Positions 1-64,000 of a stretch of DNA of 64,000 nucleotides are shown here, piece after piece. The DNA is from Phorcus lineatus (Eukaryota > Mollusca > Gastropoda > Trochida > Trochidae). The stretch lies in NCBI GenBank assembly GCA_921293015.1, contig OV121097.1, forward strand, positions 16,739,924 through 16,803,923, written 5' to 3'. The notes beneath the pieces were generated by a model. It was given only the letters and a program-made list of their open reading frames with translations. It had not been told where the DNA came from and searched no databases. A program made the translations under genes and the position numbers. Position 1 is the first letter of the stretch. Every line of letters starts with the position of its first letter.

Positions 1-330
1 GATGAATTTATCATTTTATCAGGGTTGAAAACATTCTGACTGATGGACTATAAAAGAACTGAGGGTTTGAGAACTATGGCCATCTTGTAACAGAGGTTTC
101 GAGGGAAAAACATTAAAACCTATGTGAGAAGAGAATCATCACCACCCCAGCCTCTTTCCAAGAATACTCCAAGGTAAATCCAACTTTACATCCATCAAAG
201 AAGGTATCTATTGTTACAAGGCAGAAGATTTGACCCAGGGCAGGGATGATCAATGAAGATAAATAACAATTTTCGACTACATATTCTTAAAATTGCATTT
301 TGATAAATTTCAGAACATCTCCATGCTTAC

Positions 331-1858
331 CCAAACTACAGTTATCGCAGAGAACAATCTCATTGGGGGCGTCCGACTTCTCGTCTCTACATATACAGCA
401 AGCGATATCACCTTTAATAACACCTGAAAAACAGAATTCATTCACTGAAGATTATCATTAACTGGTAATGCCAATTTAATCATTTATTTGTCAAATTATT
501 GTTGTTAATGACTCTTGATATATATATGTGATATTTAAAAAAATAATTTCCCAATTTAATAACTTTTGGAGTTACTATATCACAAAAGATGTAAAACACA
601 GTTTTGTATTTAAAACAACACATTTATAAAATCTTAAGTATATTATTTTTTCAGTTTGTCATAATTACCTTAAAAATAAACAAAATCTTCACATGTGTCC
701 TCAAGTATTTAAATGGGTTAAATATTTCATGGTTGAAAACTTCTTTATTCTATGGGTGGGATGTTTACAGCAAAATACTGTTGTCCGTTTCAAAATATTG
801 CATCCTAAGAATAAAAGTATCATCATCAAAACATTGTTGCCTGTATTTAACTTTCCACTTCTTAAATGCCACTCAAAGAAGTTATCAAACTTCAAGCAGC
901 TGAGAAGCTAAATAGTTTTTTTCAAGGGGATCTGAAACTATACAATGCTACATAAAGAAAAACAGAATCATTTAAGTATTCCTACTCAACCAACCTCTCT
1001 GTATGTCCTTGAAGAGAACCAGATACTCAGAGTTGTCCTCGAAATTCACCAAACACTTTTTCGCCTTCTCATCCACCTACAAGAAATAATTAGTAAGTGA
1101 AAACATGTCCAATAATGTACAGCGAAACTAAATGAAATGCTTCAGAAGTCTGACCATTGATTTACGTATGATCATTGGTTTTTTTTTACTATTTTACTAT
1201 TATTACAGCAAAAAAAACCAAGAAATTATAGAATGACAGTGTGATCATGATTGACCATTTTCTTAAGGAACTTTATTTCAAAATATTGCTAGGAACAAAT
1301 TGGCTCCTCTCCACATGGTCTGATGACATTCTGCATTGGCATGTGATCTGTAACCAGTTAATAGTTGAAACTATAACATTATCTGTTATAACACTGTTCC
1401 AATTCTTTTAACTATCTAAATGGCATGAATCACTAATATCCAATTATCATGCATAAGAAAGTGGCAGTAACCATATAGAAAGAATGGTTCACAGGAGTTA
1501 CTTGCCCCTAGCTTCTGAAACCAAACTTTTCAAACCCATAGGTCTTTTAATTAGTTAACTGAATGACAGAACATGCTACTTTATAGGCTGTTCTCAGACT
1601 GTCGGCAGATGAAACTTTCTGATGGATAGACTTTGCATCTTGAGTTACATATGGTCAAGTTTAATTTCCTATAAACTTGCTTCTGCTCTTTTGACCACAA
1701 CACTCTCATCATGTTACTACCTTCATAATCTTGCCAAGGTAGAACAAGCCATCCTTCCATCTGCAGAGAACTTCGAGTCCAACATGGAACTCCCCCTTGG
1801 CCTTGTGTTTGGACACTGATCCTGGGGGTCTACCTTGTCGACTCATTGCTGAAGCCAT
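331..1858 (-). CDS. Pcl: Polycomb-like protein (PHF1/MTF2/PHF19 family), first three coding exons
   Basis: Partial gene, continuing past the left edge. Coding exons: 1721-1858 (ATG at 1858), 995-1076 and 331-423, all with GT/AG borders and matching phases (0, then 1, then 1). Exon 1 starts [17 protein letters not shown], then opens a Tudor domain (residues about 24-73) with [13 protein letters not shown]. Exon 2 completes it ([18 protein letters not shown]). Exon 3 begins a PHD finger: CCIC, then NEIVLCDNC, with the usual zinc-ligand spacing. A Tudor domain followed directly by this PHD is the hallmark of Polycomb-like proteins, nuclear PRC2 partners in which the Tudor can read methylated H3K36. 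These family roles are established; their application here is inference. The remaining PHD, winged-helix and C-terminal exons are not visible in bases 1-330. No premature stop or frame break is seen. Confidence 0.88.
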
Positions 1859-4085
1859 AGAAGTTTGCACATTTTCAACATTTAAACCAAATTTTACTAG
1901 TTGAACATTTTCAGCAAGACATTTTAGTCCTCCAAATCCGACTCATACTCAGTCATAGCACTAAAACTAGATTAGTTCATGTCAATCAAAATTCAAGCAA
2001 AAAAGATCTGGGTCTATCAAAGTGATTGAGAGTAAACAAATCTTGGGGGCTATTATTTTTTTCACATAACTGTTTAAATCTTCAGACATGAAGCTAACAA
2101 TCCAACGGAAGAATGTTAAATGAGGGTGAATTTTATGTTACTTAAGACTTGTCAACTTGATCAATTAGCTTCAGTTCATTGAAAGAGGAAAACCATTAAT
2201 TAATTACACCATTCAAGTGTGGTAATGATGTGGAAAGCTTTGCTATAGTATGGCTTTAAAGACAGAGTCCTATCAGGGTATTGTTTGTGGTAAAGATATT
2301 TGAATTTAACATTCCTGTTTATTCAAAACCTATCATACTACACAGTAATTTCTATAGCTAGTTGAAACCTGTTTCCAATGGTCATTTTCATCTTCCCACA
2401 CAATGTATAACTTTGGTTGGCAGGCCTTGCAGCATTTTTCAAATTTGCCGTCTAGGCTGCTGCTACAGATCTTGTTAATCCAATGAGAAATCTGATTAGA
2501 ATTTCAACCTTTGTGTGGAAGAGGATGCTGCACTCAAGACATCAATTTAGGCCGTTTGGTAGCAAGTTTACGATTAGCCAGTGATGGAGACTGGCGCATC
2601 TTTAAACCATTCAGGGAAAGTTGGGTTATTTGTACTTGTTTTATTTTTGTAATTTTGTTTAAAAAAAGCACACAATCATTTGAAAAGAAAGAGTCCCTAC
2701 ATAGTCCAGCATGCTCGACTCCTTCCTTCGTCGACGTCTAGGATCTGAAGCCTATTTTATCTGTACCAGCTTCCCAACGATTTTGATAGGGAAGGGTTTT
2801 GAAGTCTAAGTCAATAAAAATGAAACATATAACTTCAATTTACCCACGGATGGAAAGATTAACCCTTTGACGTTTATATCCAACTGCTGTCATCTTAGAA
2901 AATTTTCTTTTTTATCCAGCAACACTGAATTCACCGCTACCCCTATTGTGTTTGACAACATTGACAGACACCATTTTGGATTGGGGGTAGTGATGCATTC
3001 ATTGATACAAAATAAAAAATTAAAAAATTTTAAGATGAAAAAATGGTTGGATACAGCTGCTACAGATAAAATAGGCTTTGGACTCTAAACTTTGGGTGCG
3101 CAGTCATCGCACATGAACCATAGTTTAGATAATCTGATCTAGTCACTACGGAGCCACTCTTTGGCAATAGGAGTGTGGAAAGCCTTGCTACAGCATGGCA
3201 AGGAATTTTCATAAAAGTCTCTTATTATCATTTACTTAATTATTTATCTGTTGATTATCAATCAATACGTATCTTTAATCTTTATTTAGACATAAAAGTA
3301 TGGTGTATTCCAAGACTGGGTCAGAATTTCTAAGCAGAGTTGCCTGGCATGATTTGTGATACTTTGATGAATTATGTTTAGCAAGACATCTCTGTATTAT
3401 ATTTACTATAGTTGACTTTTATTTAGTTAATAGTTAAATTCCCTTTTTATGAGACAAATTACAGGAAATTGGGTATCATGGCATGTATTGTTATAATTGT
3501 ATCGAATCATACTGAAATATTCATGATAGGTATCATCTCTATATTTATCATGATGACCAATATACACCAAATAATTAAAGCTCACAGTTTATATTCATCC
3601 ATATTTAGAGTAATTAATTTCTTTCGTTGCAACTTCATACACAATATTCCTTTATTCATAAAAACAATCCATTTCAAGAATCACAATGAACTGTGCTATA
3701 TATCTGAGATAACGATTGAATGCGATTCGTTAAATTACATTAGCAATGATCGAGATCTGCAGAGTTGACGTTGTCGTCATCGAAATGTTTCAGTGTTTTT
3801 CTGTTAACTTTCTGTATTTTACAATTCACGATTGTCAAAGTTGTACGCATACATCAAGGAATAAGCAGGATACCGATCGGTTAAGCTTTACAAGTTTGTC
3901 AGTTTTAATAGCAATGAAAACTTATGACTCTCACTGCTAAATCAACATTAGACGAAATATTAGATCGCCTCATGATGTAATTTTATAGCTATCATACAAG
4001 CAATCTAAACAATGTCTTTCGTAAAACTGTTTAAAATTAAAAGTAAGGACGCAATAGCATCACAAAAATACTATAAATAACAATT
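1859..4085. other. Stretch upstream of Polycomb-like ATG, no gene recognised
   Basis: AT-rich sequence with only short open frames (60-99 codons) that lack recognisable domains or splice context. It probably holds the first intron or 5' untranslated region of the Polycomb-like gene. I see no RNA gene or repeat family here. Confidence 0.4.
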
Positions 4086-4215
4086 ATCACCTCTTGATTA
4101 GGTATCTACGTCGATAATTGTACAATCAGCAAAATCAAACGGGCATTTCTCCCGCCATGCTTGCCTCCCTCGCGGAGTGATATCTCAACTTGAATATTTA
4201 ACTTCCGGTATTGAT
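4086..4215 (-). promoter_or_regulatory. Candidate promoter / 5' UTR exon of the Polycomb-like gene
   Basis: A locally GC-richer island in AT-rich surroundings. On the minus strand it contains an ETS-type CCGGAAGT core (about 4201-4208), then a CG-bearing stretch with a very short upstream reading frame, ATGGCGGGAGAAATG..., near 4158. ETS cores close to the start site are common in housekeeping promoters. The site lies 2.3 kb upstream of the ATG and on the right strand. No transcript evidence, so this is only a proposal. Confidence 0.28.
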
Positions 4216-5034
4216 TTTTAAAACAAGTAGTCCAGTCGTGATATTTTTCTTGTTGATTAGGGACTGCTTCAATATCGAGTGTTGTATCTAAAAAATAACA
4301 GCTTCTAATAACGTGTAGTCTTCAAAAATAAACCAGAACTATTTTTTATATTGTGATGTGGACTTACTAAGGTCAAGGATCATCTGATGATTTTACCACC
4401 GTTTGGGTCACATGACTTATGTGGTTGATATAACTTTAGGACATGATTTGACGATAAGCTGTAATATGATATAGCTGGCTTCGTGATTTTGATTTTAACC
4501 AAAAATTAAAACTAATAATGATTAATTACTAAATAAACGATAACGAATGCATTTGTGTTTGGAGTATCTTAATACCATGAATGTAAGCATAGATTATTGT
4601 TTTTACCTTTTTTATTATTTATTTAACTACAAAACAATTGCATCAAAATACCATTCTGCGTTCCCGAAAAAATATTTTAAGAAACGTATTATAAATCATT
4701 ATTATAAGTTATCCTTTCTGGAGCACAAGTATTTTCCTTGTATTAAAAATTTTTTTTTTTTTTTTCCGTTTGTTTAGATCTAGATATTCAGAGCCCAATA
4801 AAACCATTTAATATCAAAACAATCTGCACAGTAATCTGAAATGTGTTGGCCTATTCCGCAAAATTATCTTAGATTGATCACGTTAATTATAGAATTTTTT
4901 TTTTAGGCTGGTAAATATATTACTTTCAAAACAATCAAGTTTATATAACAATGCTCACCAAATTATCACTCTTGTTGAGATATGAAACTTCATCAGGCAT
5001 GGCCGGTCTTCATATTTCTTCCCAAATGATTGGT

Positions 5035-5966
5035 TTAGAATTTTTTTCTTCTCAAATCTTAGTGAAAATATTACTTTTAAATCTTTAATGACGTAACTTT
5101 AGGTTACATATATTAATTTCCTTCTGCTATATAAGGAATTTCAGTTAAGAGACGGATGCAGGTTTTTATCAACATGATCACCTTGCAAGACAGGCCATTA
5201 ATAGGCTTATATTTTTCTCATTTCAATTTATTACATGTCAACGATAAGATTATTGTTTTATGGTTAAGGTAATTGTTGAAGTGTTTACTTCTTTTTCCCT
5301 TTAGGAAAATAACTCATATCAAATTTCATTTTACGATCGCGCTTTATATATTCTCATTTACCCGCATCTTTTTCATCATATTGGTAACTTGTACATTTCT
5401 GCGGAATGCACGTGCAGCACGATACTCTTATGCCTTTGTTCTCTACCTCAGTGTATGATATATAGACACTGATTCTATGATAGGGGATTTGTGTCACCAT
5501 AACGGGTTCAGCAAAATATTCTTTCATTATTTTTATTATTAAAGTAAAAAAGAGTACATCATATTTCGCTTGATGTCGTACTTATGACCAGTTTATGAAA
5601 TAGTTCTATGAACCCCGTGCACTCGAAACATGATCAGCTCGGCCTTTCGGCCTCGGTGTTCATTATTTATTTTCGAAAGGGTCAACTAACTTGAATATCT
5701 CGACATGTCCAGTACTCATAGGCACAAGAAGTTATAGCTATAGTTGTAGTTAGAACTATAACTATAAAGGGGGAGTAGCACGTTTTTGAAATATTCATTT
5801 CTTCAAACTTTCTCCAATAAAGATTAGTCTTATGTATCATTTTCAGAGAGCCAAAACATCTCATTACTCAACATTATTAACTGTAATCTTAGAATTAGCT
5901 GACCTGTACTGGTCAATCGAAAACATACCCTCCACAGCCCAATCAAGCAATCGATTATTTCAGCTG
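5035..5966. repeat. 932-bp tandem duplication, copy 1
   Basis: This copy and the next (5967-6898) match base for base over every stretch I compared, with a constant offset of 932. Both start with TTAGAATTTTTTTCTTCTC and end with ATTTCAGCTG. The unit contains one end of the GGGGCAGTAGCACG MITE family (about 5764) but no credible gene. Either a very recent tandem duplication or an assembly (haplotype) duplication. Confidence 0.92.
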
Positions 5967-6898
5967 TTAGAATTTTTTTCTTCTCAAATCTTAGTGAAAA
6001 TATTACTTTTAAATCTTTAATGACGTAACTTTAGGTTACATATATTAATTTCCTTCTGCTATATAAGGAATTTCAGTTAAGAGACGGATGCAGGTTTTTA
6101 TCAACATGATCACCTTGCAAGACAGGCCATTAATAGGCTTATATTTTTCTCATTTCAATTTATTACATGTCAACGATAAGATTATTGTTTTATGGTTAAG
6201 GTAATTGTTGAAGTGTTTACTTCTTTTTCCCTTTAGGAAAATAACTCATATCAAATTTCATTTTACGATCGCGCTTTATATATTCTCATTTACCCGCATC
6301 TTTTTCATCATATTGGTAACTTGTACATTTCTGCGGAATGCACGTGCAGCACGATACTCTTATGCCTTTGTTCTCTACCTCAGTGTATGATATATAGACA
6401 CTGATTCTATGATAGGGGATTTGTGTCACCATAACGGGTTCAGCAAAATATTCTTTCATTATTTTTATTATTAAAGTAAAAAAGAGTACATCATATTTCG
6501 CTTGATGTCGTACTTATGACCAGTTTATGAAATAGTTCTATGAACCCCGTGCACTCGAAACATGATCAGCTCGGCCTTTCGGCCTCGGTGTTCATTATTT
6601 ATTTTCGAAAGGGTCAACTAACTTGAATATCTCGACATGTCCAGTACTCATAGGCACAAGAAGTTATAGCTATAGTTGTAGTTAGAACTATAACTATAAA
6701 GGGGGAGTAGCACGTTTTTGAAATATTCATTTCTTCAAACTTTCTCCAATAAAGATTAGTCTTATGTATCATTTTCAGAGAGCCAAAACATCTCATTACT
6801 CAACATTATTAACTGTAATCTTAGAATTAGCTGACCTGTACTGGTCAATCGAAAACATACCCTCCACAGCCCAATCAAGCAATCGATTATTTCAGCTG
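5967..6898. repeat. 932-bp tandem duplication, copy 2
   Basis: Second copy of the 5035-5966 unit. The match stops at 6898-6900, where the sequence changes from the expected TTAGAA to TTTGTG. The 61- and 60-codon frames it contains are identical in both copies, but that reflects DNA identity, not coding selection. Confidence 0.92.
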
Positions 6899-7356
6899 TT
6901 TGTGTCAAGAACGTCGACTGATGATGTGGAAAAGTGTATTTGCTTTGAAGAAAATAAAACATATTTTTATAATAAGTTTATTTCATGTGTAAACATAGCA
7001 AATAAAGAAACGGAGAAAATGAACATACTCTCATTTTGATAGTCTACTGTCATTTTGAATTCACTACAAAATTAAAAATAAATATTATACAAGTAGAATC
7101 ATATTCATAGGATTTTTACAATGGGCAACACAATCTATTAGAATTCTAACAAAAATCATGTTCATCCCTAAGAAGCGACTAAAGTCATATCTTCATACGT
7201 TACCTCTGTTACAGGTGGACAATATGTTACGATAAAAAAAACGGTGAAAATTTGCAAATCGATTACTGTCGTCATTGTTACCAATCATACATGCTATATT
7301 AATATGTGCGCAACGCACCTGTGTCATCGTATGATAACCCATGCTGCAACTAGAAA

Positions 7357-10300
7357 TTATTTATCAATATTATCTGCATCGGCATAATGACACACAAAAG
7401 CACGTGGAACCATGTTGAAATCACCACATACTGCAATGCTGTAGGCTCCAGCATTTGTAACGTACAGCCAGTCCCCGATAAACAGCTCTGGAAGGGATAC
7501 GTCTCGATATACCACATCTATTGGGGAACATGTTGGACCAAATAGCACCGATGGGTATGTTACAGTTTTGTTAATACGAAGCTCCAGAAGGGACATGGTA
7601 AAAAAAAATTTTTTTTACGTACGTACGTGTTATTATTACGTACGTACGTGATATCATCACGTACGTACGTAATAAATACCACGTACGTACGTAATGATAA
7701 CACGTACGTACGTAGTAAGCTAATACGCACGTACGTGATAATAACACGTACGTACGTGATACTTTAGCATGTAAGGAGGAAGTACATCTATACATGGAGA
7801 GGGACATACTTGTTCGACTCTACTTCGATCTGGGTTTTAACAAGACTGAAATGCTTTATTTCCTAGCTGCAAAACACCGGATAGTAGTGAGCAATAGACA
7901 TCTGACATCTCATTTTGAAAGGACAACGTCTGTATCGACGTAAGCATTCAGATGACAGAAATGCTATTGCACAAATCGAAAAAAAACCTTCAGCTGAACC
8001 TAGAGATTTCTGATAGAGTAGTATCGAGAAAGTTTATGTAACTGATAGCAGAAATGAGAAGATCCCGTTTGAAGTTAAATTGAGTGATGGGCGTATGTCT
8101 AGTGATGGACAAACTGTTCTGGGAACCTGGAAATATGCTTTGTCGAATCTTTTGAATTGTAATTGTAATACGACTTGAAAATGCGTAAATTGTGATATGG
8201 AAAGTGGAGATAATAATCTCAACAAAGGGTCCCTAAGGATTTAATTAAACAGTCGAATAGCTCTCTCCTTTCTCCACATGATTAATACTTTGTTGATTTA
8301 GTTTGAGTGAAATCCAGTTTAATTTGATAAATTGTTTATTGAGGTCAATGTATTATACAATGTACTAATCTTTTCTCGTATAAAAGTTTTGACACAAGGA
8401 TTTACAATAGTCATTTTTGGTATGAAATCACCACCATTACAATTTTTTTCGTAATTTCTGTGGACTTGACAGTTGACACTTTCCTTTCTTTGTAGAAACA
8501 AATGTCAAATATACGACGTTCAATAATGTTTAGAATACATTATGTAGTTGCTTTAGTCAAATCATAATTTGCGAGTCAACTGAAAAAAATGATCAGTATT
8601 TTTCTGCAAGAATACGAAGCTTATGTGATTACATGTGCTCTTAGCTAAGTTTTCAGCAACAATCATTACACTATAAGTAAACTCATGGTTAAACTTAAAT
8701 TTTCCCTTACAGTTTGATGCAAACAAATAAATTTACAATATTTGTTGTAACAACAAATATTTTACTGTATTATATCTGTCTAAATGATGGGCTTTTTTAA
8801 AGATAAACCCGTTTTTTTACTTATCACCCTTGAAGACATACTACGAAATAAAAATATAGTTTTTTTAAAATGAAGAGTTTCCCTCCTTGGATATGATAGT
8901 GTGATTGACTACTGTTGCTCGAATGTGAATACATTTGTTATCCCCTGGCGAAAAAATATTTTTGTCTTTTTGATTTCACAACGTGAAGTTACATTAAATG
9001 GGTCATTTTTGAACAAATCAAAATATACCTATCTATACAAATTCTAGTTTTTACTGAAAGCTTATGACATTTATGTGCTAATCCCTTCATATTGCTCTAT
9101 ATTTCTATGCTAAAATCAATATAAAAAATGCAATGCCTCGATAAAAAATGTGATATGGTGATGAAAAGTGAAGGTTTAATTAAGGTGATGCTTACACCAT
9201 CGTTTGCGTTATTTCGAAGCCATATTTTAACAAATGCTGTTGCAAATGCTTGTTAGGTGATACGATAAGGAGCATAATCTTGGGAAAATATATCTAATTA
9301 AATTTAAGTTCTTCTTTCTTCAATTAGAGTAATGTTATCTTTAGTAAGTTACCGACAGAACAGAACAGAACAGAACAGAACTTTATTACACTCAGGCCGA
9401 GATGCAAACACTTATTATAGACGGCGATCAATCAACGTAGCCGCTTCTTCAATTATGACATACCGTAAATCCTTGAATAATCGCCTGTCGTTAATAATCG
9501 CCTGCTTTCAGTATAGGCCGGGTGTAAGGTCCCGTTAAAATGAATAATCGCCTGCCTTGCCTTGCTGGGTTTGCTTGAGCATTGTGAACAACATTTTGAA
9601 TATCACCTTTTTCTAAGTTATCTGGCTTTTTATAATATATGCATATATTGAAAACGGTAAGAGAGTTTATTTTAGTGTTTCAATAGAAAATTCGCGATGA
9701 TGATGGTTTTGTTTCATTATTTTCAACATAGAAACACATATTATGGCTTCGAAAAGAATAATTGCCTGCCTCTTAAAAGTCAAATCGGTGGTTGAAATTA
9801 ATAAGCACTTGATAATTATTCAAGGATCTACGGTATATGTTATTTTCCTATTGGACATTTAACAAAGTGAGTGTTTCAATAGATATTGTTATTTTGTTAT
9901 AAAACGTCTTTTTTCAACTATTCTTTTAGGTCAGAAGTATTTTAAAGAAAGAGAAATTAACAAGCGATTACATAGCTGATTAGACATAATTTATTTTAGG
10001 CGACAATTTGTTAATGTAGCCGGCAATTCAAGAATTGTCGATACATCAATTCCTGCCCATGGCCGCTTAGAAGGCTTGTTACTAGCTTGAGTTCGAATGA
10101 CTTTCACTGAAGACTCTTGTTGTATACTGTTTGCTGACGAAAATAAGATGACTTTGTTTACGTCCAATGTCTGTCTTATGAACATTCTTTACGTCTTGAA
10201 GTGCAATAACCGTACAACGGGAGATAACTCAAAAAAGTTAAACCGAGCCACGCTCTATTTCTTGTATATATATCCAAGATTATTGATAGATAGAGTACTT

Positions 10301-11500
10301 ATAGGTTTTGCAAAAAGGCCACTGCTACTCAATCGCCTTCTAATGAGATTGCATGATAAGAAATTAAATGTTTATTGCAGCTTAGTGAGGCTGTCTTCAA
10401 CATTTACCTACCACGTGGTTTGTGTTTGTCACTTGCTACACACGCTGTGTGGTGACTGCTTATAATATTATATGTTATTTCTTATCTGACCTCTCACTTA
10501 TCAATCAAAATAAACATTTTCTGAATCCATGACAGAGCTGAGTTGACTCAAATAAGTTTCTGCTGACTAGCGCTTTCTATCGACAGCTCCTAAGCTTACA
10601 ACATTCAAATTTAGTTAATACGTACGTACGTAATAATATTACGTACGTACGTGGTATTTTACTACGTACGTACGTAATATTATCACGTACGTACGTGATA
10701 ATATTACGTACGTACGTAAAAAAAGATCTTTTTTACCATGTCCCTTCTGGAGCTTCGTATGTTAATGCCCTGTAATGAGAAATTTGGGATTAGATATAAG
10801 GCAATAGGTGATTGACTTAACTTATTGTTACCTAAAAAAGACGTTTTCATTTCAACTAGACCTTATATCGCTGAAACCTTTCAAAGAGTTAATTTTAGAT
10901 CACATCTTTATTAAAGTGTACTGCTATATGCTACATGGACACTTTCGAATTTGTAAAGCGTCATAGATAAATACACACCGAACCTAAGTGTAAAATGAAT
11001 CTACCTTCGTAATGAAAACAGGCATGTCGTTAGGATAGGCATAGATTACGTTTTCTGTAAGAAAATGCTAGGACTATGTTAGCCCCAAAGCCCCACAATT
11101 GAGGCCTGTACCAAGATTGATGTCTTACCGCTAAGCCAGTTTCAACTTACATGTGAACTTAGCACTCAGAGAACATAATATATTTTCGAAACTGTCAATG
11201 CTAAATTCAGCTTCAATTCATGCTTATACTTAATCTGTCCTAGAGATAAATTGAGGCTTTGATGAATTTAAAAAACATTTTAAAGCTCAAAAGTTCGTGT
11301 CTCAGTTAATAGTGGTTTCTGATGAGCCAGGTGTGTGATGTTTTTACCTGTTTTGGGCTTCAAACAATCTCAGACCTAAGTGGATGAAAAAGCTTCTATA
11401 ACTATCTTCGTGATAATAAAGCTCCGAATATATATAGGCCTTTGTTTAAAGGTTCCAATGAAATGAAAATCGAAAATCAATGTTTTCAAAACAATCCCAA

Positions 11501-11582
<82 letters not shown>

Positions 11583-14500
11583 GGTTTACAGGTTCCGATA
11601 TAATAGATCATGGTTTACACACGTTCCGATGAAAAGAACTTAAAAGATTAAGGGAAAATGCTGAAAATAGTTCAGAAGTTCCTCTGCAGACCAGAATGGC
11701 CTTAGTCGATTGGCGTGTTTGCCATCTCTAAGTTTTGAGCTTTAGCTTTTCTTATAATAAGATATTCGCAACTACCATGCATTGATATAAGATTACACCG
11801 ATCTTAGTGATTAGGAAGCTTTGAAAAAAATAAGGTCACGGTTAGCTTGAAGAACTACTAAGAACTTACAAGTTCGGGAGAAAATTATGATTATATAAAG
11901 AAGCTGTGGCCTAAGATATGAGGATTTTCGAGAACTTTGAGAATCAAGATTTTTAAAGTCAAGTTTCTCTTATTACTCAATACATGAATATAGGATACAA
12001 CTATCTCACAGCTAAGAAAGATAATATTCTCCAAACTTAAAAGAACTAACATCTCAAATCATCTTGAATAATATTGAGAATTTCTTACCTCAGATCGGAG
12101 CGGCTTTATTTCGGACAGGTACTTGAGGTCAAAAGGCTTCGATCCGAACAGTCCATCGTTCACAAAGTACAGAAACCTGGCACGGGTTAGGTACTCTTTC
12201 CCGTCCTCGTACACGTAAGCTGTAAATAGATGAAGGGATCATTTTGGGGGAATGTTGGATAGATAGTGGCGGATTCAGAAATATTGCAGAAATATAGGGG
12301 GGTTCACCTATTGAAAAGGGTTTCGTTCATATAATGAAAATAAAATTATTCGAACCCCCTATAACCGAGCCCCTCTGCGACTGAAAGTATCCCAGCTTTC
12401 ATTTTCTCACCACATAGGTCATTTTTATCTTGAAACCTCTGTTGCAAGTGGAGAGCTATTCAATTTATAAAAAAAACAAAATCCCAATTTGCTTGCAATT
12501 CAATTCAGTTGTAGAATCATCGACGTATTCTGAGGGTTAAAACATCTCATTAATCAACAAGATAATCTTCAGTAGTAGAGGTAAGAATGTAGTATCAAGC
12601 AGCTCTTTCTAACACTTATTTATCATATCAGGTCGGGAAATTAAGCCGTATAGCTTAACCGATCTTAGTACGTTAATTCGTTCTAAAACTGCCTTTGTGA
12701 TAAAAAAACATTGTCTTGCAATCGAAAACATTTCTTTCCGTTTTCCCTAGGGGACGTTTTATACCTAAAATACGTGCTACTATCCCTTTAATCATTTTTG
12801 TAAATAATATTAATAATAATTATATAAATATTTTCGAAATCATTTATTAAAAGGACGCTATGGACATATGGTTTAAAAACGGCAAATGAATTTGTATGAA
12901 ATAAATATTTAATCCACATCTTAATTAGATACTTACTTATCAAAAGGTACAGATCTATCAGCATTAGTAATGAAAGCACAGATTAACATTTTGATTAAAA
13001 ATAGAAAGGCTTACCAGTGTGAGTGAAAAGGGTCTGAATAACTATGCTGTAAATATGTAAGGTCATGATAAACATTTCTATCCTTCTTTTTGCCTGATTT
13101 ATTTTTGCCATAAACAAAAACAATATTCCCCCAGAATTATTTTTGATGTTTTCGATTGACATAAGTAAGAATAAAAAATATTAAATGATGAGATAAAAAA
13201 TCTGAGTTTACCTAAGGAACCTCTCCAACGCAGGATCCAAATAATACAGTCTATACATTAATAATTTCTATCGTACAGGAAATTCATCTTATATTCAATT
13301 TTTCTTCTGTTATCTTTGCATTTTGATATATGAATATTTATCTTTAGAAATTGATGAACAAATTGCCACAATTTGTAATGTTCATGATGTCAACGGAAAT
13401 CGAGAAAAAACTTGATCTAAAAGTATATCCAAAGAAGATCTGATATTTTCTCTGCATCAGGCTAGTGATATAGGGAGGGATTAATTTAACTACAATATAT
13501 GTATCTTTTAAAAGTATTGATCATTTCTAATTCCAGGATCAAGTGAATCAAATTGATTAAATGTGTATGAGTACGTTGCATGGACACATTATTTGTCAAA
13601 GTCAGTAATGGTAGATGTTGATTTTGATTTTGAAATGCATATTTCTAAATAAATTATTTAAATTTATATCATTTCACCTTCTTGTAGGTTATGGTTATAA
13701 CGTTTCCCAATGATCTTTAAGGCCCACGTGTACACGGGTGCGGCAAGGTACCGTCCTGGCTCTGCTATTATTCGTACTTTTCCATCTTCTGGAAAATACT
13801 CTTCCAACCATGTGCTCACTTTGCCGGCTAACTGGAAATTAAACATGTCATATGAAAAGAACTGCGTGATTCAGTGATTTTTCAAATGCGCACGTTAAGT
13901 GGTTCGAGTTCGTATTTTGACATTTCCTTTGTGACGAAGACATAATTAACGGTAACGCAATTAACCATTTTGGGGGTTGATATAATTATTTTAGTTTTTT
14001 ACAATCTACACTACATCTAAATTCACGGACCTCTTTAAACTCCAGTGTAGAAACGTGTCCCTTGAAGCCCCCGCCTATATCAAGTATGTTGAAGTTGAAT
14101 CCAATCTGTTCAGCGATGTCAAACGTCTGCCTTGCGTCCTGTATCGCATCTTTGAACAGGTTATCGTTTGCAACGAAACAGCCAATATGGAAACTGTGAT
14201 AACAGAATTTAATCTATCATTGAATTTATTCCATGTTCAAAATAATAATGAGTAGATTTGAGTTTACTCTCAAAAGACTATCATCTGAAATTTTTAAAAC
14301 GAAACTTTCTTAAATGAAATGTTGTGAGTAACCCAATCCGAAATATGTTTTTTTTCTTAATGCGGCATCGATTCACCTAAGGTGCACTCAAATATTGTAT
14401 TGTCTTTGGGCTTTGGACTCAGATTTGGGCAATATGCAAAGTTAACATATTAAAATATGCATAGTTATACAAAAGATCATAAATCTACTCGATGAAGGTT

Positions 14501-17500
14501 TCTCGTGACCCTGCATGGGGAGGGTAGTCAGTCCATATTTCGAGTAATTTTATTAAATATTTTTTTCAGCGTGGCATCAGCGTGACACGACAAAGGCACA
14601 CTGCTTGATTGTAGATTTAAAACTCACTGCACTCCTACAATGTTCATGTTTTCCACTTGTGCTTTCTTCAAGAGTTTATACACGCCATCCAGATGGCATC
14701 CGAACTTCAGACCGAAGTTTCGGAGAACATCAACTGTTGGTCTGCATTGAAGCCGTATCAGCAATCTGAAAAAAATTTCTAATCCGGATCGGCGAACGTA
14801 AAAGATGATTTTCATTCGGAACGACAGCACGAAAATTTGATATTATCAGGATAAGCATTGGGATCTGGAATCAGAAAATGTGATATTAATCCTGATCGGC
14901 ATTCCTCATAGTTGGTATTAATTCGGATCGGCATTCCTCATAGTTGGTATTAATTCGGATCGGCATTCCTCATAGATGGTATTCATTCGGATTGGCATTC
15001 CTCATAGTTGGTATTCATTCGGATCGGCATTCCTCATAGATGGTATTCATTCGGATCAGCAATCTGAATGAATTGCATGTATTTTCATCAGAAATCTGTG
15101 AAGATATTTTCTCGGATCATCAATTTGAATCGATACCAGCCCAGACAGAGATGACAATTTGAAACTACCTACACGTTTCATTATTACAATTTTGGTTTAG
15201 AGTATCTTTAGTTTCAGACAACGTGAGGAAGGAAAACTATTATGTGAATGAATCACACGCTGACAAGCAGTGATGACGCCTAGCATGATCCATTAGAACA
15301 CAAGAGTATCATAATATCCTAGGTTCCAGTAATGATACAATTACTGGAAAAGACTAACCATGTTCATTCTAGTGCAAAGCGATAATGCGAATGCACTTTG
15401 TTTTATGATAGGTCTGTCAGGTATGTTAATTTCATTCCCAGAGAGAACTGCCCTTCTGATATCAAATGTTAGTGTGACATTATGTACTCTACAACAGGGG
15501 TTGTGGCAACACCAAAAGACTCTCGCAAACCTGGTCGCAGGCTGACTCTACCCTGAGTTATCAAGAGCCGCTCTACTGTTCCACTGGTTACCTACAAGAA
15601 TTGTTTACGTGCTTACAATAAACAGGGGATGGTCAGAACAACCACCCAGTATGATTTAAATCGACAGTGCTCAAAGGAATAAAAAATTCAAATATTGACT
15701 TTATCGAGATTCGAACTCGTTCTGTTTAGGGCTTTCCTTTCTTACACGGTCTGATAGCATGTTAAAACTTTGAAACTTGTATTCCTCGGAATACACAACC
15801 ACCTACCTTGCTGATGGGAAATTTGTTTTGATCTTGTCCAGTTCATCCTCGTTGTCAAAGGTCATCAGGTCTACTTTCTTCTTCTCGGTGTAATTGAGAG
15901 CTGAAACTGTTTTGATGGTGTGGGAGAAGATGATACGTGACGGGTCCACGCCCAGGTTCAGAATTGTCTCGATCTCTCCCTAAAATGATGTACATTTAGA
16001 AAAAAATGAGAGCAGAACTAAACCATTAAGAGGGAACTTCTTTATTATAAAATTTACGACTTTTCGAAGAAGTTTCCTCCGCATCAGGTTGGATGTAGGG
16101 AATGAGAAATGGGGTACATATTTACCATAAGAGGAAAGATTATGCAATAGTGCGGTAAACTAATTAGAGAAGGTGATTACATGAGAAAGTAATACAATGG
16201 GTATTTGCAGTAAAAACATGAGGTAAGTATACACTTGAGTGGTAAAATAAACAAAGGCCTGTAGGCTTTATTGAAATAGAGGATAAATTGTGATTGGCGA
16301 TTCAATTAGGGTGGACATACAGTAAGAGTTGCATTGCAGTTAGCAGAATATGAGAGTGGGCCAATTGGCTTCGTTAAGATTATGAAGATGATCACCCACC
16401 TTAGTGGCACAGTCGAATGATGTTCCTAGGTCTGCCAGATACTTTAACAGTGGGGGTTCACTGTTACACTTCGTAGCTGCGAGAATAAAACATGGTGAAT
16501 TGGAAATTGTATAGATAACTGAGTACTTTTTCAAATTATTATTTATATATCGATATACCATGCAGACATATATAACAACATATAGCAACATGCTTTACTC
16601 TCATAACTTCATGTACATCTCAACATAAAGTAAATACGGTGTCTGTCAGTATCGGACAGTTTTAGTTAATGAAATGTGATTTTATATCATTGCCATTGTT
16701 AATCCTAACTCATAATGGTGGGCAAATAGGCGGGATGTATAAAGACCACGTTCGAATATGTCCCATCAAAATCTACTACGAGGTTTTTTCGGGGAATTAC
16801 AAGTGAATACGGAGGGTCGCTTGGTTCGACCTACTGTTTCACGACCAAGAGCTTACGTTGTTTTAAAACACAAGCCACTCGTTCAAATTGAAATCAAATA
16901 AAAATGAGACCCTACCGTAGAAGAGCTCAACTCTGGGAAGAAAGCTTCTCCATTTCTGAAGTTGTCTCTTTACGATTCCGAGTCTCCCAACGAAGAAGGG
17001 TTCGTCTAATGCATGTCCCTTACAGGAAAAAACATGTGAGAACCTGATAAAATATATAGAAGAGGCGATCTATTTCTCACATTTTTTCCGAATGATATTA
17101 CTACCATTTTACCACCTGAAGTCTAAGAGACTAAAAAGGAGGGTTGGTATCATTGATGTCTTTTCAGGAGAACAAGAACAAAAGGAACGTCACCATATAA
17201 AACTCGAAATATTTCAATTAACGGGTGACGATTACGACTGTACAGAATTACGTCTTTTCTTCAGAAGCCAATTTAACTAATTTCTGAATTTTGAAACAAT
17301 AATTGTTTAAGTTTCAGAAATGCTACCTTCGTAAGAAATCTTCGTTTTGGTAACTCCTTAACGAGATGAGATAGGAGAGTCAAAACTGGCTTATGGCTTA
17401 TTTTTTTGGGCATGTCCTTCAGGGTTGATGCGTATACTAATTGATTTCAAAGTAGTTTAAACATGTCGAAAAGATATTTTATTAACTAAATTTCTTACTT

Positions 17501-17873
17501 TCATAAGGGGTGAGATAGTACAGTGGTTAACGCCTTCGGCTTCGTATCAAGAGGTCCGAAGTTCGAGTTTAAGACCTCAAGTATATTTGAACCGACATGA
17601 AAAAATAAAAGTACGTTTCTCTGATCTATGACATTGTGAATATTTTTTGGGCAAAACATTCAATGTTTCATTTTAATAACATCTCTTATAACAACAGTTG
17701 TTTTAATGTTGACCAGTAGATGTAAAAAACAAATATGGTAGAAGATTGCATATCATACTTACGTTCCTTTCCTCGTAATCGTTGATTATGTCATTGATGA
17801 GTTCCTCAACTGGCTCGTTGTTAGAAGCTTTAACGTCTCCACCAAATACTTCCCTGCCATTTAGCGCATTCAT
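7357..17873 (-). CDS. ODC1-like: Ornithine-decarboxylase-like PLP enzyme (fold III), nine exons, 424 aa
   Basis: Exons: 17763-17873 (ATG at 17873), 16916-17018, 16400-16476, 15807-15979, 14628-14765, 14031-14193, 13678-13831, 12089-12219, 7357-7581. All have GT/AG borders and phases that fit (1275 nt including stop). Residue order follows eukaryotic ODC: PLP lysine in FYATKCN (K74), GTSFDCATK, FHIG, glycine loop LDIGGGF, RIIAEPGRY, NDGLFGS, FGPTC and NAGAYSI near the C-terminus. Spacing between NDG and FGPTC equals that of mouse ODC, which supports the exon 8/9 join. ODC makes putrescine from ornithine as a cytosolic dimer. Oddities: the residue after the FGPTC cysteine is Ser where ODC has Asp361; the PLP-phosphate Ser200 position is Cys (FHIGC); the C-terminal PEST tail is missing. 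Fold and PLP chemistry are well supported; ornithine as substrate is doubtful. Confidence 0.9.
7575..7757 (-). repeat. Inverted-repeat arm with seven spaced ACGT palindromes (left)
   Basis: The arm starts with CATACGAAGCTCCAGAAGGG-like sequence at the 5' edge of ODC-like exon 9, passes an A/T tract, then carries seven 12-bp units ACGTACGTACGT (7617, 7638, 7659, 7681, 7702, a degenerate one at 7725, 7746). Spacers are 9-11 bp, AT-rich and all different, giving a period of 21-23 bp. The right arm at 10620-10761 repeats the same design in opposite orientation. Confidence 0.85.
7793..7990 (+). pseudogene. Broken fragment of a transposon-associated multicopy protein
   Basis: Reads MERDILVRLYFDLGFNKTEM..., then after a one-base frame slip near 7916-7926 continues as LYRRKHSDDRNAIAQIE before stops. 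From memory this resembles the N-terminal helix-turn-helix region of integrase-core proteins that are dispersed in many copies in fish and invertebrate genomes. Too short and broken to function. It lies inside the 7.6-10.8 kb inverted repeat, so it may be cargo of that element. Confidence 0.45.
7991..9350. other. Intron 8 of the ODC-like gene, no feature recognised
   Basis: AT-rich sequence without recognisable exon, RNA or repeat family. Open frames are at most 63 codons and have no supporting context. Confidence 0.4.
9354..9420 (-). repeat. (GTTCT)n tail of a retroelement 3' end
   Basis: Plus-strand CAGAA repeats run straight into CTTTATTACACTCAGGC. Read on the minus strand this is ...GTAATAAAGTTCTGTTCTG..., an AATAAA-type end with a short microsatellite tail, as at LINE or SINE 3' ends. 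The body is not recognised. Confidence 0.4.
9461..9835. mobile_element. MITE D (about 375 bp), TIR TACCGTAAATCCTTGAATAAT
   Basis: Left end TACCGTAAATCCTTGAATAA and right end ATAATTATTCAAGGATCTACGGTA are inverted copies with one or two mismatches. Inside, the phrase AATAATCGCCTGC recurs at least three times. No coding capacity. It is an intronic insertion in the ODC-like gene. Confidence 0.7.
9836..10619. other. Intron 8 continued, no gene supported
   Basis: A 122-codon plus-strand frame (10097-10465) and a 64-codon minus frame (9991-10185) exist, but neither has recognisable domain content, splice context or homologous neighbours. Confidence 0.35.
10620..10761 (+). repeat. Inverted-repeat arm with five spaced ACGT palindromes (right)
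   Basis: Five exact ACGTACGTACGT units (10620, 10641, 10664, 10685, 10706) with 9-11 bp AT-rich spacers, then A7GATCT6, then ACCATGTCCCTTCTGGAG and CTTCGTAT. The last part is an inverted copy of the acceptor and first bases of ODC-like exon 9 at 7574-7600. Similarity stops after CTTCGTAT. Confidence 0.85.
11503..11581. repeat. (AT)n microsatellite
   Basis: About 39 uninterrupted AT dinucleotides within the last intron of the ODC-like gene. Confidence 0.97.
14881..15069. repeat. 32-bp minisatellite in ODC-like intron 4
   Basis: Five to six copies of a unit like TTCGGATCGGCATTCCTCAT followed by AGTTGGTATTAA, with A/T exchanges between copies. The array ends in ATCAGCAATCTGAA. The same 14-mer sits at the exon 5 acceptor (14757-14770), so the array and the splice acceptor share ancestry or a conversion tract. 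Confidence 0.85.
17513..17592 (+). mobile_element. tRNA-derived SINE head
   Basis: GGGGTGAGATAGTACAGTGG with TTAACGCC looks like a polymerase III A box, and 35 bp later GAAGTTCGAGTTTAAG looks like a B box. Overall this has the size and order of a tRNA 5' half to T-loop, but without a foldable acceptor stem. Best read as the head of a tRNA-derived SINE, not a working tRNA. Lies in ODC-like intron 1. Confidence 0.5.
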
Positions 17874-18284
17874 GCTTATCGATAACCTTTGTCCAAGAAA
17901 ATGAAATAGTTATATAGACTATGTAAGGTAGATGCTACTGATACAATTTTCAGTGGTAAATGTATTAAACTTATGAATTATGTAGCAGTGGTATTATATA
18001 TGTTAATCATTATATTCCGAGTTCCTAATTTATGCATATTTAATGTTCATTGAAACGAAGGTGTTAATTTCAGTTTAATAATCTTGTTCAAAGCACAGCT
18101 CAAATACCAAATTTTCAAGCATTATGCCTAAGCTTACGACTTATAATGTTCTATAAAAATAATCTATCTTGAGATTTTTCTGTTGATGGATCTATGAGTT
18201 ATGGCTTATGATTATGACGCCTAGCTATTTGAAGTTCACTCTTTCTCGATATTTCACTGCCAAGAGACTGACCCAATGGTGATT

Positions 18285-18734
18285 AAAGTGACACAGCGTA
18301 TGTTTTTTATGTTGCTTAAATAATAACCAAAATTTCAAATCATGTCAAGTTTTTTAACATTTTTATAATAAATTATGCAATTTACATGTTTTCAATAATA
18401 ACCTACAAACGGCAATATAGATGCTATACTATAGGTTGAAATACTACGTCCCATTTGCTTGTATACTTCTTAAGTGATATGCTTAACACGTCCATACATA
18501 TTTGTCGTTGAGTCTGTTGTTGATAAGTTTCCGAATGTACGTTTGAGTCATTGGCGCGTTCCAATGTCCGGTTTTCGATCACAAAACACAACTCTAAGCT
18601 GATTGTTCTCAAATTAATGAACTGATGAGCATTACAATGGTAATTTTCATATACAACCAGTAATTCTCAACATAATAACGCCATTTCAAAGTTTGACATA
18701 CTTGACCCCAACGACATACTCTGTACCCCTTTAA
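18285..18734. mobile_element. MITE B copy 1 (about 450 bp), TIR AAAGGGACACAGAGTATGTT
   Basis: Left end AAAGTGACACAGCGTATGTT; right end GACATACTCTGTACCCCTTT. It carries the family core TACGTTTGAGTCATTGGCGC, then CGTTCCAATGTCCGG and TTTTCGATCACAAA. The first four, 38511-38976, 39953-40398 and 47599-48050, match over ends and core. No coding potential. Confidence 0.75.
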
Positions 18735-19395
18735 GAAGTTTGGAAAAGTACATTAAAAGACTAAAAAATAAGTATTTCGTCATATTAAATCATATACAAA
18801 CATCTAGAAAATTATTTTCATTAATGATTATGATAGTGAGAACAGGAAAAGTATGAAATGCACGTGAAGGACAGCGGAATCGTGGTCAGAGCACAAGTAA
18901 TGCAGGGTATTTTAAGTAAAATACTTCGCGCTGCGTGGAAGATTTACGCTGCATGTGGTCGGGTGAATCTAATTCAACAGTCATTTATTCTTCTAAATCC
19001 CGCGAGTTAACATCTAAATTTGCAATATAAGTAGATTGAGTGTCAAATGGCGGAACAATTTTCAAAATCCGTCTGAACGATGACTGAGAGTCGTTTCACG
19101 TGAACATGGATAGACATTATATTCGAAGAAAATTACCCTTGCCGATAAATTTACTCCTCCTCCTTCTCCGTTTCTCAAAGATTAATCAATCATCGTTCAA
19201 AATCATTTTAGCCAAATTCTTATTTCTTTATGTTTTATATCACATAAGTTGCGGTGAAGGTCGAGTCGAAAAGTTCAATAATTAAACAGATCTCAAATGT
19301 TGTAACTACTCAAGTAGGCCTACGTTATTGAAATGACGAAAGCCTTTTCTCGTTGAACGCCTTCGCCGTGACGTTATATACAGAGATCTTAACCA
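18735..19395. other. Region upstream of the ODC-like gene, no gene recognised
   Basis: May contain the ODC-like promoter and a 5' untranslated exon: an acceptor-like TTTTCTTGGACAAAG lies just upstream of the ATG (near 17887), so transcription could start further right. No decisive core promoter element seen. Confidence 0.3.
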
Positions 19396-19513
19396 GGGGG
19401 CCGTTGCACAAAACACAAAGGTTACCTTAAGTCACTAAGGTAGCCTTAGTGCAATGTTAAAGGATGGCACTAAGGTTAACCTTAGTGTTAAGTTGCTTTG
19501 TGCAACGGACCCC
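19396..19513. mobile_element. MITE F1, palindromic, GGGGCCGTTGCACAAA ends
   Basis: GGGGCCGTTGCACAAA at the left and TTTGTGCAACGGACCCC at the right are inverted copies. Inner segments (AAGGTTACCTTAAG, CTAAGGTTAACCTTAG) are also palindromic, so the whole 118 bp can fold. Confidence 0.75.
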
Positions 19514-19624
19514 AGGGCCTAGATTTTCGAAGCTCTCTTAGTGCTAAGATAGTCGTAAGTACCATACATTAACATTGGCTTAAGACAATCTTAGCACTAA
19601 GAGAGCTTCGAAAATATGGGTCCA
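19514..19624. mobile_element. MITE F2, palindromic, adjacent to F1
   Basis: Arms GATTTTCGAAGCTCTCTTAG with TGCTAAGATAGTC, and GACAATCTTAGCACTAAGAG with AGCTTCGAAAATATGGG, are inverted copies around a loop of about 30 bp. It abuts F1 with no gap. Confidence 0.75.
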
Positions 19625-22203
19625 GGGGAACAATCAAATCAGTTTGAATTTGTTGTTAGAACGATGTGAATGACATACATAATTATGTCGAAATAGGAAC
19701 CTAGTAAACTGTCGTTACTAACCTTAAATTCATTATATTTTCTTTTACCAAAGAAAACTCTTATTATTGAATTTACAAAAAACTCATCCTTTTCTTATTG
19801 CCATTAAAGATATCAGAAAGAAATATTCATCGATCAGTCATCAAAGTTGATGATAAGTAAAATGAAGTATTATGTATTATAAAAAACGTGCCAGTGAATC
19901 CTCAGTGGTTTAAATCAATATGTTTTATGCAAAAAGGTGAAAAATGCATGGATAGATTACTGCGTCTCAATTTTCTCAAAGCAAATATGTATTTCATTGC
20001 GTCATGCCAAAGCCTAATACTAAGTACAACTTAAAAGGATTATCTATTGTTCCAAACTTGACGAGTGTATATTGATTTCTCTGTGGCGCTTCGAAATGCA
20101 TCAGATGTGCAATATTGATGACGTCAGGATTTCAAAAACTCTGAAACTCGCCCATTTGAAATGACAAACATTCGTTTACTTCACTGGATTCCTCGCAAAA
20201 TTGGTGAAGTTGCTAATCTCACAGATATAACAGATATGAAGATAAGCTTATTAAATCGTTCTTCAGATTATAACAGAGCAAATATTTATTTCATCATTTT
20301 TTATGACGTCACGTTAGCAAGAAGTGATGTTTTGCCCTAACACGTGTATCGTATGACAAATATTAACCTCGGTATGATATCATTGGTAATAAATAAGAAA
20401 CATGATGACAAGTAATACGTGTGTTGAAATACTGTATAAGCTCACTCTATAATAGCATGTTTAATGGGTTATCTCTTATATTGTACAAAGAAAAACAAAT
20501 GCGTCATAACCGATTAGTATACTTTCTATAACATCGTCTAATTTCATATTCTAAGTTTTAACAGTTTGTTATAACGACTATAAAGGTAATATTTTCGAAA
20601 CTAAATCTTAGGCAAGACATGGTTTTGGCATGGGCCATCGCCCTCATTCTCTACAAACGGATGTATATGTATATGTAAATGAGCTGTAATCTCAATACGG
20701 TCATGGACAATATTATATTTAATGTAAATATTTCATCAATCTTATGACTTTACCAGTTAATTTGCATATGAAATTAAACATATGATTGATAAACTTACGT
20801 TGCTTACAATATGTTCACAGTCATACGAATTCATTCATGGCTTTTGGGTTTAATTGCACAGTGTCTATGGCGACCAGCGGACAACCGTATTTCCCCCAAT
20901 AAGACGTTGAAGGCTTATTTCATTCACGGCTTACTGTGACGTAAGTTACGTTTCCTGATGTTTTGCAATTATGAAATTTTCAAGCATTTTTACCTTTAAA
21001 AGGCAATGAAAAATATATTTGCTTGATATAATCACAAGGCCTAGATGGAAAAGTTATATAAATCAGTCCAGTAATAAAAGAATAAACGCCCAAAACAATT
21101 CTATTTTCATTTTGGTACTTTAATATTTTGTTTGCTCACTTTGGAACTTGTTCTGAGCTAATAAGCAAAATAAATAATACAGTGTAAATAACCTTTCAAG
21201 TTAAGATATTAATTCGTATATCATGGGACACTCCGTTTTGTTTAAAGACATTTCATTTCGCTCCGATACGCCCTTAATACCAATATATTCCAATATGAAT
21301 TCTAAATATCTCACATATTAATCTTCAAATGCAAATTATATCACAATAATTTTCTATGAAAATCTAACAATGGCTCCATTTACATGTAATGGAACAATCT
21401 GCCCTTTTGTCTGCAAGACAAGTTTTCAAATATATGTTTGATTAACTAGCGCGGTCCTGCCGTGAGGCATTGTTCAGTTTTCGATCAAAATCACGTCCTT
21501 TTATCTTCATTTTTCACTATACTGAACCAATAAACTTAAAAATGTAACTTTTAACCAACGATCAGTATTTTGAGAGAAAATTACATCAAAATTACATGAG
21601 TTGATTTTACTTTTGTGACCAAACTAAAATGGATTTTTTTAGTAATAAAAAATTGCGAGTTTTAAATCATATGTCTAAAAGGGGCGGTTTTATCGAATAA
21701 AATTGTGGAAATTGGAGTGAACGATCGGTTAAACAGGTTAATTGAGGTTATAATTTGTTGGTTTAGATTTGACAATTATACACATCCTACGAGTTTGGAA
21801 AGCCTTGTTAGAGCTTAAATAACCATTGCTAATCAGTTTTGAGATAATGTGTTTGATGTATTGATTCTGTATCAATACGTATAGATTTTTTATAAAGTTT
21901 CTAATATAAACATTGTATTGATAGCAATGATAAAATTTATAAATTGATTCTTCAGGTGAGTTATTTTCTTCATTAAATAAACAAACTGCATTTTGTGCTA
22001 ATATATCTCTGGTTGTTTGACTGACTTCAAAACATCGGTGTTATTTTGTAATGGTAATGTAAATATCATTTTGACATCAGGCTCACATGTATAATATTCT
22101 ACATCACCATATTTATACCCTTATACCACGAGAGAGTTGTATTCGGTACCTCGTCTGAGGCTCAAACATTCGCTCCTCTAACTGGTGGTCTATTTTTTAT
22201 ATA
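19625..22203. other. Intergenic, no gene recognised
   Basis: AT-rich, with no open frame of supporting length, RNA gene or repeat family that I can identify. A few TGACGTCA-like sites (about 20117, 20306) are not enough to call regulatory elements. Confidence 0.35.
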
Positions 22204-22506
22204 TTAAAGGGGCAGTAGCAAGTTTTTGGAAAGATTTTTTAAAATCTTTTTTTCTCAAATATATATTAGTATGAAACATTCATGTATGTAATACATTCAG
22301 AATATCTCATCACTCAACCGGATCATCCGTTGTCGAAGAGGAAATAAGTATCAGACGAAACCCACTTGTTTGTGCCAACACCTTTTAATCATTTGAGGAA
22401 GGGATATATGAACATGGTCCGCTTGTTTTAGAATTAGAAACATTAATTTTCATTTTCATTAAAAACAATATTTTTTTATCTAAAACACGTTCTCCTGCCC
22501 CTTTAA
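22204..22506. mobile_element. MITE A copy 1 (about 300 bp), TIR TTAAAGGGGCAGTAGCACGT
   Basis: Left AAAGGGGCAGTAGCAAGTTTTT; right ACGTTCTCCTGCCCCTTTAAAG. Further copies at 36824-37255, 45646-45975 and 48480-48830; a single end lies at 5764 and, through the tandem duplication, at 6696. Confidence 0.8.
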
Positions 22507-23465
22507 AGAATAAGAAATTAAATGCTTTTTTATTACAATATTCAAAGTAAATCAATATTTCAATGACAAAAATATCAATCAATTTTAAACATTTTTTCAA
22601 ATATGACTCAAAATGGGGCTTTATTTTGTATCTAGTCATGTATTTTCACAAATCATTGTAATGTTGTCAATAGGCATCTGTTGAGAAATGATGAGTGTCG
22701 ATACGTGATCAGTGTAGGTAATGACTCGCGAGGTACGACTAGATTATGCTTAGAGATCGAGATGCGAGTCGTTGCTGTTGTATCGCCCCCACTTGGGACG
22801 TTCCGCAGTTTCCATATAACTTGCATATTCTACCCTAAGGATATATTATGGGTGTGTTGTGATTTTGGTTTTAACGCCGCTTTCCAGTGCGTTTCATTTA
22901 TATCAAGGCTGCAAGTATATTTATGATAGAAAGACCGCAACACGTTAGAGGCTATGCATAGCGGCGAAACCTGCGAGCATCGGCTGGAAGGAGCGAACCA
23001 TAGATGGTATGGAGCTAATATTTAGTCTAACATTGCAACCGAACCTAAACAATTCTGTACTGTAGCCAAATTTACACGCAAACAAACACACAACGGTCTT
23101 GTTTCAATTTCATTCAGTTGCAAATTTGGGAAAACTTCGTCCTACTACTTTTGATACTGTCAAATTATTCAATTGCACGATTTCAATGATAAAGATGTGT
23201 CAAGTACGATTTTTTGATATTCCATTGAATGACAGACCTACTAGTACACTAGTCAAAATTAGAGAATATCACCGACATATGGTAATAATCCTTTATTATC
23301 TGGTTATAACCGACATAGCGAGGTATATATGACATGTCACATATAACTATTTATTCATTTTCATTTTTTTCGCGTCCCATTGAATCATATCATACTATTA
23401 TGTATACCAGTAACAGATAGATGATATAAAAATGAAAACTTGACGCTGATGAATTTCAAAATTAA
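22507..23465. other. Intergenic, no gene recognised
   Basis: Short open frames only (77-84 codons), low complexity or AT-rich, without domain signals. Confidence 0.35.
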
Positions 23466-24400
23466 AAACTGAGCATCGTGCGGTTATTAAGTTATCACGA
23501 AAGATGGGGTGAATGCGACCGAAATACATAAACGTATGACCAACGTATATGGAAAAGAAGCCCCTCAATCTTCTACTGTTGCAAAATTGTCAGCTGAGTT
23601 TAAGCGGGGTCGCAGCTCAATAACCCAATGGACGATGACCCACGGTCAGGAATGCCTGTTGAAGCCATTACAGATGATACGGTTGCACGGGTCCAGGGCA
23701 TGACCATGTCCGATCGTAGAATAATGATAATATCTTCAGAGCTTGGCATTTCTCTTTCAAGTGTTTGCACGTAATTTCATAAGCACTTGCACATGTATAA
23801 GGTGTAAGATGGGTGCCGCGAAACCTAAATGCACAAGATCGACACCAGAAAAGTTGAATCTAGTCGTGAGCTTTTGGACATCTACAAAGCTGAACTTTCA
23901 TGCCCGTCTGGTTACAGGGAATGAAACATTGAAACCAAGCACGAATCAATGCAATGGAACCATAAGCACTCCCCTGCACCCAAGAAGTTCAGAATTTAGC
24001 CCTCTACTGGCAAGAACATGGCGACCATTTCCTGGGATTCAAAGGGCGTGCTATTTACAGACTATAAACCACCTAAAACTACAATGACAGAAGCCTACCA
24101 TGCTGTCTTGTTGGAGCACTTGAGAGCGGCCATCAAGGAGAAGACGCGCGGCATGTTGACTTCTAGAGTTATGCTTCTTCATCATGACAACGTTCCAGTG
24201 AACAAGATTCGGATTTCATAGGCTACACTTCAACGATATGGCTTTGAACAACTTAACCATCCACCCTAAGTCCAGATCTGGCCCCAAGCGAATTCTATCG
24301 GTTTCGCAATTTGAAATCACACTTGGGTGGTACAAGATTTTGAGATGATGATGAACTCAAGGCATACTCTAGACTTTTGGGACCCGCAGAACACTAATGG
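23466..24400 (+). pseudogene. Degenerate mariner-type transposase
   Basis: Read with several frame shifts and stops, the order of conserved blocks is that of mariner transposases. An N-terminal helix-turn-helix (EHRAVIKL, ATEIHKRMTNVYGKEAP, STVAKLSAEFKRGR) is followed by the linker block (PVEAITDDTV, MSDRRIMIISSELGISLSSV). The catalytic half is MATISWDSKGVLFTDYKPPK, LLEHLRAAIKEKTRGML, LLHHDNVPVNK and YGFEQLNHPP. The HDN aspartate is present but the frame is broken before and after it. Clearly dead. Intact inverted ends were not located. Confidence 0.85.
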
Positions 24401-25845
24401 TTAAGCTTAAAGGCAGTAGAATTCGCTTGTCTTCAGTGATGAATCTGATTCATCTTAAGATTTGCCAACGGTAGAGCCGGAAGTTCGTTTTCGGCAAGTT
24501 TGTACTAACGTTCTGAGGTCCATGAGGAGACTATGTGTGGCGGTAAGAGACGCTAGAGGAGGCCACACCCATTACAGAACTCTTCATCCCGATTGTTCTC
24601 CATTCTGTGAACTTCGTTTTGGAGGCTACTTTGACGCCATGAACGTTATCAATGTAAAAGACTTTCGGTGAGACGCGGACGCATTGATATCAAGGTCTTA
24701 AAAAAGAAAACTGAAATTAAAAACTAGTCCCAAAAAATCCGGGTTTCAGGTTTTCATTTTTCAACACATCCTAAATAATCTAGTTATAAACGCCCGTACG
24801 GCGATGGGTTGTAATCAAACAATTAGTGCCAAAATATAGGCGCCATATATATGGTCATTTCAGCTCAATTCGACCAAAGCCTCCCAGTTGATGTCACCGA
24901 TTTTTTACATTTTCACAACATACAGAGTACATTTATAGGACCTTACAAAAACAAATAATGTTTGCATATTCGTATTGGTTTTGCTGTAAGGGTTGTTTAA
25001 TTGTGACACATAACGTAATTCTATGAAATACACCGCTTGCAAAAAACTGTTCGCTTAAAAATATATTTTGTTTATAGGTTGTTGATATATGTCCAATGCG
25101 GCATACGTTTACATTTTGCAGATATTTATGAAATACCCTGAGTTACGCAAATTTTAAATTCGGTAAAATGTTAAGCGAGAAAGCAGTATCAATGAGATTT
25201 GATAGCTTGAGTGATAATTATTTGTATGAAGGATGAAAGTATTAATCGGACAGTCCAGAACTTCAACCATACATACTTTCACCTATCCGTATTTGGTTTG
25301 AATGAATTTAAACATGCCTACCCTCAACAAAAAAACGGAAATTCTACCCTATTCAAAAGTCTCTATACAAAAAGGCACACCTCACACAGTAATGGAATTT
25401 GGACAGCTTATTCTTCATTATATGAACTCTAACATATATAAAAATCACGAGGGTAAAATTTCTAGTTTTCAAGAAATAAACGTTTTTATATATTGCCTAT
25501 CAAAACCTAAGTAGAGATTTTAAGGATGTTTCATATCGAACAGTCTGTCCAACATAACGTTTCTTCGTAAAAGAGGATATATAAATGTAGTCCTGTAACT
25601 ATACAACTTACTATATTGATATCAAATGAACGATGGGGAACAATGTCCGCGAATGTTTCTACCACGTATGCATTTCCATATACAATGCCCCTGTGTATTA
25701 AGCGTTCGTCGCTTTCCAGACTAAACAGAGCCGTGCTCTCAGGAAGCAATGTGAATTCATGGCAAGTCCCAGATCATACCTTGGTCATCCACTTCCTTGA
25801 GAGTTCGTCAATATTTTGAAAATGACAACATTTCGCGCCTGTGTC
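24401..25845. other. Intergenic, unrecognised 69-73 codon frames
   Basis: A 69-codon plus frame at 24462-24671 is GC-richer than its surroundings and may be more transposon debris after the mariner fragment, but I could not place it. The rest shows nothing. Confidence 0.3.
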
Positions 25846-27056
25846 CAGGAATGAAGGAGCTTGTTTGTTTTCGCATTGATGGTGAAAAGATTCACAAACA
25901 GAAAATATTACTCTGATGAAATCTTAGAGAACTGTATGTTTCTTTCAAACAAGAGAACAGCAACCTCTACAAAATTTAATTTTCAAACGTTTGTGAATTG
26001 AGACCAAAATGGTGTATCTCTGCTGGTGCTCCTAGTACACATTCAGTGTCAGATACATCAAAATGTCAAACTAATGCTCGCTGCATTGCCTGGTTTGAAA
26101 TTGAATATTCAGGAACTTTTACAGAGGGTTGTATGCAACGTCCAGGAACAAGAATCCATATAACTGTCCTGGAATTGATGCACTGAAAATCGTTATCGAG
26201 TCACATCTCCAGGATGGTTTAGATACAGAGGATGAAATTTCATATAAAGTTTGGGTACAAACCTTAACATAACATCCTCAAGTTCTCTGGACTTTGTTGA
26301 TGTCCAAATGCACAAACTTGACGATTTGATAGTTTACCATTACTGCAAAATCTAACCAATCCTTCTTGGCAAGACTCAAAGATCTGTTGGATGATGAGAC
26401 TGCAATATTTCTTCTTGATTTTGCGGAGAACTATTCTTTTGTAGTACAAGACGCAGTCCAGGTGTTTCACTGATAAAAGCCAGTCTTCAAGCGACTTTCC
26501 AGAACCAAATTACAACTCCAAAACAACTGTTTGATTGGGCAGTGATTGCCATTCCTGCTACAAAAAATTTGTTCGTGAAAAAAAAAGAGAACGAATCGGA
26601 AATTGACGCTTTTCATCATGCTCAACTGTTCCCGGGACAAGAAGTCACCATTCATTCATTCCAAAAAGTGAAATCAAACTGGCCATAAAACGTGTGCCAC
26701 AAAGCAATATATCAACAACAGTAACGTTAAGATAGACGAACTAGGGAAAAACGAAGATAACACCAGGATCTTTCGTTGCTGTCGTGATCGATCATGATTG
26801 GACAATTGGAAACGTAATGACTGTAGATGATGACAATCAAGACATGATCATTGATGTTCTGATTCCACGTAGAATAGAGCCCAAAACGTTCAAGACGCCA
26901 AGACGAAAGGCAAAGGTGACACTGCCTTTTGATCATGTTATCTGCAAAGTTGATGTTGACATCAGACTGAGATACAACAAGCTTTCTCTGGAGAGCTACA
27001 GGTCAATTTGCCAAAAAATTAAAGAGTTTGCTCTCGAGCATTTCGGTAGCAAATAA
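25846..27056 (+). pseudogene. Dead, internally deleted copy of a dispersed multicopy protein family (probably transposon-derived)
   Basis: Frames broken by stops still line up, in order, with a large family of uncharacterised proteins that I recall from cnidarians, insects and molluscs. Blocks: PGMKELVCFRIDGEKIHKQK; ELRPKWCISAGAPSTHSV; FLLDFAENYSFVVQDAVQVF; then directly ASLQATFQNQITTPKQLF. In the recalled family these last two blocks are separated by a long segment that is absent here. The 3' part (26784-27056, 90 codons) is an open frame ending VICKVDVDIRLRYNKLSLESYR-like, the usual C-terminal block. Residues 5' of the first block are not recognisable. Biochemical function of the family is unknown to me. 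Confidence 0.6.
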
Positions 27057-27970
27057 CTTGATATAAAATATCTAAAAGGTAATTTGATCCCCAAGGAATT
27101 TTAAATATAGTCAATTGTCATGAATTCACTGATCAACAACCCCATGAAGATCTCAAACATAGAGATGTCAATCAATGTGAAGCGTCGGTAAAATCATCTG
27201 AGTGTCGCTTTAGTAAATCACTTGCAGAAGGTGAACGGAAAATTTTACCCGCGCGGAATTTGGATATTTTGTAAAGTATACTATGGGCTACATGTGTGCA
27301 AAACATGAAGCCTCTGGCAGGTGCGCCTTTTTCTACAGACAGCTTAAAATCTAGGGCATTTTTGACACTTTTCCGAAAAGTGGGTAGATATATTTTATAA
27401 GGCAGCTATTGTAACAACAATATTGTAAGAACAAACTATATTGTCAAGAATTACTAAATTCCATCTCTTGATGCCCCAAGGAGACGAATCGAAGCATGTT
27501 TGGTGTACTTCATTCCTTCGACTTCCAAAAATTGCGAAAAGAAAACGGTCGAAAAACGTAAAAACTAAATTTTGCAGATGAAATTAAGCTTTTTTTGTCA
27601 AGCTATTATACCAAATAAATACATATGTTAAAAACGAATATAAAATTTATGGATAACCCATACCAAATTCTATCTAATATAAAAACTGTAAGCCTCTACG
27701 TCTAGAGCTGTCCACGTAAGAGACATTTAAGGCTATTAAGGGTTTTCTCTCAAAAAACGTCACATTTTGAAGACCCCTGTGTCCTAACACCCTATGCCAA
27801 ACGCAAACTATTTTGAGTATGAACACAAAATTTGTATATTCCTTCTCTGAAGATACAGTAGCATCCATTCTAATTGAAAATTCCAAAATCTATGATGTCA
27901 ACTGGGGCGATCCCTAGATTTTGGTCGATTTGAAATGGAATGACCCAATATCATTTAAGTATAAGTACAT
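27057..27970. other. Intergenic, no gene recognised
   Basis: No supported coding region, RNA or repeat. Confidence 0.35.
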
Positions 27971-28150
27971 GTAGCTATATAACATAAACAAGGTCTGACA
28001 GCGTCGTGTCTGCAATAGGACCGGAAATGCGAACTGGGTTCTGTCTACGAAGTTTACAGAGGGTAAGCGAAACCAAGGAAACCATTTCTGGTCCTATTGC
28101 AGACACGACTCTGTCACTAGTGTCAGACCTTGTTTATGTTATATAGCTAC
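27971..28150. mobile_element. MITE E, 180 bp, near-perfect palindrome
   Basis: Left arm GTAGCTATATAACATAAACA with AGGTCTGACA and CGTGTCTGCAATAGGACC. Right arm GGTCCTATTGCAGACACG with TGTCAGACCT and TGTTTATGTTATATAGCTAC. Arms of about 58 bp around a 60-bp loop. Confidence 0.8.
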
Positions 28151-30372
28151 AAGTACATATACTTACATGATATTGTAAATTCAGAGTTTGGCGCCTGTGT
28201 GCCAAAAATTTCAATCGGTGATCTACCTTGAAAGCTGATTAATCAATGTAAGATTTGACCTTATATGCCAATCCAAACGTCGCTTCCGCTAAGCTGAAGC
28301 ATAAGTTGAAATTAAGTAGTCAGTATTTGGCAGTGTCGAACAAACATCGCCTCATGTATCTCTGCAAATGACTAGCGAGGTTATGTTAAGCTTTTACTAA
28401 TTCTTTACGTGGAAGAACCCTCCTCAGCGTTCGACTAAACAGTTCACCCCTTCCTATAGATTTTCTCTCTTGCATAATCTGCGATGGCTTAGCGCACCGG
28501 GATATCCATTTGAACTGTGAATTTCGTGTGAACAGTGAAAATCAATACCTGATCTTGAAAAAACTGATGAGTTATCCCAAGAAATGTACAAAATATCAGA
28601 TGACCTCTTAATCTCATATCTGAAGATGCTTTTCAATACGGTTTTGGTCAAAGGTGTATTTCTTACAATCTGCAATATATGCATAATCATACCACTTTTA
28701 AAATGAGGTTCTAAGAACTCCATCAAATCCAACAATTTAACAACTAACATTATGGGAACAATTTTTATCCCTATTTTGTCAAGTGTTTACCAGCAAAGGT
28801 TAGATTAAACGAAATATCATTAGAAAGTCAAGTTGGGTTCGGCCCACAAGTTTCTGCCTCTCATCACGTATTCACCCTCCAAGCTTTTCTTAAATACTTT
28901 AATCATACGATGTGAACGTGCTTTGAATTATTAGCTCGTTTTCATGTTTGGCCTTCGGTAACTCATTTTCGTTTCGTTGTAAATGAGTCAAAATCATATT
29001 TAAGAATTAAATTATCAATATTACTAAAACAAATGATAATAATACAATGAACACTATCTAAGTGATGAAAACTGTGACTTTGAAAAGTCCTACACTTAAA
29101 AAAATCGGAGTAAAGACCACCTCAATATTGAAAATTTGGATCCAAATATGAACATTAGAATGCTTGACAACGTTTAAGTTGTGTACATATCTTTATCATT
29201 AAAATTTAGGAAATTAGGAGCAGATAGAAATATTTTATGTTAAAAGGAAAATATCAACTTCCTCAATAAGCAAATATGTCAAGTTTCGTTATCGATATTT
29301 TTTATTGCGTTGTACTGTACAAGTTATTAAGAGGGTCATAACTATTACTGAGAGGAAAAATATTTGTCCTATATTTGTTTCATTTTCCTTGTACCTTGTA
29401 CCAAAGAGTTACGCAGCGGATATACTATATTCAGTTTCCCTATGTGCGAACGAAAGTGAGAGATGATTACGAGTATCAAAAAAACCCAAATACTTTACTT
29501 TGATTGTTAATTTAATAATTATCAAAAATGAGTTATCATTTTTTTCAACCACGGCTATGTACAGATGAAATTGTGTCTGGAAACACAAATTTACTATTGT
29601 AGGTACAATGTGTATATGTAAATGGACACGTGAAAGCTTTGTTGCTAGCAACTTAAATGTTTGTTGATATTCACAAGCAATGGAAATAACGAACATAACT
29701 CATACTCATATTGAACTTAAGCTTTTTCAGTCTTTTCACATTTTTTACATTATCCGAAGGATAAGTCCCAAGGTCTGATATGTCTAATAAAACAACAATC
29801 AAATTAAAGTTGATAATAGAAGCATCATAATCCACATCAAAAATGGAAATAGCAACATAAATATATTTCCTCGGCACAGCAATAGTTAAAGATGCAACGA
29901 AAAAAGTGAACAAAGCTCTAGGTGAAACGTTCCACTCTTACAAAAAGTTAAACCTTACAACCTCTGTATTGTAGAGTAATATCGGCTTTCTTGATGTCCT
30001 AATAGATGTTTGCAAAAAGAGTTGTCCAAACATGGTTATCATTCGAAACAAATGTTTACAACAGTTCATTATATTACATTATTTTGACGAGTCCCTTGTG
30101 AGATTCAAATCTCCACCAATAAAGTCATGAAAGTATTGCCTGCACTGACCGTATCAACTCGAACACCGCGACCTTGAACTTAAAGGTCACGAAAATAAAC
30201 AAGAATTGTATCATTATTTACAATGTGATTCCAAATCTTACAATTTTACATGTATATGATTTCATGGGCATGTATTCATAACAGAAGGTTGATGTTGACT
30301 GACTGCGATGCAACTCAAAATACAACTCTGAAACTGCATTTGAAATAAAAGTAAAACGTAACACCATATACA
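28151..30372. other. Intergenic 3' of receptor 1, no gene recognised
   Basis: Includes the likely 3' untranslated region of receptor 1 (minus strand; AATAAA-type signals are frequent in this AT-rich sequence, so none is decisive). Minus frames of 80-98 codons lack splice or domain support. Confidence 0.35.
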
Positions 30373-33300
30373 CTACATTTTTGCTAACGAATACACATTT
30401 TCATTTGGATCGATGATATGGACTACGGTAACGCTCTTTTCACCTTTTGTACTTCCGGCATTCATCTGGTTTGACTTCCGCTTCCGTTTTTCCACGACGC
30501 TGTAAATCGGCCCTCTGGGTACGAACTCTGAACCCTTGCCCCCATCGCTGTTAGCTCTTCCATTCTTCCTTGGCGTGACCATCATGCTGGGCGTTCTTCC
30601 ATCTACGTCAGCTACAGTGAACACCGGCCCTCCATCTCCCTCAAATCGAGGCTGGTAACCGGAAGGGGCAGCACCATCACTCAGAGCCCTTTCATTTCTT
30701 CTCGACACGTTTCCAAGGCTAGCTCTTCTTCCTTCGACCTCTTCGTACTTGAAGTCATCAGTGAGAGAGAAGGTTGGTTTTTGTTTGTCCAGCAGGATGC
30801 TATCTGATATCTTCCTCTTGACCAGAGATCTTCTCGGGCTGACATCAGCGTACCTTGAATCGGGAAAGTATTGAGGAACAACAGGCGAACTAGTAGACAA
30901 TCTTTGGGCGGCAGATTTTCTGTCGTTAACCATTTCATAATCGCCTTTACCCATCGAGGAAGATGTCTTCAAATCAGTTACCCTCAGTTCAATATTGTTA
31001 GAGTAAGTTCCGTCAGTGTTTCTTAGCATAGGGCGGATCTTTTCGATGTCCTCATACTCTGTCGTTTGGTCACGGGACCAAGAGATGGAAGCGGAAGAAG
31101 GACCGCCATTTGCATTCTGGGCCCTTGGATAGGTCTTCCGCTTATCAACTTTTGCATAGATCGGTTTACCCTCTTTCTGAGATTTCGGTTCTTCAAGCTT
31201 TTCATCATCTTCTCGTCTTTTGTTTTGTTTGTAAGTTGAGCTAGAGAACCTGTTTAAAAGGTACATACATTGAACATGTGTTGCTACAAATTTCATCTTG
31301 ATATACAAATATTGACCTTAATCTATTTGACCAGGGCCTCCTTTCACAGTTACCTTAAGGACTTAATGAGGCCCTGAATTAAATGGGCAATGTTAAGGAT
31401 AATAATGACACAAGCTCTGAAAGGCTACATTGACATTCTCTCCCTAACCCATCTTTTCATATAACCTTTGTTACATGAGTTTCCTATTTCTATATTTTCA
31501 ATTCCCCAAGTCGAGACTATTAGCATAGTATAAATCTTTATTTATATTGGATCAAACACCTTGTAACTGTGTTATGCATAACATAAGTGTGTTTAATATA
31601 ATCGGAGATGTAAGACGATTATTGATCGGATAAAAACAGGGATTGTACCCTTATATAAAATTTTCCATTTATGCTATTTTGCAAAACAAGAGAAAAATGT
31701 TCAAATCTAAAAATGGAAACCAGAACAAAATCAGAAAAAACAAAATTGCTAAGGGCACCACTACACCAATAGTTAAAGAAAGTATATTACATGTTAAGTC
31801 TAATGAAATAATATTGCACCGAATTTGACGGTGCATACCCCCTCTATGTACCAAGTTCCGTTTGTTATCATGGAAACAAATGGAAACGAGAATAACCTGC
31901 AGAAACAAATAAAACAACTCCGTCAATACGTCTGTACATGTAAGAAGTTTCGTAAAATGATACTGATAGTTTTGGAGACAGAGGCCGGAAAAGGTTCCTC
32001 AACCCCATTAAGTTCAAATTGTTTCCATGGAAAGCAAAAAACATATATAAACCTGAATAACCAAAACAAACAACAAACCACTGGGTCGTACCACATAAAA
32101 CGTTTCAAGATATGGCCCGTAAACGAAAGAATGTCCGAATTATGGAATTACGTACCGTGGCGAAAACATCGTTCCTAAGCATAGCTTGAAACATTTTCTA
32201 TGATTACAATGACTTTAATTTATTCAGATACTGCATCAGGACATTGTGAACTGCTACACATATGTTTTTACCGCATATGCAATTGGTCTTATATTTCAAG
32301 TAAAACAGATCTTGTTGATACCATATTTTGATAATTCATAAATGGTAAGCAAGCATAATACAATATGGAACATGAAAAACGGACTATCTATACCCATTTA
32401 CTACCCCTATATCTCTAAAGTCAAGTAGTTGAATATCAGTCTACCACTCGCTCTCGTTCGAGAACAACATCAATGTCTAGCTTTTAACAATACTCGTGGT
32501 GCAGTATTAGTATATAACTCGCTCTCGCTCGGGACATACTGATATTTTTTACATGTGTAACCTCCATACATCATCCTTCTTATTACTCACCTCAGGCACA
32601 AACAGAGGACAACGATGGTTGTGAGAAGAATTAGGAATGTGTTGACAGCTCCGTACAAAAGAATCGCAATCTTCGGCCAGAACAGATCTGGAAACACATC
32701 ATGTATCCGTCAATCAATTGTAAACGAAATGCTTAAAAGTTCCATTTTGTACGATTTAAAAAAATATATTTGTTTAGGTTTGTTATAGGTTAATTGTGCC
32801 ATAACAATAACACCTTTTTCAGTTTAGATGAAATGGAAACTTACTTTTTTAAAACTTTTTTGTTTTCATAAGTAAATGGTTTCTTACGTCTTACTTATTA
32901 AATATTACAATTTCAACGATATAGCACTGCCATATCGGCTTAATGACTAGCGAAAAGGCATCTTAGTTGTGATTATTTCCCTGATTCTGATTCTATCTCT
33001 ATATATATCACAGCTATGAAGGGATTTTTGAAACAAGAATTTCAACCTAAATCCCTAGAAAGTCTTGATATGACATCAGCATAGAGTAAATTTCAAAATA
33101 AAGTTTTAGTCCACCGTGACTTCTTTTTTTCTCGGGATGATGTAATAGAAAACTTCAGATATCATAGAATCAAAGATAATATAATACAAAAATTGATAAA
33201 GATTCTGTTTTATAGAATTAAGAATTATATTCTTTCAATCTTAAAAGATTTAGAGATCATTAGTATGATGGTTGACCATAGCACTGGACGTCAGACATGT

Positions 33301-36300
33301 TCCTGTTGTAGGAAATACAGATGGTGCCTGCCACTGAAATAGATGAAAAAGGAGAGCCATTGACTCTGTATCTCAACATGCTTCATTTTTCATATTGTAT
33401 GGGAGGGGGGGGAGGGGGGGGGGGGGGGGGGGGGCGTGACATTGCGTCACATTTGGTCACAAAATCTGTCCAAATTATTATTTCAAATGTATGACTTAAA
33501 TGTTTTGGGCATGACTTGAGATATGTTGAAAATATAGGAGGATAGTGATAAAAAATGGATTTTTTAACTCTAATTAAAAAGAGTGGAACTGATGCTTATT
33601 TGTTGAAACGTTTCTAAAATTGTTTATCGACTGATATCGTATAATATAATATTTCTATAATATTTCTAATATATTAATATATCTGGTTATCTAGGAAACG
33701 TTTTATTCTATCATATATTAAAGAGTTTTTACTATCTAAAAAAAATCAAACTACTTTACCATCCGAGTCCACTATATTATTATTTTCCCTTAGGGACTGT
33801 TCTTCTTGTGGGATAGAAACGCTTTCTGGGTGAAGGAAAGAAGAACCTGAAAGAAATTAATAATTAATTACTTACCTTTAGCATCGTCATCGGGGGTACA
33901 AGCAGGACTTCCGGCTTGACGGTTGAATTCAAGAATACTGAAAGGATTATCTGAATATATGAAGTATGTCTCAGATTCCTCCAGGATGTATGTTAATACA
34001 GAAATATGAGATCCCGAGATGTTTTCAGCTTTTTTATTATCAATTGTTCGATTTCCACATCGAACTTTTACCTCGCTATCAAAAAGTGACATCACTTTGA
34101 TAACTGTGTCTCTGTAATGACTTCGGAGTGAGATTTCTCTATAAGCGGAGACAGATGGAACGAAAACAAAATCCCCATCAACTTTTGACAAAAGAACCAT
34201 CACTTTTTCTGTCGAGTTGAAGTAAATACTCTCACCGGGATTGAGGTGGCCATCAAACGTGTATGCGATTGAACCGGTCCTATTTGTAGATGTCACATCT
34301 TTCAATTCTTCTCGCGTACCATTGTTCAAAGTTATCGTTGTTCCATTCGTTCTGCTGATTACTTGAAAATTGAACGGAAATTGATCATCAACGGAAATTG
34401 CATACTGATCTCCGTATAAATGTAAGGGAGGTAATTGCTCGTAGGAAAGAATAGTTCCATTTTTAGAATACGCTCCACAAAACACTGCAATTGCATGGGA
34501 ACTTCTAATGAAGGTTCCTAAAAATGATCCTTTCGTATCCAACGACAACGTTTGAAAGGATTCCAACGATAAGTAAATAATAGAGCTGTCATTGTAGTGG
34601 GTATTGTTGAAAACGACCTCGTTGTCGATTCCAAGAGTGATGTTTACTTCCGTGTTCCTGTGAACTGTTGCTAGTACTAACAGAGAACTATTTTTGTCGA
34701 TTGGGGGTTTGTAATACACAATGTACTGTGTTCCTAACGAAGTAAGAGGCAGTGGATTGACATTAACTTGACTCTTCCGGTAACGCACTTTGACTGATGT
34801 TGCATTCACAAGAAAACTCTTATTTCCAGTTCCTTCTGGTGAATTTGGTATGGTTGAGATTTTGTGATCAAGGTAATCAAGACGTTGAAATGACTGTACG
34901 GAATGCCAAGAGATTGCCTCTATCACCGGCTCTTCATCTGTCTCAATGAGACTCAACAAGAAACTCTCACCTAAGATTGAAAAAAATACTTTTTGAAATA
35001 TATTTTGAAAAATGTTTTGATATTGATAGGAAATTATGATAACACTATAAATGCATTTATCTTGCGGTCAAATTGGTATATGTATTACAAATGAGGACTC
35101 ACTTAAATATTTTGTAGATGTTATTTAAAAAAATAAAGAAGAAATTTCTAAGGTATATTGAAAAATAGAAAGAATTTGTTGTTGAGATAAGCAGAACAGC
35201 TTTATCTCTGTAAACTATGTCTCTATAACTTAAAATATTTCTTACATACATTAAACGTATTGCTGTTGCATCAAGCATAGCGACTGTAGTTTTTGCCATT
35301 TCCATACGCATTTAATGCAACGTCGCATACATTCATTTCGACTATTTAGAATTCACCATATAGCCTAAAAACGTGCATATCATTTTAAAATATCATGTAG
35401 CAGATTACACTCAAGCGTATGGAAGCCTCTTAATACCAAGCGATGTATAATCTGTGCGTAACTTACATTTACGAAATATTTGTGTACGTCCGACCAAAAA
35501 ATACTGTTTTGATATTTTTAAAATAGTGTATATCAATGTTAAATGTTATCTAACAAAGCTTTTTAACCTACATAGTAACATAACCAGAGTTTTAATGTTG
35601 TATTTGCTCATATGTTCGTATCATTGTGTCAAACAACAATCATCCTTGATAGACGTCCAGTTCTGCTACGTCATGAATGAAATAAACATGACGTCATTAA
35701 CATTGCGTATTGATTAAAAACTGCAATGTACAGGTGTTAAAAGGTTTGTACGGAACCCTTGCAAATACTTATGTATTCCTATTCTAAAAAAATAATATAA
35801 ATATATAAAATACAGATATAACTTTCGATTGTATATTCTATTTAATTCAAAAAGTTTGAACAACCCAAATCGGATAAGATGAATACCTCTGCAGTCAAAG
35901 CATTTATCAAAAAGACATGGTAATAAACATCCCCCGCGAAAAAAAGCTGGGCTAAAAGATCATCGAAAAGAAATATTGCCTGCTTCTCAGTTTATATCGA
36001 GTTTGGCGGATCCAAGATAGGTGTCACTGGCCAGAGGTTCTAATTCACCTCTCCTCCCCAACCGCGTATATTGTTTTTTTTCATAAAAAGTAAAAAAGAG
36101 TGACTCTTGGCGGTGATATCGTCGAAATGAATGTATGCGACGTTGCATTAAATTTTTTTTACAGCCGCTATGCTTGATGCAACAGCAATAAGTTTAATGT
36201 ATGTAAAAAATATTTGAAGTTAAAGATATACTTTTAGAAGTATATTTCAGACTTTGACCTCAGTTTTTTCACACAGATAAAGCGGTCCTCCCCAACAGCG

Positions 36301-36526
36301 TATGTTTTTTTAAATAAAAAGTAAAAAAGAGTGACTCTTGGCGGTAGGAGTTGAACCACTATATCCCCTTTCCACGGATTGTAGCGCCGTCGAATATTGC
36401 AATACACATACAGATACTCTGTTGTTATATAAACTTATGTTCTGTAAATATAACATAACATATTGTTTACTTACATGTACAACAGCTGATGCACCACAGA
36501 GAGAAAACAGCAAAAACGACAGACAT
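30373..36526 (-). CDS. Receptor 1: IgGFc-binding-domain transmembrane protein with tyrosine-rich tail, 735 aa
   Basis: Exons: 36475-36526 (signal peptide MSVVFAVFSLWCISCCT), 33876-34970, 33760-33846, 32591-32687, 30373-31249. All have GT/AG borders and compatible phases (2208 nt). Exon 2 is one whole IgGFc-binding (FCGBP N-terminal type) domain of about 365 residues: ESFLLSLIETDEE at its start, NPLPLTSLGTQYIVYY, then AIAVFCGAYSKNG, and about 15 N-x-S/T sites. Exon 3 is a short stalk; exon 4 is a TM helix (KIAILLYGAVNTFLILL and on to CLCLR). The 291-residue tail is basic and serine-rich with tyrosine motifs YAKV, YEDI, YSNN, YEMV, YADV, YEEV and YSVV. Type I surface receptor by layout. It is transcribed away from receptor 2; the start codons are 5.1 kb apart. 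Ligand unknown; a signalling role is inferred from the tail. Confidence 0.87.
33260..33333 (-). CDS. Possible alternative terminal exon of receptor 1 (secreted form)
   Basis: A good acceptor (CATCTATTTCAG) is followed by an open stretch in the phase that fits either exon 2 or exon 3 (both end in phase 1). It encodes AGTICISYNRNMSDVQCYG plus QPSY and a stop, and has two cysteines. Use of this exon would end the protein before the TM helix. It lies in the intron between the stalk exon and the TM exon. Could equally be chance. Confidence 0.35.
33402..33434. repeat. Poly-G tract in receptor 1 intron
   Basis: Thirty of 33 bases are G on the plus strand (C in the pre-mRNA), directly upstream, in the gene's sense, of the possible alternative exon. 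Such a tract is prone to sequencing error and to length change. Confidence 0.9.
35255..36240. repeat. Foldback-type inverted repeat around receptor 1 signal-exon intron
   Basis: Arms about 35255-35343 and 36121-36235 are inverted copies (GTCGAAATGAATGTATGCGA, then CGTTGCATTAAAT, GCTATGCTTGATGCAACAGC and GTTTAATGTATGTAA). The spacer of about 780 bp holds no recognisable gene. Confidence 0.7.
36040..36405 (-). mobile_element. Repeated SINE-like segment with B-box
   Basis: The phrase CCTCCCCAAC(C/A)GCGTAT followed by AAAAAGTAAAAAAGAGTGAC and TCTTGGCGGT occurs twice (36052-36115 and 36288-36348). On the minus strand the second copy is preceded by GTGGTTCAACTCCTACCGCC, which fits a polymerase III B box. 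Probably two copies of a tRNA-derived SINE 3' region. Confidence 0.45.
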
Positions 36527-36823
36527 GTCTGAACAAAATGCAGTTCTTGCAGAGAGAAGTGGTATCATTATCAAAACAATTGACAAGGAAAATAAAAAAA
36601 AGTATTGTTTCCTTATCCAAACTTTATCAATGAAATGTAAAAATTTGGCACTTCAACTACTTCCCTATCAGTTGTTGTCAATTGATTAAATTCACCAACA
36701 GGAAACTATTTACGACAACACTGTGAATAAGATACGAAATGCACCACTTGTATAACAACACGGCACCTTTCTGTCCTCGAGGAAACATTAACCAAGCATT
36801 CAGTAAATGTAGTTCATAGTTAC

Positions 36824-37255
36824 CTTTAAAGGGGCAGGAGCAGTTTTTATAGTGAACAAAGTGATCTGAGGAAAAACGAGGAAACGTTTCATGAAAGAAC
36901 ATAATGAACATAACATGTTCGGTTAGGCTACGGGAGTTCATTTCCCTACCAATTTTCTCTCCCAACAGAGAACTTTGGCTAGGAATTAATGACGGAGCTT
37001 AATCTGTGGAGAGAGAATGGTCCCTACCTGAAATGATTAAAAGGTGTTCACACTGAAATGGCCGCAAGTACATTTCGCATTACATTTCGTACTTTCTTTT
37101 ACGGCTACGGGTAACCAGGTCGAGTAATGATGTGTTCGACCAGGGACCTTATATGTATATAAGGTCCCTGGTTCGACTCGCTGAAGATACAGCATTTGGC
37201 ATAATCATATACGCATTGTAGAGTTTAAAAAAACTACTGCTACTGTCCCTTTAAG
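36824..37255. mobile_element. MITE A copy 2
   Basis: Left CTTTAAAGGGGCAGGAGCAG; right TACTGCTACTGTCCCTTTAAGG. It contains a separate exact hairpin at about 37139-37172 (ACCAGGGACCTTATAT and its complement). Confidence 0.8.
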
Positions 37256-37855
37256 GTTTCGTTACACTTTAAACATTTAAACACCTTAATGATATAGAAC
37301 TACTTCAAATCAAAGCTTTTGTGTAAGGTTAAAGATTGTATTTAGATATAAAAAATAGCTACATTTTCATTAATAACCCAGTTTATCATTATAAAAAGAT
37401 ACAATCATGTAACTCATGTAAAACATAAACATTTCATTGCCGAATCAGTTTTTGGTATACTGCAATGCGCGATGAGAAGAGGATTTTGTCTTCATCGAAT
37501 GACTTTGAACAGTGACCTAAGGCAAAGAAATAAAGAAGAAAGCAAGTATATGATGTAACCCAAATGAGCACAAATGGTTGTCGCAAAACGTCTCCGCTGG
37601 TGCTAACCTGGATGCAGAGCTATCCGTGAGGCCATTGGTATAATTTCGTTTTGGTTATGCATTAGTCAGAAGAGCTCTGAATATACGTGGAAACTCTCTC
37701 GTGTACAAATGAAACATAGGAAGAAATCAAGAAACACAACGTGTTGCAAAACTTTCGTCTGGGTGTATATCTCGTCATAGCTAAACAGATTAGAACAGGA
37801 AGCGTAACGTATATATCGCACCGGTAAGTAAACGCAACGTAAATAGAGATTAGAG

Positions 37856-37968
37856 GAAGTGTGTCATATTTCTTTTACGAAACGAGTGTGAATTTTTTAT
37901 TACCCGAGCGAGAGCAAGGGTTATACACATATTCGCGTGGGTTTCGTAAAAGTCATATGACACATTCC
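37856..37968. repeat. Short inverted repeat
   Basis: GTGTCATATTTCTTTTACGA and TTTCGTAAAAGTCATATGAC are inverted copies about 60 bp apart. MITE-like, family not identified. Confidence 0.55.
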
Positions 37969-38510
37969 CGATGATACAAATTTCTTTGTTACCGATTCTT
38001 TTCCATTTCAAACGCATGGAACTATTCAGAAAAGGCTTCCTTCCCTTGCTATGGCCCGCTCCAGTGACGTCACGAACAATGGTTTTATGACGTCACAGGC
38101 GACGATATACGGTAACTCGCGCTCAGACAATCGTTGCTAGGCAAGGGTGATATGGGTACATGTGCTCATATTAAAAATAATGAATACCCATTTTGGTAAT
38201 AAACGTTATATGAATATATGAATATGACTAAAAGCTTTCATATTAAGGGTTAGTGGTTTTGTTAAATACTACAAGGACTTGTAAGGGGTATCGAAAAGGG
38301 GATTGAGTTTAAAATTTTGGTTGCAAGAATTGTTTTGCTTCAAATTTGACCCTTTTCGATGGTAACAGAAACCAATTGTACATGAGTGATGGCATGAATT
38401 AAGCCTGTTTAGACTATATTTACAACTTTTCTGGTTATTCATTCAATATGGCTACAACATAGTTTGTAGCTTCCTTCATTTACATTTGACTGAATGTGAT
38501 TTTTGAAATT

Positions 38511-38976
38511 GTTAAGTGATACAGAGTATGTTTTATATTTTTTTAGCTTTAATAAGAACGTAAGTACCATATTCCGTAGTTATGTTGAAATTAACTTGCA
38601 TCTCTATCTTTAAAACTACCTTAATTATGCACTTTTCTTGTTTTTCAATGACAATAAAAAAACTCAATAAATATCAATAAATAGAGATTCATGTAGTTTA
38701 GTTAAATGGCCTTCTTAACACTACCAACCAATATTTGTCGTTGTTTCTACAGTTAATACGTTTCCAAAATTATGCTTAAGTCATTGTTGCTCGTCATTGT
38801 CCGGTTTCGATCACAAATCATGACTTTAACCAGTTTGTCCACGTTATTTTAAACTGATAAGTAACTGATAACTAACACACTAGTAATTTTCAGAAACAAC
38901 CACCACTTCTCGATAAAATCAACCATTAGTTAAGTTTGATGTATTAATATATAACAACATACTCTGTGCCCATTTA
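38511..38976. mobile_element. MITE B copy 2
   Basis: Left GTGATACAGAGTATGTTTTA; right AACATACTCTGTGCCCATTT. Core with AATTATGCTTAAGTCATTG and TGTCCGGTTTCGATCACAAA in the middle. Confidence 0.75.
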
Positions 38977-39144
38977 ATCATGAATATATCTTTGACTAAA
39001 ACCTTGTTTATCTAATTGACTGAGGTAGAATATTAATATTTTTATTTGTGCGCTGACACGGCTGAAAATATATTACCTTTTTACCTGAGGTATTCACGAA
39101 GACGTTTTTTTACCACCAAACATATGATAAAACAATATATTTTC

Positions 39145-39620
39145 TTAAAGAGCCACTCCGTGATTTTCATAACATATTATTTATCTTTGATACGAACCTA
39201 AATGTCATATGTGGTGATATACAATCAAAACATTTTAAATTTTCATGTCCAAGAGACATATATATCACAAATACTGGTTTTCCATGAAAATCTAAAAACA
39301 ACCTCATAAATGCACAGAGGTGTAGTTATCACGTCCAATGTACATGGATACTAATTATATAACCTAACAAACACTACCAACTCCTAACTGCCCTCCTGAC
39401 TGTTTTAGATAAGTCTCCAAAATTACGTTTGACTATTTGACGCGCGCCACTGTCCGGTTTTCCATCACAAATGCGACGTTCCACCTTTATATTGTCGCTG
39501 TAAAAAAACAATAAGCTTTGAAATGTGTCTTTTGGTAACAGTCGATACTTCGCGATCAAAAGACACCATTGATAAAGTTTGGCACATATGATTCCAACAA
39601 CTCACGGAGTGGCTCTTTAA
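39145..39620. mobile_element. MITE C, TIR TTAAAGAGCCACTCCGTGA
   Basis: Perfect 17-bp ends AAAGAGCCACTCCGTGA and TCACGGAGTGGCTCTTT. The inner core (CAAAATTACGTTTGACTATT, GACGCGCGCCACTGTCCGG) is that of MITE B, so C is a relative that acquired different ends. Confidence 0.8.
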
Positions 39621-39663
39621 AGGCCATTAGAATGTGAGTATCGAAACAACATGAATGCTTCAA

Positions 39664-39870
39664 GTTACACAGAGTATGTTTCATGAATTTGCATATGGCT
39701 TAAATGAAAGCCAAAATACCATAGGCCCTGATTTAAGTTAAAATCACACTTCTAAAATTACATTTTTATCTCTAAAATCCCAAAATATGATAGTTTCTTA
39801 TTTTCAATCATAATCGAAAAACTACTCGGAATGAGCTGTGTCTTTTTAACGTCAACAAAGCGAGAGGATA
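39664..39870. mobile_element. MITE B copy 3, left half only
   Basis: Begins TTACACAGAGTATGTTTCATGA and follows the family for about 200 bp, then stops before the core. Confidence 0.55.
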
Positions 39871-39952
39871 TTCTGTATCTTAATGAAGTAGTTAAACGTA
39901 TACAAAAATACGAAATATGATATTAGCTATATAATCAATGTCGCTCTCATAA

Positions 39953-40398
39953 AGGGACACAGAGTATGTTGTAGGGGTCAGATATGTTGAACTTCATAAA
40001 TGGTTTTATTTGTTCAAGAAGTAAATGTTGTTTTTGCAAATTTATGTCTTAATGCTTATCTGTTTAGTGCATTAACAATAGACAGGTTAGAGTCGAGATT
40101 TGTAATCGAAAACCGGACAATGACGCGCGCAAATGACTGAAACGTAATTTTGTAACCTTATTCACAGCAGCCTCAAGGTCACATATAGGTTGGTTGTACT
40201 TAGTAGATCATTTAACTAATATACACGAAAATTGAACGCAGAATTTAACACTCTTAACAATTTAAAGTAATTTTTCACTTGCAATTAAAAAGAGAAAATG
40301 ACATAATTTTGGCATTTAAGAGTTAAAGAAACTCAAGTCAAATGGTATTTCGGCTTTTATATAAGCCACATACATATTTTGAAAACATACTCTGTTTC
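39953..40398. mobile_element. MITE B copy 4, reversed
   Basis: Begins AAAGGGACACAGAGTATGTT and ends GAAAACATACTCTGTTTCC. The core appears in reverse (AATCGAAAACCGGACAATGA, CGCGCGCAAATGACTGAAAC). Confidence 0.75.
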
Positions 40399-41631
40399 CA
40401 GCTAGCGTTAATTATGTCATGCAACAAGATGTCCGAGTACAAGAGATAGTCCGGCTTTACCCTCTTTAGAATAAGACCGAAGGGTTAGATATGACCGGAC
40501 ATTGTATTGAAAGTACATCGTCAATTGCATGTGTTTACAGCTGGTATTTCGGATCATTTGAGTGGAGTTCCATGTTACTAACTTGTATTGAAAGTGCATG
40601 CATACCTCATGTCCGATGTAGTCAATCGTCAATTGCATATGTATTCCGGATCAGTTGGGTGGAGTTCCATCTTACTTATGCATATTGAGCTGGAGAGGCT
40701 AGTAGAAACGAAAGTGGATATGGGTACTGTCGCTTGATAACGGTATAAGGATCTTTATCGAAACGTCGCCATTGTGAAAATAAAGAAGTTGTACATCCAT
40801 AATATCATTGGAAACTTCTAGAAAGCCACTGAAACAATTCAGGGGTACTGTTTTTTTTTAAAGTTCAATAGTGTTTACAAATGTACAAATGATTCAAAAC
40901 AATTTTGAAAATCATTAATAAAATAAATCAAAGACTTTTTCAATTTATATACTATTAGCCTTGTGGAAATAAGTGTTTTCCTTGCTGGACGACATTTTGT
41001 CTTTAAGGTAGGAATTTACTTCATATTTCGAGGCCATGATTTTTGCTTAATCATACTTCTACCAACAACACGGACCAGCAAAGTGTTTATTTGATCCTTT
41101 TTATGTGAGTTTTTCAAGGAAATAATGTGTACAATCTACTGAAATGCTTACACCAAGAAAATCTCGTTTCTGCGGGTGTTGAGAGTTCTCTTACAGGACG
41201 GTGGTTATTTTTGTTTAGAAGTTAGTCTTTAAGCGTATTTATTTTCTAGCACGCCAATAAAAATATAAAGAAAGAGTATTTGCATACACTATTCTCATGA
41301 GCGCCCTCTTTTTACAAAACCCGGTTATACCTAAAAGGCCTGTTAGGGGAAAGTTTGGAAAAGAATGTATTGACGCACCAAGAAATCGTATTCAGTTATT
41401 TCAAAAGATGCCTACTTGAAATGTCTGAACATAATTTGTATAGGCTGTAAATGTAAGATGTAAGAATTCAAAATGAAAACATATTGATGTGTGGGTTAGA
41501 ATAAAAACTTCCTGGTGCATTGAGGAGTACTTTCTTCTATCTGATATTTTAGGTCATCTGAATGAATGATTTTCTATTTCAAACGATATTAAAGTCTTGC
41601 ACTTGGAAAGTCTAACAAGCATAACCAACTC
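40399..41631. other. Upstream region of receptor 2, no gene recognised
   Basis: Contains the likely promoter and 5' UTR of receptor 2. A dispersed pair of similar 50-bp phrases around CATTGTATTGAAAGTACATC (40500) and TGTATTGAAAGTGCATGC (40585) is a short local duplication. No core promoter assigned. Confidence 0.35.
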
Positions 41632-44600
41632 ATGGGTCCCTCTAAATTGTGTCGTGTTTTCCTCCTACTAGGACTTCTAACTGCTATTTTAGGTGAGACT
41701 GCTGTTTTATTCGATGTGCTTCAGAATTTCAAGATTTATACGTTGTTGGTTTCACGACGTAAAATGTGCGGATTCATTCTGCTCTGTAGCGGGCTTACTT
41801 GAATTATACGTCACTGTAGATGAAGTTTTTACTTTTTCTTAATTCAGGAAAATGTACATATAACACTACGATATACAAACTTAATCTCCGTATACAAAGA
41901 CAATCATTGTTTACATTAGATTATTAACACCATGTGTAGTTGTAGTCATTCCTTTAATTATATTTACATTGTGTTCACATGTTTTCGGTCTTGCATAATA
42001 ATCTAAATCGGTATCTTGACAAAAATCGTTTTAAAATTAAAAATAAATAACTTTAGTCAAGTTCATTAAAGATTAACCTTAGAAAACAATTCCTTATATG
42101 GAAAGGGATTGACCTTCACCTGTGAAGTGACTTGTAAGTAAGCGTTGACGTACGTGTGAAATTGAGTACGTCGAGACGTCATCCCTTGCCAGGCGTCACG
42201 AACGTATTGTTCGTTGACCTGCAAGGAGCATTCAGTAGATGAGTATAAAGAGGATATATGTCTTTCCTTTGAACTGTTTATCTCATCGAGTGAGGTAGAA
42301 AATAGGTATTTCGAGAGTGGCGCGGTCACGAGTGAAATATTAACTTTCCTTCCTCGAGAGATGAGATAAACTTGATATAAGTCAAGGGAAAATATATAAT
42401 CAGTTCATTATACGACTTAATTTGTGTTTTGACCTCTTTTAAAAGCGTATATAGGCCCTAATAAAAAGGAACAAGAATTCTACGTAAGGTCATAATAAAT
42501 TATTGATCTCACGACGTCAATTGGGTGACCATCCTCCCGATAGTTTATTTGACTAATACAACAGGGTATCTCACTCTCATTTATATTATTATTATTATTC
42601 ATATATACATTTTTGCTTCCAAACCTCTTTTATTTGTTTAATAATCTTATTTTTAGTGTTTAAGGGACAGTGCTCATTTTAAAAAATTCGGTCTGTCATA
42701 TGTTCACCTGAGCAGAATGGCATAAGAGAGGCGGAACATATTTTACATTTAACTCTATTTGTAGGGTGGCTGTCTGGCGATCATAATCCTATAACGTTCA
42801 GGTCGAATGAATGGTTGTCGAGTGTTTTTGGAAAAGTGTGTACATTAACGAGAACCTTAACCGGACCTCTTTTAGTATTAATCCTAATTATAATAGACGG
42901 TTAGTAATTTTACAGATGACATTGTGTAGGATTTGAGAAATAAGCCTCAAATTTAGCCAGGTTGTGATTTCTAGTCACTCTGAAAAAATAGCTCTTGTCG
43001 GTCCTGTAGAATAATTGTGTACGGTTTTCGATATTATCATTTATACTTTGAAAACTAAAAATATTGATTATTTTCAGCTTCCCGTGTCCCTTCTCTTCTA
43101 ATGTACTAACATAAGCATGTACTACCTTGAAATTAAAATCAATAACTCTTCTGTCCAAGCTTCTTCTTCAGTTTTAGGACGAGAGGTATGTGGTGGTGTT
43201 TCTTCAGATTCAGGGGACGAGAGGTATGTGGTGGTGTTTCTTCAGATTCAGGGGACGAGAGGTAGATGGTGGTGTTTCTTCAGATTCAGGGGACGAGAGG
43301 TATGTGGTGGTGTTTCTTCAGATTCAGGGGACGAGAGGTATATGGTGGTGTTTCTTCAGATTCAGGGGACGAGAGGTATGTGGTGGTGTTTCTTCAGATT
43401 CAGGGGACGAGAGGTATGTGGTGGTGTTTCTTCAGATTCAGGAGACGAGAGGTATGTGGTGGTGTTTCTTCAGATTCAGGAGACGAGAGGTATGTGGTGG
43501 TGTTTCTTCAGATTCAGGGGACGAGAGGTATGTGGTGGTGTTTCTTCAGATTCAGGAGACGAGAGGTATGTGGTGGTGTTTCTTCAGTTTCAGGAGACGA
43601 GAGGTATATGGTGGTGTTTCTTCAGTTTCTGGAAACGAGAGGTATATGGTGGTGTATCTTCAGATTCAGGGGACGAGAGGTATATGGTGGTGTTTCTTCA
43701 GTTTCAGGGGACGAGAGGTATGTGGTGGTGTTTCTTCAGATTCAGGGGACGAGAGGTATGTGGTGGTGTTTCTTCAGATTCAGGGGACGAGAGGTATGTG
43801 GTGGTGTTTCTTCAGATTCAGGAGACGAGAGGTATGTGGTGGTGTTTCTTCAGATTCAGGAGACAAGAGGTATGTGGTGGTGTTTCTTCAGATTCAGGGG
43901 ACGAGAGGTATGTGGTGGTGTTTCTTCAGATTCAGGGGACGAGAGGTAGATGGTGGTGTTTCTTCAGATTCAGGGGACGAGAGGTATGTGGTGGTGTTTC
44001 TTCAGATTCAGGGGACGAGAGGTATGTGGTGGTGTTTCTTCAGATTCAGGGGACGAGAGGTATGTGGTGGTGTTTCTTCAGATTCAGGAGACGAGAGGTA
44101 TGTGGTGGTGTTTCTTCAGATTCAGGGGACGAGAGGTAGATGGTGGTGTTTCTTCAGATTCAGGGGACGAGAGGTATGTGGTGGTGTTTCTTCAGATTCA
44201 GGGGACGAGAGGTATATGGTGGTGTTTCTTCAGATTCAGGGGACGAGAGGTATGTGGTGGTGTTTCTTCAGATTCAGGAGACGAGAGGTATGTGGTGGTG
44301 TTTCTTCAGTTTCAGGAGACGAGAGGTATATGGTGGTGTTTCTTCAGTTTCAGGAGACGAGAGGTATATGGTGGTGTATCTTCAGATTCAGGGGACGAGA
44401 GGTATGTGGTGGTGTTTCTTCAGTTTCAGGAGACGAGAGGTATGTGGTGGTGTTTCTTCAGTTTCAGGGGACGAGAGGTATATGGTGGTGTTTCTTCAGT
44501 TTCAGGAGACGAGAGATATATGGCGGTGTTTCTCCAGAGCAACGACCTGACCCAGGTGATGGTGGCGGCGGGGGAGGAGGGGGGGCTGGTGCCATGTTGT

Positions 44601-47274
44601 GTCTCCACAACTTGGCTGGAACCAATCCCTACAGGCAACACCCTTCAACCAACTCATCGTCTCGGATACATCCGCCATCATAGGATCCGGGGTGGAGGAC
44701 AAAGCTGTTGTTGTTACTACTGTTGGTGCTTTAAGCTTATACATTGGATCGGAACATAGTGTTTATTCCCCTTTACCGTTTTCAGACCTTGGACAGAGGT
44801 ATATTATTTCATCGTGTCATATCGGCACTTCTATACAGTTGTTCATAGCTGCTTCATCTAATTTGAGAGTAGATATCGTCTTTAAAATGAGTGGTACCTT
44901 AACATATGGTGAACGTGTGTACACTGATGGGGAAAAGTTGTCTTTATCCTTACAGAAATACCAAACTTTTTCCCTTAAAAGTAAAAATGATATTACAGGA
45001 ACTATTGTCAATGCAACTGAGCCTATTGCTGTGTTCATAGCAATCGTAAGTTCAAATATATATCGCAACAGGAATGTCACTACCATAGCAACAGAACAGC
45101 TTGTTCCGGTAGAGCATTATGGGAAAGAGTTTGTAGTTCCGGTGTACGACAGTTTTGCGACGTATTTACTTCAGATTCTTGGAGAAGACACGAACACGGT
45201 TGTCACTTTCAACAATGGAACTTCCTTAACAATAAACAGTATCTACGAACAGAGAGTTGGACCAAGTGAAAACCTTCACTTTACAACAGACAGACCTGTC
45301 ATGACAACATTATGTCGAAATATCACGCGATATAGTGGTTTCACCGCTGTTCCTCCAGTAACATCCTACGGTAAAAACGTTGCACTTTATGTTGGTCCCT
45401 ACACCCTGAAGATATCAACAAAAAGGTCGTCGTCGGTTACTGTTTTGAGTTCCCAGAGTGTAACGGTGTCAGTTACTTGGGAAAATGTTACTAACACAGA
45501 TTACAAAGTAGGGAAGGTTACTTCTGCTGCAACAGTCCTTACGTCTACGGAAGACTTCAGTGTGATGGTGTTTCATACTGACCATGTTCACAGAGGCGGA
45601 TATACTGGTCCTTACACCAGTGAACTACCAGGTGGGATTTTTAGTCTTAAAGGGGAAGAAGCACGTTCTTTAAATAAAAAAATCTCACAAAACGAAAATA
45701 AATGTTTCCGATCGCAAGACAATGTTTTTAAATCAAAATAAGCAGTTTTTAAATGAACGTACCATGATCGAGTAAACTTCAAATGATTACACAAAAAATA
45801 ACCGCCAGTTGTTTTTGCTAAGACTTCATGTTTCTTCTACTACTATGGATGTACAGGTGGAGTAATGAGATGTTTAACCCTCTAAAGATAATTCATTTGA
45901 CATAAACTAATTTTCATTGGGGTAAATTTTTATTTCATAGATGTTTAAAAAACGTGCTATGTACAGCCCACTGCGCTACTGTGGACCCAGTTATATTTCC
46001 GCGCATATAGTACTATAATAATCTGGAGTATAATGTTATCTTTCCTCAGATATGCATATAGCACACAAAATAATGGCCTACAGTGACATTCGGGGAATCG
46101 GAAATAAGTGCCGGGTTTCCAATAATGACCACGATAAGTGTCAATTGTGCCAATGTTTCAAAAGAAGGTTTAAAAAATACAATTTTTTCCCCCTTTCTTC
46201 CGTTAAAGAATATGGCTGCTGGTATCTTTACAAAGTACTGGTAACGCGCATAAGCATATATAAAATTTATTCATAAATTGTCAAATTGCTTTATGCACTC
46301 TAAAGGTATATATAACTTTCAATCAATAAAGAATATTCTCCACCTACTTGCTAACGCTGATTTAACCCCGCTCGAAAGAATGTATCATATCATCTTCTCT
46401 ATTTTTCACCTTGTATATTCCTAAGAAAGAGCTTTTCTAGTTTCATGCCCGTTAACTCCGATTCTGAACGCCATATCAAAAATTCTACGCGGTATATCTT
46501 TTGTATTTGTGACAAGTTGTATTGTATAATATACGACGGAAACCTTGACTTTATCTTCAAGAAAACCACGATATCTTGGCCATTTTACTAATTCAAGTTA
46601 CTGCTATATCTCATTTTGTGTCAGCTTACACTTTCAAAGTCCCTCACCCGCTATATCTTTCCATAATGCAATTTATCAAAAACGGTTTCTATGTGACAAA
46701 ATTAGAAAACAATAAATACAAGTGTATACCACTTACATGATTTATGTTCAGTCTTTTTTATTTAACCGAAACGGCAACACAGATTAAAGGTAAAGAGTTT
46801 GGATTTTGGATAAAAAAACGACTTAGTCTTTTCTTTTTTTTTATTGAATAACAATGAATCTAACAAACTAATCGAAACTAGATTAGAAAATAAATATCGT
46901 TTTTACCAGCAGATTCAACCTCAGTTTTTCCAAAGCTTAATGTCACTGTAACAAGAAACGAGGGTAAGTCAAGTTTTTGTAATAACTAACTATAAAGATA
47001 TTAAACTTTTGTTCAAGAAGCGACCTGTTATTGTTTAATGACATACTGTATACATATAAACATAAATCACTTATCCTGTTATAGTTTTGTTTTAGATGAT
47101 TCAGACGGGGCTGTCATCGCAGTGGGAGTCTCGCTCGCTGTAATCATCGTTATACTCGTCGTCGTCCTCGTCATCCTTCTCTTCTTTATGTGAGTGGTTT
47201 TATAATGTTGCTACTGCTAACTATTACTGCTACCACTACTACTACTACAACTACTTCTACTACTACTCGTGCTG

Positions 47275-47324
<50 letters not shown>

Positions 47325-48294
47325 GCTACTACTTCTTCTACTGCTACTACTACTACTACTACTACTACTGCTGCTACTACTACTACTACTACTGTTACTA
47401 CTACTACCACTACTACAACTAGTGCTGCTACTGCTGTTACTACTGCTACTGCTACTACTAGTTCTACTACTACTTCTACTGCTACTGCTACTAATACTAC
47501 TTTCATTACAATTTCTATTACTTATGCTATAAGTACCAGATACTTGCTATTGTTGTCTCTGTAAATTAATTATGAGAAAATATATACAAGCTTTCTTCTG
47601 AAAGTGTCACAGAGTATGTTTCATAAATATATATGTTGCTTAGACACACATATCATGTTGTAAAATCAATCATGTCGTAAAACTTGCATTTTTCATAAAA
47701 GTACCTTAATTATGATATTAAATTTTTTTCATTAATAATCGGAAAACAGTCATATTATTGTAACGAGGTCTAATATTAACGTCCAATTTACCTGTAAACT
47801 AGTCATTTGATCCACTTCATGTTTGTCTTTGTGTCTGCTGACAATAAGTTTCCAAAATTACGTTTGAGTCATTGGCGCGCGCCACTGTCCGGTTTTCGAT
47901 CACAAATCGCGACTTCAAGCAGTTTATTCTCATTATACTGAACTGATAAGCATTAAAATGGTAATTTTCAGATAATACCAGAAGGCCTTAATATAATAAC
48001 ATATATTTGACATATTTGATTCCGAAAACATACTCTGTGTCCCTTTTAAATCCATTTTATTTCTAATTAAGAAAAAGGAAGACAAAAATGGACACCAAAA
48101 GCAGCACCTCTGCCATCGACCCTCAAGTCATGTATCCTGTAGAAGGAGAGCCGACTTCTTCTACTCCAACCGACAACTCAGTTCAAGGAAGGAGCTCCAG
48201 ATATGCAGGTCTTGGTATTAGAGAAACTGTTGATCATGATTATATGGCGTTTCGTTCAGTTGACATCTACAGTCAACACGAAGGGAGAATCTAG
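41632..48294 (+). CDS. Receptor 2: IgGFc-binding-domain transmembrane protein, disrupted frame
   Basis: Exons: 41632-41692 (signal peptide MGPSKLCRVFLLLGLLTAIL), 44506-45631 (IgGFc-binding domain), 47096-47189 (TM helix, about 25 hydrophobic residues), 48072-48294 (tail). The domain exon starts GDERYMAVFLQSNDLTQVM, matching the start of receptor 3 domain 1 (GYDFLIAVPADI). It later has YSPLPFSDLGQRYIIS, EPIAVFIAIVSS and VPPVTSYG, in the family order. Phases agree for all joins, except one extra base within the G7 run at 44579-44585, after which the domain continues in another frame. The tail frame meets TAG at 48292, then stays open to a second stop at 48409-48411, encoding YEDLVEMDLEHRYYTAL, an ITAM-like spacing. 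The gene may be a recent pseudogene, a polymorphic allele, or a real gene with an extra intron (44556-44634) or assembly error. Confidence 0.75.
43176..44537 (+). repeat. 38-bp minisatellite, about 36 units, built on a splice acceptor and exon start
   Basis: Unit: GGACGAGAGGTATGTGGTGG then TGTTTCTTCAGATTCAGG. Variants are few (GTATAT or GTAGAT for GTATGT; TTTCAGG for ATTCAGG). Each unit contains a consensus-like 3' splice site (TGTTTCTTCAG and CAG again 5 bp on) and, except the last unit, a strong 5' splice site (GAG/GTATGT). The last unit reads GAGAGATATATGG, lacks the GT and runs on into the receptor 2 domain exon. One reading frame is open through the whole array only because 38 is not a multiple of 3 and the unit has no stop. 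Those 136-497-codon frames are not separate genes. Confidence 0.95.
45646..45975. mobile_element. MITE A copy 3, inserted at the receptor 2 domain-exon donor
   Basis: Left CTTAAAGGGGAAGAAGCACG; right AACGTGCTATGTACAGCCC. The left end lies 14 bp after the donor CCAG/gtggga at 45631. The domain frame reads on through the element for 36 codons to a stop at 45741. Confidence 0.6.
45976..47095. other. Receptor 2 intron, no feature recognised
   Basis: AT-rich intron sequence. The 74-codon frame at 46052-46276 has no support. Confidence 0.4.
47206..47510. repeat. (CTA)n trinucleotide repeat
   Basis: About 100 imperfect CTA/CTG triplets in the receptor 2 intron after the TM exon. It yields long poly-Leu, poly-Thr and poly-Val frames on both strands, all artefacts. 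Confidence 0.95.
47599..48050. mobile_element. MITE B copy 5
   Basis: Left GTGTCACAGAGTATGTTTCA; right AAAACATACTCTGTGTCCCT. Best-preserved core: AAATTACGTTTGAGTCATTG then GCGCGCGCCACTGTCCGG. It ends about 20 bp before the receptor 2 tail exon. Confidence 0.8.
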
Positions 48295-48479
48295 TCTGGT
48301 ACTGAAGGAGGGGCAGATAACCGAGGCTATGAAGACCTTGTTGAAATGGATTTAGAACATAGATATTATACGGCGCTTCACTCGGATGACAAAAAGAGCA
48401 AAATATAAACAACCCTGGTCTTCAATATACTGACCTCATTAACGGTGCCCGTTATAAGACATTATTATTTGTGTATTAT

Positions 48480-48830
48480 GGGGCAGTAGCACGTTTTTAA
48501 ATAAATATAGTCTTCTTACAAGAATGAAAATAGTATTTTACCAATTGGAAGACAATGTTTTTGAATAAAAAAGAATGATTTCTAAAACGAAAGAACTATT
48601 TGCTATTCCACTGAGCGAATCCATTCCGTACCTGAATTGATTAAAAGGCGTTCATACTAGAAGGGCCGCCAGTGGCAGTTGCTTGATACTTGATAATTTC
48701 GGTTTGAGTCAAGAGATGTTTGATTCTCTGAGGATAATACATTTGGTATACATGATGGTTTAGAGTTTGTTCTTTAAGTTGTTGTGAACTTTGAATTGAT
48801 CAAGATTAATTGAGTGCTACTGTCCCTATA
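48480..48830. mobile_element. MITE A copy 4
   Basis: Left GGGGCAGTAGCACGTTTTTA; right GAGTGCTACTGTCCCTATAAG. Lies in the presumed 3' untranslated region or just 3' of receptor 2. Confidence 0.75.
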
Positions 48831-49630
48831 AGATATAATAGAATTTCTATACATATGTACTTGTTACAATTAAAATCCATGTATTGATAGTTAGAAGTGC
48901 TGAAAGATTGCTTCATTGCTTCAAAATGTAGAGCGAAGATTATGTTGTTTGGTGTTCTGTCAAGTTTGGCTTATTCAACTCTCACTACAATAAATGTTAC
49001 AAATCTTTGATTAGATGAAGAAAAATGATTCTCCTATCATTTGTTAAAAATGTTTATTATGATTATCATTATTAACTTCAGCTCATAAACAAATGTCTTT
49101 TTAACTGTGTAATCTTTTTACACAATTGCTATCCTCATGCCGAATTTAGATCCGTGGACTGTTGAACTTTTGTGAGAACATCATCTTATTGATATTGTTT
49201 CTATTATCAATATATTTTCTGTAATTTTATTTTCATTATAGAATTGTTAGGAATACCTTCTAAAATTGACTCCTTGATTCTAAATCATTATTTGAATATA
49301 CGTTAATTTAAAAAGGGTTTTACCTTTTATAAACATTTAGATTTAATGGTGTATACTCGGGAAGCTCTCAACAAATGTAATATATCGTTATGTGCTCAAT
49401 TTTTTTTGCGTCAGATGTACCCTAGCTAATGTAATTAAAGTCATTTAAGTGAATGTTGCTTTTGATAGAAATTAACATGGAAATGTACACCCATCTTTGC
49501 ATAGTGTGCAAACATCTACAAGACTCGCCACGTTGTCACGTGTAGGTCACCGTTAACATCGTTGCAATTTTAAGTAAATAAAGTTAAGAAAAGAGAAATA
49601 TATATCACTTTTAGATGTGTTTTTCTTTGC
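48831..49630. other. Intergenic, no feature recognised
   Basis: AT-rich; the only open frame of note (49570-49788, minus) is produced by the minisatellite that follows. Confidence 0.35.
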
Positions 49631-49639
49631 AGTTTGTAA

Positions 49640-50437
49640 GAATTCAAAGTCATAAGAAGCATGTGTAAATTCAAAAGGTCATACGAAGCATATTTGAATT
49701 CAAAAGTCATATGAAGCATATAGGAATTTAGAGTAATATTAAGCATATGTGAGTTCAAAAGGTCAAACAAAGCATAAATGAGTTCCAAAGGTCAAATGAA
49801 GCATAAATGAGTTCAAAAGGTCATATGAAGCATTTAGGAATTCAGAGTCATATGAAGCATATTTGAATGCAAAATATAATATTGAAGCACATATGAATTG
49901 AAAAGGTCATATATATCATATGAGTTCAAAAGGTCATATGTTTATTCAGATGTCATATGAAGCATATGTGAATTTAAGAGGTCATACGAAGTATTTGGGA
50001 ATTTAAGAGGTCATATGAATCAAATGTAAATTCAAGAGGTTATATGAAGCATATGTAAATTCAAGAGGTCATATGAAGCATATGTGAATTCATGAGGTCA
50101 TATGAAGCATATGTGAATTCAAAAGGTCATATGAAGAATATGTGAGTTCAAAAGGTCAAACAAAGCACAATTGAGTTCAAAAGGTCAAATGAAGCATAAA
50201 TGAGTTCAAAAGGTCATATGAAGCATTTAGGAATTCAGAGTCATATGAAGCATATTTGAGTTCAAAAGATTATATAAAGCAAATATAAATTCAAGAGGTC
50301 ATATGAAGCATATGTGAATTCAAGAGGTCATATTAAGCATAAGTGAATTCAAGAGGTCATATAAAGCATATGGGAATTTAAGAGGTCATATAAAGCATAA
50401 GTGAATGCAAGAGGTCATATGAAGCATATGTGAATTG
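49640..50437. repeat. 27-30 bp degenerate minisatellite
   Basis: About 28 copies of a unit like AGGTCATATGAAGCATATGT followed by GAATTCAA, with frequent point changes (CATACGAAG, GTTTAGGAATTCAGAG). Every unit holds CATATG and often GAATTC palindromes. Confidence 0.9.
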
Positions 50438-50682
50438 GGTCATTCCTCAAAACGCCACTGCACAACCTTGAGACTAAATCATCGTCTTCATGTGTAAATG
50501 ATGTGAGGGATGTATTTGCATATGTGGTAATCGAGAGCAACAATTCAAATAAATCTTACAGTAGCATACTTTTTAAAACATCAAACAAGTCTAAAGGTTA
50601 GGTTAAAAACACTTCATGATGTGAACGAATACAACTGCAATTGATCATAGAAAAAATGAAATAGAAAGAAAATCTTCTTTTA

Positions 50683-51263
50683 CTAATGACAACTTCGGAA
50701 TACAAAATTGTATGTATCAACAGGGAGTTTAGTATCACTTGTTCTAAATTTCAAAATAGCTTGTGAAACTTTAGGTGGTAATAAAATATAACCTTCAGCA
50801 CCAAACATAGGTTTTATACAATCATATACTTTACCTTTAGACGATAACGACTTTTCATATTGCCATTGTGTTATAAACTGATCGGTTAAGAAGCGTTCAA
50901 CTCCACAGAGGAGCCAATTTCTATTGACATAACTCTGATTATACCAAATATATGGCAATCCACAATCATCTAAAATCGTTTTTACAAAGTGTAGCCAAGG
51001 AGGCTGATATTCAGTACTATTCTCAACTTCTAATAATTTGGAATACACCTTACATGAGGGTTTATTATTGTTTTCAAAATTTAAAAGTTAACACCAAAAC
51101 GATAAAAAGAGTCATTTCCACCTACAGAAACACAAGACTTTATATTATCATACATATAACAAATTATTTTTAAAATCTTCCCTGAAAACCTATTATTGAT
51201 AAATTTCTTTGTAACTGAGTACATCAATTTATAAGACAGGCACAATGCCTCAGTTGAGATCAA
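50683..51263 (-). pseudogene. Fragment of a non-LTR retrotransposon reverse transcriptase
   Basis: Two pieces on the minus strand. 51081-51263 has INNRFSGKILKIICYMYDNI and KSCVSVGGNDS, the RT-domain region just before the YxDD block. 50683-51048 has PPWLHFVKTILDDCGLPYIW, WQYEKSLSSKGKVYDCIKP and LKFRTSDTKLPVDTY, the far C-terminal region. The YxDD block and everything between is deleted. Dead element. Confidence 0.65.
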
Positions 51264-54200
51264 TTAAGATTTAATTAGGACTGGTCCATTGCAACAATAG
51301 GTGAGCGCTTGGTCTTCTCCAACTCCTTTGTCTGACAACTGAGTCGTCTGACTATTGGGGCGTCTGACTATTGGGGTATCACCGTCCTCGTCCTTAATGT
51401 TATGCTTAAGTGAGATTGTTAAGAAAATGGTTCTGCTCCAGTTATCTCTCTGCTTGTATGTTTTCTCTTCATCTTCACTCACTGATATTAACCTACGCCT
51501 TTATAAAAGGGTGGTAGCAATTGAAAAGCTAAAAACCGAGGTATGGAGGATATGATAAACAAAAGACGTAGTTATTAGATTTTTCGATTTCGTCAGTGGT
51601 ACATCAACTGTATACATGTTATTATTTAAATCATGATTTTGTATCAAAATAGCTTATGGATGAATGGAATTGATGAATGAAATGGATGAATAAATAATTT
51701 TCTGGCAGCCTCGATGGTTTTATATGCTAACTTTACTCTAACTCTATAAATAAGTAAAGTAACATTTTTCATAACCTGATACTATATTCATCTTTCAAAT
51801 GGTTCTCCAATAATACCTCATTCCACATTTCTGAACACATCACTCTAAATAAATTGCAGAGGAGTGTCTCTTCAAGAAGACAAACAATACCTACAACCCC
51901 TCTATCAGCCAAATAAAACTAACATCGAAAAGATGTAAAAGAAAAGATTCTATTAGGATTCCACCGTAAAAACAATGACCCAATCAACGTCCTTTTTAAA
52001 AACATCATCTTTAAACATAAAACTTCATCAAAAATGTAAAATACTATCAATTGACAAAATATTATGCTATTATAAGTTCGAAAAACTACGTCTTCTACAA
52101 ATTCTGATCGACATGTCATGTCCTGTTTATTGATTGATATATTCTGTATACTGTTCGTATGTGAGACATTGTCATGTATCGGAGTCATGTTATTTGTAAA
52201 AATGGGTGGAAAAATACATCGAGAGTTTAAGGACCTGCATATTATTACTATCAGGCATTTGAAATAGTTTTCAACATTCCGAGTTTATCTTAAATATAAA
52301 TCTTTCCTTTGATACTTAAGAAATAATATTTTCTCAGGTTTGGGTTAGAAGAGAATAGCAAACAATTAACAGGGTGAAACACCAACGACAATGGTAGTAG
52401 TTGTATTGAGGAGAGCTATAGGAAAATGATCTTGTCTGTTCTTGTCTTATACCTTATGTCTCGGGGAGAAATTGTTCTAGTAGTTTTTTTGTGGTTCTGT
52501 AATTTCCTCCCCACAGAGGCGACTCTTGTAAAATTTCCGCTAGTACATTCTGTAACAAATGGACCATATTTCTCTGTATATGCAAAAGCCCCTAGCCGTG
52601 AATAATTTCCAAAAAGATATTGTCCTTATACTTATACTTATTTGATCGTCTTAAAAAATCGTCTTACAGCTCCGACTGAAATCGTCTCAAAGCTCTGTCT
52701 TGGAGCAGTATGTGCGCATTGAAAGGTGAAGGTGTCAACATTCGTTTACATAGAAGTCCGAGTAACGTATGTTGGTAGAGCAAAGGTTGTCGTTCTTATT
52801 TCTCTGTACAGAACTTTTAATCCAGGACGTATGTCTCAAAAATAAAAACCATTCCAAAAAATGCCATTACAAGAACTCTTCGTCAGATCTCAATGTTTCA
52901 AAACTTGGTGACAAATTTATAAATTCACACACAATTGCAATTTTTTACACTATTGTCACAAGATTTCACAGTCTCAGGATCAGAACCACCACAATGAGTG
53001 AGAAATGTTTTTATTTGCATGTTCTTGAATCTTTATTACCTCATTATGTTTTGACCCATTGATTATCAGATGATTGTCGTGACAGAAGTGTGCGAAATTT
53101 TCGATTTCTTGTCTAGAGGCGTCCTTGTAGGTAGTCAACAAGAGCTTCGATATTATCAAATTTAAACATGTAAATGTTTACGTACATTAAATTGAATTTG
53201 AATAAAATTATTTTTGATAAAAAGCGATACTAAAATCTAAGAGCTAAAACTCAAACACTATCTTGGTTTAGAGCCTGGGGATACGATTTTTATTTTACAT
53301 AAGATCAAAGATTGACGTCCAAAATCAGTTTGATTATTTTGGACAACAGTTAATGAAACATGGTCAAAATTGTTTTGATTTTAATAATATTTACCTGATA
53401 TTATTACTTTTCAAAACTCCATACAGAAAAAGGACATGTAAGAATAACAGTTCCAGATATAACAATTTTACACAAGTAATAATTTATAAATATACACAAG
53501 ATATGATGGATAAGTAATCTTATATTCAAAGTTATTTCTGACAGTAGGTGGAAAATAGTAACAAGTAAAAACTAATCTAATAATTCAGACTAGATTATGA
53601 CAAATAGACCAGAAAATCATAAAGCTGTCATATTTACACAGTTTGTGTAGGCGTTAAATCGGTCAACAAAATATGAAGTTTTAATTTCCTCTTTAATATG
53701 TTTAACATTTGGGATTTTCTTCTGTTGTTTCCGTTTAATATATTGTATATCACAATGGTTGTCAGCAAATTCAGAACATAATTTCGTTTCTCGGAATATC
53801 CTAGGATGATATTCTTTTTAGAAGAGATGAATGAAGTTCCTGGGTTTTTTTTACCTGACATTATGGACTTTCATTGAGATGAATCAAAAGGTTTACCCAC
53901 CTCGGAATAGTTATATAAGACGAGGTGAACATAACCTTCCGACGTCGATAAATCATTTGATTCACCGACAACTGCAGTCAATAATTGATTTATTAAATGA
54001 TTAATGGAAGTTTATTTATCCAAAAATAGTTTTAAAATTATAGATGATAACATCAAGGGAAGCAACTCAAACAGTGCTCCTCACATTGCTGATCCATTCT
54101 CAGCTCTAGTTTATTGGATTGACATGTGACGTTTCCCTCAGTTGACATGACGTTTGGTCGTTGTCTTTGGAATTCTATCTCAGCCAATCAGAAACAAGAA

Positions 54201-54646
54201 CACTCCTCCATTTTATTATAAATTCGTTGTTATTTTGATGATAACGAAATAATGTCCTTCACGCAAATGATGACAGAATTTTATATTGTCAACTCGTCAT
54301 ATACACCTTATACGACCCATCTAATAGGGATTCTAAAAAGCATTCAGGCTTATTTATGAAGATTGAGTGGCAAAATTTTCTTAATATTGCAAAATTTTCT
54401 TAATATTGCGAAAAATCTTATGAGTGAAAGCGACAAAGCACATAACTGAATATTGTAACGTCTTTGCAATACGCTAAGCACATCTTCGACAGGTTTGAAT
54501 GAATACAGCAATTGCAAACAACGTTTTTTCTATCCATGTAAACATCTCTTACAATTTGGGAATAGGATAGCAAATACTTTATTTTCAATAGAGTGAGATA
54601 CCGTGGGTGTGGGATGAGCGCAATTTTGTTACGTATAGATACAAAC
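51264..54646. other. Intergenic between receptors 2 and 3, no gene recognised
   Basis: Frames up to 97 codons without domain or splice support. The region just before 54647 presumably holds the receptor 3 promoter. Confidence 0.35.
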
Positions 54647-57600
54647 ATGGCCGACCCTCCTAACTATTTTATGACAATATTGATCATCGAATTCATTTTC
54701 TTGGGAAATGTTTCAGGTAAGCGATTTTGTATATCTACTATCTATTCTTAATGATAGACTCTGTTTTTAATTTTGAATGAATGTATTATGGATAACCATT
54801 ACTAAATCTGTTAATAAATTTTTTATATAGACACGACATCAGTATGAGTAATGCTTTATGAACAAATTTAGGATGGTTCAAACTTGATGTCAAGATGTTT
54901 AACAAAAGAGGGAAACATGGTGAAAATCACTATTTGATAATATATTTTTGAAATTTTAACACTGGTGGTGTTTATACCCCTGTATTTATGTTTCATATAT
55001 TACTGTTGTTGTTTAACAATTGAACTCTAATGTTATGTTGTAATTTTTAGCACTTTGTGTAAAATACATATATATTTAAAGCGCAAATGTCAAACTCTTT
55101 TGTTAAAGGTCACCATGTTTTCCCTAGATTATTGAATTTCATTCTTCGAGGAACACAATTAATTTTACTCCTCTTCCGAATACATACGAGGTACCCATTT
55201 ACTGTAGGATGGACTGGGACAAACAGTAGTGTTTTTAATCTAAGTATACTGTGATAAATATTAAAAATCTTCGTGATACTTAATAAAACATATTTTTAAT
55301 GTTTGTGTTTTTTCAATTCGATTTTTTATTGTATTTCGGAAACAGATTAATTTACAGACTTTCAACATGTAACTTACGAAGCAGGTATTAAACCAATCAA
55401 ACTGATGTTTATAGATAAATGTGTTTACATCATGATGATTAGACACTTACTCCTCCAGGATACGACTTCTTGATAGCTGTTCCTGCTGACATCCGGGCCA
55501 CCCACTCAACCATCTACTTCCAGGCCGGGGAATCAGGGGGTCGGGTTCAGGTTCAGTATCCGCATCAGTCCAGTGACGGGCACCTGTTACTGAACAATGG
55601 ACGCCACATAGAACTGATTGATGCCAAGATGGGTGTTACATCTGGTATTGAGAACAAAAGCATTGTTGCCACATGTAGTGACAGAAGTACAAAGGTTCTT
55701 GTGTATACGGAAAACTACAATTACAATATATTCTATCCACTTCCTCATTCTAAGCTTGGAACAAGATACCTGGTTTCAACTTGTCATTTTGATGGAGATT
55801 CATCGTTTCTCGTTATTGCAACTCAAGGTCAAATTACTGATATTAATATCACGAGGTATCATAATCCAGATCTAAATGACGGGACCTTCAGGAAAACCGA
55901 AACCACTTTCTTGAAGCTGAGAGAATATCAGACCTTCACCATGACAGAGGATTTTGATTTGTCTGGAACTCTGATAATGAGTTCCGGAAGAGTTGCTGTA
56001 CTTTCAGGAACTGTACGGAATGGTAAAGTGGTGTCCTATACTCAGATGTATCCAATGGAACAACTTGGAGAAGAATACGTTGTGTCTGTTAATGGTTCAG
56101 CTAAATATCAGCTTCAGATCACAACGGACAGGTCCAACACAAGGGTAACCTTCAACAACGGACATGAGGAAACCATAGACACTGACCTTCGAAGGAATCT
56201 GTCACAAAAGGAGGATCTTTACTTCAAAAGCAGTTCCGCTGTCATGGCGACCATCTGTGGGGTAGGGGAAGACAGATCCATTACCCACATACCACCAGTT
56301 TCCGAGTACGGTACATATAGAGGATACCCCATGTACCCAGATGACAAGGTAATGAAGTTTATTTCAGATGGTGATATTCAGTTTTATGAAGACAGTACTT
56401 TCTGGGAGAATGTTACTGATACAAGGTTCAGGGTTGGTACGACTAGACTTCACAATGATACGACGTTGAACGTGGTTTTTAATGGCCTTGTGATGGTGTT
56501 CCGCGAGCACACAGCGATTTATCTACCACCCGAGAATTCTCAGAAAACAGGTCTGCAACGTTGTACAGGTGAGATTCCTTATTAAAATCTCATATTTTTT
56601 GTTTATGTAAACTAAATATAGACCCATAGATGCCTTTATTTGCGGAATATATCCATCGACTGATGAAAGCGGGTTAGTACACCCGCAAAGAAATACCTCT
56701 AAAAATTTGACAGTCTAAGAATATCTTTAAATGGTCTTTCTTTAATAAAACACGGAAAATGGTGTTATGAGTAAGGGGTAAACCTTAGAAAATAAAGCTT
56801 AGCTGAATGGGACCTGGTTTCTAGGAATAAGATAATCTTAAGAGCAAGAGAATTGATAACATAGCTGATTAAACGAACACAATAAAAAAAGTCTTAGTAA
56901 ATATACGGGTAACGGTCTCTTTGTTTCCAAAACATATCACATTGCAAAATTAACACAGAAGCCGTCGAAGTGAATTATTTTGTTTTTTCATTACTTTTTG
57001 TTTCAGAATGTGAAGAGTACCTGCTAGCTCTGCCCTCCTCCGTCCCTTACATCACGGCTTCAACGACTTCTACATCCGGGCTCTGGAAGATTACATACCC
57101 GGATGTCGGTGTTAAAAGAAACCAGGAAGTTGACCAAACTAACGTCAGGGAGCTTCCACCAGGCAGTAGAGACGTTTTTGTGATTAATTCTGACTACGAA
57201 ACAAGTAAAGATGGCAAGAAAAAGGTCGTTTTGATTGAAGTAGTCAAAAACACCGAAATACATGTCTCAAACTTTGTAAACATGATTTCACCCCTGCCTG
57301 TTTCTGCATTAGGAACAAAATATATCATAAATTGTAAGGACTCTGAGGATATGACAGAGGTGTTAGTGATTGCGACCAATGACCAGAAAACTGAAGTTAA
57401 CATTAGATTCGGTTATGGCAGTTCTGTCCTCCATAATGGTAGACAGTATACCCAAGGAGATGAATGGAGAGTTAATCTTGATGAGTTTGACACACTCTCT
57501 ATAGAGAGTACAACATTCTGTGGGACCCAGATAGAGAGTCAAGAACCAATAGCTGTGTTTCTTGAAACTAAACCTCTACACTCAACTTCTATAAACTCGT

Positions 57601-59498
57601 TAAGTTCGTATGAACAAGTACTGCCTGCTTATCTCAATAGTAAGGAGTATGTTGTGTCCGTAGATGATCCCATGGACTACAGTATCGATGCTGCGTATTA
57701 TCTGCATATTTACTGTGAATCTTCAACCACTATCAAATTCAGTGATGAAAAGGAAGAAATTGTCTTTTCAAATCATTATGAAAAACTACTTGGACACAAC
57801 ACAACTGTTTATTTCAAGACAACATATCCTGTTCCCGTGTCACTCTGTAGGAGATTGAAGCAAAACAATACAACTGTACGAACATGCATGACTGTTCCTC
57901 CAACAACCATGTACAGATTTGATACAATACTGCCGATAAACATACCAACACCATCTTCTTACAAGATACTGTGCAAGCGAAATTCATCTGTTGAAGTCGT
58001 GCTTCAAACCGGAAGTATCTTGACACAAGAACTTCCGGTCACATGGGAACTCATCCAAGGATCAGAATTCAAGGTTGGAACTTTTCGTTTTGCGTCTTTC
58101 GTTCTAGAATTTAGCTCAAACATGTTCTTCCGCGTGAAGTCGGAGCAGCGATTTGCTGTTCTTGGATTTGATCAGTATTCAATCTTCAATGGTGGCTATG
58201 ACGTCATCGAGGAAAGAGATAATGCGCCCAAATTAAGCGGAAAGGAAAACGGTGAGATCAATTCCGAAATAAAACTATCTAGATATTGTTTTTCAAAATG
58301 ATTAAGAACTACGATTTTGACAACTTGACTAATCCCATATATTAAGTATAAATAAATCGCGGTTGACACGCAGATTTGCTGCGTAGGACTTTAGAAAATG
58401 CGCAATCATGGTGCAATAGATAATGTACTTTTTGTGACGCAAAGTATGAATTGCGAAATTCATCAACAAAAAACTACAAAAGCTTTAAAAATGTAAAAAT
58501 GTTTGAATTACTGAAAATAATCGATTATCGAGTAAATGATTTTTTGGTTCGTCAATATTTGTATATCTTGTTTCAGCAATGAATTCTTATTTCCACAGGT
58601 TCTCAGATCTCTCTAGCTTTGGCTGTAGGAGTGTCTTGTGGCGTGATCATCCTTCTACTCGCTGTTGTATTGGCCGTCAGTATATACAAGTGAGTTTCAA
58701 GTATATTATCTTACTGTTTTATCACAAGAGGCAATATGACCGTCAAACAGGTAAACGAATTCAGAGGCCAAATTACTCGTTTGATAAAAATTATCTTTCA
58801 TGGACTTTCGTTTAGCATCAATTTAACCATCCTGCTACATCAGCGTATTTGTCTCCGCTTAGCTCCATCATATACTCTGATATCCTTTGGCCTTATACGC
58901 TCGTATCTAACTGTTCGAATTCTCATCCGGGTTTGTGCCGCTATTGCTGAATGCGAGTCATTTCATTGGCTTCCTATATTTAGGATATCAGGGTATATGA
59001 TGGAGCTATGCGGAGACAAAAACGCTGATGTAGCAGGATGCAATTTATCTTTTTGGCAAGGTGTTGATATAAATTTGGATGCCTCGATTAACTTTTATTC
59101 ATATGTTTCCTTAAATATCATTAAAATATATACTCACATATATACTTACATATAAAAGTACATGGCATATTGGGGTCAATAGTCGGTTTCGTTTACCAAA
59201 CAATTTGTCACACAATTTGAAAGGCTCGAAAACTCTAATGACAAGATGTTATATGTTTCACGAGACATTGTCTTTCTCTCAACCTTTATTTTATTCTGTC
59301 AGATGGAAAAGAAGACGTGGACGAGTTGACAAATATGTTGCCAAGGAGGTCAAAATGAAGTCCAACAAAGTTATACTTGACGCTGTTGACACCAGAAGGC
59401 CTAAGAGATCACCAAACTACTACTCTTTTTGCCGGGATAACTTTGATACGGCAGAAGATTTCAGAGGAACAGTAAAAGTTAGCGAGACATTTATATGA
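54647..59498 (+). CDS. Receptor 3: two tandem IgGFc-binding domains, TM helix, short basic tail, 903 aa
   Basis: Exons: 54647-54716 (signal peptide, hydrophobic core MTILIIEFIFLG), 55459-56568 (domain 1), 57007-58251 (domain 2), 58599-58689 (TM), 59303-59498 (tail). All GT/AG, phases 1-1-1-1-2, 2712 nt, no break. Domain 1 begins GYDFLIAVPADIRATH; marks include IFYPLPHSKLGTRYLVSTCH and GRVAVLSGTVRNG. Domain 2 begins ECEEYLLALPSSV; marks include ISPLPVSALGTKYIINCKD and PIAVFLETKP. The TM exon encodes SLALAVGVSCGVIILLLAVV. The 65-residue tail starts KWKRRRGRVDKY, with YVAKEV and NYYSF but no clear ITAM or ITIM. Each domain is one exon bordered by phase-1 introns, so domains can be duplicated or swapped without frame change. 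FCGBP-type domains are known from mucosal proteins; a recognition role here is inference. Confidence 0.9.
58828..59040. mobile_element. Foldback MITE G in the receptor 3 TM-tail intron
   Basis: Arms CATCCTGCTACATCAGCGTA, TTTGTCTCCGCTTAGCTCC, ATCATATACTCTGATATCCT (58828-58886) and their inverted copies (58983-59040), 3-4 mismatches over about 58 bp. A piece of the same end (ACAAATACGCTGATGTAGCA) recurs at about 63134-63155. Confidence 0.75.
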
Positions 59499-59706
59499 AA
59501 GTGAAAACATCAATGGATAAATAGAAGTGTTCTATCGTCTCCGAGTAATAGATTGATAAAATATCAGACATTCAAGAATTCACTTTAAAATGTATGAAGT
59601 TCATAGATGTATAAACCGCTGTCTTACTGTTTTATTTCGCGTGACTTAAATTGCTATTTATCTATATTGTTTTATGCAAACTCAGATTGCGATTGACAAC
59701 ATCTTT

Positions 59707-59900
59707 AAAGAGACACTTTGTTTTTAGAGTCTCAGCTGTCAAACTTAATGAGTGGTGTCATTTTACTAAGAAGGCTACTAACCGATTAAAATTATTATGC
59801 TAAAACGTTCATTGGAGTCGAAACATATCGGCAATGCGTTCGTGATCGAAAACTAGACAACGACGGGCGACAGTTAGTCTAATCTAAGTAAGGTCATTTA
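59707..59900. mobile_element. MITE B/C relative, partial
   Basis: Begins TTTAAAGAGACACTTTGTTTTT-like sequence and includes a decayed core CGTGATCGAAAACTAGACAA with CGACGGGCGACAG. The right end was not found. Confidence 0.45.
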
Positions 59901-60422
59901 AGCAAGGTTTTCATATATGAGAATATACTGTAAAACATTTGATAAAGAACTGTTGATCTATATTTTTTTAGATTGCATTTAGTCAAGCGGGATTTTCGAA
60001 ACTTATGAAAAACCATTTATAACATATAATTTTACCTTCTAGAGCTTGAAAGGTTAAGTATTTTAATGTTTATTATATCGTACATGTGATTTCGGCACAT
60101 ATATAACGCCATTGTTTGATTTTCATCTAAGACAGTCTATCATATTTTACTGAAACGCTACCTTTGGATATTTTCAGACCGTTAACATATTGTTTTTCAT
60201 CTTTAGTATACCAATGATTGGGAACTTGTATGTATACAGTTTTACAATTGTTCTAAATTATGTCTGTTATTGTCCTAAATTTATTCTATGTTTTTCATTT
60301 ATGATGAATTATTGTTAAAATCATCATGTATAGTTCGATTTATGGGGGACCGATGGAGAATGTCATCTGCTGATGTCATACTTCGTGATATGTGGTGTAA
60401 TGTGCAGCATCTTTTTTAGAAG
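59901..60422. other. Receptor 3 downstream region, no feature recognised
   Basis: AT-rich, likely 3' flanking sequence; several AATAAA-like signals, none decisive. Confidence 0.35.
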
Positions 60423-60728
60423 TACCGTATTTCCTCGAACTGACGCCCCCGGCGTCTATTTTTTTCAAACCCCCTTTGTATCTCTAAAACTTTAATATCA
60501 ACAAATATTAACTACGTTTGAAAAGGTTCATTTGAAATTATACATGAACATGTAACACTCAAATAACTACGGGAGCATTGATTTATCAGGTTATCACCCG
60601 GTGCGTATTCGAGACCCGGCGTGTATTTACTTAAAATAGACATACCCCCGGCGTCTATTCGAGACCCTGCGTCTATTCGAGGCCCGGCGTCTATTCGAGG
60701 CCCGGCGTCTATTTGAAGAAATACGGTA
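60423..60728. mobile_element. MITE H, TIR TACCGTATTTCCTCGAA, with GGCGTCTATT internal repeats
   Basis: Left TACCGTATTTCCTCGAACTG; right ATTTGAAGAAATACGGTA. Near the right end the phrase CGGCGTCTATTCGAG(G/A)CC is repeated four times, giving a false Arg-rich frame on the minus strand. Ends resemble MITE D (TACCGTA). Confidence 0.75.
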
Positions 60729-60901
60729 TTCTTTAGTTACTGGGCTGCCAATGATGTGAAAGATCCGATCAATTTGTACATACGAAACAAATAAAGTCAA
60801 TCTCAATTGGTGAGAGGGTCGTTTGTTATTTATTCCATTGCTCAATCAGCGACACAGTGTCGCTCTATGTAGTTCGATTTCCGCATTGTTGAAATTTATG
60901 T

Positions 60902-61331
60902 TAAGAGCAACAGAGGATGTTGTTGGAGTCAAATATAAATGACTTCATAAATGGTGTTTTTTCATCGACAAGTAGTTGTTGTTTCTGAATATTAACATCT
61001 CAATGCTTAAAAAACAGACAATGGCCCAAACGTAACTTTGAAAACTTATTTACAACAGACACAACGTGACATAATAATAATATATGTTGGTGTTGCTAAG
61101 TAGGTTTTTAACTTATATACGTCAAAATGGGACGCAGAATTTCGACCTTTTAACATTGATATGTCCATTTTTAATTTACAATCGGAAACAAGAAAAAGTC
61201 ATAATTTTGTCATTTATGGGATAAATATGCATCTTCAGAGGGGCGATTTGAACCTCAAATCAGGTCAAATGATATATTGATATTAGTTAAGAAACATACC
61301 AAATTCATGAAACATACTCTGTGTTACGCTT
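60902..61331. mobile_element. MITE B copy 6, reversed and decayed
   Basis: Left AAGAGCAACAGAGGATGTTG; right ATGAAACATACTCTGTGTTACG. The core is largely lost, leaving GACAATGGCCCAAACGTAAC. Confidence 0.65.
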
Positions 61332-62639
61332 CAGCGAAATGGGCTGCGCAATACAGATATCATTTGTATTATGATTTCATTAACAGCACTACATCTGTCG
61401 TAGGCAAGACTACCGACAATATCAACATTTAGTGAAACAGTTGTGTGATATACGGCTTTACTTACATTCACCTATAAATCAATTCGCAGAGCGACTGTAA
61501 ATTTCAAACTACGATTTGACATATATTTTAAGGCAGGTGATTACTCAAAGCAAACGATGTATATGTTTATTCAAAAACACAACGGAAGTGTTACAGATAA
61601 ATTAAGGCCAGTAATTTATCACTAAAAATACTATCTGCCTTTCTTTTTGATATTCATAGTAATGCACAGCCATGATTAATGTTGATAAATCACCTTTTCT
61701 TAAAATTTATCAATCGATTTACTTACGGTATGCTTTACATGTAGGCTAAAAATATTTGTCACGATTCATACGCAGGTGTAAATAAAGACGGTCAAACTGA
61801 CCCGGTCAAAATGACCCCACTTAACATGTTAGAAGCCAAGCTGAATGTTTATGACTGGATATTTCTAGGTGCATTCATGCGTGCACCGTTGCATATTTTA
61901 TGATATTATTTATCAATTAATAATGCTATGGGTACACGACAAAATTCGTATCAACGTTTGTCAAGATTTAGGTCACACAAAATGAGTTTACTGGAGGTCT
62001 CAGACTCAATGTACAAGTTTAAAGGTACACATGAACAATTCTTTACAGCATACTTTACAGTTTGAAATACGCTATCCCTCGGCATTTCATCTATTACATA
62101 GTTTTTTCGAAAACTCCCTAACCTCATATTAAAATTACAATAATATTTTTCAAATACAAATACTAGTTTAAAATAGGTAAAAATATTTCATGCATATTAC
62201 CATGGATATCTACGACTATTTAACCCTCAGATCAAAGGGAGCCTTAAGGTATGCAGAGAAGTCTAGCTCCTCAAACTGCGTCGTATCGCTCTTTGTGTGT
62301 ATAGTATACTAAGCGAAGTCCTGTTTTTTTATGAAATGAGTGAATGTGTTTTAATTCAACTAGCGAATTAGATACTAATGCCATTCACGAGTTTCATTTA
62401 ATTTTACTAAACGGGACTGAGTTTTGTATTCTATTTATTACTTGCCGAATTATATCAAAGTAGAAGCATGACAATCGTTGACATTACCATTGATGTCATG
62501 CTGACATCATTACGTCAAGCTTAACGATTGTATACAGTCACGTAACGTCAGTAAGCATGCATTATTATGACACAATAAATGTAATTTCAGTGGCTGAAAA
62601 AATATGCTAAACAAATCCATAGACAGATATATAAATTTA
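61332..62639. other. Intergenic, no feature recognised
   Basis: AT-rich sequence, no supported gene, RNA or repeat family. Confidence 0.35.
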
Positions 62640-63191
62640 TTCAGCATAAAGGCCACAGGCCCCATATATAGAATTTACAAGACAAATTTTATCAACGTAC
62701 AGGTTAGGTGCTATCAAATGAAACGTAACATATTAACAGGCTTAAGAAATATATGCATGGAATTAAGGTAGAGAACATCGTAATAAAAAAGCTTCTCTGA
62801 CATACTTTGCACACAAATATGCGCGATTATCATTTCCAGTTCGTAAAAGAGCAGTTAGAGTTGCATTATTTTTACATTCAAACTTGAGTAAATATTACAT
62901 TCTTAATTCCTCATATGATGGACATAAAAGCATAAAATAAAATTCCTCTTCTAAAACATGTTTGCAAAAAGGGCAAAATCGTAATTCTCTGGGGATATAA
63001 TTTTTCCTTCCGGTATTTTTCATTATTTTCAATTCGCCTTTTCGTAAATTGGCATAAAGTATAAAAGTGTTTAAAAAAAATTCATAGATGACTAGCAGAT
63101 AGATAGCAGGGCATTGTAGGGGCCCTACGGATACAAATACGCTGATGTAGCAGGGTTGATCGATGTAGGAACCTTTGAATTCTCTTTTCAA
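62640..63191 (-). pseudogene. 3' end of a non-LTR retrotransposon, degenerate
   Basis: Minus-strand frame has RKNYIPRELRFCPFCKHVLE then EEFYFMLLCPSYEELR, the zinc-knuckle-like CPFC...H..C block found at the C-terminus of many LINE polymerases. Further 3' (62640-62890) sequence such as TATATGGGGCCTGTGGCC and GCTGAATAAATTTAT looks like the element's 3' end and poly(A) signal. Broken by stops. Confidence 0.6.
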
Positions 63192-64000
63192 AGCATGCTG
63201 GAATAGGAACGCGACAAATTCAAGTGAAAAAGGCTGAGGATAGCTAAATACCTCTTAATTAAATCGGGTTTCGTCGTGGATATGTTCTTCCCTGTTTTTC
63301 CCTTTTCAAAACAGTATTGGTATTTTTATATTGGGGTATTTGGAATCCTTTTTTTCATTTTAGACACCCGTCGTAGGTTCTCAGTCCATCTTAAAACTAG
63401 GTTTCAGATTTTGATAATTTTCACAGTTAGTCACGTGTCTCTCTAAAGACTTACACACCTAGAAAGTAATTAATGTTTGAATGCAGTGCTATAATAAAAT
63501 CCAGCGCGTTGTCACTCATCGTTCGCTAGTTACACTAAATGCTCACAGGTTTCACAGCATAACAAGACCGCGATGGTGTTGCAGGAGTTCCCCCTTTCAT
63601 GATTTCTCATTTTAATTTTAGAGAGGCTAATTATGTCTTTAGATCTAAATTTTGAACTGAATAATTTTCAGTTTGTGAAAAACATTTCCCCTGCTATCCG
63701 CCCCTCCCTAGCACCATCAAAAGTGCTTGCTTTCTATGAACATACGCTCATATATGAATCTCTCATCATTGCGGTTTGCTCTCGTTGTGATAGTACGTGA
63801 GAGGTCAACCCTGCATATTAATTTCTTGCTTAGGTGAACTTCGGATTTTGTAGCAGCGTTTGGAGTCGACAGCCTATGTGAGTAATACCGTCTTACTCTA
63901 ATCGTTATCGATACATTCCTTTGACAGATGGTAATGTGCAACTTTATAAGGTGCATTTGTAAGTGATCAATGTCATCACTGCGAATAAATAGCAGGTAAT
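63192..64000. other. Right edge, no feature recognised
   Basis: No supported gene or RNA. A 79-codon minus frame (63717-63956) lacks any recognisable feature. Confidence 0.35.

What the first reader, a model, noticed from the sequence alone, without database searches (positions are those of the whole stretch)
30373..59498. Cluster of three IgGFc-binding-domain receptors with three unrelated cytoplasmic tails
Three genes share signal peptide, FCGBP-type ectodomain exon(s), phase-1 borders and a TM exon, yet the tails differ: a 291-residue tail with seven tyrosine motifs, an ITAM-like tail, and a short basic tail. FCGBP-type domains are best known from large secreted mucus proteins. Here they are fitted to single-pass membrane proteins with what look like activating and inhibitory ends, the layout of paired immune receptors. 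That reading is inference; exon structure and motifs are read directly.
Basis: partly seen in the sequence, partly recalled or inferred. Interest (0 to 1): 0.85.

Follow-up and report, generated by a model that had tools for sequence, protein, structure and literature searches.

The report
Mucus-protein-type receptors with signalling tails
Three neighbouring animal genes put a domain best known from a mucus protein on the outside of the cell and attach different tails inside; they are distant members of a large gene family in which many other members carry what looks like the activating motif of vertebrate immune receptors, though one of the three looks broken.

Summary
The core observation holds. 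Four window exons match Pfam IgGFc_binding (PF17517) well above its cut-off. Three genes (A on -, B and C on +) join them, by phase-1 borders, to a transmembrane exon ending in phase 2 and a last tail exon. Corrections: gene B is interrupted twice (ectodomain frame lost; in-frame TAG in the tail); A's signal peptide is only a candidate; A has six, not seven, Yxx[ILV] motifs.

The larger finding lies outside the window. The same genome lists 128 IgGFc_binding matches. In two cluster areas, tail searches found 26 tail exons, each downstream of such an exon on the same strand. I read 11: all 11 have a loose and 8 a strict ITAM-like tandem tyrosine motif. B's tail shows the same spacing twice, the strict copy after the stop. 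The genome has SYK-type and SHP2 SH2 domains.

Best reading: a large ITAM-type receptor family with an FCGBP-N ectodomain. The window genes are divergent members, not classic paired receptors (A, B and C2 are 25-30% identical to C1). Signalling and immune role are inferred.

The parts
36475..36568 (-). Gene A: candidate signal-peptide exon (unsure; ATG at 36568 or 36526)
   Evidence: only candidate exon in the scan of 34971-44000, - strand
33876..34970 (-). Gene A: IgGFc_binding ectodomain exon, phase 1 in, phase 1 out
   Evidence: PF17517 73.9 bits; borders read
33760..33846 (-). Gene A: short juxtamembrane exon, phase 1-1
   Evidence: splice signals; coordinates
32591..32687 (-). Gene A: transmembrane exon, phase 1 in, phase 2 out
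30373..31249 (-). Gene A: last exon, 291-residue tail, 12 Tyr, 6 Yxx[ILV], one ITIM-like (SRYADV) and one ITSM-like (TEYEDI)
41632..41692 (+). Gene B: signal-peptide exon, ends phase 1
   Evidence: only candidate in the scan of 38000-44500, + strand
43177..44538 (+). 38-bp minisatellite (35.8 copies) across the intron 1/exon 2 border of gene B; its consensus unit holds an acceptor-like TTTCTTCAG
   Evidence: sequence
44506..45631 (+). Gene B: IgGFc_binding ectodomain exon; frame lost near 44575-44586 against relatives
   Evidence: PF17517 96.0 bits for 44602-45630; no frame open throughout
46925..46963 (+). Gene B: short juxtamembrane exon, phase 1-1
   Evidence: splice signals, coordinates
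47096..47189 (+). Gene B: transmembrane exon, phase 1 in, phase 2 out
48072..48294 (+). Gene B: tail exon to first stop (TAG), holds YAGL-x9-YMAF (loosely ITAM-like)
48295..48408 (+). Gene B: same frame after the TAG, holds strict ITAM YEDL-x9-YTAL, then TAA
54647..54716 (+). Gene C: signal-peptide exon (ATG could be 54614, 54647 or 54671), ends phase 1
   Evidence: strongest donor of four candidate sites
55459..56568 (+). Gene C: first IgGFc_binding exon (C1), phase 1-1
   Evidence: PF17517 79.9 bits; groups with first-domain exons of the C11 cluster, support 90/78
57007..58251 (+). Gene C: second IgGFc_binding exon (C2), phase 1-1
   Evidence: PF17517 71.3 bits
58599..58689 (+). Gene C: transmembrane exon, phase 1 in, phase 2 out, GxxxG core
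59303..59498 (+). Gene C: last exon, 64-residue basic tail without ITAM or Yxx[ILVM]

Best explanation
The three genes are divergent members of a large family of single-pass (type I) receptors in this animal. The outside is one or more FCGBP-N (IgGFc_binding) domains, one exon each; then come one TM exon and one tail exon. Shown by sequence: the layout recurs in two other cluster areas, where all 11 tails read carry ITAM-like tandem tyrosine motifs, mostly with a 9-residue spacer, and 9 of 11 have YxN sites. Inferred: ligand-driven clustering lets a Src-family kinase phosphorylate the two tyrosines, a SYK-type kinase docks and starts uptake or activation, for example in hemocytes or epithelia, and YxN sites recruit Grb2-type adaptors. 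Gene B belonged to this ITAM class but is probably non-functional as assembled. Gene A, with six Yxx[ILV] sites, probably recruits SH2 proteins one at a time (SHP2, PI3K or adaptors) and may inhibit or scaffold. Gene C keeps the ectodomain and TM but has lost, or never had, the signalling motif.
For: PF17517 on 4 of 4 exons and 128 matches listed genome-wide. TM exons with the same phases and a similar core in B, C and paralogs. Four tail queries gave 28 distinct places at E <= 10: 26 in IgGFc_binding clusters (19 on C39, 7 on C11), each downstream on the same strand of an IgGFc_binding exon, 25 of 26 within 6.5 kb, and 2 elsewhere at E 1.4 and 4.2. 25 of the 26 were found at E <= 0.002, one (C39:34720330) only at 0.02. 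11 of 11 tails read have a loose ITAM, 8 of 11 a strict one; the spacer is 9 in 11 of 13 tyrosine pairs; within-tail shuffles give p at most 0.005 for each of the 11. dN/dS 0.32-0.46 for 9 of 9 pairs of C11 ectodomain ORFs. SYK-type SH2 exon at C5:49521689 (best PDB match SYK, 5e-15) with tyrosine-kinase pieces downstream on the same strand. SHP2 SH2.
Against: No transcript, protein or binding data. Pfam finds no ITAM domain in any of the 9 tail pieces scanned. ITAM-like strings also occur by chance, dozens in six frames of this window. The C11 and C39 tails are not linked by the sequence searches: the C11 query found only C11 tails and the three C39 queries none of the C11 tails, so their kinship rests on layout and spacing. 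In the C11 tail at 10926304 the usual first tyrosine is missing and the match is a different pair (x11). C, the C39:38.13 Mb gene and the five-domain C39:42.29 Mb gene show no ITAM in the tails found, and one of six C11 TM exons had no ITAM tail among its candidates. Tail dN/dS reaches 0.92 in one of six pairs. Immune function is not tested.
Confidence: 0.6

Rival explanations
1. Classic paired immune receptors: A inhibitory, B activating, C decoy or adaptor-coupled, binding the same ligand.
For: Linked genes, shared domain, ITIM-like and ITSM-like motifs in A, ITAM-like in B, SHP2 and SYK-type SH2 in the genome.
Against: A, B and C2 are 25-30% identical to C1, no supported clade of window genes, ITIM count in A not above chance, C without Yxx[ILVM] or charged TM core, B broken.
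Confidence: 0.12
2. Membrane-anchored mucus or adhesion proteins: the FCGBP-N domains tether the glycocalyx or mucus, and the tails serve endocytosis or cytoskeleton linkage rather than immune signalling.
For: FCGBP is a mucus protein (recalled); oyster IgGFc-binding proteins are discussed as mucus and adhesive parts (PMC6337334, passages read). Yxx[hydrophobic] in A could also be endocytic sorting signals (recalled).
Against: Tandem tyrosines, mostly with a fixed spacer, in 11 of 11 cluster tails read are not explained by anchoring or single endocytic motifs. Pfam found no VWD or TIL in the window exons scanned.
Confidence: 0.2
3. The window cluster is mostly decaying: A, B and C are relics of the family and only the C11 and C39:35 Mb clusters matter.
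For: B has a lost frame, an in-frame stop and a minisatellite in its exon border. A lacks a clear signal peptide. The window domains are on long branches.
Against: A and C ectodomain and tail exons are open throughout (A tail 291 codons) with usable splice sites.
Confidence: 0.2

Closest known systems
FCGBP / IgGFc-binding proteins (PF17517)
   Same: Ectodomain exons match the Pfam profile above cut-off
   Different: Known FCGBP is a large secreted mucus protein with VWD/TIL repeats (recalled; that the N-terminal domain is found in various organisms including bacteria is stated in PMC9505182, passages read). Here one or two domains plus a TM and a tail.
ITAM-bearing immunoreceptors (Fc receptor gamma, CD3, DAP12, Megf10/Draper; recalled)
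   Same: Yxx[L/I]-x6-12-Yxx[L/I] in 8 of 11 paralog tails read; SYK-type and SHP2 SH2 present in the genome
   Different: The ectodomain is an IgGFc_binding domain, and the ITAM sits in the same chain as that domain
Vertebrate paired receptors (CEACAM, Siglec, CD300 and others; search listings and abstract starts only)
   Same: Clustered, single-pass, tyrosine-motif tails
   Different: No near-identical ectodomains with opposite tails here; the inhibitory motif is not above chance
Botryllus fester co-receptors (FcoR), 53 loci so far, tails with ITIM, hemITAM or core tyrosine motifs (PMC12065747, passages read)
   Same: Large clustered invertebrate receptor family with tyrosine-based tails
   Different: Ig/sushi ectodomains, hemITAM rather than tandem ITAM, a role in allorecognition

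Membership tests
PF17517 IgGFc_binding | Profile score above the curated cut-off (25.6 bits) | tested here: met
   4 of 4 window exons, 71.3-96.0 bits
FCGBP mucus protein | VWD/TIL repeats in the same protein, secreted (recalled) | tested here: not met
   No VWD or TIL hit in the 4 ectodomain and 3 tail pieces scanned; a TM exon follows in all three genes
ITAM receptor | Yxx[LI]-x6-12-Yxx[LI] in the cytoplasmic tail (consensus recalled) | tested here: inconclusive
   Paralog tails read: strict in 8 of 11, loose in 11 of 11. Window: B only loosely before its stop, strictly after it; A and C no
ITAM receptor | Phosphorylation by Src-family kinase and binding of SYK/ZAP70 | not testable with these tools
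   A SYK-type SH2 exon and kinase pieces downstream exist in the genome, which permits but does not show it
Paired receptors | Near-identical ectodomains with opposite tails (recalled) | tested here: not met
   25-30% identity to C's first domain; window rows form no supported clade
Paired receptors | Inhibitory ITIM tail on one member | tested here: inconclusive
   A: one ITIM (p 0.38) and one ITSM (p 0.07) by shuffling; Yxx[ILV] 6 against 1.7 expected, p 0.002
Paired receptors | Genes clustered in the genome | tested here: met
   Three genes in about 29 kb
Single-pass type I membrane protein | Signal peptide plus one TM segment | tested here: inconclusive
   TM exon 3 of 3; signal peptide: sole candidate in B, best of four sites in C, weak candidate in A

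The most novel reading that the evidence does not exclude
An animal germline has built a multi-gene recognition system on the FCGBP-N domain instead of Ig or lectin folds: 26 tail exons of ITAM type by homology (11 read) in tandem clusters, with divergent outliers such as A, B and C, so that the domain known from mucus also serves as the sensing part of SYK-type immunoreceptors.
Probability: 0.45. Interest if true: 0.86.

Novelty: new variant of a known kind. Interest (0 to 1): 0.74.

Why it matters
If true, a domain whose function in human mucus is (as I recall) still debated would gain a second, testable role as the ligand-binding part of activating receptors. It might also help explain why an 'IgGFc-binding protein' gene is among those changed (there strongly lowered) by bacterial products in Manila clam (PMC7430831, passages read).

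Tried and rejected
Paired-receptor label: rejected for lack of similar ectodomains. 'Seven tyrosine motifs' in A: six by Yxx[ILV]. A tail shared by sequence between window and clusters: tail searches with A, B (before its stop) and C found themselves, plus one hit for A at E 4.5. The tail module on other ectodomains: two weak places outside IgGFc clusters (C11:29692611, E 1.4; C7:6028395, E 4.2 with stops). Fold: the model of C's first domain is all-beta (pLDDT 73, pTM 0.80), but Foldseek against PDB gave nothing at E <= 0.001 and no PDB chain matched the profile by sequence at E <= 10, so no fold is claimed. Gene-wide positive selection: not seen (dN/dS 0.32-0.46 in 9 ectodomain pairs). Pfam on 7 other window ORFs: nothing at E <= 0.01.

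Literature: ten searches of open PMC papers, of which I saw listings (most capped at 15-20 rows) and abstract starts, and passages found by term in PMC9505182, PMC12065747, PMC11817969, PMC7430831, PMC8242945 and PMC6337334; the terms were absent from PMC8382680. Nothing in what I saw describes an IgGFc-binding receptor with an ITAM. In the sponge Halichondria panicea paper (PMC8242945) the one passage lists IgGFc-binding among 'other domains' of its receptor figure.
Full report
WHAT IS THERE. The window is C39:16739924-16803923 of a 957.8-Mb genome in 74 contigs. Borders were read from sequence and placed by script. Gene A (- strand): ectodomain exon 34970-33876, short exon 33846-33760, TM exon 32687-32591, tail exon 31249-30373. 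Gene B (+): signal peptide 41632-41692, ectodomain exon about 44506-45631, short exon 46925-46963, TM exon 47096-47189, tail exon 48072-48294 and, after its stop, the same frame on to 48408. Gene C (+): signal peptide about 54647-54716, ectodomain exons 55459-56568 and 57007-58251, TM exon 58599-58689, tail exon 59303-59498. The extracellular borders read are phase 1, and all three TM exons enter in phase 1 and leave in phase 2.

IS IT MORE THAN CHANCE. Pfam IgGFc_binding matches 4 of 4 ectodomain exons at 71.3-96.0 bits against a cut-off of 25.6. Stop-free runs of at least 292 codons number 7 in the window and 0 in 20 Markov windows; two of the 7 are in the minisatellite of gene B, which is open in all three + frames. 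The TM-exon scan gave 6 hits in the window, 3 of them ending in phase 2, all in place; ten simulated windows gave 14 hits, 6 ending in phase 2. In 200 kb of other clusters it gave 8 phase-2 hits, 7 of them downstream of IgGFc_binding exons; it missed a TM exon before two C11 tails (10901116 and 10926304).

GENE B IS INTERRUPTED. In the exon starting after the last minisatellite copy, the frame that matches the family at the start is lost in a G-rich run near 44575-44586; the frame that matches the rest has stops upstream. The tail reads YAGL-x9-YMAF, then TAG at 48292-48294, then in the same frame YEDL-x9-YTAL, then TAA. Shuffle p is 0.02 for the first and 0.01 for the second, and such strings are not rare in six frames. 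The case that B once had two ITAMs rests on the shared 9-residue spacing and on the paralog tail at C39:34741029, which has two. Whether this is a pseudogene, an allele or an assembly error cannot be told without reads.

THE WIDER FAMILY. 128 IgGFc_binding matches are listed genome-wide (a match is a stretch, and one exon may give two), with dense clusters at C39:34.7-35.14 Mb (36 matches) and C11:10.8-11.7 Mb (17 matches; counted). Five of six TM exons tested in the C11 areas are followed by a tail exon with an ITAM-like motif; of the four 5-kb pieces read from the C39 cluster, 4 of 4 are. Searches with four of these tails, merged, give 28 places at E <= 10: 19 in the C39 cluster, 7 on C11, and two elsewhere (E 1.4 and 4.2). 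All 26 cluster tails follow an IgGFc_binding exon on the same strand, 25 of 26 within 6.5 kb, one at 12.4 kb. 25 of 26 were found at E <= 0.002; C39:34720330 only at 0.02. The searches link tails within each cluster, not between C11 and C39. I read 11 of the 26: 11 of 11 have Yxx[LIM]-x6-12-Yxx[LIVMF], 8 of 11 the strict form, 11 of 13 tyrosine pairs have a 9-residue spacer, and 9 of 11 have a YxN site. In one of the 11 (C11:10926304) the usual first tyrosine is absent and the match is a different pair. That YxN suits Grb2-type SH2 domains, and the ITAM, ITIM and ITSM consensus forms, are recalled. Ectodomain ORFs of C11 paralogs (stop to stop, so with some flank) show dN/dS 0.32-0.46 in 9 of 9 pairs; tail exons 0.39-0.92 in 6 pairs.

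RESULTS AGAINST. Not every member has an ITAM. The five-domain gene at C39:42.29 Mb, the gene at C39:38.13 Mb (122-residue tail, found only at its own place), window gene C and one C11 TM exon show none. Of four further single loci fetched (L038-L041), L039 is this C39:38.13 Mb gene, L040 gave a doubtful TM, and L038 and L041 nothing. Pfam sees no ITAM domain in 9 of 9 tail pieces scanned.

PLACE OF THE WINDOW GENES. In a tree of 33 domains, receptor-type domains (26 rows, with all four window domains) split with support 100/99 from 7 rows of loci L001-L008 (L007 gave no usable row); C's first domain joins the first domains of the C11 cluster (90/78); A, B and C's second domain are unresolved on long branches. 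Rows under about 180 aligned residues were dropped, only domains from loci I had fetched are in the tree, and the ectodomains of the C39:34.7-35.14 Mb cluster are not. B and C share the TM core (small-xxx-small, then a run of I/L/V) with the clusters; A is divergent.

MACHINERY. Of 48 SH2 matches I read 26: three stretches with two each and 20 single ones. One is SYK-type (best PDB match SYK 5e-15, ZAP-70 next at 1e-12, SHP2 3e-8), with tyrosine-kinase pieces about 14 kb downstream on the same strand; that they are one gene is inferred. One pair is SHP2: the first SH2 of the pair was tested. That others look like Src, Grb2, Csk, PLC-gamma and Tec types is my reading by eye.

STRUCTURE. AlphaFold2 on C's first domain with the four window domains gave an all-beta model (pLDDT 73, pTM 0.80) without a confident PDB match.

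MECHANISM. Shown by sequence: domain, layout, motif recurrence, cluster linkage, presence of candidate effectors. Inferred: membrane location, phosphorylation, SYK-type recruitment, immune role, ligand. The likely working is an ITAM receptor with its sensor and motif in one chain. A may be a multi-site docking or inhibitory member, C a member without signalling motif, B a broken ITAM member.

PRIOR WORK. Ten literature searches of open PMC papers showed, in the listings and passages that I saw, no IgGFc-binding receptor with ITAM tails. Most subscription papers are not held, and Lang et al. on FCGBP origins was seen only as a citation (not held), so novelty is provisional. Papers seen in passages treat these proteins in bivalves as mucus or adhesive parts (PMC6337334) or list them among responding genes (PMC7430831; PMC11817969). 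Confidence in the best explanation was lowered from 0.62 to 0.60 on checking, because the searches do not link the C11 and C39 tails by sequence.

Noticed in passing
window 43177-44538: A 38-bp minisatellite, 35.8 copies, spans the intron/exon border of gene B; its consensus unit holds an acceptor-like site, and the 38-bp period rotates the reading frame, so all three + frames stay open.
   Followed up: partly
window 47211-47501: A (CTA)n repeat of about 97 copies lies directly behind the TM exon of gene B.
   Followed up: no
own genome C39:34906546 and C39:35025714: A tail exon and a second place 119 kb away are 100% identical, which suggests a recent segmental duplication or a retained haplotype in the assembly.
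   Followed up: no
own genome C39:42285033-42298331 (L031, L032, L037): Five tandem IgGFc_binding exons, three of them nearly identical, followed by a TM exon: a five-domain member without an ITAM in the pieces read.
   Followed up: partly
own genome C12 and C11:50 Mb (L001-L008): A separate, well-supported group of IgGFc_binding domains with the highest Pfam scores; no phase-2 TM exon in the 1.5-kb flanks scanned.
   Followed up: partly
own genome C1:63811300-63815100 (L042): Two Csk-like SH2 exons in tandem, 3.3 kb apart, read by eye.
   Followed up: no
own genome C11:10875514 onward (L021): A long ORF (508 residues in the scan) that looks by eye like a reverse transcriptase of a mobile element, inside the C11 receptor cluster.
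   Followed up: no
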